Shown: positions 1 through 64,000 of the stretch, piece by piece
Position numbering within the stretch: position 1 is the stretch's first letter
Layout: every line of letters starts with the position of its first letter
Source of the DNA: Methanosarcina flavescens
Lineage (GTDB): Archaea; Halobacteriota; Methanosarcinia; Methanosarcinales; Methanosarcinaceae
Assembly: GCF_001304615.2 (NCBI RefSeq)
Contig: NZ_CP032683.1
Span: 1,674,001-1,738,000, forward strand
Direction of reading: 5' to 3'
DNA: 64,000 bases
The notes under the pieces: generated by a model
What the model saw: only the letters and a program-made list of their open reading frames with translations
Database searches by the model: none
What the model was told of the DNA's origin: nothing
Program-made: the position numbers and the translations under genes

Positions 1-342
1 AGTTCCTATAAATTCTTTTTGATAATCTTCTTCGCCGCTTAATCAATTTCTATGAGTCCTAGAATATAAGAAAAGTAAATCCTCATAAATATTTTTAAAG
101 TGCAGAATAATTTGCACATTAGCTAACTACGGAAAGTATGACTCCAGAATGAGTTGAAGGCTAAATATAAAAAAAATTAAATTTAGAAGCTTTTAAGAGA
201 AATAGTTCACCTAGACTATCTATCGAATAACATAGACAGAAGCTTTTAAACAACAAGGGAATACAACTTAAAATTTACGTAAGAGATTATCGATGATTTG
301 GGAGGCCACCTATTGCAGTCGCATCTGTCACTCTATACACCC
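1..342. other. AT-rich intergenic DNA, no gene seen
   Basis: This stretch is AT-rich with stops in all frames. It contains 3' flanking sequence of the DUF1616 relic that begins at 343. I see no convincing RNA gene, repeat or coding remnant in it. Confidence 0.4.
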
Positions 343-1098
343 TTAAGACATCATTTTTATGTTGTATTTACATCTATCCAGAGAAAGATCCCTATAAGGC
401 ACAGTTTTCTCAATCCCATTAAAGAGCAAGAACTCAAGCTTCATATTTTCTCCCACAAACGCAGGTGTAAAAATAACTGGTTTTTCCCAGGTCTCATTAT
501 GGGCAAGGGCAATATGCTTCACATTTTCTGAGAGGGACAGTGACATATTTTCAAGCTTTACCCATTGTATAATGACCTATACTCATGATTTATAATTCCC
601 TACTATTATGGTTCTGCTCTCCCCAAGAATATATTTTGTAGAATAATTGTCAGCCTTTCCTTCAAACCCAAGAAGCTAAAACTCCATAAAATATTCTCCT
701 TCTTTTGGACTCATGACTACAAAAGTGAGGTCACCATAGACAGAAAGATTAAAAATGCTCATCTCAGATATTCAAGCCCTCATATTATGAAGATGGACAG
801 GCTTACAAGTATTGGAAGGGTGTGATGCCCCAAGGAATATAGTTAAGACAAAGACCTATTAGAGGCACAACCGCAATACTTAAGCCGAAAGAGAGAGCCA
901 TCCATTCTATCATATCAAAGCCGTATTTTGTAAGAAAGAGGGGTACAGTCAAAGCGTATCCTGGCAGGAAAAGCATAAAAGGTAGTCCTACCGAATTGCG
1001 GGGCATGGTCTCACTTATCTAGGAGTAAGCATAAAAATATCTGTAAGGAGCATAAGCCCCATGATAATCAAGAGGTCTGAAGGAATTCTTTTCCTCAT
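343..1098 (-). pseudogene. decayed DUF1616 membrane protein gene
   Basis: Reading the minus strand from an ATG at 1098, pieces of a DUF1616 protein appear in order but in shifting frames. The N-terminus (RKRIPSDLL) matches the intact paralog at 14083-14970 (NQKFPSDLL). A frameshift near 1020 leads to GLPFMLFLPGYAL and LNYIPWGI, both nearly shared with the paralog. Then come a gap and stops, and finally GENMKLEFLLFN near 400, again shared. In between, in-frame stops interrupt the stretch that matches the paralog's extracytoplasmic domain around 560-720. The predicted ancestral product was a membrane protein with N-terminal helices and an outside beta domain. Several independent lesions make restoration unlikely, so I call it a relic. 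Confidence 0.8.
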
Positions 1099-1897
1099 GC
1101 GGGTCATCTGATTTCAGTTTAAAATAATAAGTTTCTAGTTTCTTCAATTGAAATAATTTTTAAGAAAAGTAAATATTTTTCTAATGTATTTAATTCTTTC
1201 GCGCTTTTTTCCTAGGACATAGATGTTATAATATTTCCACTAATTTTATACCGATCTTTATTTTTCCCATATATTTTCTATGCAATTTTTTGTTATAAGC
1301 TTTCTATTCTGCCTATAATCTTTTTTCTATTTTTCCTAGATCTTTTTCTTTCAATATTTCCGGATTATTTATTAGAGAGGAAGTTTGGATTCTTCAAAGT
1401 TTTTTGGTCTTGACAAATTGCGGCGAGTAGTAAAAAGCAATGGTACAGGCTTTAGATCTCAGATGCTGCTGAATGAATTCTCACAAAAATCCATAAGTCT
1501 GCGGGACTGAGATCATGAATGCATTGAGTTTCTATGCTGCTATTTTTTGAAACTTTTTTTACTGATTTGATATTATATTTTGAGAAAGTTAACAATTTAG
1601 TACCATTTTCAAAAAAACATTATCTCAATCGTATAATTTTATGTCTTTATTGATACAGACTCTTCCGATATTGTTATTCTTGAATTAATATTTTTAGATA
1701 GTGCTACTGTCAATAAATTTATATACTCTTCATCTAAATTTAAATCTAAAAAATTGTTGCCGAATTGTTATTTAAAAGCTATTAAGATAATATTTAGTCT
1801 TACTTGATTTAATTTTAAGATATTTACATATATGTTCGCCTTAGATGTTCATATATTTACTAGATGGAATGTATAACATAAATTAGGGGGTTATTAA
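1099..1897. other. long AT-rich upstream region of the GT2 pair
   Basis: About 800 bases with no gene of normal size. A 41-codon frame starts with TTG at 1385, just after a GAGGAAG that could be a ribosome binding site, and ends at 1510 (product begins MDSSKFFGLDKLRRV). I do not recognise it and rate it weak. The last 200 bases are extremely AT-rich, as expected of the promoter region for the gene at 1898, whose own ribosome binding site is GGGGG at 1887-1891. Confidence 0.4.
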
Positions 1898-2866
1898 ATG
1901 AATAATCAATTATCTAAGGTCAATTGCATTCAGACAACAGTAGACAAAAAAATAAAATGTAATGCAGGAAGCGGCTCTAAAAATATCACCGTAATCCTTC
2001 CTGCTTATAATGAAGAAGATTCTATCGGAAGTATTGTTCTTCTCACGAAGCTCTATAGTGATGATGTTATTGTAGTTGATGATGCAAGCTCGGATCGGAC
2101 AGCTGAAATAGCAAAAAATGCAGGGGCTGAAGTAATCGTACATCAGACAAACAGAGGTCGAGATATAGCTCTTGATACTGGTTTTAAAGCCGCAATTAAC
2201 CTTGGCGCTGATGTAATTGTGACAATGAGCTCTAACGGGCATCATAATCCTGCGGACATCCCCAAGCTTGTTGACCCGATTATTAAAGGTCATGCAGACA
2301 TAGTTAACGGTAGCCTGTACCTGAACAGCCCGGATAAACCCACTCAAATTTACCACCGTGTAGGGCAGAACATCTTGGGTAAGTTTACTAACAAAAATCT
2401 GTACAAGACCAAAGATTCTCAGACCATTTTTCGGGCTTTTTCAGTTTCTGCAATAAACGCTGCTCATCTTGATTCCCAGAGCATGACTGTAGATAACTGG
2501 ATGCTTGCAGATGCAGGAAAATCCAACCTCCGCATAAAAGAAGTCGAAATCGGTGCACATCGTAACTTCGGAGACCAGGTTAAAGATCCGATTAAATACA
2601 TTCTTGGAGTTCTGAAAACTGTACTGATGGATATAGAGAACAATAAACCGCTTTACTTATACTCAGTGCCAGGATTTGCCCTTGCCACTTGCGGTTTTTA
2701 TATGGGTTTGAGATTTCTTGAAGCCACTCTCCTTGGAATCGGAAGTCTACATTTCTGGCCGCTGTCTCTAATGGTTTTTCTATCAATTGCTGGAGTTTAC
2801 ATGACAATGAGGGGGATTTTGATGCATTCCTTTGTGGAGGTAACCGCGCAAACGGAGTCTGTATGA
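1898..2866 (+). CDS. DPM1-like GT2 paralog with degraded catalytic motifs
   Basis: 322-residue relative of dolichyl-phosphate hexose synthases: an N-terminal GT-A domain (ILPAYNEEDS near residue 34, VVDDASSDRT near 58) and two to three C-terminal membrane helices (about 255-315). It is a close tandem paralog of the gene at 2990. Unlike that copy, the metal-binding motif is changed: the neighbour has TMDSDGQHNP, here it reads TMSSNGHHNP, so the DxD aspartates are lost. The neighbour's GKGAALKTGF is GRDIALDTGF here, DSQSGFRAF is DSQTIFRAF, and the acidic IESEML is VDNWML. The reading frame remains open throughout and the ribosome binding site is good, so the protein is probably made, but I infer that it is not an active transferase. 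It might be a regulatory partner of 2990 or an early pseudogene. Confidence 0.8.
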   Translation: MNNQLSKVNCIQTTVDKKIKCNAGSGSKNITVILPAYNEEDSIGSIVLLTKLYSDDVIVVDDASSDRTAEIAKNAGAEVIVHQTNRGRDIALDTGFKAAINLGADVIVTMSSNGHHNPADIPKLVDPIIKGHADIVNGSLYLNSPDKPTQIYHRVGQNILGKFTNKNLYKTKDSQTIFRAFSVSAINAAHLDSQSMTVDNWMLADAGKSNLRIKEVEIGAHRNFGDQVKDPIKYILGVLKTVLMDIENNKPLYLYSVPGFALATCGFYMGLRFLEATLLGIGSLHFWPLSLMVFLSIAGVYMTMRGILMHSFVEVTAQTESV

Positions 2867-2989
2867 AATCCTCATACAACTGTTCAGATATCGCCGTGGA
2901 AAAAGTAGCCAAATTAAGTCCATAGTCTGGCTGTACAGATGCCAGTATTTTATTAATATTTTCACAGTCTGATTTTGGAGTTATTAAAA

Positions 2990-3961
2990 ATGGGCAATGA
3001 ACTGCTTATAGGAAAAAGCGAGACGCAAACAAATAAATACCAAGAAAAGACGTACAGTAAAGGCACAGCTTCCAAAAATATCACAGTTATCCTTCCTGCC
3101 TACAATGAAGAAGTTTCTATTGGTAGCATAGTTCTCCTTACCAGGTTCTATGCAGACAACGTAATTGTTGTTGACGATGGAAGCTCGGATCGGACAGCTG
3201 AAGTTGCCAGGAAAGCCGGAGCTGAAGTGATAGTCCATAAAGTTAATCAGGGAAAAGGTGCAGCATTAAAAACTGGCTTTACAGCTGCAGTCTCTCTTGG
3301 TGCCGATGTAATCGTGACAATGGACTCCGATGGTCAGCATAACCCGGCTGATATCCCGAAACTGGTTGAACCTATTCTCAAAGGTGAAGCCGATATGGTT
3401 AACGGCAGCCGCTACCTCAACGGCCTGGATAAAAATACTCCGGTGTACCGCCGTGTTGGGCAGAAAATTCTGGATAGGGTTACCAATCTGAACTCAGGTC
3501 TCAAAATTACTGATTCTCAGAGTGGGTTTCGTGCCTTTGCAGCATCTACAAAAGATGTCTTCCGTTTCAATGCCCAGGGCATGGCGATAGAAAGTGAAAT
3601 GCTGGCAGATGCAGGAAAATCCGGTCTCCGTATAAAAGAAGTCGAAATTGGAGTCCGTTACGATGTTGATTGCTCAACTTTGAGCCCGATTAAGCACGGC
3701 TTTAGCGTTCTCGTTCTGGTTTTAAAAGATATAAAGTTCAACAACCCCCTTTACTACTTCACGGTCCCTGGTATTTCTCTTGGAATCGGAGGACTTTATA
3801 TGTGCACTCACTTCTTAAGAATTTATCTTCTGGGAGGAAATCTTCAATTTGTACCTACAATGCTCATGATTCTGTTCATCATTGTAGGAATTTTCATGGC
3901 TTTGACAGGCATCTTGCTGCATAGTGTAGCTGGACTGGAGAATGAAGCAAAAACAGCATGA
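2990..3961 (+). CDS. DPM1-like glycosyltransferase family 2
   Basis: 323-residue membrane GT2 that should move a sugar from a nucleotide donor to polyprenyl (dolichyl) phosphate at the inner face of the membrane. Motifs are intact: ILPAYNEEVS, VVDDGSSDRT, MDSDGQHNP (metal-binding DxD) and DSQSGFRAF. Two hydrophobic segments near the C-terminus (from VPGISLGIGG onward) anchor it. I start at ATG 2990 because GGAG at 2977-2980 lies nine bases upstream; a TTG at 2975 overlaps that site and is less likely. It follows the degraded paralog at 1898 by about 120 bases, and both probably descend from a tandem duplication. The sugar cannot be told from sequence. A second intact relative is at 15863. Confidence 0.9.
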   Translation: MGNELLIGKSETQTNKYQEKTYSKGTASKNITVILPAYNEEVSIGSIVLLTRFYADNVIVVDDGSSDRTAEVARKAGAEVIVHKVNQGKGAALKTGFTAAVSLGADVIVTMDSDGQHNPADIPKLVEPILKGEADMVNGSRYLNGLDKNTPVYRRVGQKILDRVTNLNSGLKITDSQSGFRAFAASTKDVFRFNAQGMAIESEMLADAGKSGLRIKEVEIGVRYDVDCSTLSPIKHGFSVLVLVLKDIKFNNPLYYFTVPGISLGIGGLYMCTHFLRIYLLGGNLQFVPTMLMILFIIVGIFMALTGILLHSVAGLENEAKTA

Positions 3962-4128
3962 AATGGTAAAATGATGCCTTTATTGAGACAGATTGAACTA
4001 AGCTCAGAAATAAGCTAAGGAATTTTTGTATAAAATGTAAGAGTTCTTGGGTGTGATGAAAAAATAAGAAAAAAGAGCAGTTAAGTAAAGTAGTTATTTT
4101 GCTGAAATGAAAAATAGATTAAAACTCG

Positions 4129-5664
4129 TCACATCCTAAACTCTCTCACTATCTTTTTTATCTGCGCATCAGTTTTTAAAATATACAGGTAGTAAATCCC
4201 AATAGTTGCAGCGGAAATTATAACAAGCAGAATCTGATTTATTTCTACGATCTTCAGAGCAATAAGGGTAGCTCCTGCAGGAATAAAGAGAGTGAAATTT
4301 GAAAATAAAATTTTCAAGGCTCTCGAGATCTTTACGCCGGAATAAGACATCATCTTCAGGCAAAGATAACCGTATACCAGGACTCCTGAAATTGAGAAAA
4401 GGGTAAGTGCTAGACGTGCGTTTCCAAGCAGCCCGCCAATCGTAAGGGAAAGCAGGCGTGTGATAAGGTTGAAAAAATTATAATGAAAACCGAAATGATG
4501 TTTCTCTACTACTACATATATAGTAGTTAATGGGGACGAAATAAACCATATAAAAGCCCACAGACTGAGGATCTGGGTGTAAACCCCTGCTTCTGCCCAG
4601 GCTTTCCCAAAAATAACCGTAAAAACATCGCTACCGACAATTGTCAGAATCAGTATTGGGAACATGCCTATAATTACGAGCATTCTGAACACATTTTCAA
4701 CAAGGGAGGGAAGAGTACCCTCGGATAAGGCTCTTGAAGCTCGCTGGAAAAAAACCTGTGAAATTGAGCTTCCTATGAAACTCATTGGCAGCTGCAGGAG
4801 ACGAAAGCCAAGAGAATAAAAACCTACTACTGCAGGCGTAAAAAATGCTGCAAGAAGGAAGGCAGGAAGCTGCCAGGAGACCGAGTTCATAAGGGCAGCC
4901 CAGGAGTCTAAAAGCGAGAATTTGCGGTATTTCTTGAACCCCTCATAGACTTTTTTCCAGTTCAGGCTCTTCACAATCAGTTTCTTGTCATCTCTCCAGA
5001 TCTGTCCTCCAAGTACAAATGTTGCAATAGACTGACCTACAACGCTTCCAGTTATCAATCCGCCTGCACCGATTTTCTCTATAAGCCCAAGCCCTACCTG
5101 CGTTGTAGTACTCGAAACCGAACTGAAAACTTTTGAAAGGGAAAGTCTCTTGAAGAGTTTTGTTCTTGAATTCCAGTTATTCAGTGCAAGAAATAGCCCG
5201 TTTACAAAAATGAACGGAGGCACAAACCAGAGATAATCTCCTATTTGCTGAAAATTCAGGACATTAACTATAGGTTCTTTGAGATACCATATGGCTAAAA
5301 ATGTTAAACCACTTATAAACAATACTGCTAGAAAACTCAATACTAACAGGTTTACAGCTTCTTCGTCCGATTCAGGCAGCATTATAGAATACTCATACCT
5401 CATGCATGCAATGACACTGATAATGCTGGTAATAGAGATGTACAGAGCCCAGATCCCGAAATCATCAGGCCCATACAAGCGGGTCAATACAGGAGCAGAT
5501 AGAATCATAAGGATTTGAGCAAAGGTTGTCCCGCCTGCAAGTGTTAGCACATCGAGAGCAAAGCTTTCCTTCTTGCTGTTACCCAATCGTTTTTCTGCTG
5601 CATCTGCTGTCGTCTCATCCATATCCAGTACCTTAAAAAAGTTTCCTTTAGAGCTGATCTCCAT
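4129..5664 (-). CDS. Wzx-like polysaccharide flippase
   Basis: About 511 residues with the helix pattern of oligosaccharide flippases of the MOP superfamily (12-14 membrane segments). The conserved N-terminal signature is LAGGTTFAQ followed by PVLTRLYGPDDFG. It should carry lipid-linked oligosaccharide across the membrane. The start is uncertain: ATG 5664 has AGGA upstream, ATG 5622 (MDETTADA) has AAGGT upstream and gives a more usual N-terminal length, and a TTG at 5706 also fits the frame. The gene is convergent with the GT2 at 2990 and points the same way as the Wbp-like operon further right. It shares its overall design, including the ending of the helix bundle, with the flippase at 41341; the third flippase at 29567 is more distant. 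Confidence 0.88.
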   Translation of the reverse strand: MEISSKGNFFKVLDMDETTADAAEKRLGNSKKESFALDVLTLAGGTTFAQILMILSAPVLTRLYGPDDFGIWALYISITSIISVIACMRYEYSIMLPESDEEAVNLLVLSFLAVLFISGLTFLAIWYLKEPIVNVLNFQQIGDYLWFVPPFIFVNGLFLALNNWNSRTKLFKRLSLSKVFSSVSSTTTQVGLGLIEKIGAGGLITGSVVGQSIATFVLGGQIWRDDKKLIVKSLNWKKVYEGFKKYRKFSLLDSWAALMNSVSWQLPAFLLAAFFTPAVVGFYSLGFRLLQLPMSFIGSSISQVFFQRASRALSEGTLPSLVENVFRMLVIIGMFPILILTIVGSDVFTVIFGKAWAEAGVYTQILSLWAFIWFISSPLTTIYVVVEKHHFGFHYNFFNLITRLLSLTIGGLLGNARLALTLFSISGVLVYGYLCLKMMSYSGVKISRALKILFSNFTLFIPAGATLIALKIVEINQILLVIISAATIGIYYLYILKTDAQIKKIVREFRM

Positions 5665-5709
5665 GTGTTCCTGTATTCTCAAGAGGCTTTTATCTTGAAA
5701 ACACAATCC

Positions 5710-6100
5710 TGGGGTATGATATTCTCAGGTTGATATCGGATCTCTGACTTTCCCCTCTAAGCCCCCCTATAAATAAGCCCTCCCTAAATAAATTTATCGG
5801 CTTCCCCAACTTACGTAACAATTGAGAATATTATTTCCCTTCACTCCCCTCAACATTACTTTATTATAGGTTCCTTTTATGGTTTCTGACAGGAAGCCAG
5901 TTATAAATAGAGTTTGAACAGAACTTAACATTATACACTGGTAGCAATCAGTTTATCAGGTATCAGGCATACGCAGCCGAAAATAGGTTTATCAATCAAG
6001 CCTGCTTGAGGGGTTAATTAATAATTCTTGGCCTGATTAATTACCTTATTTATTCAAAAATAGTTGATTTATCCAATGACCAGTAGTTATCTGTTGAATA
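5710..6100. other. intergenic DNA between deacetylase and flippase
   Basis: About 400 bases lie between the flippase start and the end of the deacetylase at 6106. It should hold the flippase promoter on the minus strand and the end of the Wbp-like operon. I see AT-rich tracts (for example near 6040-6065) but no gene, repeat or clear hairpin. Confidence 0.35.
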
Positions 6101-6105
6101 CAAGG

Positions 6106-7167
6106 TTATGGGCATGTTTTCCAGTATTTCGGTTCAACATTAGTGGACCACCAGTTGTATATTTCTTCTCCACTTGCAATCCAGGCTTTTTTACCAGAGA
6201 CATATTTGAGGAATTTTTCGTAATATTTAAGGCTTTCTCCCTCAATGCTTGTATTATTATGCCACAGGACCGTAATTACGCCATTATACTGCTCAACCTT
6301 ATCAACAAGGCTTTTTATGAGTTCCCAGGCCTGCTTAATGTCAAGTCGCATGTAACTTCTTAATAAAGTTCGATCCATAACTATTAGAGGAAGCTCAAGG
6401 ATATCGATTTGTTTTCCGGTATTTATGTTATAAGGCCTGAAGGGATGGCACATCCCATTTCTAAAACCTGCGCAATCTGCATATCCGAATGTTGTATCAT
6501 ACTTAAAATTGGCTTTACTCAACAGTTCCCATGTATCAGGCACTCTAAACCTTAAAAAATGATTTCTGTACCCTATAATTTGCTTGCCGAGAACCCTCTC
6601 AAGCCTCTGTTTTTTTTCTAACACATCCTCAAAACTCTTGTAAGACTCATGCCCTCCATGCAGGCCTACTTCCCATCCGTGGGAAGATATGAACTTTAAT
6701 TCGGTTTCGAGATCCGCAATTTCATAATTGAAATCCTGTTCTCCAGGGCGCAGAGCCATAAAATAAAAGCTGGATTTAGCGTTGTATTTTGCTTCCAGCT
6801 CCATTATTTCTCTAAAGTTCCAGTAGGGATTACACTTTTTATTAATTCTGGAAAAAGGTGCTTTCATGGCATCTATAAAGTTCCCTCTGGCAAATGCCTT
6901 GGCAGTCTCAATTATGGGGTAGAATTTCTCCGGATATACTACATCAATATCATGAGTAAGGCAAACTGCAAACTTCCTTCCATCCGGATACTCAGGACAT
7001 AAACCCTTTTCTACTAGAAATCTGGAAACATTTGGATCAAAAACGTTTCTTTGACCGCTTAAATAGTAAGGAAATCTATCGTACTGGTCAGAGAAGTACA
7101 AGTTGTATTCTTCTTTTTTGGTAAATAGATTCCACAATTCCTCGTTTTGTTCTAGTGTCTCGATCAT
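6106..7167 (-). CDS. polysaccharide deacetylase-like protein (THDID family)
   Basis: 353-residue protein of the NodB/CE4-like group, predicted to remove N-acetyl groups from a glycan or a lipid-linked sugar. Metal-site motifs are visible: LTHDID replaces the usual TFDDG, LHGGHES supplies the HxxH histidines, RNHFLRF carries the arginine region and LWHN the C-terminal histidine. About 90 residues precede the first motif and begin with ELWNLFTKKEEY, a module shared with the proteins at 36858 and 44965. I chose ATG 7167 because GGGTGA lies five bases upstream; a GTG at 7176 would sit on that site. It is the last gene of the Wbp-like operon, which suggests that its substrate carries an N-acetylated amino sugar. 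No signal peptide is seen, so it probably acts in the cytoplasm. Confidence 0.82.
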   Translation of the reverse strand: MIETLEQNEELWNLFTKKEEYNLYFSDQYDRFPYYLSGQRNVFDPNVSRFLVEKGLCPEYPDGRKFAVCLTHDIDVVYPEKFYPIIETAKAFARGNFIDAMKAPFSRINKKCNPYWNFREIMELEAKYNAKSSFYFMALRPGEQDFNYEIADLETELKFISSHGWEVGLHGGHESYKSFEDVLEKKQRLERVLGKQIIGYRNHFLRFRVPDTWELLSKANFKYDTTFGYADCAGFRNGMCHPFRPYNINTGKQIDILELPLIVMDRTLLRSYMRLDIKQAWELIKSLVDKVEQYNGVITVLWHNNTSIEGESLKYYEKFLKYVSGKKAWIASGEEIYNWWSTNVEPKYWKTCP

Positions 7168-7227
7168 CGTTTTCACCCTTATTTCCAGATTTGAAAGACT
7201 GAACTAATTTCTCAAAGAGAACTATGT

Positions 7228-8655
7228 TCACACTATTAAATGTTCGTTTTTATCGCCCCTCCCAACCCCCTTATAGACAAATCCCCTGGAAATAAACTCA
7301 TCAGGTTCAATCACATTTCTTCCATCCACAATAACCGGATTTGCCTTACCTGAGACTTCCTTTACCCAATCAGCTTTTACATCAAAGTAAGCACTATGCC
7401 CTGCAAAAATAACTATAGCATCTGCGTTCCTGATGACATCTTCAAGATCATCTGAGATCTCAATCCCTGGATAGTTCACAACATAAGGGTCATGCACTGT
7501 AACTGTCGCGCCTGCCTTCAGGCATAGCTCCCTGTAAGGTTCTGAAGGCGTGTTCCTGGCATCGTCCGAATCTCGAATGAAAGCCCAGCCTAGCATTGCA
7601 ATCTTTGAATTTTTCATCTCCTTTCCAACCCTTTTAAGGGCTTCAACAGTCAGATTGTACATGTGGACAGGCATGAAATCATTGACTTTTCTTGCGAGTA
7701 CATAGATCGAATCTGCACCCTCAGGATAGTCAAGCTGCCTGTTTCCTAGCTTAATCCCTCTTTCCAGGTGATATGTATCCTTTGTAAGACAGTGACCTCC
7801 AACGCCTGCTCCAGGCCAGAGCACAGCTCTTGTAATACCGTCCCCTTTCAGGCTGTCTACTCCAGTCCTGACATCGTACACATTTATGCCCATAGCTTCA
7901 CAATAAAGGGCAAGCTGGTTAATTGCTGCTATTTGAAGGTCGCGGAAAGTATTCTCTGCAGTTTTCGTAACCTCAGCTGCAGTTGCACTCATAGGGATTA
8001 CTTTTCCCACAGTCAATACAGGCGAATAAAGCTCAACAGCCCGTTTAGTACTTGCCTCATTGATGCCGCCCACAACCCTATCATGTTCCCTTATATTCTT
8101 CAAAAGCCTGCCTACCATTACTCTTTCAGGGGCATGGGCAAGGGCAAAATCCTCACCAGCTTTAAGGCCTGACTCTTCTTCAAGAATCTGTTTTGCCATA
8201 CCTTCAGTCGTGCCCGGGGTGATTGTGGACTCAAGGACTACGAGCATGCCTGGCCTCAGATATTTTCCTACGTTTCTTATTCCCTCAATGAGTGCAGAAA
8301 AGTCAGGTTCCAAGTCTTTGGGGTTTGCAAAAGGAGTTTGGATTGCAAGAGTGACAGCATCAAGTTCTGATATCCTTGAGAAATCTGAAGTGCATTCGAA
8401 CTTACCAGCTTTCACAACTTTGTTAATAAGCTCTTCAAGGCCTGGTTCCTCTCCTTTGAGGGGGCTCTCTCCACGGTTGAGCATATCGATTTTGTAACTT
8501 GAGCTTTTTGAATTACGCTGGAAGCCGAGAACTTTATCAAAACAGGGAGTATCGGCAAAAAGAACAGCTGAAGGAATGCCTACATAACCCATTCCAAGTA
8601 CTCCTATTTTTTTGATTGAGCCTCTTTCCTTGAGAAGTTTTTCTAATTTATTCAT
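7228..8655 (-). CDS. UDP-N-acetyl-hexosamine 6-dehydrogenase (WbpA/WecC-like)
   Basis: 475-residue nucleotide sugar dehydrogenase that oxidises C6 of a UDP-hexose to a uronic acid with two NAD. The N-terminal Rossmann motif GVLGMGYVGIP is near residue 18, the middle domain has ESTITPGTT, and the catalytic cysteine lies in GAGVGGHCLTKDTY (about residue 289). The C-terminal domain includes GWAFIRDSDDARNTPS. ATG 8655 has AAAGTGAT upstream; GTG 8664 is an alternative. Its place beside a 3-dehydrogenase, a 3-aminotransferase and an acyltransferase points to a UDP-GlcNAc-type substrate as in the WbpA step, rather than plain UDP-glucose, which is covered by the separate enzyme at 33481. The exact substrate is inference. 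Confidence 0.88.
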   Translation of the reverse strand: MNKLEKLLKERGSIKKIGVLGMGYVGIPSAVLFADTPCFDKVLGFQRNSKSSSYKIDMLNRGESPLKGEEPGLEELINKVVKAGKFECTSDFSRISELDAVTLAIQTPFANPKDLEPDFSALIEGIRNVGKYLRPGMLVVLESTITPGTTEGMAKQILEEESGLKAGEDFALAHAPERVMVGRLLKNIREHDRVVGGINEASTKRAVELYSPVLTVGKVIPMSATAAEVTKTAENTFRDLQIAAINQLALYCEAMGINVYDVRTGVDSLKGDGITRAVLWPGAGVGGHCLTKDTYHLERGIKLGNRQLDYPEGADSIYVLARKVNDFMPVHMYNLTVEALKRVGKEMKNSKIAMLGWAFIRDSDDARNTPSEPYRELCLKAGATVTVHDPYVVNYPGIEISDDLEDVIRNADAIVIFAGHSAYFDVKADWVKEVSGKANPVIVDGRNVIEPDEFISRGFVYKGVGRGDKNEHLIV

Positions 8656-8752
8656 ACGTATCACTTTCTAAATTGTATTTTTTAGATTTTTTTTAAATCT
8701 TTCATCTTTTTAGAGGATTCCCAGATTTTGCCTCTTTGGAATTCTTTTCTGC

Positions 8753-9691
8753 TTATTGTCCTACTTCAATTAATCTTCCCTCTTCGTAGGATCTTATGGC
8801 TGCCAATGCCACTTCAAGAGCATGTTTTCCGTCCTCCCCGCAGGGATTAGGGTTTCTACCATTTGCAACACAATCTATGAAATAGGTGAGTTCATTTTTC
8901 AGGGGCTCGCTGTGTTCTACTTTGGCTTTTCTTATCCACTCATTATCGTGCAGCTGTACTGTCTGGCTAATGTAGTCCAGATAAGCAACACCTTTAACTC
9001 CGATCGCTGTTAACTGCCTTACCTTGTGTGGAGTTAGCCAATTTGTCTCCACAACCCCTGCAAAGTTATGATCCATGCGCAGGATAATTGAGGCGTGATC
9101 TTCAAATGAATGAATATCTGCACCTGCAATTGCATAAACACTATTTATTTTCATACCGTAAAGGTACGAGATCACATCTATATCATGAACACCGATATCC
9201 AGGATTACTCCCACATCTCTGATCCTCGGATTATAGGGTCCTACTCTTTTGGTCGAGATTGAAACTATCTTTCCCAGAATGCCTGAATTAATAATCTCTT
9301 TAAGTTTTATGACTGCGGGATTAAAACGTTCAATGTGCCCAACCATAAGGATTTTTCCCGCTTTTTTTGCTGCTGCTATCATCAGATCCGCGTTTTCAGT
9401 CGTATCTGCAATCGGTTTTTCTACAAGGACATGTATCCCTGCATCAAGAGCATCAAGTACAACCTGTTTATGCAATTTGGTAGGCACAACCACACTTACT
9501 GCATCAAGCCCTTCGGCAAACATTTTCGTATAATCTGTAAAGGCTTTTGTTTTGAATTGTGTAGCCATTGACTCGACACGTTTCTGATCTACGTCCGATA
9601 TTCCTGCGAGCTCCACACCATCCATTTCACTATAAATCCTTACATGGTTCTGCCCCATGGCACCTGTTCCTATTACTCCTACTCTGATCAA
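8753..9691 (-). CDS. Gfo/Idh/MocA sugar 3-dehydrogenase (WbpB/GnnA-like)
   Basis: 312-residue oxidoreductase with an N-terminal Rossmann fold (VGVIGTGAMGQNH at residues 3-15) and the EKPIADT motif of the Gfo/Idh/MocA family, where the lysine is catalytic, near residue 92. DIGVHDID near residue 170 carries the active-site histidine region. By family and context it should oxidise C3 of a UDP-N-acetylhexosamine (or its uronic acid) to the 3-keto sugar, the substrate of the aminotransferase encoded just upstream. I start at TTG 9691: GGAAGTGA ends five bases before it, whereas GTG 9700 lies inside that site. The gene sits about 45 bases after the aminotransferase in the same operon. Confidence 0.87.
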   Translation of the reverse strand: MIRVGVIGTGAMGQNHVRIYSEMDGVELAGISDVDQKRVESMATQFKTKAFTDYTKMFAEGLDAVSVVVPTKLHKQVVLDALDAGIHVLVEKPIADTTENADLMIAAAKKAGKILMVGHIERFNPAVIKLKEIINSGILGKIVSISTKRVGPYNPRIRDVGVILDIGVHDIDVISYLYGMKINSVYAIAGADIHSFEDHASIILRMDHNFAGVVETNWLTPHKVRQLTAIGVKGVAYLDYISQTVQLHDNEWIRKAKVEHSEPLKNELTYFIDCVANGRNPNPCGEDGKHALEVALAAIRSYEEGRLIEVGQ

Positions 9692-9736
9692 AAGTCTCAC
9701 TTCCTGATTCTGAAAATGCAGTGGCTGGAAAGCTAC

Positions 9737-10819
9737 TCAGTCTTTTGCATAAAATTCTTTGGTTGTTTCGACTATTTCCTGCAAATCGGTCCTGGATAAC
9801 GCCGGATGCACGGGGAGAGAAAGAACATCTTCTGCTGCTTTTTCTGAGACCTGCAGGGAATCTCGGTATCCAAGCTCCCTGTATACAGGTTGCTTATGAA
9901 TGGGTATAGGATAATGGATTCCTGTTCCTATATCTCTTTCTTTCAGAAAAGCTGCAAGTTGATCCCTCTTTTCTGCCCGGATGGTATATTGATGGAACAC
10001 ATGGGTGCAGTCAGTTTTTATAACTGGAGGCACAACTTCTGATACCTTTTCTAATCCTGCGGAGAGTATTTTTGCGTTCTTTTGCCTGGCAGAGGTAAAT
10101 CCATCTAACTTTCCAAGCTGTACAAGTCCGATTGCAGCTGCAATATCAGTCATTCTCAGGTTGAAACCCAGCATTTCATGCAGATAACGGACTTTTGAGC
10201 CATGAGCCCGGATCATTTTTGTCTTTTCTGCAATTTCCTTATCATTTGTAGTGAGCATTCCACCTTCACTGGTTGTCATATTTTTAGTTGGGTAGAAGCT
10301 AAATGCTCCTGTTCCGAAGCTGCCCACCTTTTTTCCGAGGCATTCTGCGCCATGGGACTGGCAGGCATCCTCAATCACAATGAGTTTATTATCATCAGCA
10401 ATTTCCATTATAGCTTTCATGTCTGCAGGATGCCCATAGAGATGGACAGGCATGATAGCACTGGTCTTTGGAGTAATTTTTTCCTGAATTTTTTCAGGAT
10501 CTATATTATAAGTATCTGATTCTATATCAGCAAAAACAGGTTTTGCCCCGGTGTAAAGGATGCTGTTTGCTGTTGCAATAAAACTGAACGGACTTGTAAT
10601 CACCTCATCTCCTTTTCCTATGCCATGGGCAAGAAGTGCAATGTGCAGGGCTGCAGTACCAGAGTTTACAGCGGCTGCGTACTCACAACCATTATATTCG
10701 GAAAAAGCGAGCTCAAATTCTTCGACTTTCGGACCCTGCGCAATCATGCCTGAACTCAAGACCTCAGTTACTACATCAATTTCTTCCTTACCCAGCATGG
10801 GCTTGGCAATTGGGATCAT
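9737..10819 (-). CDS. DegT/DnrJ/EryC1 PLP aminotransferase (WbpE-like)
   Basis: 360-residue sugar aminotransferase of the DegT/DnrJ/EryC1/StrS family. The PLP lysine is in FYPTKNMT (about residue 179), with EDACQSHGAE near 150 and the nearby VNSGTAALH near 51 for phosphate binding. It should transfer an amino group, usually from glutamate, to the 3-keto sugar formed by the dehydrogenase downstream. The start is ATG 10819 with GAGGTCC upstream. The order acyltransferase, aminotransferase, 3-dehydrogenase, 6-dehydrogenase on one strand is that expected for making a UDP-2,3-diacetamido-2,3-dideoxy-hexuronate. Related gene sets supply an N-glycan sugar in Methanococcus, which is known biology used here as analogy. 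Confidence 0.9.
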   Translation of the reverse strand: MIPIAKPMLGKEEIDVVTEVLSSGMIAQGPKVEEFELAFSEYNGCEYAAAVNSGTAALHIALLAHGIGKGDEVITSPFSFIATANSILYTGAKPVFADIESDTYNIDPEKIQEKITPKTSAIMPVHLYGHPADMKAIMEIADDNKLIVIEDACQSHGAECLGKKVGSFGTGAFSFYPTKNMTTSEGGMLTTNDKEIAEKTKMIRAHGSKVRYLHEMLGFNLRMTDIAAAIGLVQLGKLDGFTSARQKNAKILSAGLEKVSEVVPPVIKTDCTHVFHQYTIRAEKRDQLAAFLKERDIGTGIHYPIPIHKQPVYRELGYRDSLQVSEKAAEDVLSLPVHPALSRTDLQEIVETTKEFYAKD

Positions 10820-10883
10820 TTTAGGACCTCTTTAAATAATCTCAATAAAACTTATTTTTACTTACATTGATTTTCTATTAAGT

Positions 10884-11552
10884 TTATATTCGATTCAATT
10901 CCCTCAAACCTTCAGAAAGTTCTTGTATTCTGGCAGGTGCCCCGACTGCAAGCTTCCAAGCGGGTACACTTTTTGTAACAAGAGCTCCCCCCGCAACCAT
11001 TGCCCCTTCTCCAATTTCGATATCTGGAAGCAAGGTGGCGTTCGCACCTATAGATGAACCTTTTCTCAAAATAGGACCCTTCAGATCATACTTCTTTCGA
11101 ATAGGATATTTATCGTTAGCCAGAACTGCACAGGGCCCGATGAATACGTAATCTTCAATAATCACGTTGGTCGGAATGTATACATTGCCCTGGATGCTGA
11201 CATTGTTTCCTATTTTGACGTGCCCATCTATAATGACATTGGTTCCGATAAGGACATTGTCTCCAATTTCCGTATTTTCTCTGATCATTACATTATGTCC
11301 TGTTTTGAAGTTTTTTCCAGTTTTTACGTTGGAAAATATCGTTGATCCAGCCCTTATAATCGAGTCAGAGCCTATGGTACATCCTGGAAAATCATAATTT
11401 TCTATTTCAACGTTCTGCTTCAAGATTTCCATCAGAACCCTGTGCTCGGGGTATCCCAGAATTACATTTTCCATTATTACTGTGCCTTTCCCGATTACAG
11501 AAGTACCATATATTTTAGAAGAATTATGAATTTTAAATTCAGTGGAGTTCAT
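10884..11552 (-). CDS. hexapeptide-repeat sugar N-acyltransferase (WbpD-like)
   Basis: 222-residue left-handed beta-helix protein built from hexapeptide repeats (for example IGDNVLIGTNVIIDGHVKI), followed by the region typical of sugar O/N-acetyltransferases (GANATLLPDIEIGEGAMV). It should acetylate the 3-amino group put on by the aminotransferase encoded next. I start at ATG 11552, directly behind a run of GGGGGG; the open frame extends 19 codons further but without a better site. It is the first gene of the minus-strand operon that runs to 6106, with about 65 bases to the aminotransferase. The acyl donor is presumably acetyl-CoA. Confidence 0.86.
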   Translation of the reverse strand: MNSTEFKIHNSSKIYGTSVIGKGTVIMENVILGYPEHRVLMEILKQNVEIENYDFPGCTIGSDSIIRAGSTIFSNVKTGKNFKTGHNVMIRENTEIGDNVLIGTNVIIDGHVKIGNNVSIQGNVYIPTNVIIEDYVFIGPCAVLANDKYPIRKKYDLKGPILRKGSSIGANATLLPDIEIGEGAMVAGGALVTKSVPAWKLAVGAPARIQELSEGLRELNRI

Positions 11553-12271
11553 TTTTCCCCCCGTCTCTCTGACTTTTCGTTTGACCAGAGAAACTTTCCT
11601 TTGGAGCATAAAAGTATCTGTCTACTCTTTTGTACAATCTTACACAGCTTTTCGTTTTCACATTCCCGGCGATCGGGATAATCCATACGCTCAAAATAAA
11701 CCCCTAAGGGCGATTTTTATTGCTTTTTCTATATTCACTCAATTTACTTCTATAACTATCTTAATTTTTTAGTTCGATATACTTTGTAATTATTTAAGCG
11801 ATTTGGTTTATTTATCTACCATTTCTTCCTTTCTCATAAGTATTTCAATCTATCTTTTTTGCTTTAAGAATCTCACAACATACATTCTAATTATTTAGAA
11901 GGTATCATCGTAAAATATTATATAGTTTTATTCACTTAAATTTTCCAGTGATTAAGCGATAGAGGACGTTTACGTGGGTAAGAATTTCCACTCAGGATGG
12001 TTAAAAATCCAATATTCATTGATCAAGAGATTTTCTTAATAAGGCATTGACTAAGAGGAATTTTACCTACTTTTAAGGTTTTACAGGCATTCTTCCATTC
12101 TTAATTTTACTTATTCAATTGTAAGCTAAAACTTACAGAACCTTCGTTGTTTGTTAAGATGATTTTCTCCTTCTTTCAAAACTAAAATTTAACAGTTCTA
12201 TTCTAAATATTGTCGGTGGGATGAGGAGAATTTTTATACCATATAGCATATTTATGAAATAAGTATGCTAA
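11553..12271. other. AT-rich intergenic region, operon promoter side
   Basis: About 700 bases upstream of the Wbp-like operon. It should contain the operon promoter on the minus strand; the stretch around 11,690-11,960 is very AT-rich with several TATA-like runs. I see no gene or clear structured RNA. The part near 12,000-12,150 has a loose coding look but stops in every frame. Confidence 0.35.
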
Positions 12272-12547
12272 TCAACTCGAGGAGTTCTAACTACGCTTAC
12301 AAGTCTATCTATTTCTAATTCTATTTCAGCAGATGCGCTCTCAACTGCGACCGTAATACCAGGAATTCCTGACGGTGCATCAGTAGCTACGGCAGTTTTA
12401 CTTTTACTGCTTTTGCTCAGGGATTTCCTCCCGGTATCAGAATATTGGAAAAATAGTGTTAATGTTTCTTTAAATATGGGAATTATTCCACTGTTATTTT
12501 CTTTCTGTGCGATTCTTCTCTTTAAGGTTGTCGCACTCTTTTATTGA
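12272..12547 (+). pseudogene. small two-helix membrane protein without a start codon
   Basis: An open frame ends with TGA at 12545-12547 and reads, from about residue 20, ATVIPGIPDGAS, a run of leucines, then SLNMGIIPLLFSF and a final hydrophobic tail. This is a two-helix membrane protein. A relative occurs at 34962 (GIPE and MGIYPLI in the same order). No ATG, GTG or TTG occurs in frame between the upstream stop at 12269 and the middle of the protein. A good ribosome binding site, GAGGAG at 12279-12284, is followed by ACT at 12290 and ACG at 12293. Either the start codon is lost by mutation or a non-standard start is used. Function unknown. Confidence 0.55.
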
Positions 12548-12560
12548 TTTTGTACAGATG

Positions 12561-12700
12561 AGCCCCAAAAGGCTGCATCAGGAATCCCCCAGATCCCTCA
12601 GGAGGACAACTTAAAACATGCCTCGCCCGAACTCAGCCTAGGGGGGATGACCGAGTCCCGTCTCGGGAGGACGGTGCCCTTTTCGCTTAGCTCAAGAGGG
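12561..12700 (+). ncRNA. candidate structured RNA, GC-rich
   Basis: This block is much more GC-rich than its surroundings and folds by eye. AGCC at 12561 pairs with GGCT at 12571. ATCCCCC (12584-12590) pairs with GGGGGAT (12642-12648). CCGAG (12651-12655) pairs with CTCGG (12662-12666) around the loop TCCCGT. GGCTG (12571) could instead pair with CAGCC (12634-12638), crossing the second stem. It matches no RNA family that I can name, and the strand is a guess from its position after the small membrane gene. It may belong with the hairpin array that follows. Confidence 0.35.
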
Positions 12701-12721
12701 CTTACTTATGGGACAGAAATT

Positions 12722-12924
12722 TTACTTATTTTTAAGGTTCTGCAAGCCTTTTAGCAGGTCTTTTTTAAAAGATTTGAGCATGAACTTTTTACTAAAAAGT
12801 TTGATCACAAGCCTTTTACAAAAAGGTTTGATCAAAAACGGCGTGGTCGGCGTGGTCAAGCGGCGCAACGCTTGGTGATAAACCGGCGCAACGGTTTCGC
12901 TCAAGCCTTTTTGTAAAAGGCTTG
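12722..12924. repeat. array of short perfect hairpins
   Basis: At least five hairpins lie in 145 bases. AACTTTTT/AAAAAGTT has a three-base loop (12783-12801). A copy near 12809 has the form AAGCCTTTT/AAAAGGTTT. AAGCG/CGCTT (12858-12873) and AAACCG/CGGTTT (12880-12897) have different stems but the same loop, GCGCAA. CAAGCCTTTT/AAAAGGCTTG (12902-12924) is a perfect ten-base stem with loop TGT. A nine-base tandem, GGCGTGGTC twice, is at 12840-12857. A 60-codon minus-strand frame across this block is made of the repeats and is not a believable gene. Confidence 0.65.
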
Positions 12925-13027
12925 CAGCATAACGGTTTCAACTCAAAGGTTTCAACATTAATGTTTTGACCCAAAACTTGTTATCATACCACTATAATTT
13001 GCCTATATTTTAGCTAATCGAAAAAAT

Positions 13028-13294
13028 GTGAGTGAAAATGCAGTAACCAGGAAGAACTGCTCATATTTATTCTATTCCGTACCTTTCGTGATTGAAAATG
13101 GTATTGTATTCTTAAAATTGGTAATTGGAGGGAGTCAGGAACATAATTTCCTGACTGTGTGGCAGTTTTCTCTTCTAACTTTGCTACCTTTAATCCTTTT
13201 TCTTTTTATTTTTCAGAATTTGTTGCTGAGATTAAAAAATTCAAAGGAGGGGGATAATCCCGAAAAAGAATACATTGATAAAACCATGAATTAA
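13028..13294 (+). CDS. possible small membrane protein, unrecognised
   Basis: An 88-codon frame starting with GTG. One hydrophobic segment (FSLLTLLPLILFLFIF) lies at about residues 47-62 and is followed by a charged tail (NSKEGDNPEKEY). There is no clear ribosome binding site, and its 3' end overlaps the 3' end of the convergent protease gene by about 50 bases. It may be a real small gene, or a remnant like others in this stretch. I do not recognise it. Confidence 0.3.
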   Translation: MSENAVTRKNCSYLFYSVPFVIENGIVFLKLVIGGSQEHNFLTVWQFSLLTLLPLILFLFIFQNLLLRLKNSKEGDNPEKEYIDKTMN

Positions 13295-14080
13295 TGTGAC
13301 CAGTGGCAAACTCCGAGTTCTGTAAAACAGGTAGCCTAGAAGAGTGCCCACAATGGATATGTAGAGAATTTCAATTATGTTCCCATATCCTGAGTGCATT
13401 AGTCCGAATAAAATACTCGTAATTATCAATGCTTCCCTACCGCCTAGTACTATCTCTAACCGATTCTGCAGGATTGATCTGAAGATCATTTCTTCCACAG
13501 GGCTCACTAAGAAAATCATGATCATCGTGAGACCTAGAAGGTTGAGAATTGAAAGATCATTGATGAGAGGATTTTCCCCTACTATGAGAAATTCCACCGT
13601 TCCTAACAAGAGACCAAGTACTATTGAAAACGGAATATATATTCCTATTTTTTTAAATGTTATCCCCAGCTGCGCGCCAGTAAATCCCTGGTTGGTGGCT
13701 GCAATACTTACAGGAATTGTCATGAGACCGTATATGAAAATAAGGTTGTAAAGCTTCTCCTCATAGAAAAATGGCATTGAAAGGTCTACCAGGCGCAGGA
13801 TAGGCAGCAGAATAAGCGCCTGGTAGGTTTTCTGAATTTCCTCATTTCTTATGAACATCGTAGAAAAAGAAAGCCCAAGCAAAATTAATGCATGCATTAT
13901 TATGGCTTCAAGTTCCCTTCCTGAATAAATTAACAGTTCTGCAAAAGCAATCGCCGCGCACGGTATTGTAAGGTAAACCCGTTTATTTTTTATCTCAGGC
14001 GTCCTTTCAATCAGATTTTCAGGCGCTTTCATTTTAACGGCTTCCGAAGTCTCCATATTCAAACCCTCAAACGCTCCCAT
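13241..14080 (-). CDS. CPBP family intramembrane metalloprotease
   Basis: 279-residue, multi-helix membrane protein of the CPBP/CAAX protease (Abi) family. The three active-site motifs are present: EEMIFR near residue 196 (EExxxR), FGLMHSG near 226 (FxxxH) and HGFINV near 265. Members cleave membrane-bound substrates; the target here is unknown. GGAGAGGAGGT lies six bases before ATG 14080; ATG 14086 overlaps the DUF1616 stop as ATGA, so the two genes are translationally coupled. The pairing with DUF1616, a predicted surface-exposed membrane protein, suggests work on a cell-envelope protein, which is inference. Confidence 0.88.
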   Translation of the reverse strand: MGAFEGLNMETSEAVKMKAPENLIERTPEIKNKRVYLTIPCAAIAFAELLIYSGRELEAIIMHALILLGLSFSTMFIRNEEIQKTYQALILLPILRLVDLSMPFFYEEKLYNLIFIYGLMTIPVSIAATNQGFTGAQLGITFKKIGIYIPFSIVLGLLLGTVEFLIVGENPLINDLSILNLLGLTMIMIFLVSPVEEMIFRSILQNRLEIVLGGREALIITSILFGLMHSGYGNIIEILYISIVGTLLGYLFYRTRSLPLVTLIHGFINVFFFGIIPLL

Positions 14081-14082
14081 CT

Positions 14083-14970
14083 TCATACCTCCTCTCCAAC
14101 TTTTATCCAGAGGCACAGGTCTTTGTAGGGCACATTCTTTTCAGTCTCATTGAAAAGCAGGAACTCAAGCTTCATATTCTCCCCTTCAACAGAAGGCGTA
14201 ATCTCAAGAGGCTCTTCCAGAGTGGTATTATGGGGAAGTCTGATATGCTGCAGGTTTTCCGGAAGAGGCAGTGACTTATTTTCAAGCCTTACTTCCATTG
14301 TATAGTCCATTGTTCTGTGCTCATTATTTGTTATTCCTATAATGTAAGTACCACTTTCCCCCCGTATGTACTCCGTTGTATAATTATTAGCCATCCCGTT
14401 GTTTCCAAGAATATAAAACTCCGTAAATGGTTCTCTTTCCTGAGGTATCAGAATGACGTAAGCTCCAGTTACTATCAAAATCAGGAAGGAAAGGGCCAGG
14501 ATTATTCGGAGTTTTTTCTCAGTATTTGATTCCGACTCTCCCATAACCCCTGATATCAGGGTAATGGCAAGAACCCTGAAGGAGACTTCAAATGTACTGT
14601 CCGCGGGCAGATGCATCCTTCTAATGTATGCTATTACCAGCGTTAGCAGGGTAAAAGCGGAAAGGCTTGTAAGGAAAGGTACCTCTTTGATTCCCCAGGG
14701 TGTATAATTAAGTGCAAGTCCTATCAAAGGCGCAATTGAAACACTCATTGCAACAGAGAGAGCAAACCTCTCCATCCCCTCAAGTCCGCTTTTTTCCGGA
14801 AAAAGCATGGCTATCAAGGCATACCCTGGAAGGAAGAGCAACATGGGTAGACCAAGGGCTGTGCGAATAAAACTTCCGTTAAGTACAGGAACTAAGACGA
14901 AAATATTCGTAAGAATTACAAGGCTTGCTACTAATAGCAAATCAGATGGAAACTTCTGGTTTCCGGCCAT
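14083..14970 (-). CDS. DUF1616 membrane protein
   Basis: 295-residue protein of the archaeal DUF1616 family, function unknown. The first half holds four or five membrane helices with LPMLLFLPGYALIAMLFPEK near residue 45 and LNYTPWGIKE near 88. After a further helix around residue 155, the C-terminal 120 residues form a soluble, probably extracytoplasmic beta domain (YTMEVRLENKSLPLPEN, then GENMKLEFLLFN). I start at ATG 14970: GAGGAG lies four bases upstream, and the earlier ATG 14982 overlaps that site. A decayed paralog is at 343-1098. The gene forms a unit with the CPBP protease. Confidence 0.87.
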   Translation of the reverse strand: MAGNQKFPSDLLLVASLVILTNIFVLVPVLNGSFIRTALGLPMLLFLPGYALIAMLFPEKSGLEGMERFALSVAMSVSIAPLIGLALNYTPWGIKEVPFLTSLSAFTLLTLVIAYIRRMHLPADSTFEVSFRVLAITLISGVMGESESNTEKKLRIILALSFLILIVTGAYVILIPQEREPFTEFYILGNNGMANNYTTEYIRGESGTYIIGITNNEHRTMDYTMEVRLENKSLPLPENLQHIRLPHNTTLEEPLEITPSVEGENMKLEFLLFNETEKNVPYKDLCLWIKVGEEV

Positions 14971-15862
14971 ATGACTCCTCATAAAACGATTTTATGTTTT
15001 TCTGACTTCCCAATTTTTCTGTTATTCGGGCTAATCTACCATTTTTCTGTTTTCTAATGAGGTTTTTCGGAAACCTTCCGACTTCCTCTTACCGGCTTCT
15101 TTAATCTCCAATTGAGAAAATAACTACGGAAAAGTAAAAACATGTCCGAGCTTTAACCCGGTTTTCTTACATTTATCAGAGATTATTTCCTGAATTATAT
15201 TAGTTTTCAAGAATGTTTTAACCCGAACTATTCAATTACCTTTTGTATAAAATATCTTTCCCTTTTTCCTGCATGATATCTAAAATACTTTTCCCTTTTT
15301 TTCTATTTCTACGGAAGAAACCTCTACCGTTTAAACCTTTGTCCTTATAATTTTCTTATTAGAGATCTCGGGCTGGTTCAGGAGATCTTCACCCGTTGAC
15401 GTATAGCAAGAAAAAATTTGATTTCTCATATCAGTGTAAGTTTTTCCTTCACTATTTCGTTGTGTTATACAAGCAATAAATACCTTTAAACTATTATTCA
15501 GACTAACAAGTCCATAATACGAGCTTAATTATTTTTCATTGTCGGGAACACTGGTTAATTATTTTTCGTGCCTAAATGTTTATATAGCTCGTATTTTAAA
15601 AAAGGTACAGGTCTCATATTAAATGCTGTGACGCACTTACAGAGTATTTATATTCCTTCTTTCGACAAAAGAAAGGAAAAGAAAGTCCCCCAACCGATTC
15701 TCTGTAAATATAGCCTTAAAAGACCTTTTGAAACCCTTTAAAAATTATGGAGCGATGACTCTGAAAAATATATTTACCGAATTTGAAATTTTTACCGATT
15801 CATCTATAATAAACTACGTTATTAAGGACATTTCTTACTTTTATCTTTACAGAGGTAGATGA
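14971..15862. other. long divergent intergenic region
   Basis: About 890 bases between the divergent DUF1616 and GT2 genes. The right half has an ordered set of repeats at 15516-15595, described separately. A pyrimidine/purine imperfect inverted repeat (TTCCTTCTTTC against GAAAGGAA) lies near 15,652-15,677. I find no coding remnant. Confidence 0.4.
15516..15595 (+). promoter_or_regulatory. repeat-framed promoter region of the GT2 operon
   Basis: AATACGAGC (15516-15524) and its exact reverse complement GCTCGTATT (15587-15595) frame two direct copies of TTAATTATTTTTC (15525-15537 and 15555-15567), followed by a TATA-like TTTATATA at 15579-15586. The direct copies are spaced 30 bases apart, about three helical turns. 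This looks like an archaeal core promoter with operator-like sites. The implied 5' leader to the gene at 15863 would be about 250 bases. The assignment rests on layout only. Confidence 0.45.
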
Positions 15863-16768
15863 TTGCATATGGCCATTACGATTGCAGCCATGCCTGCGTA
15901 TAACGAAGCCCATGTCATTGCAGATGTTATAAAGGGGTGCAAAAAATACGTCGACAGAGTAGTAGTTGTGGATGATGGAAGTACCGATAATACTGTCGAC
16001 ATTGCCGAGTCTCTTGGCGCCTATGTAGTTCGGCACGAAACAAATAAAGGATATGGAGCAGCCCTGAAGAACTGCTTTGAAACCGCCCGCAGGCTCGACG
16101 CAAATGCAATGGTCATAATTGACTCTGATGGTCAACATGACCCCTCCGAGATCCCCAAACTCCTTGAGCCACTAAAAAACGGGTTCGATCTGGTAATTGG
16201 CTCAAGATTTGTTAATGGCAACGGTAAAAATGTTCCTATTTATCGTAAATTCGGGATGAAGGTTCTTGATGTCGCGACTTATATGGCAGGCGGTCTGAAT
16301 GTCACTGATTCCCAGAGCGGGTTTCGAGCCTATGGAAGAAAAGCTATTGAGAGTATAAATTTGAACGGTACAGATATGTCAGCAGGCTCTGAGATTCTCA
16401 TCCAGGCCAGAGATCACAAACTGAAGTTTACTGAAGTGGAGATCCATTGCAGATATGATCTTGAGGACTGCTCAAGCGAACATCCTTTCATACACGGGCC
16501 CAGAGTCCTGTTCCGCATCCTTAAGGACATGGAATACAGACGGCCTCTGTATTATTTTTCGGTTCCAGGGCTGATTATGGCTTCTACAGGTTTTCTTATG
16601 GGACTGAAATTTTTACAGGACTACTATCTAGGAGGATACCTGCGCTTCGGGCCTACACTCCTTATGGTGATGCTTACAATTATAGGGGCTTTCATGATAT
16701 TTACTGGAATAATACTACATGCAATTTCAAGGATGATATTTTTAAATGAGCAAATCCGAAGACAATAA
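15863..16768 (+). CDS. DPM1-like glycosyltransferase family 2
   Basis: 301-residue polyprenyl-phosphate hexosyltransferase-like protein. Motifs: AAMPAYNEAH, VVVDDGSTDNT, IIDSDGQHDP (metal-binding DxD), GSRFVNGNGKN, DSQSGFRAY. Two hydrophobic segments at the C-terminus (YYFSVPGLIMASTGF and LLMVMLTIIGAFMIF) anchor it in the membrane. GAGGT at 15852-15856 is six bases before TTG 15863; an ATG at 15869 is the alternative start. It is similar to the gene at 2990 over its full length. The next gene begins within its stop (TAATG), so the two glycosyltransferases are co-translated. Confidence 0.9.
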   Translation: MHMAITIAAMPAYNEAHVIADVIKGCKKYVDRVVVVDDGSTDNTVDIAESLGAYVVRHETNKGYGAALKNCFETARRLDANAMVIIDSDGQHDPSEIPKLLEPLKNGFDLVIGSRFVNGNGKNVPIYRKFGMKVLDVATYMAGGLNVTDSQSGFRAYGRKAIESINLNGTDMSAGSEILIQARDHKLKFTEVEIHCRYDLEDCSSEHPFIHGPRVLFRILKDMEYRRPLYYFSVPGLIMASTGFLMGLKFLQDYYLGGYLRFGPTLLMVMLTIIGAFMIFTGIILHAISRMIFLNEQIRRQ

Positions 16769-17805
16769 TGTTAAAACGGGGATTAACTTATATGGAATAC
16801 CCTTTTGTTTCAATCGTAGTAGGCATTCGCAATGAAGAAAGATTCATTGAAGAATGTATTGAGTCACTTCTCAATCTAGATTACCCACGAGATTCTTACG
16901 AGATTATTATCGTTGATGGAATGTCCACCGATAAAACACAGGATATCGTACGTAGATATCCTGTCAAACTTCTTCTCAATGAAAGAAAAAATGTTGCTGC
17001 AGCGAGGAACCTTGGTGTGAAAAATGCCATGGGAGAACTTATTGCGTTTACTGATGGAGACTGTAAGGTTGATCCACAGTGGCTGAAAACCCTTGTCCGT
17101 GAAATGCAAGAGGCCCCTGATGACGTTGTGTGTTTTGGAGGCCCTAACCTGATCTTTGACACTGACCCTATATTTGGCAGGGTGGTGGGATATGCCCAGG
17201 AATCTTTTTTGGGTTCTGGAGGCTCGGCGCAGTCTAAGAATTCCGCTAAAAAGCACTATGTCAGCTCTCTTCCTAACTGTAATGCAATGTACAAAAAAGC
17301 TGCAATTCAGGAAGTCGGAGGTTTTGACGAGCGGTTCGTTGTGGGTCAGGATGGAGACCTGAACTATAGAATAGGTAAGAAAGGCAACAGGTTTTTGTAC
17401 ATCCCGGAAGCACGGGTTCTGCATCATAGAAGAGGAACTCTCAAGTCCTTTTCCATAAGAATGTTTAAATATGGTATGTGGATGGCAGAACTTTTCAAGA
17501 AGCATGGAGAATTTGTCCGCTGGTATGCGTTTCTGCCTTCGATTGCCATCTTGTTTGCGGTCACTTTGCTTATCGCTTCTATCAAATATTACACTCCAAG
17601 CCTGATTCTTTTTACACTCATGGCGATATACTTTGTCCTCGTTCTTATTACCTCAATGCAGGTTACCTACAAAATGAAATCAAAGTACGGTCTTTTCGCG
17701 CTGTTTATTATTCCTGTACAACACATTGCTTATGGGCTAGGGTTTTTGTATAGCTTTACGAACTCTCCTCTCGTTTCAAAAACCAATTCCTGCTCAGATA
17801 TCTAA
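16768..17805 (+). CDS. glycosyltransferase family 2, membrane-anchored
   Basis: 345 residues. The GT-A domain begins with VSIVVGIRNEERF, has IIVDGMSTDKT near residue 48, AFTDGDCKVDP (DxD) near 93 and GGFDERFVVGQDGDLNYRI near 190, which carries the acceptor-side ED-like residues. It is followed by LHHRRGTLKSF and by three membrane helices from about residue 250. The pattern resembles transferases that extend lipid-linked glycans on the cytoplasmic face. It overlaps the preceding GT2 stop by one base; an internal ATG at 16792 preceded by CGGGGA is an alternative start. Confidence 0.88.
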   Translation: MLKRGLTYMEYPFVSIVVGIRNEERFIEECIESLLNLDYPRDSYEIIIVDGMSTDKTQDIVRRYPVKLLLNERKNVAAARNLGVKNAMGELIAFTDGDCKVDPQWLKTLVREMQEAPDDVVCFGGPNLIFDTDPIFGRVVGYAQESFLGSGGSAQSKNSAKKHYVSSLPNCNAMYKKAAIQEVGGFDERFVVGQDGDLNYRIGKKGNRFLYIPEARVLHHRRGTLKSFSIRMFKYGMWMAELFKKHGEFVRWYAFLPSIAILFAVTLLIASIKYYTPSLILFTLMAIYFVLVLITSMQVTYKMKSKYGLFALFIIPVQHIAYGLGFLYSFTNSPLVSKTNSCSDI

Positions 17806-17990
17806 TATTCGCGAATGTATTTGATACTAAAAATCAACCGAAACATTTGAATATATATGGGAGGCTTTTCAGGGCAAAATCTTCTTAATCAATACAGTCC
17901 TGATGTGCTCTTACCGATTCTCAAACACAGAAGTTTGATTAGTAATTATTTGATTTGTGAATTATGATTATTTAAGATCATGGAGATAGT

Positions 17991-19970
17991 ATGTTTGGAT
18001 TAAGCAAAGAAGCAGGATTCAAATTGGATAATACTCGTCTAATGAGGTTAATTTCCTTTCTGTTTCCGCTAGCTATAATTTTCGCGGTAATATTCACGTT
18101 CTTATGGATGTTTGCAGCCGGAAAACTCGCTTATGCGCTTCGTGGGCTATTTACAGGAATACCTGCAATACTTTCCTGTCTTTTCATACTATTCATTTAC
18201 AAGAAAGATGTAAGCTTACATGATATAGACGTCTATCCGCCATTGAGCACAAAGTCCCTTACATACCTGTTTGGGATATTTTATATCAGTTCCCTTGTTG
18301 TACTTCTGCTGTCTGAAGGAAGTAGACCACCATACTATTTCATCTTTATTTTAGGGCTCTACCTGTCGGTGTTCCTGCAAATTTTCTCTAAAAAGGTAAA
18401 TCCACCTCTTATTCTGGCAGAAACATTTTTAATTGCGATTAACCTGATTTATAGTGTTACATTAAATTACGATTTCTACTTCGGTACTACAGATATCCTG
18501 CCACACATCTTTCTTTCGGAAGTTACTGCAATGTCCGGGCGCACGATTCCTACTTCCTTAAGTGATTACGCCTACTTCCCTCTTTATCATGTGCTTATTG
18601 CAGAAACCTCTGAACTCCTGAATATAAGCACAAAAAACTCACTTTTTTTGGTAACTGCTCCTATCTATGCAATAACCATAATTTTTCTCTACTACCTTTT
18701 TAATTACATAACAAACAACAGGCAGATCTCGCTACTCTCATGTGTACTGTTCTCAGTGAGTTCAGTTGTGCTCTATTATGGTGTAAATGTGATCACCCGT
18801 ACAATGGCATTTATAATGTTCATTGTATTATTGTACCTGGTTTATAGTGTCAATTTCAAAAAAGATAAACTTTCCTTAAAAGCCCTCTCAGTGATTGTTG
18901 CGGTTTTTTTAACTCTGGTACATAATGTATCCCTTCCCCAACTTGTCTTATTGTTGATCATTCTTCTTATATCGGAATATATTATAGGAAACGGGAGCTA
19001 TATCAGCAAGCCTTTCTTTATATTGCTTAATGTTATTTTCACTTCATACTGGTTCTTTATAGCATACATATTTGTACAGAGGAGCCTGGCCCCTCGTTTG
19101 CAGAGCCAGTTTTTGGATTCAATAGTCTTAACTGCAGGAGGCGCTGAGGTACTCCAGGAGAGTTTGATTAATTTAGTAGGGCTTCTGGATAAATCGATAT
19201 TTTTATTTTTTGCCTTGATAGGAATAAGTTTTCTCCTGAAAAATTACAGGAACAATTATGCTTCCGTGCTGGGATTGTTTGCTCTGCTGACTCTGATATT
19301 TTATGTGCCCAATCCTCTCAACACGATCTGGCAGTTTAAAGTCCTTTTCAGAGTCGATCGATTTATGCTTTTCGTCAGCCCATTTATGGCTTTTGTAATG
19401 GGGTACGGCTTGTACATATTCTGGAATTATATGTCTAAATACTCCCCCAGAAAAGTCAACTCCGCTACGATAGTGGTTTTATTGTTCTCTACTTTCGTTC
19501 TTGTTTCTTCGATCTACAGTATTGGGGACTCAGACTTTCTTGGTCAGGGAGCAAGACACGAATACTTTACTTCTGAAGAGTTGAGCGGTTTTGAACATAT
19601 TTTCAAGTATGTTCCTATCGATTCCTCAATCTATACCGATTATTATTCTTCAAGATTCTTCTATTTGCCACTGATTCCTGCAACATCAGCAGAAATGAAT
19701 ATCTCGTCATACGATAATTACAGAATCGGTGATGTAAACAAACTCTCACAATATAGAGGTTATATAGTCCTCCGAACCAAAGAATTTTTGAGGAGTGGGT
19801 TATATTTTGGTAGTGAGGAAAGTACACTCAGAGACACTGCCAACTATTTCTATCAGGGATTGCCCGAAAATCAGCTTGAACTGCAAAGCAACCTTGCAGG
19901 TCTTAGTAAGATTTATTCGAGCTCATCTACAGATATTTTCATTCCGCATAAGGGATTAAACAATCCCTGA
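17991..19970 (+). CDS. large GT-C-like membrane protein
   Basis: 659 residues with about 12-14 membrane helices and a C-terminal soluble domain of about 160 residues. After the fourth or fifth helix comes FGTTDILPHIF (residues 164-174), a D-x3-H in the first long outside loop. The protein at 42898 has the same arrangement with GYDAYFH, and such acidic/histidine loops are typical of GT-C glycosyltransferases that use lipid-linked sugars. I therefore expect a sugar transferase or polymerase acting outside the membrane; the exact family is not certain. The ribosome binding site GGAGAT precedes ATG 17991. A hairpin with stem AGGGATT/AATCCCT overlaps its last codons. Confidence 0.75.
   Translation: MFGLSKEAGFKLDNTRLMRLISFLFPLAIIFAVIFTFLWMFAAGKLAYALRGLFTGIPAILSCLFILFIYKKDVSLHDIDVYPPLSTKSLTYLFGIFYISSLVVLLLSEGSRPPYYFIFILGLYLSVFLQIFSKKVNPPLILAETFLIAINLIYSVTLNYDFYFGTTDILPHIFLSEVTAMSGRTIPTSLSDYAYFPLYHVLIAETSELLNISTKNSLFLVTAPIYAITIIFLYYLFNYITNNRQISLLSCVLFSVSSVVLYYGVNVITRTMAFIMFIVLLYLVYSVNFKKDKLSLKALSVIVAVFLTLVHNVSLPQLVLLLIILLISEYIIGNGSYISKPFFILLNVIFTSYWFFIAYIFVQRSLAPRLQSQFLDSIVLTAGGAEVLQESLINLVGLLDKSIFLFFALIGISFLLKNYRNNYASVLGLFALLTLIFYVPNPLNTIWQFKVLFRVDRFMLFVSPFMAFVMGYGLYIFWNYMSKYSPRKVNSATIVVLLFSTFVLVSSIYSIGDSDFLGQGARHEYFTSEELSGFEHIFKYVPIDSSIYTDYYSSRFFYLPLIPATSAEMNISSYDNYRIGDVNKLSQYRGYIVLRTKEFLRSGLYFGSEESTLRDTANYFYQGLPENQLELQSNLAGLSKIYSSSSTDIFIPHKGLNNP
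19951..19968 (+). terminator. hairpin overlapping the stop codon
   Basis: AGGGATT (19951-19957) and AATCCCT (19962-19968) form a perfect seven-base stem around AAAC. The stem covers the last codons and the first base of the stop of the GT-C-like gene. AT-rich repeats follow. It may help end transcription between two convergent genes. Confidence 0.4.
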
Positions 19971-20030
19971 AACTTATTTTAAATGAACTTATTTTAAATG
20001 AACTTATTTTAAATGAACTTATTTTAAAAA
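19971..20030. repeat. four tandem copies of a 15-base unit
   Basis: The unit AACTTATTTTAAATG is repeated at 19971, 19986, 20001 and 20016; the last copy ends in AAAAA. The first three copies are identical, so the array is young. It lies between the ends of two convergent genes. Confidence 0.9.
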
Positions 20031-20165
20031 TAATTTTTTACTTTGAGCCTGCCAACTTATATGGATAAAGTGGTATAGCAGGCATCTGTACAGGAGTAAG
20101 AGTTTTTATGAATTTTGCTCTGTTGTATATCAGATCTGCAGTGTACACAGGATTAGGAATTAAAA

Positions 20166-20289
20166 AGTAAGCAGAAATGCCTAGAAAGTAAGTGGGAATG
20201 CCTAGGAAAGTAAATGGAAATGCCTCGAAAATAAGTAGAAATTCCGAAAAATAAGTAGAAATCCCTCGAAGTAAATAGAAATGCTTAGA
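20166..20289. repeat. six imperfect 19-22 base tandem units
   Basis: The units resemble AGTAAGTAGAAATGCCTAGAA and begin near 20166, 20187, 20209, 20231, 20251 and 20270. They vary in length and bases, so the array is older than the one at 19971. It ends just after the stop of the GT4 gene on the minus strand. An 85-codon minus-strand frame through it (with GIPTYFLGISAYF) is produced by the repeat and is not a likely gene. Confidence 0.75.
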
Positions 20290-20297
20290 CATCAATT

Positions 20298-21497
20298 TTA
20301 GGATTTTGTTAGAAGTTCCTGGTATATGTCTACAGTTGTTTTAGCATGTGCTTCCCAGGTCAGCCCTCTCTGGATTATGCTTTTACGCCCGAACTCGCCC
20401 ATCTTCTCTCTCCGGTTTTTATTATCAAGCAATTTATTAATTTTTCTGGATAACTCGTCAGGACTTTTTGCAGGTACCAGATAGCCTGTTTCCCCATCGA
20501 CCATGAGTTCAGGAATCCCGCCTACGTCTGTCGCTACAACTGGAACCTCACAGGCAAGAGCTTCAAGTATTACGTTTGGTCTACCCTCTGAAAGGGAAGG
20601 CAATACAAGAATATCCGAAGCTGAGATCCAGAGAGGAATATCTTCATGATTTACAGGACCGGTAAATTTAATATAATTCGCAATTTTGAGCTCATGTGCC
20701 CTTTTTTCCAGATTTTTTTTCAGGCCGTCGTCCCTGCCTACCATAAAAAGATAGGTATCCCTGTCCACAAAGCTCTGTGCGGCCTCAATGAGGTAGTCCA
20801 CACCTTTTATTTTCCGAAGGGCTCCGACAAATAGAACAATATTTTTGTCTTGTGGCAGGTTTAACATACTCCTTGCATGTACTTTTCCTGCAGGTTTGAA
20901 CTTGTCGGTATCAACACCATTTGGGACAACGTGAACTTTATTCTTGTCTATTCCCAGATTAACTATGTGAAGCTTGAGATCCTCGCTGACAGAAAGAATT
21001 CTGTCTGCAAAACTCATTGCCTCTATAATCTGTTTTGAGGTGTAGGAACCTTCATAGGCGACCTTTCTTTCTATTGTACCGAGCGCACTTATTACAAGAG
21101 GGACATTCCATCTCTTTGCAAGCTTCATCATCCCATACCCGTCAGGATATGAAAAGTGTGCGTGGATAAGGTCTGGTACTGGCTTTATGTTTTTAACAGC
21201 ATATTCGGAAACGAAGAGAGAATATGAGATCCCTGTGATGGGATAGAAATATTTCTTGGGTACAGCATATATATAACGTGGATAGTGAAGGTCGTATTTT
21301 TCAGTATACTCAATCCGGGGCAGTTTAAAAAAGTTATGGTATGGAAATGAGGAAAAAGGAAGGACGAAAGGTTTTGGAGAAATAACTGTAACATCTGCGC
21401 CCTGGTTTGCAATTGAGTCTATACTCTGCTTTATGAATGTCCCAAGTTGAGGGTAATACCTGTTAGGAAATTCCTGACATACTTCCAATACTTTCAT
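20298..21497 (-). CDS. glycosyltransferase family 4
   Basis: 399-residue GT-B retaining glycosyltransferase. The N-terminal domain has ISPKPFVLPFSS and IHAHFSYPDGYG; the C-terminal domain has GALRKIKGVDYLIEA and the donor-binding EGRPNVILEALACEVPVVA, whose two glutamates are the E-x7-E motif. It should add a sugar from UDP or GDP donors to a lipid-linked acceptor at the membrane face. It starts at ATG 21497 without a strong ribosome binding site. It is divergent from the GT4 at 21701 and convergent with the GT-C-like gene. Sugar and linkage are unknown. Confidence 0.92.
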   Translation of the reverse strand: MKVLEVCQEFPNRYYPQLGTFIKQSIDSIANQGADVTVISPKPFVLPFSSFPYHNFFKLPRIEYTEKYDLHYPRYIYAVPKKYFYPITGISYSLFVSEYAVKNIKPVPDLIHAHFSYPDGYGMMKLAKRWNVPLVISALGTIERKVAYEGSYTSKQIIEAMSFADRILSVSEDLKLHIVNLGIDKNKVHVVPNGVDTDKFKPAGKVHARSMLNLPQDKNIVLFVGALRKIKGVDYLIEAAQSFVDRDTYLFMVGRDDGLKKNLEKRAHELKIANYIKFTGPVNHEDIPLWISASDILVLPSLSEGRPNVILEALACEVPVVATDVGGIPELMVDGETGYLVPAKSPDELSRKINKLLDNKNRREKMGEFGRKSIIQRGLTWEAHAKTTVDIYQELLTKS

Positions 21498-21700
21498 AAT
21501 CTTTTACTCTTTTTCAATTCGAATGCCTCAAAACAGACAGAGGAGAGAGTTAATCCTATAAATACTTCTCTCCAAAATGCATTGAATTCATATTTCGAGT
21601 CAAATACTAAACCTTTGTTCTTGAAATTGAGAAAATAATAAAAAAAGTTATGGGATAAACTAATTAACTACTTTTGCTATTCTGATAACCGGCTACAATT

Positions 21701-22885
21701 ATGTTTAAAAAAGTAAATAATATTTTTCTGGTTTATTACGGCTCCTTCAATGCTAAATCAGGTTCGAATGTCCATATTCTTGAGCTTCTTAGGAATTTGA
21801 AAAAATATACTGATATAGTCCTCTTTGCTCCCGGACAGAAAAGTGTAAATCGTACTCTTGCCGGGGCAAAATATGTGCCTGTAATAGACAATAAATATCT
21901 TGTACAGCCTTCTTACGAGTTTATGCTTTCCTTCTATCTTCTTTACTCGTGCATAAAAAACAGACCTGATGTTCTTTACCTTCGCCAGAATTCTTTTCCG
22001 TTCTTTCCCATAATGTTATGTAAGGTCTTGAAGATCCCTTCAATTGTGGAAGTTAATGGGCTGGTTCTCGATGAGTTAAAAGTCAACCCGAATTCGCAGT
22101 CTTTTGCATACAGGGTCTTCTCTTATCTGGCACTTTGTTCCGAGAAGTTCAACTACAGGCACTGTGACAGAATTGTTTCTGTCACGGATAAGCTAAAGGA
22201 TGAACTTGTGAGATTATACTCGGTTCCTGAGAGTAAGGTCCATATTATCAACAATGGGGCAAATACTGATGTATTCAAGCCTCTGGACTCGAGACAGACA
22301 AGGAAAATACTGCAGCTCGAGGACTCAAAAAAATATGTATGTTTTGTCGGACACCTTGCAGCCTGGCAAGGTGTTGAGTTTTTGATTCAGGCATCTCCCC
22401 TAATTCTTGAAAAATGTCCTGATGCTCATTTCCTTGTTATCGGGGATGGAGTTATGAAGGATAAACTGCTTGGAATAACTTCCGAGCTAGGACTTTCGGA
22501 TAAGTTCACTTTTACCGGAAGAGTTCCCTACGAGCAGGTTCCTCTTTACATAAACGCTGCCGATGTCTGCGTTGCCCCTTTCATCAAGGAAAGGAACTCG
22601 AAAATAGGGCTTTCAGCCTTGAAAACATATGAATATCTTGCCTGTGGAAAGCCGATTGTGGCAAGCAGTATTCCGGGAGTTCAAGACCTGATTGAGTCAT
22701 CAGGTGGTGGGATACCAGTAACTCCTGAGGACCCTGAGGAACTTGCTAATGCTGTAGTAAGATTACTCTCCGATGAAGAAGCCAGGGTCGAGATGGGAAA
22801 AAAGGGTCGCAAATACGTTGTTGAGAATCACAGCTGGGACGGAGTTGCAGGAAAGATTCTGAAGATATGCGAAGATATAGTCTGA
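21701..22885 (+). CDS. glycosyltransferase family 4
   Basis: 394-residue GT-B protein. The acceptor domain contains LYLRQNSFPFFP and VEVNGLVLDE; the donor domain has CFVGHLAAWQGVEFLI, VIGDGVMKDKLL and YEYLACGKPIVAS, with GGGIPVTPEDPEELA near residue 345. It is a clear paralog of the protein at 38860, sharing WQG, GDGVMKD, FTG and INA(A/S)D motifs in the same order. Both should transfer a hexose or hexosamine to a growing lipid-linked chain. It starts at ATG 21701 after very AT-rich DNA. Confidence 0.92.
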   Translation: MFKKVNNIFLVYYGSFNAKSGSNVHILELLRNLKKYTDIVLFAPGQKSVNRTLAGAKYVPVIDNKYLVQPSYEFMLSFYLLYSCIKNRPDVLYLRQNSFPFFPIMLCKVLKIPSIVEVNGLVLDELKVNPNSQSFAYRVFSYLALCSEKFNYRHCDRIVSVTDKLKDELVRLYSVPESKVHIINNGANTDVFKPLDSRQTRKILQLEDSKKYVCFVGHLAAWQGVEFLIQASPLILEKCPDAHFLVIGDGVMKDKLLGITSELGLSDKFTFTGRVPYEQVPLYINAADVCVAPFIKERNSKIGLSALKTYEYLACGKPIVASSIPGVQDLIESSGGGIPVTPEDPEELANAVVRLLSDEEARVEMGKKGRKYVVENHSWDGVAGKILKICEDIV

Positions 22886-23025
22886 TCTTACTTTGCTATT
22901 AATGAATTCTGACCTTATTCCCGGGATAATATCTATCTCACAGGCAAATGTATACCTTTTACTTTATTATGATCTTTTACGTCCATAGAAACTTCATAAA
23001 AAATTATAGACATAACATACATACT

Positions 23026-23189
23026 TTTATAATACAATGATCTAATTATAGCAATAACTATAGAAATTTAATTAGAGGCTTATATACAATTTATTCACAT
23101 TGTTTCTCGGGGGGATCAGTGTGAATTTGGGAATTAGCCTGAAAAAGACGGAGACTTATTTCAAACCATCTGTTGTTGAATCCAATTAA
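23026..23189 (+). promoter_or_regulatory. conserved promoter/leader of the first beta-helix gene
   Basis: From the TATA-like TTTATAATACAATG, this sequence aligns with the region starting at 26211 upstream of the second beta-helix gene, including ATAGAAATTTAATTAGA and CAATTTATTCA. After GGGGGG it holds a 22-codon frame (GTG 23121 to TAA 23189, product MNLGISLKKTETYFKPSVV...), matched in position and in part by residues at 26311. Conservation also continues past it (TCTATAGCC). It may be a regulatory leader peptide, or a shared relic carried along by duplication. Confidence 0.5.
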
Positions 23190-23421
23190 ATTCAATGACT
23201 TTTGCTATGAATATTTTCTCCAGAAATCTTCTATAGCCTGAATCCCGGGTAGTGGATACTATCTGATAAATTTGTCGATAATTCAGGAAAACATACTAAA
23301 AATTTTGGTAAGAAATTGAGTAGACAGTCTTAAATTCTAAAGACATAGGGATACTTCCCAGTCTAACTCTCACTTAAACAAAATCTTAATTTGATTTTTA
23401 TACTTGGCGTGGGTGATAGAA

Positions 23422-25572
23422 ATGTTAATAAAAAGATTGGGGATTTTTCTCCTGGTGAGTTGCCTTATCTTTGCAAACGCACCGATTGCTTCATGCAGAA
23501 GCGCCCCACCAATTGTTTATGTTTCCGGAAATGGGAGTGGGGATTTCAACTGCGATGGAAAAGATGATCATGTGCAGATAAATCAGGCTCTGAAATTTGT
23601 GGCAAGTAATCCTAAATATACAACTGTCCATCTCAAAGGACCTTTTACGTACGTTATTAACGATACTCTTTTAATTGGCAGCAATACTATTCTCCAAGGG
23701 GATTCGACTGCTGTGATAAAGCTGGCAAATAATGCAGGCTGGAAATCAATGAAACCATTGATCAAGCAGATGAACAGTGCAGGAAATAGTAACATTGTAG
23801 TAAGAGGGTTTGAGGTTGATGTAAACCATGATGGAAATCTTAAGGTTGCTAAGGGTAAAGGGTACTATAATGTAATGTACTTCACCCACTGTAATAATAT
23901 AAAAGTATACAACATGTATATGCACGATGGACATGGAGATGGGGTGAGGATAAAATACGGTAAGAACATCCAGCTTTATAATAATAAGATCTCCAAACTT
24001 GGACATGATGGCTTTTTTGTAAGTGAATGTGAGAATGTAGAGATTTGGAACAATAAAATAGTCTGCAGGACTAATAGTGGAGTTAGAGCTTGGAATTCCA
24101 ATAATGTAAAAATCCATGATAACGTAATTGATTCTTTATACTATCGGTGCACAGGTGGGCCTGGCATTCAGATTGAAAAGGGCGGAGCGGGTTCCGGTAC
24201 CATGGATAAGATCGAGATCTATGGGAATACATTGCATGATACATATGGGCCTGGAATCTGGCTTTTCAATTATGACACCTCTGCTGCCACTAAAGAAAAG
24301 GGGAAAAACGTCCATATTCATCACAATATATTTTATAATACAGGCACTAATACTGGAATTACCTGGACAGGCGGCATTGTGGCTAGCGGATTCCACGACA
24401 CTCTAATCGAAAATAACGTCTTTGATGGCGCATACCATGCTGCTATTGTTCACATGTATCCAGAAGCTTATTCTCCAAGTTATTCAACAAAGCCTGGGTA
24501 TACTACTATTGTCCGCAATAATATAATTGTAAATACCCGGCCGCGTATAAAGAGCCCGAGTGGAACAGGATACGCTGTGGCTAATTATCTCACCAAAAAT
24601 CACAAATTCGTGCTGGAGAATAACTGTCTTTACGGTAACTCAGGGGGCAATTATAAAAACTGCGCATCGAAATCTGATATCTATGTAAACCCTCTTTTTG
24701 TGAACCAGAAAAAACATGATTATCACCTCCAGTCAACGGCAGGCCGCTGGAATGGAAAAACCTGGGTTAAGGATAAAGTGACTTCTCCATGTATTGATGC
24801 CGGACATGTTTCTTCGGACTACTCTAAAGAACCTGAGAACAATGGAAACAGGATCAATATAGGAAGATATGGAAACACAATTTATGCATCTCTCTCACCG
24901 GCTTCACGAGTAAAGACAGTACAATCTCCATTTATGGAATTAACTTCCGAAGATGCAAATGAGGTCGAAGAATATCCAAATTTTACAACAGAAACATTTG
25001 ACACAGATGGGAGTAATTTCACACACTCAGAAATAGGTCCTTTTGTTGATACTGGACAGAGTCCGATTATTGAATCTATTCCAGAAACTGTGGTTAAGAT
25101 TGGAGAAAATTTGAACTTTACAGTGAAAGCTTCTGGCATGAATGGAAACAATCTTACATTCTCATCACCAGACCTTCCTGAAGGTGCAGAATTTGATGAG
25201 ACCGGGTTCTTTAGCTGGACGCCTGAAGACGGACAGGAAGGAGTCCATATCATACCTTTTGAGGTGAGTGATGGTCTGTTTAGTGATTCTAAGGTTGCAG
25301 TAATAATTGTAGAGAAGGCAAATGAAGAAGAGATAATTGGAGAAACAAATGAAGGGGAGATAATTGGAGAAGCAAATGGAGAGAAAATAATTGGAGAAGT
25401 AATTGAAGATGAAATAATTGAAGAGGAAACAACTGAAGAGATAAGTGAAGAGGTAAATAAAGAAGTAAACAAAGAAGAAATTGAAGAGGAAGAAAATGAA
25501 GGAGCCATTCCTTTAAACCTCTCTGGCACAATATACGAAGCTATCTTTACGGAGTTCCTCCTAAAGGATTAA
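23422..25572 (+). CDS. secreted beta-helix protein with Ig-like domain and acidic repeats
   Basis: 716 residues. A signal peptide (LGIFLLVSCLIFANAPIASC) is followed by GSGDFNCDGKDD, a start shared by all four paralogs, and then a right-handed parallel beta-helix of the disaggregatase-related type (about residues 45-490, with repeated N-x-I/V-x-NN steps). A putative Ig-like domain of the He_PIG type spans about 545-630 (DLPEGAEFDE, FSWTP). The tail has nonapeptide repeats such as EEIIGETNE and GEIIGEANG, then becomes Glu-rich. ATG 23422 has GGGTGAT upstream; TTG 23404 is less likely. It lacks the C-terminal repeat found in the paralogs at 28160 and 49849. I infer a surface polysaccharide-binding or -cleaving protein. 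Confidence 0.85.
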   Translation: MLIKRLGIFLLVSCLIFANAPIASCRSAPPIVYVSGNGSGDFNCDGKDDHVQINQALKFVASNPKYTTVHLKGPFTYVINDTLLIGSNTILQGDSTAVIKLANNAGWKSMKPLIKQMNSAGNSNIVVRGFEVDVNHDGNLKVAKGKGYYNVMYFTHCNNIKVYNMYMHDGHGDGVRIKYGKNIQLYNNKISKLGHDGFFVSECENVEIWNNKIVCRTNSGVRAWNSNNVKIHDNVIDSLYYRCTGGPGIQIEKGGAGSGTMDKIEIYGNTLHDTYGPGIWLFNYDTSAATKEKGKNVHIHHNIFYNTGTNTGITWTGGIVASGFHDTLIENNVFDGAYHAAIVHMYPEAYSPSYSTKPGYTTIVRNNIIVNTRPRIKSPSGTGYAVANYLTKNHKFVLENNCLYGNSGGNYKNCASKSDIYVNPLFVNQKKHDYHLQSTAGRWNGKTWVKDKVTSPCIDAGHVSSDYSKEPENNGNRINIGRYGNTIYASLSPASRVKTVQSPFMELTSEDANEVEEYPNFTTETFDTDGSNFTHSEIGPFVDTGQSPIIESIPETVVKIGENLNFTVKASGMNGNNLTFSSPDLPEGAEFDETGFFSWTPEDGQEGVHIIPFEVSDGLFSDSKVAVIIVEKANEEEIIGETNEGEIIGEANGEKIIGEVIEDEIIEEETTEEISEEVNKEVNKEEIEEEENEGAIPLNLSGTIYEAIFTEFLLKD

Positions 25573-26210
25573 ATTTGAGTAATTTGCCTCTTGTATTAGA
25601 GGAGCGAGTAATGAGTTGATTGTAGGAGTGAGTAATGAGTTGATTGTAGGAGTGAGTAATAAGTTCGGTAATTTCATGAGGTTGAAAAATCGCGACTGAT
25701 AATAAAAATCGGTTCTAAATAGAACGCATGAACTTTGGGTAAAGGCCAATAATATATTCTAACAACAAGATAGTATGAAACAGCAGGACTCTGGAGTGAT
25801 ATGATCTGACAGTGTACTTATAAGTGATCGTGTACTTATAAGTCCTGTATTGCATATAGACTAAAGCTTGCTTCCATGCTACTTGTCTATTTTCCAGCGC
25901 CTTTTCCCTGCTTTTCTTTATTCTGCTAGAATTGTAATTATATTTTCTGATTTTGACTAATAGAGTATTTTCTAAAAGCGTATTATAATGAAATTGTTCT
26001 TTAATCATTATTTATAAAAAAATGCTATTTTTTGCCAGAGCTGAATATAAATATTATTGGAAGTGGAAGCCAGGTTCTTACTTTGGTGAATCCTTTTCAC
26101 TACAAATTTAATAAGCAGCTTTTAATCCGGTTTTTCCTCTCTTCAATTATTTGTTAACTTTTTCTTAATATTTGAACTACAGTTAAAAAATTAAAAGACT
26201 TGAACAATAT
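25573..26210. other. intergenic region with short repeats
   Basis: It holds a 24-base tandem repeat (listed separately) and two copies of GTGTACTTATAAGT at 25812 and 25830, 18 bases apart, whose centre ACTTATAAGT is palindromic and could bind a regulator or TBP. A 97-codon minus-strand frame at 25715-26008 has low complexity and I do not support it. Confidence 0.4.
25600..25667. repeat. 24-base tandem repeat, nearly three copies
   Basis: Units start at 25600, 25624 and 25648 with the consensus AGGAGTGAGTAATGAGTTGA plus four bases. The first two differ at one base; the third is truncated. It lies shortly after the stop of the first beta-helix gene. Confidence 0.85.
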
Positions 26211-26376
26211 TTTTATAATAGAATGCTCTAAATTACAGTGTAGACAATAGAAATTTAATTAGAAGCTTAATAATCAATTTATTCATCATGTTTTCGCGGG
26301 GGGAATTCATGTGAATTGGAATGATTGGCTTGAAAAAGGGGAGATTTATCCTGAACCCTTTGCTTGTCTGATTTGA
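26211..26376 (+). promoter_or_regulatory. conserved promoter/leader of the second beta-helix gene
   Basis: Aligns with 23026-23189. Shared parts include TTTATAATAGAATG, ATAGAAATTTAATTAGA and a G-run before GTGAATT. The small frame here runs from GTG 26311 to TGA 26376 (begins MNWNDWLEKGEIYPEP). Between the two loci the residues MN, L, K, E and Y keep their positions, while the ends differ. The beginning resembles the first residues of TPR-type proteins, so it might be a cut-down gene rather than a leader peptide. Confidence 0.5.
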
Positions 26377-26453
26377 TTGGATTCGATAGCTTTGGGATGA
26401 ATAATTCCCCAGAAAGTATTCTATAGCCTTAAATCTCGGAGAGTGGATGCCAT

Positions 26454-28136
26454 TTGAAAAATCTTGCCCAATTTATTAGAAACAGGCTACTAAATTTAAG
26501 CAAATTTTTGCTAAATAGTAGAAAAATTTGTAGAGATATTACCACGTCACTATACAAATATATGTATAATAGAAATAATAATGCCCTTAATCATAACCAG
26601 GCACGGTTAATTTCTTCAATAAACAAAGGACTTGGAATTTTTTTCCTGGTAGGTTGCCTTATTCTTGCAAGCGTTCCTACTGTTTTATGCAGGACTACAG
26701 CGCCTATTGTCTACGTTGCCGGAGATGGGAGTGGAGATTTCAATTGTGATGGAAAGGATGATCATATACAGATCAACCAGGCGCTAAAGTTTGTGGCAGA
26801 CAACTCGAAATATACCACTGTCTATCTCAAAGGACCTTTCACATATGTTATTGACGACACCCTTCTAATTGGAAGCAATACCATTCTTGAAGGGGATTCA
26901 ACTGCTGTGATAAAACTGGTTGATAATGCTGGCTGGGCAACAATGAAGCCATTGATCAAGCAGATGAGCAGTTATGGAAATAATAATATCGTAATACGAG
27001 GGTTTGAGGTTGATGTAAACCATGATGGGAATCTTAAGGTTGCTAAGGGTAAAGGATATTACAATGTGATTTACTTCCTTTATTGCAAAAACGTAACTGT
27101 ATGCGATATGCATATGCACGACGGGCATGGAGACGGGTTGAGGATAAAATACAGTGAAAATATTCAGTTTTACAATAACACTATCTACAGACTTGGACAC
27201 GACGGCATGTTTGCAATTGAATGCCAGAATGTAGAAGCCTGGAATAACACAATAACCTGCAGAACTAACAGCGCCCTTAGAGTCTGGAACTCAAACCATG
27301 TAAAGCTACATGACAATCTAATTGACTCTTTCTATCATTGGAGTGCAGGCGGGCCTGGAATCCAGGTCGAGAAATCCGCAGGCATTATGGATGATATTGA
27401 GATTTACAACAATACAATCCATCACACATACGGGCCCGGAATCTGGCTTTTCAGCTACGATACCTCTTCGGCTACCCGTGATCAGGGTAAAAATGTTCAT
27501 ATCCACCATAATATTTTCTATAACACTGGCACTAATCCTAGCATTACCTGGGTAGGGGGCATTATAACCAATGGATTCGAAGATACTGTCATTGAAAACA
27601 ACGTTTTTGACAGCATATATCACTCAGCAATCGCCCATATGGATATGACTGGTGGCTCCTCAACCTATGCACCAGCAGGTGACGGATATACAACAATTGT
27701 CCGCAATAATATTATTGTAAATACCCTGCCACGTACAAAAGAACCGAGCGGAACAGGGTACGGAGTTATTAATTATCTGCCCGGAACACATACTTTTGTG
27801 TTGGAGAATAACTGCCTTTACAATAATAAAGCAGGCAACTATAAAAACTGCGCATCGACAACTGATATATATGCTGATCCTCTTTTTGCAGACCTGGAAA
27901 ACCATGATTATCACCTGAAGTCAAAAGCAGGTCGCTGGAACGGAGAAAGATGGGTTAAAGACAAAGTGACTTCTCCATGCATTGATGCCGGTTATTCCCT
28001 CTCTGATTACGCTAACGAGCCTGAAGATAACGGAGATAGGATCAATATTGGAAGATACGGAAACACAATCTATGCATCTCTCTCAGGGACTTATCCTGTC
28101 GATAATATGAGGATCCTGTATCTCAGGAATCTGTAA
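26454..28136 (+). CDS. disaggregatase-related beta-helix protein, N-terminal part of a frameshifted gene
   Basis: 560 codons: a long basic N-terminus, a signal or anchor segment (LGIFFLVGCLILASVPTVLC, about residues 62-81), GSGDFNCDGKDD, then the parallel beta-helix to about residue 540. It ends in an unrelated tail, VDNMRILYLRNL, because the frame is lost near 28,105-28,120. In the +1 frame the sequence continues at once as YEDPVSQESVILTVSDNRLRE into the domain at 28160, exactly as in the intact paralog at 49849. Several internal tracts are almost base-identical to the paralog at 52413. The start is uncertain: TTG 26454 lies in the conserved leader, and later ATGs are possible. Confidence 0.78.
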   Translation: MKNLAQFIRNRLLNLSKFLLNSRKICRDITTSLYKYMYNRNNNALNHNQARLISSINKGLGIFFLVGCLILASVPTVLCRTTAPIVYVAGDGSGDFNCDGKDDHIQINQALKFVADNSKYTTVYLKGPFTYVIDDTLLIGSNTILEGDSTAVIKLVDNAGWATMKPLIKQMSSYGNNNIVIRGFEVDVNHDGNLKVAKGKGYYNVIYFLYCKNVTVCDMHMHDGHGDGLRIKYSENIQFYNNTIYRLGHDGMFAIECQNVEAWNNTITCRTNSALRVWNSNHVKLHDNLIDSFYHWSAGGPGIQVEKSAGIMDDIEIYNNTIHHTYGPGIWLFSYDTSSATRDQGKNVHIHHNIFYNTGTNPSITWVGGIITNGFEDTVIENNVFDSIYHSAIAHMDMTGGSSTYAPAGDGYTTIVRNNIIVNTLPRTKEPSGTGYGVINYLPGTHTFVLENNCLYNNKAGNYKNCASTTDIYADPLFADLENHDYHLKSKAGRWNGERWVKDKVTSPCIDAGYSLSDYANEPEDNGDRINIGRYGNTIYASLSGTYPVDNMRILYLRNL

Positions 28137-28159
28137 TTCTAACAGTATCTGACAACCGT

Positions 28160-28702
28160 TTGCGTGAAAATTCTCCAGAAACTGTTTTCCATGATACATC
28201 CTTTATTGATGTCGGAGGATCGAGTATTGGCAGATACAGAGATTTAATATCGTTTAATCTTAGCGAGTATACTGGTGCAGACATTAATAGTGCAACCCTC
28301 TCTCTTTTCTGGTATTATCCTGCAGGAATCGCAAGACCTGAAGACACAGTAATTGAAGTCTACAGACCTGCTTCTTCCTGGAATGAAAGTTATGTTAGCT
28401 GGAACAAACTGGAAAAAGGAATTGCATGGAGTAATGCAGGAGGAGACTGGTACGATAAAAATGGAGTTTTGCAGGGCAGTACCCCCTATGCAACGATAAC
28501 TTTTAAAGGCAATACCCTGCCTGATAACAGGTACTACGAACTGGATGTGACAGATCTCGTGAAAGAGTATGTCAGCGGCAAATATGCAAACACGGGTTTC
28601 CTGATAAAAGCCCGTAATGAAAGCAATAACTATATTGCTTTCTACAGCAGTGACTGCGGAAATGAAAACCAGGTACCAAGATTGAATCTGGTATGCAGCT
28701 AA
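28160..28702 (+). CDS. C-terminal disaggregatase-related repeat domain, out of frame
   Basis: 180 codons from TTG 28160, but the coding homology begins upstream at about 28,104 and is in a different frame from the gene at 26454. The domain (SFIDVGGSSIGRYRDLISF, GGDWYDKNGVLQGSTPYA, YYELDVTDLVKEYVSGKY, NTGFLIKARNES) matches the C-terminal domain of the paralog at 49849 almost residue for residue, and I assign it to the disaggregatase-related repeat family. Without a ribosome binding site of its own it is probably the broken-off end of the gene at 26454, unless frameshifting joins the two. Confidence 0.75.
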   Translation: MRENSPETVFHDTSFIDVGGSSIGRYRDLISFNLSEYTGADINSATLSLFWYYPAGIARPEDTVIEVYRPASSWNESYVSWNKLEKGIAWSNAGGDWYDKNGVLQGSTPYATITFKGNTLPDNRYYELDVTDLVKEYVSGKYANTGFLIKARNESNNYIAFYSSDCGNENQVPRLNLVCS

Positions 28703-28740
28703 GGTTATTATCCTCAAATGAGACTTCCATTGCTTCCGGG

Positions 28741-28764
28741 CTGAGAACAGAGCTCTGTTCTCAG
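28741..28764. terminator. 24-base perfect palindrome
   Basis: CTGAGAACAGAG is followed directly by its reverse complement. A second palindrome, CTCAGAGCTCTGAG, overlaps it at 28760-28773. With no loop bases it is a cruciform or operator-like site more than a classic terminator. It lies 39 bases after the stop of the disaggregatase-related domain. Confidence 0.5.
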
Positions 28765-29229
28765 AGCTCTGAGTACCGGATGTTTTGGAATGTCTCCATG
28801 TGCTGTGTGAGAAATATAGAGTTCTCAAGAATCTCCAGTAAGAAGAAGTATTTTAAGCAAAACATGTTAGCTTTTAGGAGCATCTAAGGCTAGGTTCGTC
28901 AATTTATTAGCGGGATACAGCCAACTGAGTCGTAATATGTCTGCTGATAGTTTATTTACTTTCCAACCTTTACTCTATTGTTAAGATTTGTTCTGGAAAT
29001 TGCAATGTTACAGGAGCCACTTGACTTTACTATCGAACTCTGAGTACAGGGTTCTGTAGAGAAGTTCTGCAAGTAAAACCTAGATTTATCTACTTTTCAA
29101 GAAGTTATATCCAGACATATATTGAATTTTTACCAAAAATATTTAAACACAAAGTCTTTTATCTATTATAGAGACCCCCTTATGGGGTTAGTTGAAGCCT
29201 GATTTTTGTTGAAAGAACCCCGCCGAAAT

Positions 29230-29325
29230 AAACTTAAAGTTAACACTGAATATAAGTAAGTAAACTCAAAGTTAACACTGAATATAGGTAGGTAAACTCA
29301 AAGTTAACACTGAATATATGAGATA
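29230..29325. repeat. three 32-base tandem units
   Basis: Units start at 29230, 29262 and 29294. The shared core is AAGTTAACACTGAATATA, followed by a variable GTAAGT or GTAGGT. The core includes GTTAAC, a palindrome. The array sits about 240 bases upstream of the flippase gene, so it may be regulatory. Confidence 0.85.
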
Positions 29326-29566
29326 TCTCAAGACTTTAGAATTCAAAATTTAAAGGTACTTTGAATGAACGAAAAATTATACTGCAGTTATGAATAGAGC
29401 CTCTACTGTGAAGACGGAGAGTGAGCAATATAATCAACGCTCAAAGGATTTAAGTATCAGTTTTTGGATAGTGAGTTGAGTTGAGTCTTAAGAAAAACTA
29501 TCGTAAGGCTATTTTCATAACTTTCTTAGATCGAAATTACTAAAAACGGGGGTTTTTTAAGGTGAT

Positions 29567-31036
29567 ATGGTGTCATATCAAAAATTTGCAAAAGACGTTG
29601 GCTTTATCGGAATAGTCCAAATACTTACAAGCCTGGGCACTTTCTTCCTGCTTCCTATAATCACGAAAACCCTTGGAACGTATGATTACGGACTCTGGGC
29701 TCAGATCAATATCACCGTATCACTTATCTCTCCTCTTGCACTTATGGGTCTATCTATGGGTTTTGTCAGATTTCTATCCTCTGAAACTGAAACCAAAAAG
29801 ATAAGGGAGGCAGTATACTCGATTCTCTTTTTTGTAACTGTATCTGGACTACTGGCCTCATTTTTACTTTATATCTTCGCTGAACCTCTTGCAACTTTTG
29901 GATTTAATGATCCCAACGCGGCTTATTTTATTCAGGCAGGCTCATTTTTGATTCTCGTGAACGTAATTGAGTCTATAACTCTTTTTTATTTCAGAGTTTT
30001 CAGGCAGATCCAGAAGTTTTCTTACTTAACCCTTTTCGAAACGTTTGGAAAATTACTTTTTATTCTCATTCTCCTCAAATTGGGATACGGACTTCTTGGT
30101 GTAATAGCAGCGACCTTACTTGTACAGGGGTCCATTTTTTTAATTTCTTTTTCGATTATCATATCACAGATAGGCTTCGTCATTCCCCGGTTTACTTACA
30201 TAAAAGAGTATCTGCAATTTTCCCTACCATTAACTCCCACTGCACTTATAAGATGGATTACAGAATCAAGTGACAGATATCTGGTTACTTACTTTCTCGG
30301 GCTTAGAAGTGTGGGCGTATATTCGGCAGCCTGTTCTATCGGCAACCTGATACAGCTTTTTGTAAGCCCTCTTCAGCTCATTCTCCTTCCCGAGCTATCA
30401 AAGCTGTTTGACGAAAATAAAATGGATGAAATAAGAATTTATATGTCTCATTCTCTGAGGTACTTCCTTCTTATTTCTATTCCTGCAGTTTTCGGACTCT
30501 CAGCCCTTGCAAAACCATTGATTGGAATCCTTACCACTGAGGATTTTCTTTCGGGCTGGTTTGTAATTCCTATTATTGCCTTCTCCGGCCTTATGGCAGG
30601 AATCTTTCAGATATTTGTCAATACGATGTATCTTATAAAACGAACAAAAACCGCAACTTACATCAATATTGTTGCGGCGATTTCGAATGTATTGATCAAC
30701 ATTCTGCTGATACCATCTATCGGAATTGCCGGAGCTTCACTGTCAACTTTATTTTCTTACTTTTTAATGGCTGCGCTCTGTATGCATTTATCCTTAAAAC
30801 ACTTTAAACTTGATTTTTATTTTAATGATATTGCGAAAAGCATTCTGTCCTCAGTAGCTATGTACCTCTTTGTATCTCATTTCGCTATCACAAGCATCTT
30901 TGAGCTTTTCGAGATTACAGGCATGGGTGTACTCATCTATTTGGTTGCTATGTTTCTGGTAGGTGGATTCAGTGACTACGAACTTTCTTTAATACGAAGG
31001 TATTTATTCAGAGTTGAAAGCGAAGTCAAGCACTAA
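29567..31036 (+). CDS. Wzx-like polysaccharide flippase
   Basis: 489-residue, roughly 14-helix protein of the MOP exporter superfamily. The N-terminus (FAKDVGFIGIVQILTSLGTFF, then PIITKTLGTYDYGLWAQ) is typical of oligosaccharide flippases. It should translocate lipid-linked glycan. AAGGTGAT abuts ATG 29567, so GTG 29570 has better spacing and could be the true start. It stands alone upstream of the epimerase/GalU/UGD genes and is not closely related to the two other flippases of the window, which suggests a separate substrate or a separate acquisition. Confidence 0.9.
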   Translation: MVSYQKFAKDVGFIGIVQILTSLGTFFLLPIITKTLGTYDYGLWAQINITVSLISPLALMGLSMGFVRFLSSETETKKIREAVYSILFFVTVSGLLASFLLYIFAEPLATFGFNDPNAAYFIQAGSFLILVNVIESITLFYFRVFRQIQKFSYLTLFETFGKLLFILILLKLGYGLLGVIAATLLVQGSIFLISFSIIISQIGFVIPRFTYIKEYLQFSLPLTPTALIRWITESSDRYLVTYFLGLRSVGVYSAACSIGNLIQLFVSPLQLILLPELSKLFDENKMDEIRIYMSHSLRYFLLISIPAVFGLSALAKPLIGILTTEDFLSGWFVIPIIAFSGLMAGIFQIFVNTMYLIKRTKTATYINIVAAISNVLINILLIPSIGIAGASLSTLFSYFLMAALCMHLSLKHFKLDFYFNDIAKSILSSVAMYLFVSHFAITSIFELFEITGMGVLIYLVAMFLVGGFSDYELSLIRRYLFRVESEVKH

Positions 31037-31354
31037 TTAACCTTTATTCTCAAAGCTTTCAGGATTTTTCCCTGCTCTAGACATACTTACTCTACACTCA
31101 AATTTTTAAAAATTTATATCCTCTGTACCCGCAGATCACAATATTAGTCTCACTGGAATCTGTAAGTCTGCTAATATATAACCTAGACTATCTGTAAATA
31201 TATACCCTGGACTATCTGTGTCAATAAGGGTTTGATATATTGTTCTCTTAGTTAGGGAAAGCCTCAAAAGGGTATGCTGGCATAAAAGTGTAGGTACTTT
31301 AACTATTATATTGGTCAGCAAAATGATAATTTTGGAAAAACGTTATCAGGGAAA
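31037..31354. other. short convergent intergenic region
   Basis: Between the flippase and the epimerase gene ends. ACCTAGACTATCTGT and CCCTGGACTATCTGT near 31,181-31,219 form an imperfect direct repeat. No gene is seen. Confidence 0.35.
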
Positions 31355-32311
31355 TTATACTAATCTCTCCCCAAGTAATGCTCTTGCCGTCTCCCTCACA
31401 CTTCTCTCCGATGAATAGACTGGCTTCCATCCCAAAGCTTTCATTTTCTCAATCCCTAGCCTCATCCTTGGCACATCGCCTTTCCAGCCTCTGCTTCCTC
31501 CAGTATAAATAAATTTAACATCAGAAAGCCCCATCTCTTCTATGACAGCTTTTCCTATCTCTGTTGCACTGATGGTATCCTCGGAACCAATATTGAAAAT
31601 ATTTACTTTATCTCTGCTTTTCTCTATTAAAAATATTATTGCATCAACACATTCCGATACGTGAAGGTAGGATTTTTCCTGTTTGCCATTGCCCAGAATT
31701 TCAAGTACATTGGAGTCTTTCTCCAGTTTCTTTATGAAATCTACCGTGATTCCATGTGTACTGCGTGGACCAACAATATTCGCAAAACGAAATATCCATG
31801 CCCGCATATCGAAAGTGTGGGAATATGAAGTAATAAGGGCTTCACAGGCCAATTTGGAGGCACCATAAAGGGATATAGGAATAAGAGGACCGTAATCTTC
31901 CGGAGTTGGCATAACACTCGCCTCCCCGTACACAGTTGAGGTAGAAGTAAATGCAATTTCTTTAACGCTGTTTTTCCTCATAGCTTCCAGAAGATTGTAG
32001 GTAGCCAGAATATTCTGATCCAGATGAACTCTAGTATCCGTGGCTCCTAACCTGACATCAGGATTTGCAGCCACATGGCAAACAATGTCAATATTTCTAC
32101 AGGCGGCCTCTATAGCTTCCTGGTCAAGAAGATCTCCTTTTATCAGAGTAAAATCCGGATTTTCGAGATGATGTTCTATAAACTGTAATTTCCCTGAACT
32201 GAGGTTATCAAAAACAGTAATCTTACTTCCTTTTTCAATTAAGCGGTCTACAAGGTGGCTCCCTATAAAACCGGCTCCTCCTGTCACAAGTATTTTATTC
32301 TTTGTAGGCAT
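31355..32311 (-). CDS. GalE-like NAD-dependent epimerase/dehydratase
   Basis: 318-residue extended short-chain dehydrogenase. The NAD motif GGAGFIGSHLVDRL is at residues 10-24, the catalytic Ser-Tyr-Lys appears as TSTSTVYGEAS and then SLYGASK (about residues 122 and 148), and the C-terminal part is sugar-binding. Closest by pattern to archaeal UDP-glucose/UDP-GlcNAc 4-epimerases. It would give UDP-Gal or UDP-GalNAc. GGAGAA lies six bases before ATG 32311. It is divergent from galU with about 200 bases between. Whether it prefers the N-acetylated sugar cannot be seen from sequence. Confidence 0.88.
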   Translation of the reverse strand: MPTKNKILVTGGAGFIGSHLVDRLIEKGSKITVFDNLSSGKLQFIEHHLENPDFTLIKGDLLDQEAIEAACRNIDIVCHVAANPDVRLGATDTRVHLDQNILATYNLLEAMRKNSVKEIAFTSTSTVYGEASVMPTPEDYGPLIPISLYGASKLACEALITSYSHTFDMRAWIFRFANIVGPRSTHGITVDFIKKLEKDSNVLEILGNGKQEKSYLHVSECVDAIIFLIEKSRDKVNIFNIGSEDTISATEIGKAVIEEMGLSDVKFIYTGGSRGWKGDVPRMRLGIEKMKALGWKPVYSSERSVRETARALLGERLV

Positions 32312-32507
32312 GAAAAGTTCTCCAGATAATCTTTCATTCCATATATTTTATAATGTGTTAAAATAATCATGATTTGTTCTTACCCCATTCTCTACATGAG
32401 TCTAGGGAGATAATGATGGAAAAATTAAAGATGTTATGGTTGAAAAAGTACTTTAATCCAACTGTAAGAATAACCTTTTCACAAGATATTCTATCGGAGG
32501 GTTTATA

Positions 32508-33395
32508 CTGACTGTTAAAAAAGCGCTTATTCCGGCTGCCGGACTTGGAACCCGCTTCCTGCCTGCCACCAAGTCAATGCCAAAAGAGATGCTTCCTATT
32601 ATTGACACACCTGTAATCCAGTATGTTGTAGAGGAAGCCATTGCATCGGGAATTGAAGATATTATCATTATTACAGGCAGAGGTAAAAGGGCAATTGAGG
32701 ACTATTTCGATGATTCCCCTGAACTCGAGATGCACCTTGCGAAAAAGCACAATACTGAACTTCTAAAGCTTGTAAGGGATGTTTCCTCTCTTGTGGATAT
32801 TCACTATATCCGACAGAAAGAACCCAATGGACTTGGAGATGCAGTCCTCAGAGCAGAAAACCATATTGGAAATGAGCCTTTCGCCGTGCTTCTAGGGGAT
32901 GATATTATTGTGAATGACAAACCCTGCACGGCTCAACTCATTGATAATTTTCAGAAATATGGAAGGTCCACACTCGCAGTGGAAGAAGTTCCTTATGAAA
33001 AGTTGAGCAGCTATGGAATTATAAAAGGAAAGCCTCTCAACGATTCTCTTTATGTACTGGAGGATATTGTCGAAAAACCATCACCTGAGAACGCTCCTTC
33101 CAATATAGGTGCCATAGGGCGCTACGTTTTCACCCCTGAAATCTTTGATTGCATAAAAGAAGCTGGAACCGGTGTGGGAGACGAAATTCAGTTGACTGAT
33201 GGAATCCGACTCCTCAATAACACCCAGACAATCTACGCTTGCAGGTTCGAAGGAAAAAGATTTGACACCGGTGACAGGCTCGGGTATGTAAAGTCGATAA
33301 TTGACTTTGCTCTTAAAAACGAAAGTCTTAGAGAGGATGTACTTGAGTATCTGAGAGATATTCTGGTAACGGTGGATGACCCCTCTGACAAATAA
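32508..33395 (+). CDS. galU: UTP-glucose-1-phosphate uridylyltransferase, apparent CTG start
   Basis: Makes UDP-glucose from UTP and glucose-1-phosphate. 295 residues if started at CTG 32508. The obligatory nucleotide-binding motif, IPAAGLGTRFLPATKSMPKE, begins at residue 8 and lies almost wholly before the first in-frame ATG (32577). From the upstream stop at 32454 to that ATG there is no ATG, GTG or TTG in frame. GGAGGG at 32496-32501 is six bases before CTG, an ideal distance, so I infer initiation at CTG. Later motifs are normal: LGDDIIVND, VEKPSPENAPSN, GRYVF, RFDTGDRLGY. It supplies the UDP-glucose dehydrogenase encoded next, on the opposite strand. Confidence 0.9.
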   Translation: MTVKKALIPAAGLGTRFLPATKSMPKEMLPIIDTPVIQYVVEEAIASGIEDIIIITGRGKRAIEDYFDDSPELEMHLAKKHNTELLKLVRDVSSLVDIHYIRQKEPNGLGDAVLRAENHIGNEPFAVLLGDDIIVNDKPCTAQLIDNFQKYGRSTLAVEEVPYEKLSSYGIIKGKPLNDSLYVLEDIVEKPSPENAPSNIGAIGRYVFTPEIFDCIKEAGTGVGDEIQLTDGIRLLNNTQTIYACRFEGKRFDTGDRLGYVKSIIDFALKNESLREDVLEYLRDILVTVDDPSDK

Positions 33396-33480
33396 GGTCC
33401 ACATAAATAAGGCAGCTAGAGACCAGAGAAGTTGAACTAATAAGTTTGAATAAAAAAGAGGACACGGTTTCTGCAGGATT

Positions 33481-34764
33481 TTACCAGCAGAGGCCTTCAT
33501 AATCTACTTTTTTCGAATTAATTACCTTTCTTCCGTCAATTACTATCTTTTCTTTCATGGCTTCAAATTCGGAATCAAGCTGTTTGAATTCATCCCACTC
33601 TGTCATTACGAGGCAAGCGTCAGTTCCCTGAAGAGCATCTCTAGCTTTTCCAAAGTATTCAACTGTCGGAAAGATCCGCCTCATATTCTCGATTGCCATA
33701 GGGTCATAAGCTGAAACCTTTGCCCCAAGCCTGAGGAGCTCGGCAATGACAGGGATAGCTCTGGATTCCCTTATATCATCTGTTTCGTTCTTAAAAGCAA
33801 GCCCAAGGACTGCAACCTTTTTTCCCTCAAGGTTTCCAATTTTCCTCTGAAGTATCTCGGTCATTAGAATTGGCTGTTTTTCATTTACTTCAATTACAGA
33901 TTCCAAAAGTACTGGAGAATATCCGATTTCTTTCGCTTTTCCTATAAGCGCCTTTACATCTTTTGGGAAACAGGACCCTCCAAATCCCACACCTGAGTTC
34001 AAAAATTTAGGGGATATTCTGGAGTCTTTACCTACGGCTTCCATAACCTCATATGTATTAATTTTTAATCTTTTACAGATATTTCCAATCTCATTGGCAA
34101 AAGATATCTTAGTTGCAAGAAGAGAATTATTTGCGTATTTGATCATCTCTGCTGTAGATGGATTTGTGCGGGTGACTCCACATTTAAAGGTTTCGTAAAG
34201 TTTCGAGACAAGGTCTCCTGATTTCTGATCAATTGCTCCAATGACTATTTTATCTGGATTCATGAAGTCGTAGACTGCTTTCCCTTCCCTGAGAAACTCG
34301 GGATTCATTGCAACTCCAAAGTCTTTTCCAGCTATCTTCCCTGAAGATTCTTCAAGCAAGGGAATGACAAACTTCTCAGTTGTCTCAGGCACAACTGTGC
34401 TTTTGACAACAACTACGTGGTATCCTTCTTTTTTTGCCAGGACTGCTCCTATGCTTGTTGTCGCCGCACGGACAATTGAAAGGTCTATGCTTCCATCTTC
34501 TGCTGAGGGAGTTCCTACACATATAAAGGAAATATCCGTCTTCCTGATTGCAGATTCATAGTCAGTGGTTGCTGTAAGATTTTTTCCGGCATGTTTTTGT
34601 AAAAGCTCTCCTAAGCCTTCTTCATAGATAGGAGGGATTCCTTCGTTTATCTGATCCATTTTTCTCTTATCAATATCCACGCAGATCACTTCATGCCCGA
34701 CTTCTGCAAAACATGCGGCTGTGACTGAGCCCACATACCCTGAACCTATAACGGAAATTTTCAT
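33481..34764 (-). CDS. ugd: UDP-glucose 6-dehydrogenase
   Basis: 427-residue enzyme that oxidises UDP-glucose to UDP-glucuronate with two NAD. The N-terminal Rossmann motif is VIGSGYVGSVTAACFAEVGH (residue 5 on), the middle domain has KSTVVPETTE and NPEFLREGKA, and the catalytic cysteine lies in GVGFGGSCFPKD (about residue 265). NETDDIRESRA marks the C-terminal domain. I start at ATG 34764 with GAGGTT upstream; the open frame runs 14 codons further without a good site. It is convergent with galU, so the two are not one operon but probably one pathway. UDP-GlcA is a precursor of methanochondroitin and other archaeal glycans. Confidence 0.93.
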   Translation of the reverse strand: MKISVIGSGYVGSVTAACFAEVGHEVICVDIDKRKMDQINEGIPPIYEEGLGELLQKHAGKNLTATTDYESAIRKTDISFICVGTPSAEDGSIDLSIVRAATTSIGAVLAKKEGYHVVVVKSTVVPETTEKFVIPLLEESSGKIAGKDFGVAMNPEFLREGKAVYDFMNPDKIVIGAIDQKSGDLVSKLYETFKCGVTRTNPSTAEMIKYANNSLLATKISFANEIGNICKRLKINTYEVMEAVGKDSRISPKFLNSGVGFGGSCFPKDVKALIGKAKEIGYSPVLLESVIEVNEKQPILMTEILQRKIGNLEGKKVAVLGLAFKNETDDIRESRAIPVIAELLRLGAKVSAYDPMAIENMRRIFPTVEYFGKARDALQGTDACLVMTEWDEFKQLDSEFEAMKEKIVIDGRKVINSKKVDYEGLCW

Positions 34765-34961
34765 AAATTGAACCTCTTTATTGAGTGGAGGGGTAATAAA
34801 TTCCAAATAGTATTTATTTTTTGATAAACACTCTTCTATGTCTCTTCTGAGATGACCAATTTTTCTTATTCATACAATTACTTATCTCATCAGTATTCAT
34901 AGATTCATATAGTTTAATGCTTATATCCTGTATAGTTAGGGTTTAATATATGTTATGACAA

Positions 34962-35270
34962 TTGCTTTACAGAGATTATGGGGGATTTATAACGCTTTCA
35001 ATATTTGATGTGGGTACAGAATTTGCTGCGAGAAACTCTCATCCGGATTTAGGCATTTGCTTCCTCTCGACAGATTTTGGAATCCCTGAATACTATCAGA
35101 TAACTGTCGTGGGTCTAATTGCTCTTCTGGGTATGAAGGAGATGCTACTGGTCTCCAGAGAAGAAGACCGATTTTCTTTAGATTCAGTGGATATGGGAAT
35201 TTATCCTTTAATTATATGTTTTATCGCTAGTTTTCTTTTTGCAAGCCTGGAAATAATTTTTACAAGGTAA
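34962..35270 (+). CDS. small two-helix membrane protein, start uncertain
   Basis: Up to 102 codons. Two hydrophobic segments (ITVVGLIALLGM and IYPLIICFIASFLFASLEIIF) frame a charged loop. It shares GIPE, then a hydrophobic run, then MGIYPL with the startless gene at 12272 (GIPD, MGIIPL), so both belong to one small family. TTG 34962 has no ribosome binding site. GGGGGA at 34980-34985 does, but is followed by ATA (34989) and ACG CTT (34992); the relative also has ACG CTT after its site. Function unknown. Confidence 0.5.
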   Translation: MLYRDYGGFITLSIFDVGTEFAARNSHPDLGICFLSTDFGIPEYYQITVVGLIALLGMKEMLLVSREEDRFSLDSVDMGIYPLIICFIASFLFASLEIIFTR

Positions 35271-35791
35271 ACATCCTTGAATTTATAAATTTCTTTATTT
35301 TAAGTATTTCATTCTTACCTTTGTAATTCATTTTCCTGTCTAAATGTTAGAGGGTGAATAATGCTTATTTTTTATTTTTGAAAACCGAAAAATCGTAATC
35401 ATATTTTCTAAAATTTTTAATTATGTTAGTTCAGTAACTTAGTTTCCATACTTATTTATTCTTAAGTCATTTATCTTCTAGTCGTAATATTGTTTGTTAG
35501 TGACTATATCTGAGCAAAAATTTGAGTTTCGTAAGGACACTATTAGGGGGAGGGGGGCGTTTGAGCCAGGGGAACGTTTGATCTAAGGGGACGTTTGAGC
35601 CAATGATCCAGAAAAGTAATTCTATGTTCGGGTAGAGTAAGGTATGGGAAGTCTATCTGACAGAAAGGTTCGAAATAAAAGCTGGATAAAAAACAAGATT
35701 CAACTGTTATTTTCTCTAAATAAGACATAAATAGACTGTCTATCTGTCTTAGTATTGTAATTATAGGAAATGTTAATTGGGGAGTGAAAAG
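35271..35791. other. intergenic region upstream of the DUF354 gene
   Basis: About 520 AT-rich bases with a G-rich tandem repeat at 35552-35602 (listed separately). The last 20 bases hold GGGGAGTGA, the ribosome binding site for TTG 35792. No coding remnant seen. Confidence 0.4.
35552..35602. repeat. three tandem 17-base G-rich units
   Basis: Units start at 35552, 35569 and 35586: GGGGGGCGTTTGAGCCA, GGGGAACGTTTGATCTA and AGGGGACGTTTGAGCCA. The fixed core is CGTTTGA. The array stands out as GC-rich in AT-rich DNA about 190 bases upstream of the DUF354 gene, and could be a protein-binding cluster. Confidence 0.85.
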
Positions 35792-36865
35792 TTGAGAGTT
35801 CTTGTCGATATAGGGCATCCAGCCCATGTTCATTTTTTTAAAAACACCATCTGGAGTCTTGAGAAAAAAGGACATCAAGTAATGGTAGTTTCGCGAGATA
35901 AGGATGTAGTTATAGAGCTCTTGAACGCCTACGGGATCCCACATACAGTTTTGAGCAAAGTAAAACCAGGAAAGGGAAATTTGCTTGAAGAATGGTTCAT
36001 AAGAGAGTTTAAAACTTTTAAAATTACCCAGCAATTTAAACCTGATATTATCATGGGTGTCCTTTCTCCAGCTGTAGCTCAAATAGCCTGGATACAGCGG
36101 AAAAAATCCATAATTTTTAACGACACCGAACATGCAATACTGGCTCAGAAGCTAACCTATCCTTTCTGTGACATAATCTGTACTCCTTCAAGCTATCTAA
36201 AAAATGAAGGAAGAAAACAGATAAAGTACAGTGGTTATCATGAACTGGCTTACCTTCATCCATCTTATTTTACTCCCTGTCCTGAGATTCTGAAAGATCT
36301 GGGGGTAGAAGAAGGTGAACCTTTCATAATCCTTCGCTTTGTCTCATGGGGTGCACACCATGATGTAGGCCAGCATGGAATCAGTAATAAATTATCACTC
36401 GTACAGGAAGTCGAAAAATTCGGAAAAGTATTCATAACCTCAGAAGGACCACTAGCAAAAGAGTTTGAAAAGTATAGAATTCGGGTTTCTCCCGAGAAAA
36501 TTCATCACCTTCTCTATTACGCCACTCTGTATGTTGGTGAGGGAGCAACTATGGCTGTTGAAAGTGCAATCCTGGGAACGCCTTCAATCTATGTTTCCAC
36601 TCTGGCAGGAACTATGGGAAACTTTTCCGAACTCGAGAATAAGTACGGTTTACTCTTTAACTACAGTGATTCGGAATCAGCTCTAACAAAAACTATAGAG
36701 CTTCTCAAGGATCAGGAGCTTAAGAAAACCTGGAGTTTGAAAAGGGCTGCTCTTCTCAAGGATAAGATCGATGTGACCGAGTTCATGGTCAAGCTCATAG
36801 AAAACTTTCCTGAAAAAAAATCTGAATTTGTTTTATCTTCGGTCTCGGATGAGTCCTATGCATGA
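35792..36865 (+). CDS. DUF354 protein, GT-B-like
   Basis: 357 residues, starting RVLVDIGHPAHVHFFKN, the signature of archaeal and bacterial DUF354. The fold is expected to resemble GT-B transferases and UDP-GlcNAc 2-epimerase, with a second domain carrying FITSEGPLAKEFEKY and GEGATMAVESAILGTPSIY. No reaction has been firmly assigned to the family as far as I know. TTG 35792 follows GGGGAGTGA by four bases; TTG 35777 is less likely. It heads a tight operon: the next gene overlaps its end by eight bases (ATGCATGA), then two glycosyltransferases follow, so a sugar-transfer or sugar-activating role is plausible. Confidence 0.85.
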   Translation: MRVLVDIGHPAHVHFFKNTIWSLEKKGHQVMVVSRDKDVVIELLNAYGIPHTVLSKVKPGKGNLLEEWFIREFKTFKITQQFKPDIIMGVLSPAVAQIAWIQRKKSIIFNDTEHAILAQKLTYPFCDIICTPSSYLKNEGRKQIKYSGYHELAYLHPSYFTPCPEILKDLGVEEGEPFIILRFVSWGAHHDVGQHGISNKLSLVQEVEKFGKVFITSEGPLAKEFEKYRIRVSPEKIHHLLYYATLYVGEGATMAVESAILGTPSIYVSTLAGTMGNFSELENKYGLLFNYSDSESALTKTIELLKDQELKKTWSLKRAALLKDKIDVTEFMVKLIENFPEKKSEFVLSSVSDESYA

Positions 36866-37898
36866 AATACTGATGAAAAACCAGGATATATGGGATCTTT
36901 TCACTCGAAAAGAAGAATATTCTCCCAAAAAGTTGGACGAGCACCAGCGTTTTCTTTTCTCCGAAAAAGATCTCCGAAATGCTTCTGAGCCTGAGGTATC
37001 TAGGTATCTTATGAAGCATGGGATGCAGGTCGAATTTCCTGAGAACAAATCATTTGCCGTTTGTTTAACTCATGATGTTGATGATATTTATCCACCTCTC
37101 TCACACAGCTTATTGTCATCAGCTTACTGTCTTAAGCAGCTGGATCTCAAGGGTTCTGCAGATCAGTTAATGTGGAAGTTGAGGGGAACAAGCTACTCTC
37201 CCTACCTTAATTTTTCTAAAATAATGGATATTGAAGCCAGATTTGGAGCAAAGTCCTCTTTTTATTTCATTACTGCAGAAGCCGATCCAGTAAGGTTAAG
37301 GTATGATATTGAGGACATAGAGGATCATCTGGGAGAAATCTCAGATAGGGGATGGGAAATAGGTCTTCACGGAGGTTACTATTCATATGACAGTCTGGAA
37401 AAAATAAAACAGGAGAAAGAGAGACTTGAAGCTGCCCTGGGGAGAAAAGTCATAGGTTTTCGTAATCATTACCTCAGGTTCAAAACTCCCGATTCCTGGG
37501 AAATACTTGCAGACGCAGGTTTCGGTTATGATTCAACTTTCGGGCATAGATACTCAATTGGCTTCAGGAACGGAATGTGTCATCCTTTTAATCCATATAA
37601 TCTTAACACAGGAAAAGAGATTGATATTCTCGAAATTCCACTTGTTGTAATGGATGTCGCGCTTTTCGCTACTTGCAAATCTTTCGAAGAAGCCTGGGAG
37701 CGTACAAAGAACCTTATTGATACTACAGCAAGCCTCAATGGCGTTATTACCCTGCTGTGGCATAATTTCGTTTTCGGTTGCAAATTTCGAAAAGATTGGA
37801 CCAGGCTGTATGAGAAAGTGCTTCATTACTGCTACGGAAGAAAAGCCTGGATTACAAGCGGGGAAGAAATTTACAGGTGGTGGAGAGATGGGGTCTGA
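36858..37898 (+). CDS. polysaccharide deacetylase-like protein (THDID family)
   Basis: 346-residue relative of the proteins at 6106 and 44965. The N-terminal module begins DIWDLFTRKEEYSP; metal-site motifs are LTHDVDD, LHGGYYSYD (the second histidine of HxxH is replaced by Tyr), FRNHYLRFKTPDSW and LLWHNF. The conserved stretch FGHRYSIGFRNGMCHP also aligns. It should deacetylate an N-acetyl sugar. Its HGGY instead of HGGH could weaken metal binding or alter specificity. I start at ATG 36858; ATG 36849 is possible. It overlaps the gene before and the GT2 after, so all are translated together. Confidence 0.82.
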   Translation: MHEILMKNQDIWDLFTRKEEYSPKKLDEHQRFLFSEKDLRNASEPEVSRYLMKHGMQVEFPENKSFAVCLTHDVDDIYPPLSHSLLSSAYCLKQLDLKGSADQLMWKLRGTSYSPYLNFSKIMDIEARFGAKSSFYFITAEADPVRLRYDIEDIEDHLGEISDRGWEIGLHGGYYSYDSLEKIKQEKERLEAALGRKVIGFRNHYLRFKTPDSWEILADAGFGYDSTFGHRYSIGFRNGMCHPFNPYNLNTGKEIDILEIPLVVMDVALFATCKSFEEAWERTKNLIDTTASLNGVITLLWHNFVFGCKFRKDWTRLYEKVLHYCYGRKAWITSGEEIYRWWRDGV

Positions 37899-38814
37899 TA
37901 TAAAAGGAAAGTATTTGCTGGTTACACCTGCAAAGAATGAAGAACAAAACCTGCTCGAAGTTTCGAAATCTGTAACAGGACAGAAACTAAAACCTGAGTT
38001 ATGGATTATAGTCGACGACGGGAGTACCGATAGGACACCACGTATTCTCGAAGACTTGCAGGCAAATCATTCCTGGATCCATAGCATAAGATTGCCTCCC
38101 AGACCAAGAGACATTACTTTTCACTATAGCTATGTCTGCAAACAGGGCTTTGATTATGCGCTTGAGTATTGCAGAGAAAATAATATTGAGTTCGAGTATA
38201 TAGGCCTTCTTGATGCCGATACAGTTCTGGAGGAGAACTATTTTAAGAAACTTCTGGCTGAGTTTGAAAAGGATAATTCTATTGGAATTGTAAGCGGTGG
38301 GATATATTATGATACTGACGGAAAGCTTTCTCTAGAAGTGACTAACAAAAATCTCCCTCGTGGAACAGGAAGGATCTGGAGGAAAGAATGCTTCTTTGAG
38401 ACTGGCGGCTACCAGGTGGAACCATCTCCAGATTCGATTTCCAATATAAAAGCTCTCATGCGAGGCTGGCAGCTCATACAATATGCTGATGTCGTTCAGA
38501 TACAGAAACGTAAAACAAGTGCAGCAGATGGACTCTGGAGTGGATATATTAAAAATGGCTGGATGGCTTACTATCTTGGGAAAAAACCTCTCATTGCTCT
38601 CGTAAACGTGCTTTATTTCTCATTGAAACCTCCCTATTATACAGGTGCTGCTTACTTCTTGGGTTATTTTAGTTCGGCAATCAGAAAGGAGAAAAGAATT
38701 CAAGATCCTGAAATCAGGAATTACTACAGAAATCAGGGACTTTCAGGATTATTATCCCAAATCCCGGGAATGTCCAGCCATAACCCAAGAGATTTACGGG
38801 AAGGAGAGCCGTGA
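37888..38814 (+). CDS. glycosyltransferase family 2
   Basis: 308 residues: LLVTPAKNEEQNLLEV at the start, IIVDDGSTDRTPRIL near residue 45, LLDADTVLEENYF (DxD) near 110, and GTGRIWRKECFFETGGY near 160. A short hydrophobic part near residue 235 may associate with the membrane. It should transfer one sugar onto a lipid-linked acceptor. ATG 37888 has GGTGGAG just upstream; the frame extends far to the left but runs through the deacetylase gene. It overlaps that gene's 3' end by 11 bases and is followed after 45 bases by the GT4. Confidence 0.88.
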   Translation: MGSDIKGKYLLVTPAKNEEQNLLEVSKSVTGQKLKPELWIIVDDGSTDRTPRILEDLQANHSWIHSIRLPPRPRDITFHYSYVCKQGFDYALEYCRENNIEFEYIGLLDADTVLEENYFKKLLAEFEKDNSIGIVSGGIYYDTDGKLSLEVTNKNLPRGTGRIWRKECFFETGGYQVEPSPDSISNIKALMRGWQLIQYADVVQIQKRKTSAADGLWSGYIKNGWMAYYLGKKPLIALVNVLYFSLKPPYYTGAAYFLGYFSSAIRKEKRIQDPEIRNYYRNQGLSGLLSQIPGMSSHNPRDLREGEP

Positions 38815-38859
38815 ATAGTAGCAACGTTTTGAAAAAGCAGTTTACTCACAGGTGATAAT

Positions 38860-40080
38860 TTGAAGATGCTTTTCTTGGATATGGTAAGACCCCTTTCTCT
38901 TGCCGATGGCTCACTTATCCATAGATACGAACTTGTTAGCAATCTAGCCAGGTTTGAAAATGAAATCCATATATTTACTGCTGGTAGTACTTCTCTCTCG
39001 AATATCGAGAATATACATAGCCATAATATCCCACCTGGAAATTTCCTTTCACTTACTGTCAATTACTTCAGCAGTTCTATAAGCCTTCTCAGTTCCGAGA
39101 CTTTTGATGTGTTATATACCCGCAATCCCAATTTTGGATTTCTTGCTGGACTTTTCTGTAAAACCAGATGTAAAAAAATAGTTTACGAGTTAAATGGAAT
39201 TCCTGAGGATGAAAAGAATCTTCTCAGAACAAAATATGAGGAAGATAGATTTTCGCAACCACGCAAAAAGAATTATTTTTCAAACCAATATTTCTCTGTG
39301 CATGCAAGGCTTAAACTATTTATTCTCAAAAAAGCTCTCGGGTTTTCAGACAGAATTATTGCTGTGACTCCAGGTATAAAAACAAATCTTGAGAAGATAT
39401 ATAACATTCCTGGAGAAAAAATAGTCGTAGTCTCCAATGGAGCAAATACCTCCTTGTTCAGGCCGAAGGAACAGGAAATCTGTAGAAAAAAACTCGGTCT
39501 GGATCTTGGAACTCCCTATATATGTTTTGTGGGCAATCTTGCTCCCTGGCAGGGGATCGAGTATTTGGTAAAGGCAGTTCCATCTATACTTTCCAGGATT
39601 CCAGAATGCCGTTTCCTGATTGTCGGAGATGGGGTTATGAAAGATAACCTTCTCAAGCTCTGCAGGGAGCTCGGAGTTGAGGATAAGTTCATTTTTACAG
39701 GTGTGGTTGCCTACGATCGTGTGCCTCTTTACATTAATGCGAGTGATATATGTGTAGCTCCTTTTATACTTGCCAGAAATGCAAAAATAGGTCTTTCTCC
39801 CCTGAAATTATACGAGTACATGGCTTGCGGAAAACCTGTAGTTGCAAGTAATATTAGTGGTGTTTCCGATGTACTAGAGGCTTCAGGAGGAGGAATTCCT
39901 GTCCTTCCTGAAAACCCGAATGCTCTTGCAGAAGGAATCATAAAAGTGCTTGAAAATCCGGGCTTGGGGAAGAAACTGGGCTCAAAAGGTTTAAGTTATG
40001 TTACTGAAAATTACAGCTGGTACAGCGTTGCGAAAAAGGTTAACGAAGTCTGCAAATCAGTACTCGAAGCCGAGAACTGA
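38860..40080 (+). CDS. glycosyltransferase family 4
   Basis: 406-residue GT-B protein, paralog of the one at 21701. Acceptor-side motifs: YTRNPNFGFLAG and YELNGIPEDEKN. Donor side: CFVGNLAPWQGIEYLV, IVGDGVMKDNLL, YEYMACGKPVVAS and GGGIPVLPENPNALA. It begins at TTG 38860 behind AGGTGATAA. It is the fourth gene of the operon that begins with DUF354. Donor and linkage unknown. Confidence 0.92.
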   Translation: MKMLFLDMVRPLSLADGSLIHRYELVSNLARFENEIHIFTAGSTSLSNIENIHSHNIPPGNFLSLTVNYFSSSISLLSSETFDVLYTRNPNFGFLAGLFCKTRCKKIVYELNGIPEDEKNLLRTKYEEDRFSQPRKKNYFSNQYFSVHARLKLFILKKALGFSDRIIAVTPGIKTNLEKIYNIPGEKIVVVSNGANTSLFRPKEQEICRKKLGLDLGTPYICFVGNLAPWQGIEYLVKAVPSILSRIPECRFLIVGDGVMKDNLLKLCRELGVEDKFIFTGVVAYDRVPLYINASDICVAPFILARNAKIGLSPLKLYEYMACGKPVVASNISGVSDVLEASGGGIPVLPENPNALAEGIIKVLENPGLGKKLGSKGLSYVTENYSWYSVAKKVNEVCKSVLEAEN

Positions 40081-40159
40081 GAATTCGAAATTAATTGATG
40101 TTTTTCCTATAACTCAATAAATCACAGATAAGATAGTATCTATTTGCACGGGGCTTAAA

Positions 40160-41167
40160 ATGGAAGGAATTGAAGTTAGAGAATTAGCGCCATCCGAATA
40201 CAAAGAATGGGATTTGCTTGTAGAGAAAGCTCAACCTGGTACACTTTTCCACACCAGTGAATGGCTTGGAATTTGCAGGGATGTCCTGTCAAAAGATCTC
40301 AAAATCTACGGCTGTTTCAGAAAGGGAGAACTTGTAGGAGGCTGTCCGCTTTTTGTTAAAAACATTAAGGGAGTCTTGAAAGTAGCAACCTCGACCTGTG
40401 ATATGACCAGCTATAGTGGACCTCTTATAAAAGAGAGCGCCAGTTCCAGGGCAAGTAAACGTATACAGGAGACTCACGAAATTCTTAATCCCCTCAGGGA
40501 GTTTCTTTGCAAGCAGGGATTTGATAGTATTCATCTTACGTTTTCTCCCGGGTTTAAGGATGTAAGACCTTTTACCTGGTATGGATGGGATTCCACCGTG
40601 CATTATACTCATTACTTAAATCTGAAAGATAGTGTGGACAACAACCTTTCAAGAAAGATCCGCAGAGAACTCAGAACTGCAAACGAGGCAGGACTTAAGA
40701 CCAGGGCATGGAATGATCCTGAGACATATTACCATCTGCTCTCAATGGTTTACGAAAAACAGAATTTAGCACCTCCCCTTCCCAGAGAGTTTTTTGAGAG
40801 AGTATTTAAACTGATTCAGGAAAAAGATATTGGTTATATGTTTGTCACAGAGACTCCTGAAGGTGAAGCTGTTGCAGCTCACCTGAATCTGTATGGAAAG
40901 AAATGCACCATAACCTGGACCTCAGCCCTGAACCCGGATTTTGGCCGTCTGGGTCCTAATGCTCTTCTATATTATAATGAATTTCTTGATCTGAAGTCCC
41001 GAAACTTCGAGTACATGAATGTAATGGCAGCGAATATTCCCAGGTTTGCGGATTTTATCATGGGTTTCTCTCCTGAGCTAATTCCCTATTATAGCGTGAC
41101 TCTGGAGAGCAAAAAATATTCAATCGCAAAAACCCTGTATAAAATCACCCACAAAGAAACTTACTAA
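40160..41167 (+). CDS. FemAB/GNAT-like acyltransferase
   Basis: 335 residues that look like a double GNAT fold of the Acetyltransf_6 (CelD/BcsL, FemAB-related) type: YKEWDLLVEKAQPGTLFHT at the start, GCFRKGELVGGCPLFVKN near 55, LSRKIRRELRTANEAG near 165 and AAHLNLYGKKCTITWTSA near 238. Such proteins occur in exopolysaccharide loci and may add an acyl or aminoacyl group to a sugar. It starts at ATG 40160 after GGGGC and is the last gene of this plus-strand run, convergent with the flippase at 41341. The substrate is unknown. Confidence 0.82.
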   Translation: MEGIEVRELAPSEYKEWDLLVEKAQPGTLFHTSEWLGICRDVLSKDLKIYGCFRKGELVGGCPLFVKNIKGVLKVATSTCDMTSYSGPLIKESASSRASKRIQETHEILNPLREFLCKQGFDSIHLTFSPGFKDVRPFTWYGWDSTVHYTHYLNLKDSVDNNLSRKIRRELRTANEAGLKTRAWNDPETYYHLLSMVYEKQNLAPPLPREFFERVFKLIQEKDIGYMFVTETPEGEAVAAHLNLYGKKCTITWTSALNPDFGRLGPNALLYYNEFLDLKSRNFEYMNVMAANIPRFADFIMGFSPELIPYYSVTLESKKYSIAKTLYKITHKETY

Positions 41168-41340
41168 CAGAACCGGTTTTTTCTTAGAATTATAAAATCG
41201 GGAAAATCCCAATTTAATTTTTATATTTTTTCTAATCGGACTTTTTCCTGACCAGATACTTTTTTCTTTGTAAATGGAATGTTTTAGAAGTTTTCAGCTT
41301 TTTCTTAAAGTTATTTCTCTGAAAAGGTTTGATTTCCTGT

Positions 41341-42804
41341 TCAGGTTTTGTTTTTTATATTTACGAGAAAAGCCGAAAATATCCTCCTGAATGCAGGGTC
41401 GTCACGAAGGGTTAGACCGTAATAAATTGGAGTTATGATGGCAGTTGCAATAAGGATAATATAAAAGTTTACGGAGAACGCTTCAAGCAGAATTAATGGG
41501 ATCGAGACAGCGATTCCTATTGCGGCATATTTAACAAGGATCTCTACGCTTTCCATTCTATTAATTCCTACAAGATTAAGCAAATACGCATTGTTCCAGA
41601 GCCAGAATACAACTCCTGTAAAGCTGAACAGTCCGAGGGCAAACTCAGGGCTTCCGTACATTCCCCCTATAACCAGTGCTACTATCCTGGAGACAAGAAG
41701 AACCATGCTGAAGGTGAGCCAGATCTTCTGTTTCTCAAAGACGCTATAAAGGGTTGAGATAGGCGAGGACAAAAAAACGAGGAATATCCAGGGTACAAGG
41801 ATTTTCACATAAGTGCCTGATACATGCCAGCCCTCTCCGAAAGCAAATGTAAAGATTTCCTCTCCCAAGATCAGCAGAAGTATCATTGGGAATATTCCTA
41901 TTAGAATTAGCTTTTTGTAAACCTCGCTAACAATAGTTTTCATATCCCCTTCTCCATTCCCGTTCTTTACCTCACTGATTTTCTGGAAGAAAACCTGCTG
42001 TATAGCTGTCCCGATAAGCCCCATAGGCATATTTACTACTTGATTCGCAAGCGAAAAATATCCGACAACGCTTGTACTGTAAAAGTACACAAGCAAAAAG
42101 GTAGGCACCTGTGGCGAAATCGAGTTTGCGAGTGTGGACCAGGAACTAAATAAGGGAAAATTTTTATACCGAATAGCTAGTTCTTTCATTTTTTTTATCG
42201 AAACTTTCTTGAAGATTTTTAAATCTTCTTTTGCACCCTTGAGCATGAACAGGTCCGCTAACCCGTATCCAACTGTGTATCCTGCTATGAGACCCAGAGG
42301 CGATACTGCACTCCATATTGGGGTAACTAACTGTAATATTTTGGTTGACAATGTGTTTAAAACTCTGGAGCCTGCTATAATTCCAAAACGTACTTTTCTT
42401 GAAAGCCAGTAATTCTGCACGAAGAAAAGGCCGTTAAAAAATACTATTAGAGGTAGATAAATTAAATATTCTGAGATTCCAGGAGCATTAAGGATTCGCT
42501 CAATTTTATCTGGGAATATTATTACAGTTGCAGCTGTGAGTAAAGATATAAGGGTAACTAATACCGAACAAAGAAAGACTATGTTTGCGGAATCTTCATC
42601 GGTTTTTGGTAGCATAATAGCATACTGGTATGAAAAAGTAGAGAAAATTACCAGTATACCTGATACCGAAACGAAAAGCTGAAAAACTCCTAAGTCATCA
42701 GGGCTGTAAATTCTAGTAATTAGGGGTACAAGAAGTATAGCCAGAATCTGTGAAGCAACACTTCCTGATACAAGTTTCAAAACATTAGTGATAAAGTTTG
42801 ACAT
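41341..42804 (-). CDS. Wzx-like polysaccharide flippase
   Basis: 487 residues, 12-14 membrane helices. LVSGSVASQILAILLVPLIT, then RIYSPDDLGVFQLFVSV, match the first two helices of the flippase at 4129 (GGTTFAQILMILSAPVLTRL and YGPDDFG), and the order of later segments is the same, so the two are paralogs. ATG 42804 (MSNFITN) gives a normal N-terminus but has no strong ribosome binding site; TTG 42864 would add 20 residues. The gene follows the GT-C-like gene at 42898 on the same strand and may be co-transcribed with it and the deacetylase at 44965. Confidence 0.9.
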   Translation of the reverse strand: MSNFITNVLKLVSGSVASQILAILLVPLITRIYSPDDLGVFQLFVSVSGILVIFSTFSYQYAIMLPKTDEDSANIVFLCSVLVTLISLLTAATVIIFPDKIERILNAPGISEYLIYLPLIVFFNGLFFVQNYWLSRKVRFGIIAGSRVLNTLSTKILQLVTPIWSAVSPLGLIAGYTVGYGLADLFMLKGAKEDLKIFKKVSIKKMKELAIRYKNFPLFSSWSTLANSISPQVPTFLLVYFYSTSVVGYFSLANQVVNMPMGLIGTAIQQVFFQKISEVKNGNGEGDMKTIVSEVYKKLILIGIFPMILLLILGEEIFTFAFGEGWHVSGTYVKILVPWIFLVFLSSPISTLYSVFEKQKIWLTFSMVLLVSRIVALVIGGMYGSPEFALGLFSFTGVVFWLWNNAYLLNLVGINRMESVEILVKYAAIGIAVSIPLILLEAFSVNFYIILIATAIITPIYYGLTLRDDPAFRRIFSAFLVNIKNKT

Positions 42805-42897
42805 GCTATTTTCAACTCTAAAAATATAGGCTCCAGATACATGGGTTCTTCTTTCATTTCCCAATTAGTAAATGGAGTTTATCCTGGGCTTTTGATT

Positions 42898-44829
42898 TCA
42901 GGCCGTTTTTTCTTCCTTTATGTAAGCAAACACTTCTTCATTATCATATACACGGGCATAATCATATGTTTTAAATCTGTTGAAGAATTCTTCTGGCATC
43001 TTCTGGATAAAGTTCACTCCATAACGTTCAGGATCATTAATGGATACTGGTTCTTTCAAAGTTGACTTTCTCAGCAAGACCATGGGATTACCAGCAATCT
43101 CTCCAGTCTGTATATGCTGAATGTTAAAATATGTTGCGTTACTTGAATCATATCCCCTATCCCTGTAAAAAAGACAACTGTCATATGGAGAATCCATCAG
43201 GATGTTTCCGGAGTGTCTTGCTGTTATTGTCTTTACTGCTTCGATTTCAACCTCTTTGAACTGGTTCCTGACGGTTGTATCCTTTGCAACAAGAGGGTTG
43301 TCTTTATTTATGCCTGGCGTGGTTACCATCACAAATGAAAACAATGAAATGATTATGAAAATTGCAAGCACCTTTGCTTTTTTCGAATTAAAGAGACTCA
43401 CTAATTTTAACATATATGAAGCAGCTACAAGTACCAGAAACACTGCTATCAGCGGAAACCATCGGCTTGTCAGAAAATTTCTCATTCCGAGTAGAGGAAT
43501 GCCATATGCAAGACCGTACAGAATTACAACCACAAGAGCAACGGAGAATTTGTTTATATTTTTGACATCCCTGCCAGAAAACCAGGCTAATACTCCTCCT
43601 ATTGCGAAAAATGGCAAAGCAAGATAGCTTATGTGAAGTAAGAGTACTTCCAGTGATTCCTGATTATTTGCGGAGCCTAAAATGAGCTCCTCGCTTGAGT
43701 AGCTTGTTCCTACCTCAATTACATCCATAAGAGGAGCGAGAACCATCTCAAGAAATGAGGTGTTCGGATTGACAAATGTGAACATCCAGTATGTTTGTAA
43801 GCTAATAACAAAAAAGAGCATATAATTAAAGCTGTTTGTTTTGATAGGGAGACTCTTATAAACATGGTTGTGCAGATATTTGCCTGCATAGATTGAAGCT
43901 AAAGAAAGAAGTACTACAAAAGTGGTCAACTGGTGGGTTAGAACCATTAAAATAGTAGCTATTAGGATAAATCCTGTGTATCTCAAGCTCTGTTTCTCGC
44001 TAAAGATCGCATATATAATAAATATAAAGTAGCAGAGAACAAGTGAGCCAGGAGTTATATTTGCAATGCCAGCAACGATGTTATGATTATTTAAGTTTAT
44101 TAGCAAAGTCGCCAGCAAACCCATCTGAGGACCTTCAAGTTTCTTTCCTATGAGGTAGATGACTAGAGTACTGAAAACACTGACAAATCCTATGGAGTAA
44201 AATATTGCGTCTTTAACATCTGTTTTACCCATTATCTGAGTCACTGAGATAAAAATGTGAGCAAGTGGATAATAGAAATATTTACCACTTATCTCAATCG
44301 GAGCAATGGACCCGGTATCAGTAATAAACCGTGCCATACTGGCATGGAAATAAGCATCGTAGCCCATAAGGCTCGGAAAATTGTAAAAAATCCCTACTCT
44401 TATGAGAATCGATAAAAGGAATATTTGCAGTAGTATGGATGCTACGCTGTCGCCCTTCCTAATATAAAGGATCTGAGAGGCAATAATGGCTGCAAGGACA
44501 CATATCAATATGAAATAAGATATGGGCCTGTAATATAGATTCATACTGTATATTAAAACGCATATCAGAAAAATGAGATAGAATGAGATTCCCAGTATAC
44601 TTTTTAATCTGTCTTCTTGGGAAGATATCGCAGCCTCGCTTTTAAATTTATTTCTGAATACGAAGTAGATAAAGCAGGAAGAGAGAACGGCTATGCCAAT
44701 ATCTTTCTGGTTTAGATTGATTATATAATATAAAGAAATAATAAATAAACCTAAACCGAATCCCATGACGCTAAGAATTACATCAAGGTTTTTCGTAAGC
44801 TCCTCTGCGTATCTTTTTGCAGTTTCCAT
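42898..44829 (-). CDS. large GT-C-like membrane protein
   Basis: 643 residues with about 13 membrane helices and a soluble C-terminal part of about 120 residues. The first long outside loop has GYDAYFHASMARFITDTG (about residue 156), with D-x3-H as in the protein at 17991, and then YYPLAHIF, like YFPLYHVL there. These features point to the GT-C class, which uses lipid-linked sugars outside the membrane. GTGGGGT precedes ATG 44829; TTG 44862 is an alternative. The 70-base gap on its left leads to the flippase. It may be a polymerase or a transferase adding sugar after flipping. Confidence 0.75.
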   Translation of the reverse strand: METAKRYAEELTKNLDVILSVMGFGLGLFIISLYYIINLNQKDIGIAVLSSCFIYFVFRNKFKSEAAISSQEDRLKSILGISFYLIFLICVLIYSMNLYYRPISYFILICVLAAIIASQILYIRKGDSVASILLQIFLLSILIRVGIFYNFPSLMGYDAYFHASMARFITDTGSIAPIEISGKYFYYPLAHIFISVTQIMGKTDVKDAIFYSIGFVSVFSTLVIYLIGKKLEGPQMGLLATLLINLNNHNIVAGIANITPGSLVLCYFIFIIYAIFSEKQSLRYTGFILIATILMVLTHQLTTFVVLLSLASIYAGKYLHNHVYKSLPIKTNSFNYMLFFVISLQTYWMFTFVNPNTSFLEMVLAPLMDVIEVGTSYSSEELILGSANNQESLEVLLLHISYLALPFFAIGGVLAWFSGRDVKNINKFSVALVVVILYGLAYGIPLLGMRNFLTSRWFPLIAVFLVLVAASYMLKLVSLFNSKKAKVLAIFIIISLFSFVMVTTPGINKDNPLVAKDTTVRNQFKEVEIEAVKTITARHSGNILMDSPYDSCLFYRDRGYDSSNATYFNIQHIQTGEIAGNPMVLLRKSTLKEPVSINDPERYGVNFIQKMPEEFFNRFKTYDYARVYDNEEVFAYIKEEKTA

Positions 44830-44964
44830 ATAACCCCACAGATCAATAACTTTTATAATCAAACCATACCAAGTTAAAATATTTTTTGCCTGTAAATCCA
44901 GATGGCTTTCTCACAGTTTAATTCTCTTTTTCAATCCCATGTTATTTTCCTTAGTATCATATAT

Positions 44965-45993
44965 TCAGTAATTCTCCTTCCACCATCTGTATATCTCGGC
45001 TCCTGATGTCATCCAGGCATTTTTTTGAGTACAATACTCCAGGATTCTTTTATAGAATTCCAGATAATCTCCTTGCATATACGTATTATGCCAGAGGATT
45101 GTAAGTACGCCTTTATAGCTTTCAACTGTATCAATGAGCTTTTCCGTAAGTTTCCATGCCTGATTGAAGTCAAGATGCATCTGGCTGAAAAGAGTGGTAT
45201 CCATAATACCCAGTGGAATTTCGAGAATATCGATTTTTTTTCCTGTGTTAAGATTATATGGATTAAAAGGATGACACATTCCGTTCCTGAAACCCGCACA
45301 ATCATGATAGCCGAAGGTTGAATCGTAACTGAAGCCCGCTTCTGCAAGGAATTCCCAGGTTTTTGGAGTCTTAAATCGAAGATAATGATTCCTGTAGCCT
45401 ATAACCTCCTTTCGGAGTACCTTCTCGAGTTTATGTTTTTTGTTTCTGATTTCTATTGGGTTATTATAAGCTTCATGACCTCCGTGAAGCCCCACCTCCC
45501 ATCCATCGTCCAAAATATAGCCAAGTTCTTCTTCCAGTTCTTCAATGCTGAAAGTAAAATCTTCGTCTCCTGGATCAAGGGTCAGGAAATAAAATGTAGA
45601 TTTTGCTCCATAGTTTTTTTCCAGTTTCATAATTTGTCTAAAATTCCACAAAGGATTCCAAGTTTTGTTTATTCTTGAGAACGGAAGGATAGAAGCCTGT
45701 ACAAACTGACCCCTTTTGAGAGCTTTTACTGCCCTGGCTGCAGTATTCAGCATTCCTGGACATACAAAGTCGATGTCATGAGTCAGGCATACTGCAAAAT
45801 TTCTTCCTTCAGGATATTCGGGACTTAGCCCATTCTTAATCAGAAATTTCGAGATATGAGGCTCAAAAATATTTCTTTGACTGCTTAAGTAATATGAAAA
45901 TCTTCCATACTTATCTAAAAGGATAGGGTCGTACTCTTCTTTTTTTGTAAATAGGTCCCATAGCTCCCCATCTTCCATTATTTTCTTAGACAA
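44965..45993 (-). CDS. polysaccharide deacetylase-like protein (THDID family)
   Basis: 342-residue relative of 6106, from which it differs little: ELWDLFTKKEEYDP, YYLSSQRNIFEP, FAVCLTHDIDFV, LHGGHEAYN, YRNHYLRFKTP, AGFRNGMCHPFNPYN, ILWHNTY. All metal-site residues are present. I start at TTG 45993, where AAGGGGAT is four to five bases upstream; the frame extends about 40 codons further (to 46119), but this addition is not shared by the relatives. It precedes the GT-C-like gene on the same strand. Confidence 0.82.
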   Translation of the reverse strand: MSKKIMEDGELWDLFTKKEEYDPILLDKYGRFSYYLSSQRNIFEPHISKFLIKNGLSPEYPEGRNFAVCLTHDIDFVCPGMLNTAARAVKALKRGQFVQASILPFSRINKTWNPLWNFRQIMKLEKNYGAKSTFYFLTLDPGDEDFTFSIEELEEELGYILDDGWEVGLHGGHEAYNNPIEIRNKKHKLEKVLRKEVIGYRNHYLRFKTPKTWEFLAEAGFSYDSTFGYHDCAGFRNGMCHPFNPYNLNTGKKIDILEIPLGIMDTTLFSQMHLDFNQAWKLTEKLIDTVESYKGVLTILWHNTYMQGDYLEFYKRILEYCTQKNAWMTSGAEIYRWWKENY

Positions 45994-46119
45994 AGTATCC
46001 CCTTTACTCTTATTGTTTGGACTTTCAACTTTATTAAATATTTGGTTAGCTCTGGTTCCTTTATTTTTATCTTTTAGGAACTTATCCCGATGAGCTTGTC
46101 GTATCAATCCTATCCCCAC

Positions 46120-47532
46120 TGGAACTCTAATGTACTATTCTCACAGACTATATTATATCATTAGACCACTGTCTGAGAAACATTAATCTCATTTATTCTG
46201 CTAAAGTTATCTTGTCACTCTAGAGTCCCGCTTATTCGTTATGCTTTTGATTGCAAAAACTGATTAGCTTCTCTGTTGGCTAACCCTACTCTCAATTCTC
46301 TTATTACCCTGGATCTTTTTCAGTACGGCTTCCATCTACATTCTGGCAATTTCCTGAATAAAAAATTTTGTTTTAACACAGGTGTTCAACTATCAGCAGA
46401 GAGAATCTGTATTTTTACTATTCTCTGCAGATTAGCCTTAACCATTCAATGATTGAAGCCATCAGGCGTATTTTCCTTTATGCTATGTATTAATGCCATA
46501 GATTAATATGTAAGAGAAGCACGTGTAAGAGAAGCAAGGTTATTGCGCCAGCCTCTGAATAATAAGGTTCCAGGTTAACCAGAGTTATTTCGCAGCTTTG
46601 TTCATAAGTCGAGACCCTGCAGTATCCGCCAATTTATAATGTTTCCCCATAAATGAATAAATATTATTAGGATATAAGTTTTAGCGTTGGAATAAAATTC
46701 TTTTCACAATATTTATTACTATTATAATATTTTATACTTCTCGACGATCATAAACACTGCTCAATACGCTGCGACTTTTATTTATATTTTTCAGAGCTGC
46801 AAGTTGTCTACTTCCAAGTTTTATAACTATCTCAGAAAAAAAACTCTAACGCGCACATTTTTTATTAGTTGAACTCTCCTACAGTATTATTCTTATCTGA
46901 GGATCTATCTTCAGTCAGGGCATGACTTGATCCTATGGCAGTTGCCACATGGAAAGTAGATCGATAAATTCAGACTGCCTGATATCGGGAATTTATATCC
47001 ACAGATGTGGTATAAATGCTTGAGAAACTGCAATTTAACCTTATCAATAAGGATTCTTATCTCGATATATGGTTTGTTCAAGCAGATTTTAGTGTATTCC
47101 ATTAGAGTTATTCTTCTGTTTCTTTCCCAAACTAATTATTTCTTTAAGACACTCCATTTTCATGACAATAAGAACTGAAAATTGCATACAAGGAACCTTT
47201 CTTTATTAAAAAATAGTTTATAAGTTAAGGTTAAGTAAGCTACATGGATAATTTAGGCCTCTCAATTATCCTGTTTTTAACCTCTAAAGAATCAGGTTTA
47301 ATTTTCTGTTTAGATGTATAGAAAATTCCCGATCATTTATCAAGCTATTTTATTTACAGAATCTTTTGTAAGGATATTTTTTCCATATTAATATTTTTAT
47401 TGGAATATCCATATCATGTGTTAACCTTAAATATATCTTGATCTAATAATTTTTAGTAGGATAGCCTTTAATATTTTTGCAATTATACACATAAAGGGGG
47501 TTATAGCACATGCATATGTATAGGGGGGTAGG
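46120..47532. other. 1.4 kb region without an intact gene
   Basis: It contains an imperfect hairpin at 46396-46428 (GCAGAGAGAAT with ATTCTCTGC), a direct repeat TGTAAGAGAAGCA near 46,508-46,536, and the coding relic at 46921-47178 listed separately. The rest is AT-rich. The end holds GGGGGG at 47523-47528, the ribosome binding site of the gene at 47533. Confidence 0.4.
46921..47178 (+). pseudogene. coding relic, unrecognised
   Basis: One frame reads GHDLILWQLPHGK, a TAG stop at 46957, then IDKFRLPDIGNLYPQMWYKC, a hydrophobic segment (IRILISIYGLFKQILVYSI) and a TGA at 47176-47178. The codon use and amino acid mix look like real protein, and the frame stays open before and after the stop. There is no start codon with a ribosome binding site. 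I take it as the 3' end of a lost gene but cannot name the family. Confidence 0.35.
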
Positions 47533-49134
47533 TTGGGTTTGTATTCAGCCTTTTCACTTGGTCTCAATTCTTTAATCTCTGATCCTATTAGCATAGTATC
47601 TTCGCCAACCCAACTTACCGATAGGTTGCTCAGGCATGAATTTACTGTCTTGATTCCAGCTCAGAACGAGGAAACTTCCATTGGAAGCAAGGTCTTGATT
47701 GCGGCAAGTTACGCTGACCGTGTACTTGTTCTTGATAAGGGTTCTACAGATCGAACTATGGAGGTAGCTGCTCTGGGAGGGGCACGAGTTGTTCCTATCT
47801 CAGGGGGGGAGGAAGCATTACTCAACGTCCTTTACAAGGCATCTCTTGATTCAGAACTTGTTGTTCTTATCTATCCGGAATGCATGCAGGATATAGATTT
47901 GCTTTCCCATGTACTTGAGCCGCTAAGACAGGGATTTGATCTATCAGTGGGTTCATGGCCCTGTCGTATCTCCTGTGAGTTGGAAACAATAATGCTTTTC
48001 AATGGGAAAAATACCTTTAAGGAAAAAATAGGGTTTCTTGCGATAACCGCAGATTCGCTGCAGAAAATCAGCTCAGGCAGGGAACATCTTTCTTTGAAAT
48101 CCTTGCTTTCTGCGGCGAAAGCTGGAGGACTTAAGGTTAACTACTTGAGTTTTGATGTAGACCCTATATTCAGGAAACTTGAGAACACTCGTATAGGAGT
48201 TGTTGTGCCTGCTTATAATGAGGAACTGCTTATAGGCGAAACTCTAAGTGGCATCCCCGAATATGTAGATAGAATTTATGTAGTTGACGATGCCAGTACA
48301 GACCGTACAGGCGAAATTGTAAAAAACTTTGGTGACTCACGGATTGTGTATTTGCGTCATGAAGTAAACAAAGGAGTAGGCGCGGGAATAATCAGCGGAT
48401 ATAAACTTGCACTCAAAGACGAGATGGATATCGTTGCGGTCATGGCTGGAGATAATCAAATGGACCCAGTCCAGCTTCCCAGGTTAATTTTCCCAATTAT
48501 TGAGGGAAGAGCTGATTATACAAAAGGGAATAGACTACTTACTGATGATTTCATGACCGGAATGAGCAAATGGAGGTCTTTTGGAAACCTTCTCCTCAGC
48601 TTTATCACAAAAATAGGCAGCGGTTACTGGCAAGTTATGGACCCTCAGAACGGATATACAGCTATCTCCAGGCAGGCCCTGGAGGTGATCGATCTAGATT
48701 CAGTCTATCCTTATTATGGTTATTGTAACGATCTGTTAATCAAGCTTAATGCTTTCGGAATGAGAGTAATGGATGTTGTAATGCCCGCTCGTTATGGCAA
48801 AGAAAAATCCAAGATTCGGTATGGCAAGTTTATCCGCAAAGTGGCTCCCATGATCTTCAGAGGTTTTCTCTGGAGGTTAAGGGTAAAATACACTGTGCTG
48901 GACTTCCATCCACTTGTATTATTCTATTTCCTTGGAATGCTAGCCTTGCCTGTGGGTGTTCTGTTAGGATTGTGGGGCTTTTTGCAGATATTACTGCAAA
49001 ATCCTCTCCCTTCCTACTACCCACTGCTTGGCTTCCTTGTCCTGGGTACGGGGCTTCAAATGCTTCTCTTCGGAATGCTTTTCGATATGCAGGTTGAAAA
49101 GAAAAGAAATGAAAAGATAGGGTTTGCTCGCTAA
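47533..49134 (+). CDS. tandem double-domain GT2, N-terminal domain inactive
   Basis: 533 residues. Domain 1 (about 30-210) keeps the GT2 outline, VLIPAQNEETS then VLDKGSTDRT, but lacks the DD of VDDGS, and its expected DxD position reads IYPECMQD. Domain 2 (about 215-440) has VVVPAYNEELL, VVDDASTDRTGEI, MAGDNQMDP in place of DSDGQHDP, and DPQNGYTA. Two or three membrane helices follow (LVLFYFLGMLALPVGVLLG and onwards). TTG 47533 lies five bases after GGGGGG. I infer that only domain 2 catalyses, and that domain 1 arose by duplication and is now structural or regulatory. It is a DPM1-like enzyme, sugar unknown. Confidence 0.82.
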   Translation: MGLYSAFSLGLNSLISDPISIVSSPTQLTDRLLRHEFTVLIPAQNEETSIGSKVLIAASYADRVLVLDKGSTDRTMEVAALGGARVVPISGGEEALLNVLYKASLDSELVVLIYPECMQDIDLLSHVLEPLRQGFDLSVGSWPCRISCELETIMLFNGKNTFKEKIGFLAITADSLQKISSGREHLSLKSLLSAAKAGGLKVNYLSFDVDPIFRKLENTRIGVVVPAYNEELLIGETLSGIPEYVDRIYVVDDASTDRTGEIVKNFGDSRIVYLRHEVNKGVGAGIISGYKLALKDEMDIVAVMAGDNQMDPVQLPRLIFPIIEGRADYTKGNRLLTDDFMTGMSKWRSFGNLLLSFITKIGSGYWQVMDPQNGYTAISRQALEVIDLDSVYPYYGYCNDLLIKLNAFGMRVMDVVMPARYGKEKSKIRYGKFIRKVAPMIFRGFLWRLRVKYTVLDFHPLVLFYFLGMLALPVGVLLGLWGFLQILLQNPLPSYYPLLGFLVLGTGLQMLLFGMLFDMQVEKKRNEKIGFAR

Positions 49135-49137
49135 GAC

Positions 49138-49157
49138 CCGGAGGAAAAACCCTCCGG
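49138..49157 (+). terminator. hairpin terminator
   Basis: CCGGAGG and CCTCCGG form a perfect seven-base GC-rich stem around AAAAAC, beginning four bases after the stop of the double GT2 gene. It lies between convergent genes and is the best terminator-like hairpin in the window. Confidence 0.65.
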
Positions 49158-49242
49158 ATATTATCTATATACCCAATCTTTACCTTTAACTCCTTTTTCT
49201 CCAATACTTTTTATTCCATCTTTTTTATACCCTCTTGTTCCA

Positions 49243-49770
49243 TCAGAATTTTTTGCTCAGCCGCCTTTTTAACCAGTTTACAACAAAGATAGCTATTAAC
49301 CCGATTCCAAGAATTTCAGCGATGAAAGTTTGTGAGAATTCAGGTTCAAAAGACTTTCCGAGCATTATTAATAAGTACTCCAGGCCGGTATAGTCAGTAG
49401 TATCTCTGGGAAAGCTTAACCCGAAGAGGGGCCAGAAAAAAGTCAGAGGTTGAGCCCACATTTGGTCCTCTAGAAGATGAATAAAAGAACCTGAAGCAAG
49501 AGCAATGCCTCTGCGATCATTACTTTTTTTGTACAGGTACATTCCTACCAGCGAGAGAATAAGTGAAAACAACATTGTGTGACCTATCATGCGCCCATTT
49601 GCAAGGACCGAAGCAAAGATAACTCTCCCTACAGGTTTATCTATTAAGTCAGGCAGAAGGGCTCCAATAGCCAGATATCTCAGGTCTATTAGAACTCTCA
49701 GTCGGGGTGCAAAGATACAGCATAATAAAAATAACCCCAGCGTAATCCCCAGATGTCCAAAGAGTAGCAT
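49243..49770 (-). CDS. YdjM-like (DUF457) membrane protein
   Basis: 175 residues, four membrane helices. GHLGITLG at the start, ALLPDLIDKPVGR near residue 38, GHTMLFSL near 63 and SGSFIHLLEDQMW near 92 place conserved His and Asp residues near the membrane, as in the YdjM family (LexA-regulated, predicted membrane metal-dependent hydrolases). The paralog at 58568 shares these motifs one by one. The biological role is not known. It lies between the double GT2 and a beta-helix gene, so an envelope function is likely but inferred. Confidence 0.82.
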   Translation of the reverse strand: MLLFGHLGITLGLFLLCCIFAPRLRVLIDLRYLAIGALLPDLIDKPVGRVIFASVLANGRMIGHTMLFSLILSLVGMYLYKKSNDRRGIALASGSFIHLLEDQMWAQPLTFFWPLFGLSFPRDTTDYTGLEYLLIMLGKSFEPEFSQTFIAEILGIGLIAIFVVNWLKRRLSKKF

Positions 49771-49848
49771 CTAAAGCTAAAAGGTTTTTCGTTTATATCT
49801 AAATGTTGCCCTTTACGAATCAACTTATCTCAGACTATTTATTGATAT

Positions 49849-51936
49849 TCAGGTATACTCTATAGTGAGTTTGGGTCTCTGGTTTTTGTTTTGCCAGTTG
49901 GTACTGTAGAAAGCAATATAGTTTTCATCTTCCTCTCGGGCTTTAATAAGGAAACCTGTATTTTTGTACTTACCGCTTATATATTCCTGAACAAGGTCTG
50001 TTACGTCCAGTTCAATGTAGCGGTTGCCAGGGGTTTCATCTCCACTGATAGTTATTGCAGCGTATGGGGTGCTGCCCTGGAAGACTCCATTCCTGTCATA
50101 CCAGTCTCCTCCTGAATTTTTCCAGGGAATGTTGGTTTCTCTTTGCTGCCACGTAACATGTTCTTTGCACCATTCCACAGGTCTATATATTTCCAGTACA
50201 GTATCCTTTGGTCTCATTTGATTCTCCGGGTAGCACCGGAATAAAGACAGTGTTGCTCCTTCGATCTGGTCAGTTTGATTGAATGAACTCAACTCAAAGA
50301 TTATAACGCCCCTGTAAATGCCCCCATCAGGTTTCTTTCCTATGTCAATATATTCACTTTCACTGAAAGTCATGTTAGGAGCCTCTTGCCTTAACCTGTT
50401 GTCAGAAATGACAAATGGTAATGCAATTTTAAGATTTTCCGCTTCATCGGACTGCAGTGAAAGGTTTAAAAAAAATCTTTTAAGAAATCTTAGAAATTCT
50501 GAAAAGGCTCTTTTAAGGCTAGATTCAAACTCTTCTTCCTGTCCTGTCTGGACTCCACTTTCATCTATCTCATAAGGCGTCTGCGGTCCGGCAGACATAG
50601 CTTCACTCCAGGGGAAATCCTCTCCTAAGGACTCATTTTTGCTCAACTTCGCCGCAAGTTCAGAGTCAGCCTCGATATCTGAGGTAGAATTTGCACCAAG
50701 ATAATTCCCACCTGCATTATTGGAAAGGCAATTATTTTCTAGGATAAATGAATGGGTATCTCTCAGCTGATTGTATACAGCATATCCTTCTCCGGCTGCA
50801 GGACTTGGCTGTGTATTAATTATTATATTATTTCTCACGATAGTTGTATATCCTGAGCCCGGAGCCAAAAATTCTTTAGTAACCTGTTTATGGGCAATAG
50901 CAGCGCCGTAGCATCCTTCGAATTTATTGTTCTCTATCAAAGTGTTTTGAAAACCGTTAAGCACTATTCCTCCTGCCCAGTCTGCACCACGGTTAATTCC
51001 GGTTTTATAAAATTTATTGTGATGGATATAGATATCTCTTGCAGAGTCTTTAGAATATCCGTTTCCGTAACCTGTAATCCAGATACCTGCCGCATTTGTC
51101 TCGTATAGCAGGTTATTGCAGATCTCAATATCATTCATCACAGTTGATGGACCGATCTTCTGGATTTCAATCCCTGCCCCTCCTTCTCCTTCGGAGTCGA
51201 TAATATTGTTATGGAACTTTACGTGATTTGTATTGTAAATTCTTAAGCCACTGTTTGTTCTACATGTTATTTTATTGTTCCAGGCTTCTACATTTGAGGA
51301 ATAGATGGCATAGAGAGCATCATGCCCTAACTTATAAACCCGATTATTGTAAAACTGAATATCTGAACATTTTACGACCTTAAGCCCATCCCCATGACTG
51401 TCATGCATGTACATGTCGTGAACCTTTATATTCTCACAATTAAGGAAATTAATCAGATTATGATATCCTTTGCCCCTGCTTTTCCCATCGTTGTTATCAT
51501 GATTTCCATCAATCTCAAACCCTCTTATGGTAATGTCATGATTTCCGGCACTGTCCATTTGCGTAATCAAAGGCTTTCCTTCCGGCCAACCTACATTATC
51601 CTCAAGCTTAATCACAGCTGTAGGATCTCCCTCAAGAATGGTATTACTCCCTATATAGATACTGTCCGAAATAACGTAAGTATTAGGTCCTTCCAAATGA
51701 ACGGTTGTAAACTCTGGATTTTCCGCAACATATGCAAGAGCTTTGTTTATCTCTACCTGGTCGTCACTTCCATCACAATTAAAGTCCCCACTTCCATTGG
51801 TAGAAACACGAACTACTGTATCAGATGGGGTGGATAAAGTGATGGTCACACCTGCAATTAGAGAAATAAAAATTATACTAAAAAGTAGTAATTTTTTTCT
51901 ATCTCCCCACTTATACATTCGCCTTTTTCCGTTCAT
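49849..51936 (-). CDS. disaggregatase-related protein, beta-helix plus C-terminal repeat
   Basis: 695 residues, the complete form of this family here. A signal peptide (LLLFSIIFISLIAGVTITLS), GSGDFNCDGSDD, a parallel beta-helix (about 45-410), a linker with ESSLKRAFSEFLRF, and the C-terminal disaggregatase-related repeat (about 505-695: DNRLRQEAPN, GGDWYDRNGVFQGSTPYA, ELDVTDLVQEYISGKYKNTG). Disaggregatases split methanochondroitin and disperse cell clumps; this protein may cut or bind that matrix. GGGGAT is five bases before ATG 51936, which is chosen over the longer frame. It is on the same strand as the paralog at 52413. Confidence 0.87.
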   Translation of the reverse strand: MNGKRRMYKWGDRKKLLLFSIIFISLIAGVTITLSTPSDTVVRVSTNGSGDFNCDGSDDQVEINKALAYVAENPEFTTVHLEGPNTYVISDSIYIGSNTILEGDPTAVIKLEDNVGWPEGKPLITQMDSAGNHDITIRGFEIDGNHDNNDGKSRGKGYHNLINFLNCENIKVHDMYMHDSHGDGLKVVKCSDIQFYNNRVYKLGHDALYAIYSSNVEAWNNKITCRTNSGLRIYNTNHVKFHNNIIDSEGEGGAGIEIQKIGPSTVMNDIEICNNLLYETNAAGIWITGYGNGYSKDSARDIYIHHNKFYKTGINRGADWAGGIVLNGFQNTLIENNKFEGCYGAAIAHKQVTKEFLAPGSGYTTIVRNNIIINTQPSPAAGEGYAVYNQLRDTHSFILENNCLSNNAGGNYLGANSTSDIEADSELAAKLSKNESLGEDFPWSEAMSAGPQTPYEIDESGVQTGQEEEFESSLKRAFSEFLRFLKRFFLNLSLQSDEAENLKIALPFVISDNRLRQEAPNMTFSESEYIDIGKKPDGGIYRGVIIFELSSFNQTDQIEGATLSLFRCYPENQMRPKDTVLEIYRPVEWCKEHVTWQQRETNIPWKNSGGDWYDRNGVFQGSTPYAAITISGDETPGNRYIELDVTDLVQEYISGKYKNTGFLIKAREEDENYIAFYSTNWQNKNQRPKLTIEYT

Positions 51937-52412
51937 ATTAAATCCCCAATACATTAAACTATAACTCTTTAAGATTAAAAAAGGTTACCTGTTAAGTTTG
52001 CAAATGAGATAGACTCGAAAATACATTCATTCTTTTCGCTGCTCGAGTCTCGAGAATTGCAACAGATCCCCAAGGACACTACTGCATGTATAAACAACTT
52101 TATTAACTTCTTCAGGTTCCTGACTGCCAGAAATTAGTTCCCTTATATAGGGCATTAACCCTCCACTTTAATTCATTAAGTATGGTTATTTTTATCAAAT
52201 ATTGAATCCCCAGATTGAATTATAAATGAACATCTATAAGTATTTTAGTAAGCAACATGAACAGACGACATTATAGCCACTGCTACGCAGATTGCCAAAG
52301 AGAGCCACTAATTCTAATGATTGCTAATAAATTAAAGTTAAATCACTTACTTTGACTCTTTCCTATTCCAGTAAGTGATTTTGTTAAAAGGCAGGTTTAA
52401 GGCGTTTTAATA
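51937..52412. other. intergenic region between two beta-helix genes
   Basis: About 475 bases. It holds the promoter side of the gene at 49849 and a hairpin at 52340-52381. No remnant of a C-terminal repeat domain is seen after the shorter gene at 52413. Confidence 0.4.
52340..52381 (-). terminator. 12-base inverted repeat after the beta-helix gene
   Basis: AAATCACTTACT (52340-52351) and AGTAAGTGATTT (52370-52381) are exact reverse complements around an 18-base loop. It lies about 30 bases past the minus-strand stop, and T-rich sequence follows on that strand, so it could terminate transcription or protect the mRNA end. Confidence 0.5.
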
Positions 52413-54017
52413 TTATATTGAAAAAGAATAAAAAATAGTTCTCAACAGGAACCTTAAATTCTTCCATTGTGGTGAAAATATCTGGTTCCACCATACAACA
52501 TATCCAGGAATATCGCCTGAAATAGAAGCATATTCGGTATTTCCGTACCTGCCTATGTTGATCCTCCCTCCATTATTCCTGGGCTCCTTTGAATAGTCAG
52601 AACCTAGATAACCGGCATCAATGCAGGGAGAACTTACAATATCTTTTACCCAGGTTTTTCCGTTCCATCTTCCGCCTGTTGATTTCAAGTGGTAATCGTG
52701 ATCTTTCTGATTTGCAAAGAGAGGATCAGCATATATATCAGTTGTTGATGTGCAGTTTTTATAGTTGCCTGCTTTATTATTGTAAAGGCAGTTATTCTCC
52801 AGCACAAAAGTATGTGTTCCGGGCAGATAATTAATAACTCCGTACCCTGTTCCGCTCGGTTCTTTTGTACGTGGCAGGGTATTTACAATAATATTATTGC
52901 GGACAATTGTTGTATATCCTGTGTCCTGGGGTGAAAGATCGATAGAATAACCTGTAGGATACATATGGGTAACTGCAGCATGATATGCGCCATCAAACAC
53001 ATTATTTTCAATGCGAGTGTCATAAAAACCACTCGCTACTATACCACCTACCCAATCTATACTTGGGTTTGTACCTGTGCTGTAAAATATATTGTGATGA
53101 ATGTACACATCCTGTGCTTCTTCCCTGGGATAAGAATTGCCATAGCCTAACAGCCAGATCCCGGGCCCGTATGTGTGATGGATTGTATTATTGCACACCT
53201 CTATATCATTCATCACGCCTGTTGTTTTCTGAATCTGGATTCCAGGCCCGCCTGCACTCCAGTGATAGAAGGAGTCAATTAGATTATCATGGAGCTTTAC
53301 ATGGTTTGAGTTCCAGACTCTAAGGGCGCTGTTAGTTCTGCAGGTTATTGTGTTATTCCAGGCTTCTACATTCTGGCATTCAATGGCATAAAGCCCATCA
53401 TGCCCCAGTTTATAAACCCGGTTATCGTAAAACTGGATATTCGAACTTCTTTCTATCTTCAGTCCATCTCCATGCCCGTTATGCATATACATGGAGTGAA
53501 CCTGAATGTTGCTGGAATTCAAGAAATGGATCAGATTGTAATATCCTTCTCCTCTCTTTTTGTCTAGATTTTTGTTATGGTTTCCGTTGATTTCAAATCC
53601 TTTTATGGTGATGTTGTAGCTTCCTGCTCTGTCCATCTGTGTAATCAGGGGCTTATTCCTTGGCCAGTCAGCCTCATCTTTAAGTTTAATTATGGCTGTA
53701 GGGTCTCCTTCCAGAATGGTATCATTTCCAATTAAAATACTGTCTGAGATGATATATGTATTAGGACCCTTCAGATGAACGGTTGTGAACTGAGGGTTTT
53801 CTGCAACATATGCAAGAGCTTTATTTATTTCTACCTGATCATCACTTCCATCACAATTGAAATCTCCTCTCCCATCGGTAGCAATATAAACAGTTTTATT
53901 GGGTGATGTAGTGGAAAGGGCGGTTATTCCCATTGCAACCAAAAAAATTAAAATTGCAAAATAGATCCCGGTTTTTTTCCTGTTTTGCCATCTATGTCTC
54001 AGATCTTTTCCGTTCAT
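52413..54017 (-). CDS. disaggregatase-related beta-helix protein, short form
   Basis: 534 residues: signal peptide (TGIYFAILIFLVAMGITALS), GRGDFNCDGSDD, parallel beta-helix to about 490, then a short aromatic tail (VVWWNQIFSPQWKNL) in place of a C-terminal domain. The N-terminal 200 residues resemble the paralog at 49849, while later tracts (for example CQNVEAWNNTITCRTNSALR, and from YTTIVRNNIIVNT to the end of NYLPGT) are nearly identical in DNA to the one at 26454. The gene is therefore a mosaic. AGGGAT precedes ATG 54017. Without the C-terminal repeat it may have another substrate or anchoring. Confidence 0.86.
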   Translation of the reverse strand: MNGKDLRHRWQNRKKTGIYFAILIFLVAMGITALSTTSPNKTVYIATDGRGDFNCDGSDDQVEINKALAYVAENPQFTTVHLKGPNTYIISDSILIGNDTILEGDPTAIIKLKDEADWPRNKPLITQMDRAGSYNITIKGFEINGNHNKNLDKKRGEGYYNLIHFLNSSNIQVHSMYMHNGHGDGLKIERSSNIQFYDNRVYKLGHDGLYAIECQNVEAWNNTITCRTNSALRVWNSNHVKLHDNLIDSFYHWSAGGPGIQIQKTTGVMNDIEVCNNTIHHTYGPGIWLLGYGNSYPREEAQDVYIHHNIFYSTGTNPSIDWVGGIVASGFYDTRIENNVFDGAYHAAVTHMYPTGYSIDLSPQDTGYTTIVRNNIIVNTLPRTKEPSGTGYGVINYLPGTHTFVLENNCLYNNKAGNYKNCTSTTDIYADPLFANQKDHDYHLKSTGGRWNGKTWVKDIVSSPCIDAGYLGSDYSKEPRNNGGRINIGRYGNTEYASISGDIPGYVVWWNQIFSPQWKNLRFLLRTIFYSFSI

Positions 54018-54152
54018 TTTTATCCCTGTACTTTTTTAGTTATAAATCTCCAGACGTGAGAAAAGCTATCTGCAGGGAGTATTATCCATTTAACTTCGGG
54101 ATAGGCTAGCGTTCCGATATAATTTGATGAGCTGTACTGTTAACTGAAGTAA

Positions 54153-54290
54153 ACTTTTACCATTTTCTTTTTCTTAAAGCCTCTGGGAAATGCAAAGACG
54201 ATACTCATTGACTGCGGCAGTGTACAAAAAGTTTATGTCTTAAAGTTTCTTCAATTGGTTCAAATAATGGTTAAAAAGTTATGGATGTAA
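54153..54290 (+). pseudogene. relic of a UDP-GlcNAc 2-epimerase (WecB-like)
   Basis: The frame ending at TAA 54288-54290 contains LGNAKTILIDCGSVQKVYVL. WecB-type epimerases have a conserved stretch of the form NA-x-x-I-L-T-D-S-G-G-x-Q-K-E-A, to which this aligns with a few changes. No start codon or further upstream homology is seen, so only a short piece remains. Identification rests on one motif and is tentative. A working WecB would make UDP-ManNAc, another surface-sugar precursor. Confidence 0.4.
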
Positions 54291-54372
54291 ACCAATTTCC
54301 TCTGGATTGGATCCATAAATATCGCGATCTCTGCTGTTACTGGTTACATTCTCCGGTTTATACAATGAGGTG

Positions 54373-54491
54373 ATCCCAAAACCAAAATTATCTCTCACAT
54401 CAATAAGAATCTCCAGAACAAATTTCGTGACTGGAAACTTTATTGGTTATTGGGGATTTGAGATCAGGGGACTCAATTTTGGTTTTGGGAT
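54373..54491. mobile_element. 119-base element with 17-base inverted ends
   Basis: ATCCCAAAACCAAAATT (54373-54389) and AATTTTGGTTTTGGGAT (54475-54491) are exact reverse complements. Inside, pairing continues imperfectly (ATCTCTCACATCAATAA near 54390 with TTATTGGGGATTTGAGAT near 54448). The whole could fold into one long hairpin. The design is that of a small non-autonomous inverted-repeat element, or a structured RNA. A 61-codon frame across it is not convincing as a gene. Confidence 0.45.
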
Positions 54492-54785
54492 AGGCTTAAT
54501 CAGAAAGACAATCTGCACTAAGATCCTGTATTTATATCTATTTATTATTCGCTAGGTCTAAATTAAGTTTACACTGTTAAAAGCAAAGTAAGTGCTCAGG
54601 CTTACGTTTATATTTTTGATTTTAACCGAAATACTAATAAAATTTTTATATTCTGATGACCCACCTTTAAATGATAAATATTTTAGCCAGTTGTATTTGT
54701 ACAATCTCCAATCTAATGTAATTTCAGTACAGGTTAAGAATTTATTATGCCACTATGAGCGTATTTGGTAGCACGGGGGGGTCTT

Positions 54786-55685
54786 ATGAAGGGTACTTTT
54801 TCGGTTACAGTGGATATTGAGGATTGGTATCATATTCCTTCAGTCTGCAGTTCTCCTTATGCTGTTTACAGGAGTGTAAATGAGTTCTTTGATAAATGGG
54901 AAGGTCAATATGATTTCCTAACTGAACCTACAAAAAGGACTCTGAATATTCTCGAGGAATTCAATATAACTGCTACTTTCTTTGTAGTTGCGGATACTGT
55001 AGAGCACTATCCTGGACTTATAGAGTCAATTGTTGAAAGAGGACATGAAATTGCATGTCACGGGCTACATCACGCCTGCAAAATCGATCCTGAAACGAAG
55101 AAGCCATTAATGAGTACCGAGGAGTTTGAACAGAAAACATTACTTGCAAAAAGAAATCTGGAAAAAATCAGTGGGGAAAAAGTAGTAGGCTACAGGGCAC
55201 CAAACGCCCTTGTAGGTGGCTGGATGCTGGATTCACTGGAACGCATCGGGTTCAAGTATGACTCATCAGTATCCGTAAATTCTCTTTATAATAAAACTGA
55301 TTCACCCCTTAAAACAGTTTCTTCTTTTCCTTACTATCCTGTAGAACGCGGACTTGAAGCAGGCAATGACAGAAACTTTATTGAGTTCCCCTGGGCCTAT
55401 TATCAGAATGGACTGAAAATTCCGGCATCTGGAGGCCCGGTACTTCGCTTCCTGGGCGCTCCTCTAGTATTGAATGGGCTTATTCAGAGCTTGAAAAGAG
55501 GTCATACTATTTTCTATTTCCACCCACTTGACATTTCCTGTACTAAATTCCCTTCAGTAGGTAATAACAGGCCATTTTACTGGTGCATGAAAGGAAAACT
55601 TGTAGAACGTAGAATTCGTCATATTTTGAAAAGTTTGAAAAGTATCGAAAAGTTGTGCTTGAGGGATTATCCAGGAATAAGATAG
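54786..55685 (+). CDS. NodB-type polysaccharide deacetylase
   Basis: 299 residues of classical CE4 type. Motif 1 is VDIEDWYH, motif 2 HGLHHA (HxxxH), motif 3 GYRAPN and the late histidine is FYFHPLD. TATFFVVADTVEHYPGLIE and RGHEIACHG are typical of the subgroup found in exopolysaccharide and PEP-CTERM loci (VDVEDYF types). It should remove acetyl groups from a polysaccharide amino sugar. There is no signal peptide. GGGGGGG lies four bases before ATG 54786; a longer frame from 54765 runs through that site. It differs in family from the three THDID proteins and has no near neighbour on its strand. Confidence 0.9.
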   Translation: MKGTFSVTVDIEDWYHIPSVCSSPYAVYRSVNEFFDKWEGQYDFLTEPTKRTLNILEEFNITATFFVVADTVEHYPGLIESIVERGHEIACHGLHHACKIDPETKKPLMSTEEFEQKTLLAKRNLEKISGEKVVGYRAPNALVGGWMLDSLERIGFKYDSSVSVNSLYNKTDSPLKTVSSFPYYPVERGLEAGNDRNFIEFPWAYYQNGLKIPASGGPVLRFLGAPLVLNGLIQSLKRGHTIFYFHPLDISCTKFPSVGNNRPFYWCMKGKLVERRIRHILKSLKSIEKLCLRDYPGIR

Positions 55686-56625
55686 TCTAGAGGTTATCCT
55701 GGGTTCCTCTAAACTGGCAGATCATGACAGAAGTCCCTTCTGATTCATTGCCCTTTAATTCGGAAATTAATGGGAGAGGAATTCACTCTATCGTGTGTTG
55801 TGAGCATTAACCTCTTGCTGGCATTTCTTTACTCATTCTCAAGCGCCATTTTTAACAAAGCAATAGCAACATAACAGAAATACACCCTTCTTCAATGAGT
55901 TTTTCAACCAAGCTGCTACACCCTCTCACATGCCCTGCATCGACAATTTCTTTAATATTCTTAAAAGCATATTTGCTCTGATTACTTTAACGTCACTGAT
56001 TGAAGGAACTCTTTGGGCTTTAATCTTAATTTTTGTAGATCGCTGAACTTACTTTATTCGATATCATCAGTTGTTACCAGAACTTCAATTTCGCTCCTTC
56101 TGAATCAGATATGACAATATCCCTTTGCTTTGTTGCATATCTCCGTGAAGACCATCAGCCATATATTCTCTTGTCAGCAAATCTTCAACAAATTCGTCCA
56201 CACATTTTTCGTATTACAAAATATTACTCTGATAATCCCAAATTTTAATAGTCAATCAGGTGGACAAGATCCTCGATTTTTGTCTGTTGTTTGACTTCAA
56301 AATAATATTGATATAGAAATACTGGAATTTCTAGATTGAAGACAGTACCTGAAAACCCTTAATTATTGAAAATTTCTAACTCATGAAAACATTAATTAGG
56401 TAGAGGCAGGTATATCAAACTGCATTCAGGGCACAACCATTAATTATTCGTTGGGCCGATTGAGTTGAGGAAAACAAGAAAGAGGAGAAATAAGTAAAAT
56501 CTTATGAATGATAGTTTTTGGACTTGTTGCTGTCTGTGAATGTAAACTCTTCAAGGGTGGAACCACAGTCTCAGGGATAGTCCATATTAAGGTGCGGAAA
56601 CTGGACTCTGTAACTTTCAAAAAGG
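55686..56625. other. intergenic region with helicase relic
   Basis: About 940 bases. A decayed DEAD-box helicase gene fills 55829-56330 on the minus strand. The part 56,340-56,620 has stops in all frames and no feature that I can name. Confidence 0.5.
55829..56330 (-). pseudogene. relic of a DEAD-box RNA helicase
   Basis: The minus strand, read in shifting frames from about 56,330, gives YYFEVKQQTKIEDLVHLID, a stop, RVIFCNTK, a frameshift, CVDEFVEDLLTREYMADGLH then GDMQQSKG, a frameshift, EIEVLVTTDDI, a deletion, TKIKIKAQRVPSISDV, a frameshift, NIKEIVDAGHVRGCSSLVEK, and finally VAIALLKMALENE with a stop at 55829-55831. These match, in order, the second RecA domain (FCNTKK, GLHGDMxQ, IEVLVATD) and the C-terminal extension of archaeal DEAD-box helicases. 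The N-terminal domain with the DEAD motif is gone, as is the stretch holding HRIGRTGR. Confidence 0.82.
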
Positions 56626-58431
56626 ATGGGGGACACATTGTCTAAAATCACCAATAACATATTGAATCTCATAGCCTCGATTTCTCTGTTATTACTGGTT
56701 TACAACATATTTACTCTCAGAGGAATTCAGCCTGAAGGATATACAGCTAATATCTATGAGCAGCTTCCTTTCCACTTTTACCTTACCCTGCTCCTTTGTT
56801 ACCTTTCAGCCTGTGTTCTGCTCCTTGCATACAGAAAAATGAGTGCAGTTCTCATATTGTTTCTCGTTCACACTGCAGTACTTATCACACCTTACATGCT
56901 TGGTTATGTTTCAATAGGAAGAGGAGAGGAGTTCTCATACATAGGACTTGCAGGACAGAGTCCGCGTTGTGACCTTTCAAGCTTCTCCAGTCTTTCTCCT
57001 ACGGGACCTCTACTAGTTTCAACCTTGACTCAGATCACAGGTCTCGAAACGCCAGCACTCTCCTACTTTTTACCAGTATTTTTTTCAATCCTATTTATTA
57101 CTGGAATGTTCCTGTTTTATCGGCTTTTTATGAGCAGGGAAAAACTAGTTCTGGTAGCCTTTCTTTCCTCGATGATTCCTTATTTCGGGCATTTCCAGAC
57201 TTCGGCAGCCTCCTGTTACCTGACTTTTTGCCTGGTGCCCCTCTACCTTTTTGTGCTGAGAAGTGCACTCTCGAATAAGAATCTGGCAATGGCTGTCTGC
57301 CTTCTTTTTATGATGCCTTTGATTCCTTTAGCCCATCCCTTTATTTTTGCATATCTTGCCTGTTTCTCCCTGCTCCTTACCTTCTCAGGCAAGATTCTGA
57401 AATCCGGATTTCTCCGTAAAATCTTGAGTCTTAACTTCCTTTCCCCTCGTGTTTCCCAATCTGCAGGAAAAAAAATACCCGTATTCATCTTCCTATCAGT
57501 TGCCTCGGGAAGCTTTCTGATATTTGCAAAATATGCTTCCCAGTTCTTTGATACCTTTATTTCTGACATTGTCTTCCGCGCTAAACTACTAATAGCTGCG
57601 GGACTTTCCACAATACCAGGGATGGATAACGGGTTTTTCGAGTTCGTATATATCTTAAATCTCTATTACGGCAAGTACTATATTCCTTTAATTTTGATTC
57701 TGATCAATTCTATAATTGTATGGCAGAATCGTAGAAGATTTTGCCACCATTTTGTTCGCAGGTATCCCCGTTTCCTGGCGCTCTATATAGCAACCTTCTT
57801 CCTGGAGCTCGCTTTCCTCTTAAATCCCTTTGTTCCGTACCCCCCAGATAGGTTTGCAAACTTGAGCTTCATTATTTTTGCTCAAATTCCTTTGCTGGGA
57901 TATTCCCTTTACATTATTTTTCTGAGAAAAGGGTATACTCTTGGTCTTGGCTCTGCAGTCCTGGTTCTCTGTCTTCTCTGGACAGTAGGATTCTTTACAT
58001 GTTTCAGTTCACCGTATGCAGGTGGAGTTTCTGAAGCAATTTCGCAGAATGAAGCAGAAGGAATTCAATGGCTATCCGGAGTGAAAGAAACCTATCCGTA
58101 CATTATGTCCTCTCCAGATATGGAGGAAGGAAACCCCACCCAGCCAGGCATACTTAGCAGTAGCTCGAGCCCGGCTGACAAAGGCTCTCAAAAACCCCAT
58201 TATACCTCCAGGAACGATCTTGAAAATGATATATCTGTAAAAAAAGTACCAGAAAACGAACCTTTCTATGTTGTAGAGACAACCTTCTCGGATGCTTTTA
58301 TTGCCAGGGCACAGAGGTCTGATAAAACATCGGCTCCTACCGGCGAAAACTCACTCAAGGTCCAGCCCGATTATCCAGTTCACAAGATATATGATTCCCT
58401 TAATATAGAAATCTATGAGCATATCCCATAA
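56626..58431 (+). CDS. large multi-helix membrane protein, possibly glycosyltransferase
   Basis: 601 residues, about 12 membrane helices, then a soluble C-terminal stretch of about 140 residues. It has the general layout of GT-C proteins (RGEEFSYIGLAG in the first long outside loop), but the D-x3-H seen at 17991 and 42898 is missing, so the assignment is weak. ATG 56626 overlaps GGGGG; TTG 56638 behind GGGGGA is an alternative start. It stands alone between a helicase relic and the convergent YdjM-like gene. Function unknown; location among glycan genes suggests lipid-linked sugar transfer or export. Confidence 0.65.
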   Translation: MGDTLSKITNNILNLIASISLLLLVYNIFTLRGIQPEGYTANIYEQLPFHFYLTLLLCYLSACVLLLAYRKMSAVLILFLVHTAVLITPYMLGYVSIGRGEEFSYIGLAGQSPRCDLSSFSSLSPTGPLLVSTLTQITGLETPALSYFLPVFFSILFITGMFLFYRLFMSREKLVLVAFLSSMIPYFGHFQTSAASCYLTFCLVPLYLFVLRSALSNKNLAMAVCLLFMMPLIPLAHPFIFAYLACFSLLLTFSGKILKSGFLRKILSLNFLSPRVSQSAGKKIPVFIFLSVASGSFLIFAKYASQFFDTFISDIVFRAKLLIAAGLSTIPGMDNGFFEFVYILNLYYGKYYIPLILILINSIIVWQNRRRFCHHFVRRYPRFLALYIATFFLELAFLLNPFVPYPPDRFANLSFIIFAQIPLLGYSLYIIFLRKGYTLGLGSAVLVLCLLWTVGFFTCFSSPYAGGVSEAISQNEAEGIQWLSGVKETYPYIMSSPDMEEGNPTQPGILSSSSSPADKGSQKPHYTSRNDLENDISVKKVPENEPFYVVETTFSDAFIARAQRSDKTSAPTGENSLKVQPDYPVHKIYDSLNIEIYEHIP

Positions 58432-58567
58432 ACTCCTCTCTTCCTCTGTTTCTCCCTAGAATCAGGTTTTTTAAAGAGAGCAACATCAGCTTTAGAATTA
58501 GGGTCCTCATTCTTTTTTTAAAGATACTCCTCCTATCTCGAGGTTAAACTCTACTTTTTTCTATTTA

Positions 58568-59098
58568 TTATAATACCGATTTCTCTTTTATTTTCTCTTG
58601 AATATACTTGCCAGTAAGAAATACAATTATAAGCAAACCTATAATTTCTGAGATAAAAACTTCTGTATATCGTGGGTCGTACGCTCTACTGAGAACTATC
58701 ATCAGATACTCCATAAAACTCCCTGAAATCGTATCTTTCGGAAATTCCCAACCAAGAAGAGGCCAGAGAAATGCTCTTGGGTAATTCCACATCTCATCTT
58801 CAAGAAGGTGGCAAAAGGATGCCCCTGAAATAACCAAGAATTCAGGTTTATCCCGGTTATACAGATAATACCCTACCAGAACCAGCAGAAAGCCAAAAAG
58901 TAAAGTATGGGCAAAGATACGTCCACTTCCTATAGTGTCAAAAAGAATTATCCTGCCGAGGGGTTTATCAATAAAATCTGGAAGAAGCGCCCCAAATGCA
59001 ATCCACGGAAAATATGCCATGAAGTTATTTTTTGAAGATAGGCGGTTCAGGAGGTAGAAAATTCCCAGAGTAATTCCAATATGTCCAAATATTAACAT
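58568..59098 (-). CDS. YdjM-like (DUF457) membrane protein
   Basis: 176 residues, paralog of the protein at 49243: GHIGITLGI, GALLPDFIDKPLGR, AHTLLFGF, SGASFCHLLEDEMW, FLWPLLGWEFPKDT align position by position. Four membrane helices with clustered His and Asp residues. It is convergent with the membrane protein at 56626, just as its paralog is convergent with the double GT2, so both copies sit beside a large glycan-type membrane gene. Reaction unknown. Confidence 0.82.
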   Translation of the reverse strand: MLIFGHIGITLGIFYLLNRLSSKNNFMAYFPWIAFGALLPDFIDKPLGRIILFDTIGSGRIFAHTLLFGFLLVLVGYYLYNRDKPEFLVISGASFCHLLEDEMWNYPRAFLWPLLGWEFPKDTISGSFMEYLMIVLSRAYDPRYTEVFISEIIGLLIIVFLTGKYIQEKIKEKSVL

Positions 59099-59137
59099 CA
59101 GACTAAATATAGTTACTAACTAATTAATTATTTTGCG

Positions 59138-59163
59138 GCCGGCTTGCCTGATGACCTGCCGGC
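59138..59163 (-). terminator. GCCGGC inverted repeat after mfnB
   Basis: GCCGGC at 59138-59143 and again at 59158-59163 can pair (each is its own reverse complement). On the minus strand it follows the mfnB stop by about 30 bases and is followed by A/T-rich sequence. A likely terminator. Confidence 0.5.
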
Positions 59164-59195
59164 ACAACTTTAAGTTATATACCAGAAAGGATTTC

Positions 59196-59900
59196 TCAAG
59201 CCTGGCATTCGGCTACGAGTTTCTCTACCAGTTCCTGCCGGATTGCAGTTCTTCTGTCTCCTCCGCAGACCATGCCCCGGACGCCAATAATATCCGGTCC
59301 TATCCTCTCAAGTATCGGAAGATCCTCAAATTTTAGAGAACCTGCAATTGCGTTTTCAAGCCCGTACTCATGGGCAAGGTCGGTAAATTTTTTAAGTTCT
59401 TTCTCATCCATGAACTCAAAAGTTGATTTCCCATCCTTGATTGCTGTATCAACCATTACTACATCTACCCCGGCTTCTGCGGCAATTGAAGGAAGCAATA
59501 ATGGAGAAATTGAGTTGATACGCTTGTAATCCGAGTACCCCGAGGCAACAACTTTTTTTGTCGAGTCATAATCCTTTACAGCCCGTGTTATTTTTGTCAG
59601 AAGCTCAAAAGCCTGATCTTCAGTCTGGATATCGTAAAGGCCAACTTTAATGTAATCTGCTCCTGCAACCGCTGCTCCTAATGCTGCAAGGGAAGCAGTT
59701 CCCGGTTTGTAATTAAAATCTCCTATGGTTGCGCTTATAGGCTGTCTGCCTTCTACAGCTTCTTTTACATCCCTTATTATCCACGGGAAATTCGCACCAA
59801 GGGAACCTTCTTTGGGGTTTTTGACATCCACAATGTCTGCGCCGCCTCTGGAAGCAATAATTGCCTCCTCTCTATTGATTGGACTTACAAGCAGTTTCAT
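59196..59900 (-). CDS. mfnB: (5-formylfuran-3-yl)methyl phosphate synthase
   Basis: 234-residue TIM-barrel enzyme (formerly DUF556) that builds 4-(hydroxymethyl)-2-furancarboxaldehyde phosphate from two molecules of glyceraldehyde-3-phosphate, the first committed step toward the furan of methanofuran. The Schiff-base lysine region DVKNPKEGSLGANFPW is at residues 25-40, with KVGLYDIQ near 86 and GVRGMVCGGDRR near 213. Length and start (ATG 59900) agree with the family. It is divergent from the HisA-like gene. As a methanogen-specific enzyme it supports the organism assignment. Confidence 0.95.
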   Translation of the reverse strand: MKLLVSPINREEAIIASRGGADIVDVKNPKEGSLGANFPWIIRDVKEAVEGRQPISATIGDFNYKPGTASLAALGAAVAGADYIKVGLYDIQTEDQAFELLTKITRAVKDYDSTKKVVASGYSDYKRINSISPLLLPSIAAEAGVDVVMVDTAIKDGKSTFEFMDEKELKKFTDLAHEYGLENAIAGSLKFEDLPILERIGPDIIGVRGMVCGGDRRTAIRQELVEKLVAECQA

Positions 59901-60011
59901 AAAAATCCTCTAACTAAACATCGAATTAGAATCTTCCATTAATATTGTTCTTTTTATACAATACACTTTATTTTATGCTTTTTTATAGGATGATGCAGCT
60001 ATTGAATAAGT

Positions 60012-60746
60012 ATGTTCCGAGTAATTCTTGTGATGGATATATTTAACCGTAGCGTAGTCCTTGCAAAGGGCGGTAACAGGGAAAACTACCGCCCGGTTTC
60101 AGATTCAAGTAATGTATGCAGCAACTCGGACCCTGTAGATATAGTTGAATTCCTGCATCCCAGGGAAGTTTACATTGCCGACCTTAACGTACTCCAGAGT
60201 AAAGGGCCTCTCGAAACAAACACCGGAGTAATACGGGAAGTAAGTTTAAGAGCAGACACAATGCTTGATTTCGGGATCTCGTCTCTACAGGATGTAGATA
60301 AAGCTCTTTCCATTGCAGGGACTGCTGTAATAGGTACAGAGACAGGTACGCTTTCGACAATAAAGGACGCAGCCTCTGGAAACCCCGGAAAGATCAGTGT
60401 CAGTATTGACATAAAGCATGGCAAAGTCTTGAAAAAGGACCCAAAGCTTCCAGAGTCACCTTTTGAGATCGTAAAGCTGTTAAATAGCTTTCCCTTAAAA
60501 GATCTTATCTTCCTTGATCTTGACAGGGTTGGAACAGCCTCAGGGTTTGATCCTGATTTCCTCCGGAAACTCGTTAAATGCTCCAGCCATAATGTACTTC
60601 TTGCAGGAGGAGTCAAGGATATGGAGGACCTTTTTATTCTTGAAGAACTTGGGATAAAAGGAGCCTTGGTTGCAACCGCCATTCATTCAGGATTGGTTCC
60701 ACAAGCTGTATTGAGTTCAGGACTTAGACCAAATAATAAAAAATAA
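60012..60746 (+). CDS. HisA-like TIM-barrel protein
   Basis: 244 residues related to phosphoribosylformimino-AICAR-phosphate isomerase (HisA) but of the separate archaeal HisA-like group. VILVMDIFNRSVVLAKGGNR at the start and LLAGGVKDMEDL near 197 mark the barrel ends that bind phosphate. The usual HisA aspartates are partly in place (MDIFN, FLDLDRVG). Proteins of this group are often beside cofactor genes in methanogens, and here it is divergent from mfnB; a part in methanofuran or methanopterin synthesis is possible but not shown. Confidence 0.82.
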   Translation: MFRVILVMDIFNRSVVLAKGGNRENYRPVSDSSNVCSNSDPVDIVEFLHPREVYIADLNVLQSKGPLETNTGVIREVSLRADTMLDFGISSLQDVDKALSIAGTAVIGTETGTLSTIKDAASGNPGKISVSIDIKHGKVLKKDPKLPESPFEIVKLLNSFPLKDLIFLDLDRVGTASGFDPDFLRKLVKCSSHNVLLAGGVKDMEDLFILEELGIKGALVATAIHSGLVPQAVLSSGLRPNNKK

Positions 60747-60866
60747 TTCTTATCGGAAATACTTTTTATTTCAGCCCTTATATGTCTTGTATATAATCGG
60801 GTATTTTTGGTCTTTGTATTCGAACAGCAGATCTCACTTAAAACCAGGAGATTATGAGGTTATAGT

Positions 60867-61127
60867 ATGGTAAAGAAGAATATATCTGAAGAGAATATTG
60901 AAGAAAACATTGAGGAGAAAAGCGGAGACGGATATGTGGAAATCAAAATGGGGGGAGGCTGGTATATGACGATCTCCCTTGCACACAGCGACCGCTTTGA
61001 GAAGGAGTATGTCGAGCTCGCAAAGGAAAGGGGAGGCATGAAAAAATCCAGGTTTAACCTTAACCCTGCCCATGTAAGAATGCTAGGGGAAGCTCTGATC
61101 AAATTCGCTGACGATAATGGGCTCTAA
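60867..61127 (+). CDS. small conserved archaeal protein, unknown function
   Basis: 86 residues: an acidic N-terminus (SEENIEENIEEKS), then a compact domain with YVEIKMGGGWYMTISLAHSD and RFNLNPAHVRMLGEALIKF, which looks like a small alpha/beta fold. GAGGTT lies six bases before ATG 60867. It follows the HisA-like gene by 120 bases and is convergent with tmk. I do not recognise the family. Good ribosome binding site and codon pattern make it a real gene. Confidence 0.75.
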   Translation: MVKKNISEENIEENIEEKSGDGYVEIKMGGGWYMTISLAHSDRFEKEYVELAKERGGMKKSRFNLNPAHVRMLGEALIKFADDNGL

Positions 61128-61168
61128 CAGGATATTTCGGGCTCAATCTTCCGGTTCAATCTATCTGG

Positions 61169-61786
61169 TCAGTTCCTGCTAAGGAACTCCAGAATTTTTT
61201 CGGCTACTTCCTTTTCTATGTATTCAGGGGAACGGGAAGCATCGATTATAATGAAACGTTCAGGCTCCTCTGTCGCAAGCCTGAGGAAAATCTCCCTGAC
61301 TCTCCGTAGAAATTCAATTTTTTCGAACTTGCTTTGCTCTCCTCGTTTTCCACATCGCTGAATTGAGACTTCAGGCCTGATATCAAAAAGAAAAGTTACA
61401 TCCGGAACGATAGTCCAGTCCCGGTGCAGATTCTTTACCCATTCAAGAGGGTTTTCCAGGTGAGTTTTCAGGGTTATGCCCTGGTAAGCGTATCGGCTAT
61501 CAGAATAGCGGTCAGAAATTACAACTTTTCCATTCTCAAGCGCAGGCTTTACAATTTTGGCCAGATGCTCGGCATGGTCAGCTGTAAAAAGGAAGAGCTC
61601 GGCAAGCTGGTCAGTATTCGACTGAATGGCTTTTTCCACAGCATTTCCAGTCAGAGTGCCTCTCGTAGGCTCTCTGGTAAACACAGGTTCAAAAACCTTA
61701 ATAGCAGGGTTTTCCTGAAGCTTTCCCGCAATCGTACTTTTGCCCGAGCCGTCAATGCCCTCAAGTGTGATCAGTTTCCCTCTCAT
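61169..61786 (-). CDS. tmk: thymidylate kinase
   Basis: 205 residues. Phosphorylates dTMP to dTDP with ATP. The P-loop EGIDGSGKST is at residues 9-18, the DR(Y/H) motif appears as VISDRYSDSRYAYQG near 90, and TREPTRGTLTG near 38 binds dTMP. Length is usual for the family. ATG 61786 is in line with the family start (RGKLITLEG). Single gene on the minus strand between two plus-strand genes. Confidence 0.95.
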   Translation of the reverse strand: MRGKLITLEGIDGSGKSTIAGKLQENPAIKVFEPVFTREPTRGTLTGNAVEKAIQSNTDQLAELFLFTADHAEHLAKIVKPALENGKVVISDRYSDSRYAYQGITLKTHLENPLEWVKNLHRDWTIVPDVTFLFDIRPEVSIQRCGKRGEQSKFEKIEFLRRVREIFLRLATEEPERFIIIDASRSPEYIEKEVAEKILEFLSRN

Positions 61787-61962
61787 AAATACCGTCTTTT
61801 TTCTTTAAGAGACTTTTAGTGAAATGCTTTATCTGTATTTATAATCTACAGACTTCCCAGTTTCATGGTAAGGTTTTAACTCAATGTATAGGTGTCGAGT
61901 CACAGCATAATTCAGATAAAAATAAGCATCTATTTATGCAATATTAAAATTAACTTAGAGTA

Positions 61963-62625
61963 ATGACTGTAATAGGAGTTATCACGCGGGGCAAATACGG
62001 GCACCGTCTGATTGAAACTATCAAAGAGCATAGTGATTTCTCAATCGTGACTGCAGACCTTCCTGAGTTCGTGCCTGTATTTATCGAAGAGCCTGATGAA
62101 TTTCTCGATGCCCTTAATTTCGATAGGCAAATTTTCTCTGCCGAGATCATAATTACTTACTCACTGCATCCGGATCTGACATCAGCAATTGCAAAGCTTG
62201 CGGCAGAAGCTGGTGTGCGTACCCTTATAGTTCCGGGTGGGCCGTCCAGAGCTTCAGTTCCCGAACTCAAAAAGATCTCTGAAGCTTCAGGCATGGATAT
62301 AGAAGTAGATGAAATCTGCTGCAGTCTTGAGCCCAATGCTTTCAATAAGCCGTTTACGGATCTCTTTGGGTCTCCTATTCTGGAGGTAAAGACAAAAGAC
62401 GGAAAGATTGCCGACGTCAAGGTAATAAAGGGGGCTCCATGCGGGAGTACCTGGCATATGGCGAAAGAAATAGTTGGAATGGAGATAAAGGATGCGCCTC
62501 CAAGAGCTGGACTGTATATCCAGCATTACCCCTGCAGAGCGGCACGTGGCGACTTTGGAGGAATCCATGAATCAGGGGAACTGCATAAGCAGGCATTCAT
62601 AAGAGCCCTTGAAAATGAGGAGTGA
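61963..62625 (+). CDS. DUF166 family protein
   Basis: 220 residues typical of archaeal DUF166, a family once listed as a thymidylate synthase without, to my knowledge, firm proof. IGVITRGKYGHRLIETIKEH at the start, then a middle part with ILEVKTKDGKIADV and conserved cysteines (EICCSLEP, GAPCGSTWH, HYPCRAARGDFGGIHESG) that could bind metal. Divergent from tmk by about 180 bases, which might hint at a nucleotide link; this is only proximity. Confidence 0.85.
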   Translation: MTVIGVITRGKYGHRLIETIKEHSDFSIVTADLPEFVPVFIEEPDEFLDALNFDRQIFSAEIIITYSLHPDLTSAIAKLAAEAGVRTLIVPGGPSRASVPELKKISEASGMDIEVDEICCSLEPNAFNKPFTDLFGSPILEVKTKDGKIADVKVIKGAPCGSTWHMAKEIVGMEIKDAPPRAGLYIQHYPCRAARGDFGGIHESGELHKQAFIRALENEE

Positions 62626-62738
62626 GTATATATTCTTTGAAAAAATATATTGTAAATATGACCGGAAAGTGGGATTCAACTTTTCATTCGTGAGAAGCCC
62701 TACTTTTTGTTCTGCCCGGTCTCCAGTTATTCACGGGG

Positions 62739-63131
62739 GTGAAAAAGATTACTACCCTATCTATCTCAGAAGACTCAGGGCCTGAAGACCTTGAGGCAAT
62801 AGCAATCGCAGTACACTCGGTCACCGGACTCCCTACGACAATTCGCAGCCTCAAGCGAAAAGGGCTTCGCCTGGAAAAAGGGGAAATCCTTGATAGGGAC
62901 TACACAGGACCTGTGCTCGAAAAAGTATTGAAAACAAATGAAGTTATCCACGAAGTTCCTACAGAAGGCGTATACAGGGGAAAACATGTGGTTGTTGCTC
63001 CCATTCGCTCAAAAGACGGGAAAGTTATTGCAGCTCTCGGGATTGTGGATATACTGGCTATCATAGACCTGCAGTCCATTTTTCAAGAATATACCTCAAT
63101 ATTGCAAGAGGTTGAGGACTCAAAGAAATGA
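62739..63131 (+). CDS. DUF2111 protein
   Basis: 130 residues of the methanogen-specific DUF2111 family: AIAIAVHSVTGLPTTIRSLK near residue 20, then GVYRGKHVVVAPIRSKDGK and ALGIVDILAIIDL. The fold looks PAS/GAF-like, suggesting ligand sensing. It starts at GTG 62739 after a G-run. About 110 bases after DUF166, and convergent with mtd. Role unknown. Confidence 0.85.
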   Translation: MKKITTLSISEDSGPEDLEAIAIAVHSVTGLPTTIRSLKRKGLRLEKGEILDRDYTGPVLEKVLKTNEVIHEVPTEGVYRGKHVVVAPIRSKDGKVIAALGIVDILAIIDLQSIFQEYTSILQEVEDSKK

Positions 63132-63281
63132 GGCAGGTAAAGAAATAAACGGGTAATAATTGCTTTATACTCAGACGGATAATTAAAAAGTGGTTATTGG
63201 AGGATCTGTCTCTCTTATTTACAGTGAAATTCTTGTATCCTCCAATTAAGCTTCTGATTTTAACCTTAAGGTTATCCGGGA

Positions 63282-64000
63282 TTACTGTGGCTTTTCGTAT
63301 AATTTTACTTTTTTCAGCAGAGTACCGTTCTTTGCATGGGGCTGCCTGAATACAGTATCATTGGATTTTTCAATTTCTCTTGCCTGTGTTGCAAGCTGCG
63401 CAGCAGCTTCCATTATCTCATGTCCGGCTGCTGCTGTAAGGCACACCTGTTCGATTTCTTTTAACATGAAACATGCGGGGAAATTAACCTGTGCTACTTT
63501 CTCAGCCATATGAAGAGCAGCCAGAGCTTTTGCTTTTGCATAAGGGTTTGCAAAGCCAGCATGCTCAACACATTTCTCAGGTTTTGCAAAAATGTGTGGG
63601 AGCTCCAGTTCCTTTCCTGATCTGCCAGATGCAACCTGGTCGGTTACCTTATCCAGTTCTTCCTGAATGAGTCTAACAACACCACAAATGGATAGCACTT
63701 TCATTGCATCGGAGTTGAAGGATGCCATCTCCACTGGGTCAAGGAACTCTCTCTTTGCTCCGATAAGAGGGTCTACCGGAAGAATTATATACCCGAAGCC
63801 TTCCTGCTCAAGAGCTTCTCTGGCTTCTTTCTTTGTTGGGCCATCTGAGACTACAATACAAGGGACGTCTTTCCAGATCTCACGAGCCGCAGTGGGACCC
63901 GGAGCTGCTGCATTCGGGCTGATAATTACCACGAAATCTGCATTCCACTGTTTGAAACTTTCACTATCAGCAGCTTCGGCAGGGCTCATCTTAGCCCCTG
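63282..64000 (-). CDS. mtd: F420-dependent methylene-H4MPT dehydrogenase, 5' end cut by window
   Basis: Mtd reversibly converts methylene- to methenyl-tetrahydromethanopterin (or sarcinapterin) with F420, a central step of methanogenesis. At least 239 residues lie in the window; the family is about 275, so only the first 35-40 are missing. Seen: GAKMSPAEAAD, FVVIISPNAAAPGPTAARE, CIVVSDGPTKKE, YIILPVDPLIGAKREFLDPV and the C-terminal FRQPHAKNGTLLKKVKLYEK. The frame is open to the right window end. Expected in the cytoplasm as a hexamer. Confidence 0.96.
   Translation of the reverse strand, partial: GAKMSPAEAADSESFKQWNADFVVIISPNAAAPGPTAAREIWKDVPCIVVSDGPTKKEAREALEQEGFGYIILPVDPLIGAKREFLDPVEMASFNSDAMKVLSICGVVRLIQEELDKVTDQVASGRSGKELELPHIFAKPEKCVEHAGFANPYAKAKALAALHMAEKVAQVNFPACFMLKEIEQVCLTAAAGHEIMEAAAQLATQAREIEKSNDTVFRQPHAKNGTLLKKVKLYEKPQ

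Follow-up and report, generated by a model that had tools for sequence, protein, structure and literature searches.

The disaggregatase-related beta-helix genes of Methanosarcina flavescens include two inverted paralogs, B and D, that appear to have exchanged short patches of DNA repeatedly by ectopic gene conversion without crossover. We give this reading, which includes exchange of D with the paralogs C and E in other species, a probability of about 0.87, and regard conversion itself as very likely. The genes lie in a 64,000-nt stretch of the chromosome (the window; genome positions 1674001–1738000). In the converted region, paralogs are more alike within a genome than orthologs are across genomes. 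Stretches of ~50–200 bp would be copied from paralog to paralog by homologous recombination, and the likely effect would be to homogenise the core of the beta-helix in enzymes predicted to be secreted and to cleave polysaccharides. A first-pass annotation of this DNA had proposed recent gene conversion. Silent sites, recombination tests and orthologs bear out that B and D have exchanged DNA across ~25 kb, but not that this was a single recent event: exchange has been recurrent, has run in both directions and has hit matching patches in several species. In other species it also joins D with C and E.

Identity tracts in the window

The window contains four paralogs (A–D; Table 1) in the arrangement reported by the first-pass annotation, with the last two inverted relative to the first two. 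Each is a long open reading frame with its own 5′ end. PF08480 (Disaggr_assoc) is found in all four, well over the cutoff, and PF06848 (Disaggr_repeat) is present in C, out of frame in B and absent from A and D. A further, distant paralog (E), the fifth, is found at position 210912 of the 3.28-Mb genome.

Table 1. Features of the window, numbered from its first nucleotide; in the codon alignment, T1 covers codons 230–282 and T2 codons 402–470
Feature	Position	Strand	Description
Paralog A	23422–25572	+	Disaggr_assoc/beta-helix; C-terminal He_PIG domain
Paralog B	26454–28136	+	Disaggr_assoc/beta-helix; exchange partner of D; 3′ frameshift
Tract T1 in B	27216–27307	+	92 nt, identical to D 53384–53293
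Tract T2 in B	27684–27851	+	Corresponds to D 52919–52752; runs of 117 and 50 nt with one mismatch between
Disaggr_repeat (PF06848) of B	28160–28702	+	Out of frame
Interval between inverted paralogs	29567–49134		Flippases, glycosyltransferases, UDP-glucose dehydrogenase, NDP-sugar epimerase
NDP-sugar epimerase	31355–32311
UDP-glucose dehydrogenase	33481–34806
X	36828–37898	+	Polysaccharide-deacetylase-like; inverted paralog of Y; tract 37563–37645
Y	44965–46119	-	Polysaccharide-deacetylase-like; tract 45209–45291 common with X
Paralog C	49849–51954	-	Disaggr_assoc and Disaggr_repeat; adjoins D
Paralog D	52413–54017	-	534-aa beta-helix protein without Disaggr_repeat; exchange hub
Tract T2 in D	52752–52919	-	Residues ~367–422
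Tract T1 in D	53234–53393	-	Residues ~209–261; apparent hotspot of recurrent conversion
Tract T3	Alignment codons 478–530		Third patch

In the codon alignment, B and D share an exact run of 117 nt (D 52919–52803 and B 27684–27800) that a single mismatch separates from one of 50 nt (D 52801–52752 and B 27802–27851), and a further exact run of 92 nt marks T1. These runs confirm the nearly base-identical tracts noticed at first reading, and they stand in a background of ~65–70% identity, with 90-nt windows outside the tracts mostly at 57–80%. Exact runs longer than 31 nt were absent from all other pairs among A–E in the window genome, and a 32-nt degenerate pattern derived from T1 found no match when searched against the genome contigs.

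The recombination and silent-site checks that had been proposed for these genes were carried out on codons encoding the same residue in both copies. The longest run between B and D spans 39 matching silent codons (p = 5e-5, the floor of 20,000 permutations), and the same run test gave no sign of conversion between D and A in the window genome (p = 0.92). Uniform silent divergence, which would speak against conversion, is not what is seen: silent-codon identity between B and D is 0.89 in T1 and 0.97 in T2, versus 0.52 at the N-terminus.

Homogenisation is confined to patches and is absent at the scale of the gene, since outside the tracts D is monophyletic across ten clade-I species, with support of 100/100. 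In the T1 tree, D and B pair by genome (G018, 99/95; G013, 89/85; the window genome G000 together with its sister G029), and forcing D monophyly there costs 78 lnL units (AU p = 0.016). The corresponding AU tests were not significant for T2 (0.32) and T3 (0.09) because these short tracts carry little signal. In the T3 tree, B from G018 and from G013 falls inside the D clade next to the D of the same genome, which indicates that D was the donor there. Tract ends vary by species, T3 being found in these two genomes only. B-type and D-type states are mixed in both copies of T2 in the window genome, so that the direction has varied. Judged from these tree positions, transfer would be non-reciprocal: T3 would have passed from D to B in G018 and G013, and T2 would have moved in either direction.

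A crossover between the inverted copies B and D would invert the intervening 25 kb. Anchor genes outside and inside this interval are colinear in the window genome, G029, G013, G005, G012, G004, G007, G006, G008 and others. Rearrangements occur in G002, G003, G030 and G009, none of them inverting just the B–D interval, and in no genome examined is this interval alone turned round between its two outer anchors. The gene order is therefore best explained by conversion without crossover.

Recurrence across species and in a second gene pair

The window genome was compared with 30 congeneric genomes, and paralogs were collected from all 31, with one genome per species; syntenic D orthologs came from 19 of the genomes used and B-type copies from the same genomes. 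Identity runs between B and D lie in the same patches in G029, G018, G013, G014, G015 and G030, and T1 is homogenised within the genome in at least five lineages (G000/G029, G018, G015, G013 and G014). Silent-codon identity between D and B in T1 is 0.84–0.94 in six genomes, versus 0.40–0.52 in the N-terminal part, and at the same T1 codons the nearest D ortholog reaches only 0.71–0.85, below the B copy of the same genome. That copy is the best T1 match for D among all genomes in five to six species. Identity between D and B is higher within than between genomes in T1, T2 and T3 (p ~0.0005); most N-terminal and middle windows have no such excess, with a few weak exceptions around codons 40–70 and 300–320. 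Silent runs exceeding 20 codons were found in 5 of 36 own-genome pairs and in none of 648 between-genome pairs (Fisher p = 3e-7).

Comparison of G000 with G029 dates some of this exchange. Sites at which the paralogs are alike and sites at which the orthologs are alike stand at 9:0 in T1 and T2 together and at 1:186 elsewhere in the comparable region (p = 1e-14), a pattern indicating that some exchange took place after these two species split. At seven T1 sites, parallel changes have occurred in the two copies. Exchange between B and D was not seen in seven more distant species that keep the genes (G007, G009, G023, G010, G020, G006 and G008), and conservation alone is thus insufficient to produce it.

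D is a hub of exchange, with B, C and E as its partners. Codons ~60–120 have been exchanged between D and C in G005, G030 and G023, and the signal for this is weaker in G003, G013 and G002. In G012, the partner of D is the distant paralog E. Conversion of B-type copies with C was tested and not found. In protein comparisons between genomes, the N-terminal half of D is nearer to C and the region around T1 nearer to B in every species. The resemblance of D to C at the N-terminus, to which the first-pass annotation had drawn attention, is therefore a feature of the whole genus, and the absence of recent D–C exchange in the window genome (p = 0.95) indicates that here it is ancestral.

The interval between B and D contains a second inverted pair, X and Y, which lie 7.5 kb apart, encode proteins ~48% identical and are unrelated to A–D; they are named by sequence motif, X having only a weak DUF7033 match. 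Their common tract of 83 nt, in a region also flagged by a repeat search (37560–37667 and 45187–45294), was compared in seven genomes. Identity within genomes is 0.92–0.95 in five species, versus 0.80 across genomes, and the true pairing of X with Y is the best of all 5040 permutations (exact p = 0.0002), at third positions too. The phenomenon is therefore not peculiar to disaggregatase-related genes.

Alternative explanations

Two explanations dispense with repeated exchange. Purifying selection on the protein, or on RNA or codon usage, could keep patches alike, and T1 is indeed the most conserved protein stretch (mean column conservation 0.85 versus 0.77), with between-genome identity of D and B already raised there to 0.77–0.84. 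However, the silent codons that match at 0.84–0.94 within genomes match across genomes at means of 0.56–0.67, D orthologs differ among themselves at the same silent sites, and seven species with the same conserved proteins lack such identity. The excess of within-genome silent identity in T1, T2 and T3 refutes selection as the sole cause, which had been named beforehand as a possible explanation and is extremely unlikely; selection remains a contributing cause that sets where exchange can start. A single exchange or partial duplication in a common ancestor, passed on to every species and followed by slow divergence, would account for the T1 similarity common to all clade-I species and for the old mosaic structure of D, nearer C in its N-terminal half and nearer B around T1 in every species. 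A single event, however, would have left two gene lineages, the D patches and the B patches, each with the branching order of the species. Their pairing by genome in T1, the seven parallel changes in two sister species and the restriction of T3 to G018 and G013 leave this history scarcely credible. Four accounts are each excluded or very unlikely: purifying selection acting by itself, constraint on the RNA, a single old event and an assembly error.

Two further explanations accept exchange and differ from ours in its purpose or source. The first-pass annotation had suggested that exchange might create surface variants, and programmed variation, by cassettes like those of antigenic variation or by an invertible segment, would suit secreted or surface proteins whose genes have inverted copies, exchange in short tracts and several paralogs resembling donors. 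The converted T1 nevertheless lies in the most conserved segment, where exchange changed few residues; the products are predicted secreted beta-helix enzymes; all copies are full-length open genes, B alone being frameshifted at its 3′ end; and the unrelated deacetylase-like pair carries the same signature. Neither one expressed locus with silent partial copies nor hypervariable converted segments, the hallmarks of a cassette system, were found, and in the genomes examined the interval was not seen in both orientations or inverted on its own, as an invertible element would be. Diversification of this kind is very improbable. Replacement of both copies by DNA arriving from other cells or species is difficult to separate by similarity, since with one genome per species intragenomic and conspecific donors look alike. 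Against it, the best T1 match of D in five to six species is the B copy of its own genome, and a donor from outside the species would not strike both copies alike each time; we consider such a source quite unlikely.

Proposed mechanism, known systems and the locus

Recurrent conversion between B and D may be guided by conservation of the protein. Patches would recur where this conservation leaves enough continuous DNA identity for strand invasion, with the conserved enzyme core acting as a standing recombination seed, and each event would reset the patch to near identity and let the next one start there. We consider this seeding step slightly better than an even chance. Minimal identity for recombination in E. 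coli is 23–90 bp (PMC3758752), a length that conserved motifs could supply. T1 windows rank top for B–D DNA identity in the non-exchanging subclade, and the baseline longest identity in that subclade correlates with the exchange excess (rho 0.49, p = 2e-4, over overlapping windows); the plain identity correlation on non-overlapping windows is weaker (p 0.07–0.09). Against seeding, T2 is not especially conserved, and other conserved windows (codons 50, 150 and 350) are without exchange. The association is correlative and weak.

A wider version of this idea, which we find possible but doubtful, is that in the clade-I subclade conserved motifs seed non-crossover conversion in many unrelated paralog families. 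Conservation and recombination would then reinforce each other, so that old paralogs stay tied to each other at one motif after another and diverge everywhere else. If so, the occurrence of exchange in two unrelated families and its absence from the sister subclade would point to a lineage difference in recombination or mismatch-repair machinery.

The exchange described here is a case of known recurrent concerted evolution. Long-lasting concerted evolution recurs in prokaryotes, including mtmB, mtmC, mtbB and mtbC of Methanosarcinales (PMC6053082), and gene conversion of mtrA has been described in methanogens (PMC4632066). As in those cases, paralogs of one genome resemble each other more than syntenic orthologs do, also at silent sites, and the pattern recurs across species of an archaeal order. 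The published cases concern methanogenesis genes whose paralogs cluster by species, whereas here only patches of ~50–200 bp are affected, in extracellular-enzyme genes that are otherwise ~30–35% diverged and lie inverted 25 kb apart. Patchiness, inverted partners and a second gene pair are the notable features.

Gene conversion is efficient in polyploid archaea such as Haloferax volcanii (PMC8223754, which also cites conversion in methanogens), and this non-reciprocal copying based on archaeal homologous recombination offers a plausible machinery. In H. volcanii it acts between chromosome copies, with tracts often >4 kb, whereas the present tracts are short and join diverged paralogs. Short tracts between paralogs for cell-surface or secreted products also characterize antigenic variation by segmental conversion (PMC8223754), but here a conserved core is homogenised and silent cassettes are lacking.

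This archaeal locus offers a well-documented example in which ectopic conversion at the scale of motifs recurs between inverted, diverged paralogs, replicated naturally both by species and by a second, unrelated gene pair. Trees of families such as the disaggregatase-related genes mix histories. The minimum identity for archaeal recombination becomes testable in this system, as does the question of whether conserved motifs focus conversion.

From its gene content, the interval between the inverted paralogs looks like an exopolysaccharide biosynthesis locus of uronic-acid type, and methanochondroitin is its likely but unproven product. The disaggregatase of Methanosarcina mazei is a methanochondroitin-cleaving enzyme (reviewed in PMC12369344). 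The genes beside this locus are likened to it by their disaggregatase-related PF08480/PF06848 domains, not by sequence, and D, unlike the M. mazei enzyme, is without Disaggr_repeat. Structure prediction gives D a beta-helix (mean pLDDT 80) whose fold is nearest to uronate-acting beta-helix enzymes (AlgE epimerases and RbmB lyase), a generic resemblance; comparison of the B sequence with PDB chains gave no match. The paralogs are probably secreted polysaccharide-cleaving enzymes, with methanochondroitin as a putative substrate suggested by domain and fold resemblance. Conversion of their conserved core would be likely to homogenise them, not to diversify them.

Relative to its G029 ortholog, B loses its reading frame at ~28109, and its beta-helix part, including the tracts, is still open. 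One Disaggr_repeat is left in B, versus two in frame in the G029 ortholog, which has an open frame of 898 aa. A sequencing error could have caused this 3′ frameshift. In G029, a single A–B fusion replaces A and B; it is ~98% identical to A over most of its first part and ~90–98% identical to B after alignment codon 190, which indicates that direct copies recombine too, there with loss of DNA.

Deacetylase-like and glycosyltransferase pairs

The polysaccharide-deacetylase-like genes X and Y of the exopolysaccharide locus form a second inverted paralog pair, unrelated to the disaggregatase-related beta-helix paralogs (A–E). The tract common to X and Y is homogenised inside each genome in five species. 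The window also contains two tandem GT2 glycosyltransferase paralogs, which have a 213-nt stretch in common at 73% identity.

Suggested D–E exchange and rearrangements near the beta-helix paralogs

Transposase-like ORFs lie to either side of the distant paralog E (genome position 210912). In the Methanosarcina genome G012, D clusters with the E copy of its own genome and the two have a common run of 61 silent codons, which together suggest D–E exchange on a large scale. Inversions or translocations with breakpoints close to these paralogs are observed in four relatives (G002, G003, G009 and G030); for instance, D is flipped in orientation relative to C in G030, and B and D lie 1.9 Mb apart in G009.

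A–B fusion in the sister species and apparent 3' change of gene B

The sister species (G029) carries a single A–B fusion gene where the window genome has tandem A and B, consistent with deletion through recombination between direct copies. Compared with the G029 ortholog, in which Disaggr_repeat occurs twice at the C-terminus, B is frameshifted near 28109 and lacks one repeat copy, reflecting either pseudogenisation of this domain or a sequencing error.

Coordinates of paralog features in the window and in stretches of related or distant sequence
Feature	Sequence	Position	Length
X tract common with Y	window	37563-37645	83 nt
Y tract common with X	window	45209-45291	83 nt
GT2 paralogs, similar stretch	window	1931-2143 and 3026-3238	
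Transposase-like ORFs either side of E	L003	562-1026 and 3333-4289	
D and E copies of G012	L053 and L112	2875-4473 (L053)	
A–B fusion gene of G029	L037	5191-7884	
B 3' region, frameshift and remaining Disaggr_repeat	window	28100-28702

Follow-up and report, generated by a model that had tools for sequence, protein, structure and literature searches.

The window analyzed here comprises 64,000 nt of a Methanosarcina genome (positions 1674001-1738000 of G000, a single contig of 3,283,688 bases); the sister genome, G015, has 3,127,379 bases. The gene galU for UTP--glucose-1-phosphate uridylyltransferase is located on the forward strand at positions 32508-33395 of the window and encodes 295 amino acids between a proposed CTG start codon (32508-32510) and a TAA stop codon (33393-33395). 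The translated protein matches the TIGR01099 profile with 376.4 bits (curated cut-off 326.8) over positions 1-260 of 261, and by this whole-protein match the product is GalU, with a predicted enzymatic activity. A genome search found one locus matching galU at E <= 1e-30 in G000, and six further stretches match PF00483. The divergently transcribed neighbor (31355-32311, reverse strand) belongs to the NAD-dependent epimerase/dehydratase family (PF01370), whereas the convergent neighbor (33481-34764, reverse strand) encodes a nucleotide sugar dehydrogenase similar to UDP-glucose 6-dehydrogenase (TIGR03026, above the cut-off). A polysaccharide-flippase-like gene is also found close to galU.

The galU reading frame is closed upstream by an in-frame TAA codon (32454-32456), and from this codon to the first in-frame ATG (32577-32579) the window sequence contains no ATG, GTG, or TTG in that frame. 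The first ATG falls after the conserved motif AAGLGTRFLPATKS, within the conserved GalU N-terminus, and is an unlikely start. Both observations agree with the preliminary description of this DNA, which had claimed that the frame lacks a standard start between the upstream stop and the motif, and that the essential motif precedes the first ATG. The description had also placed GGAGGG six bases before CTG 32508 and the peptide TVKKALIPAAG directly after it; on re-reading, the order is indeed GGAGGG (32496-32501), TTTATA, CTG, and the codons for T-V-K-K-A-L-I-P-A-A-G. The GGAGG part of this Shine-Dalgarno (SD) sequence pairs with CCUCC at the 3' end of 16S rRNA, which reads GGATCACCTCCTAA. Base shuffles yielded 19% of sequences that likewise lack ATG, GTG, and TTG over 40 codons, and such an absence is not rare in itself. 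The part beyond chance is the position of the start, as judged by the other 35 copies in the genus, which carry TTG (34) or GTG (1) in the CTG column and, in the 34 copies scored, a GGAG-type core 7-8 bases upstream. The galU gene shows both features looked for in a near-cognate start, namely no standard in-frame start ahead of the conserved N-terminus, and an SD at normal spacing together with orthologous starts in the same column.

The genus search covered 30 genomes, 27 of which have a galU match at E <= 1e-100, giving a total of 36 copies. Their start column contains TTG in 34 copies, GTG in one (G014), and CTG in one (G000), so the alignment of the start region across relatives, proposed earlier as a check, places the CTG in the TTG/GTG start column of the genus. 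TTG is also the start in the genera g21 (4/4 copies read) and g2 (1/1). Elsewhere in the family, the starts are GTG (13), ATG (9), and TTG (1) in g5, ATG (10) in g24, ATG (8) and TTG (3) in g3, and ATG (1) and CTG (1) in g7; in these aligned sequences, ATG or GTG prevails beyond Methanosarcina, g21, and g2. Three rows outside the main reading pattern (L130, L145, and L164) were read separately as TTG, ATG, and ATG, respectively. In the galU copy of G035, the start column contains CTG, yet a TTG lies in frame 30 bases ahead of it, and for this reason the copy was left out of the support. Among the 35 genus copies scored for the SD core, GGAG at spacing 8 was found in 31, GAGG in two, and GGAGG in two (G000 and G015), giving the G000 gene one paired base more than most relatives. 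Since GGAGG is common to G000 and its TTG-bearing sister, the longer SD may predate the CTG codon. By parsimony, the galU CTG is a single T-to-C change from the weak TTG of the genus, which took place on the branch leading to G000.

The galU CTG is known from one genome, where it depends on a single base in a single assembly, while the other 35 copies carry TTG or GTG. A sequencing or assembly error, with T as the true base at 32508 and the ordinary TTG of the genus as the start, is nonetheless improbable in our estimate: the assembly consists of a single contig with an estimated completeness of 99.99%, the galU frame is undisturbed, and CTG occurs in other start columns of G000 in agreement with relatives (aIF1A loci L424 and L458; DUF5817 locus L279), so that CTG as such is not foreign to this genome.

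Comparison of galU from G000 with four relatives gave dN/dS values of 0.076, 0.029, 0.040, and 0.036, and by this measure the gene is under purifying selection. Such values, together with the intact frame, argue against a start-loss mutation after which galU would be translated not usefully or just weakly and would have begun to decay, although a very recent loss would escape dN/dS. Initiation at CUG is generally weaker than at UUG, and the change is confined to G000, as a start loss would have it. The SD is intact, however, and the galU-like match at E <= 1e-30 is single in the genome; we consider this explanation unlikely, somewhat more so than an assembly error. Over the 22-codon stretch separating CTG from ATG 32577, the four relatives show 3, 6, 9, and 9 synonymous and 1, 0, 0, and 0 non-synonymous differences, respectively. 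A start at ATG 32577 would not account for this constraint, and the N-terminally cut protein would lose the conserved nucleotide-binding motif. Other candidates for a different start are AUA 32505 and AUC 32493, codons that fill the start columns of other genes in the genus; the former, however, lies just three bases past GGAGGG and the latter ahead of the SD. Moreover, the TTG of relatives aligns with CTG, whereas the preceding codon is variable among them (ATA, ATT, ATC, ACC, ACT, TTC, and TTA). A start at any of these three positions appears very improbable, the least probable of the alternatives considered.

The region upstream of galU contains a TATA-box-like stretch ATATATTTTATAA (32341-32353, forward strand), which was picked by eye as a putative promoter, and an upstream open reading frame (ORF) of 32 codons (32413-32511, forward strand) that begins with ATGATG preceded by GGGAG and ends with a TGA overlapping the galU CTG. 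This arrangement might allow translational coupling, in which ribosomes ending the upstream ORF at TGA would reinitiate on the overlapping CTG and thereby aid the weak start. The frame is also open in G015, and the three differences between G000 and G015 in its first 24 codons are all synonymous, as coupling would suggest. On the other hand, the final part of the peptide differs even between these two genomes, the frame ending at the TGA spans only 1 to 27 codons in other relatives (versus 49) and is broken up there by insertions and deletions, and galU has its own intact SD. We hold coupling to be improbable, about as much so as an assembly error. The galU leader aligns across the genus with insertions and deletions, and no common reading frame is kept; owing to the short frames and this scrambling, it behaves like non-coding DNA. 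The idea that the upstream ORF encodes a conserved leader peptide was rejected, since the frame is open in just G000 and G015. No support for a structured RNA leader was obtained in the region 32460-32560 (fold z-score -0.13), nor for a known one, as the best Rfam match, snoU43 (20.6 bits, E 0.62), falls short of the gathering score of 45.

The preliminary description offered two alternatives, that CTG starts galU at the cost of lower expression, or that the start was mutated. The comparison gives good support to CTG as the start, whereas the either/or does not hold: the two are not exclusive, as the codon is a start mutated from TTG that probably continues to serve as CTG. We consider it likely that galU is a working gene translated from CUG 32508, which is placed by an SD, is one T-to-C change away from the UUG of the genus, and occurs in a lineage that tolerates and frequently retains near-cognate starts. 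In the proposed mechanism, pairing of the GGAGG SD would position the 30S subunit and set CUG 32508 in the ribosomal P site, where Met-tRNAi would accept CUG despite the first-position mismatch, and initiation would take place with methionine. The output of galU would then depend on the stringency set by initiation factors, and the gene may respond to this stringency in the way that Streptomyces sigR responds to IF3. Lower galU expression from CUG is plausible, and any decrease would be relative to a UUG that is weak to begin with, rather than to AUG.

Other near-cognate starts were sought by a rough codon-usage scan, which looks for a coding signal before the first ATG, GTG, or TTG. Start losses had escaped a pairwise comparison of G000 with G015 alone, since alignments at this divergence extend into untranslated leaders as well. 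The scan covered 800 kb of G000, and candidates were then read in relatives. It flagged 5/261 genes in G000 1506001-1906000 and 8/231 genes in G000 1-400000; a self-trained version flagged 4/240 and 8/209 genes and missed the DUF5817 gene. Six of the 13 flagged genes were read in relatives (galU, HPS, CbiG-like, DUF5817, MinD/CooC-like, and DUF362), and two others (1898543-1898914 and 254183-254755) look by eye like broken fragments. Further ORFs flagged on the G000 contig, which may be near-cognate starts, fragments, or chance hits, are 369845-370837, 97356-98093, 268958-269962, 269878-270801, 1679-2302, and 280056-280394. In G015, 4/233 genes were flagged, namely HPS, the CbiG-like gene, a probable broken ORF, and a gene with ATA where its G000 orthologue has ATG. 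The latter (G015:C1:2189244-2190797, forward strand), which we take to resemble an isopropylmalate/homocitrate synthase, lacks a standard start for 88 codons. In a control genus (G033, 400 kb), the single flagged gene of 213 was aIF1A with CTG (L390:10449-10793). In 50 kb of E. coli K-12 holding pcnB, which has an ATT start, none of the 30 genes was flagged. The first standard codon of pcnB is merely 11 codons in, and this missed positive control means that the scan undercounts and that its flag rates are not frequencies.

A widely conserved CTG in the start column was observed for aIF1A. Within the family, its start column contains CTG in 59, TTG in 4, and ATG in 3 of the 66 loci read (71 loci among the matches listed), with all ATG rows belonging to the genus g22. 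The count was restricted to NTG codons preceded by an SD core; of the five loci left unread by it, three, also from g22, show ATG. The three aIF1A copies of G000 (L424, at G000:C1:2276089-2276277 on the reverse strand, L457, and L458) carry CTG twice and TTG once. Outside the family, in the wider class (L507-L526), CTG was read by eye in 19/20 loci, L522 being unread, behind an SD of the GGTG-, AGGT-, or GAGG-type. A standard in-frame codon lies further upstream in three of these 19 CTG rows (L513, L516, and L518) and in some family loci (e.g., L412, L419, and L420). Starts of aIF1 were viewed in 6 of the 29 loci above the cut-off and are ATG in each.

Several other genes are characterized by near-cognate codons at aligned start positions. 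The gene for a hexulose-6-phosphate synthase/RraA fusion (HPS, NF005442; G000:C1:1651886-1653172, reverse strand) has ATA (15), ATC (13), or ATG (1) in the start column, or is shifted by one codon (1), in 30 Methanosarcina loci (L220-L249); AUA or AUC thus occurs in 28/30 loci, behind GAGGTGAT or AAGGTGAT, and a standard in-frame codon lies further upstream of the near-cognate one in two of the 30 (L236 and L246). A MinD/CooC-like ATPase gene (PF01656; G000:C1:386879-387718, reverse strand), for which the label CooC reflects a presumed resemblance, has ATA in the start column of all 29 loci (L329-L357), preceded by an SD of the GGGGGA or GGAGGG type; in two of these loci (L332 and L338), a standard in-frame codon lies further upstream. 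In the DUF5817 gene (G000:C1:1755718-1756251, reverse strand), one column contains CTG (17), ATG (9), or ATA (1) in 27 loci read of 30 (L279-L308), and 16/17 CTG loci have no standard in-frame codon upstream. The DUF362 ferredoxin-like gene (G000:C1:236568-237674, forward strand) has ACG (9) or ATG (12) at one column in 21 loci read of 28 (L358-L385). In the CbiG-like gene, all 27 loci read have ATA, and the remaining two of the 29 likewise show it at this position; this AUA overlaps the preceding gene, as seen by eye, and is a weaker case, since the overlap may fix the codon. Altogether, these alignments suggest that near-cognate starts (CUG, AUA, AUC, and ACG) are tolerated and often kept in this lineage, CUG in aIF1A being the most notable, and the wider pattern appears to be a more interesting part of the results than galU alone.

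Speaking against a CUG start, surveys of start codons found CUG to be rare, and one of 2,468 ancestral UUG starts was reported to have switched to CUG, in a study whose available text also describes stronger SDs accompanying GUG and UUG starts (PMC5622118). The accessible text of a review of archaeal initiation names AUG, GUG, and UUG as starts, and CUG is absent from that text (PMC7531240). According to the available part of a 2021 review, non-canonical translation in archaea has been demonstrated just for elongation and termination (PMC8211752). No published description of conserved near-cognate starts in these archaeal genes was found among the titles and abstract openings listed by searches of open-license papers. 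If CUG, AUA, AUC, and ACG do start real conserved genes of methanogens, gene finders limited to ATG, GTG, and TTG would truncate or miss them, and natural targets would be at hand for testing the fidelity of archaeal start-codon selection. With a CUG start of aIF1A kept across families, feedback on initiation stringency in archaea would become a concrete question.

The conserved CUG of aIF1A may fit feedback of this factor on its own synthesis. A broader model, which we find possible but hold with less than even confidence, is that a conserved set of genes in Methanosarcina and related members of the class is translated from near-cognate codons under start-codon stringency, with aIF1A feeding back on itself through its CUG, and HPS, MinD/CooC-like, DUF362, DUF5817, and, as a recent addition in this species, galU following its level, as an archaeal counterpart of control by infC/IF3. 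In E. coli, infC and pcnB have near-cognate AUU starts, and infC, for which feedback is known, resembles aIF1A in being an initiation-factor gene. Bacterial IF3 is, however, not aIF1A, and for the latter feedback is a conjecture. Conservation of the codon, as expected under control of the infC or sigR type, was observed for the aIF1A CUG, unlike the galU CUG, which is present in 1/36 genus copies, whereas a weak non-AUG start is present in 36/36.

Among initiation factors, eIF1 is described in the accessible text of PMC6237735 as autoregulating through an AUG in poor context, and aIF1 as destabilizing complexes on non-AUG mRNA. The likeness to aIF1A would be that of an initiation factor feeding back on its own start fidelity; the difference is that eIF1 uses a poor-context AUG, whereas the CUG of aIF1A is preceded by a good SD, the start of aIF1 being ATG in the six loci viewed. 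Streptomyces sigR, as presented in the available text of PMC5472188, likewise works from a near-cognate start, the weakness of which may be the regulatory point. The effect of its GTC codon and repression by IF3 were demonstrated there by experiment, whereas the galU case is known from sequence; in addition, sigR is a regulator, whereas galU encodes an enzyme and has CUG in one species only. In support of CTG as a start, among 314 unannotated small ORFs of M. mazei, a member of the same genus, 5% were assigned CTG by Ribo-seq, according to the accessible part of PMC11456600; these ORFs encode up to 70 amino acids, whereas galU encodes a conserved enzyme of 295 amino acids.
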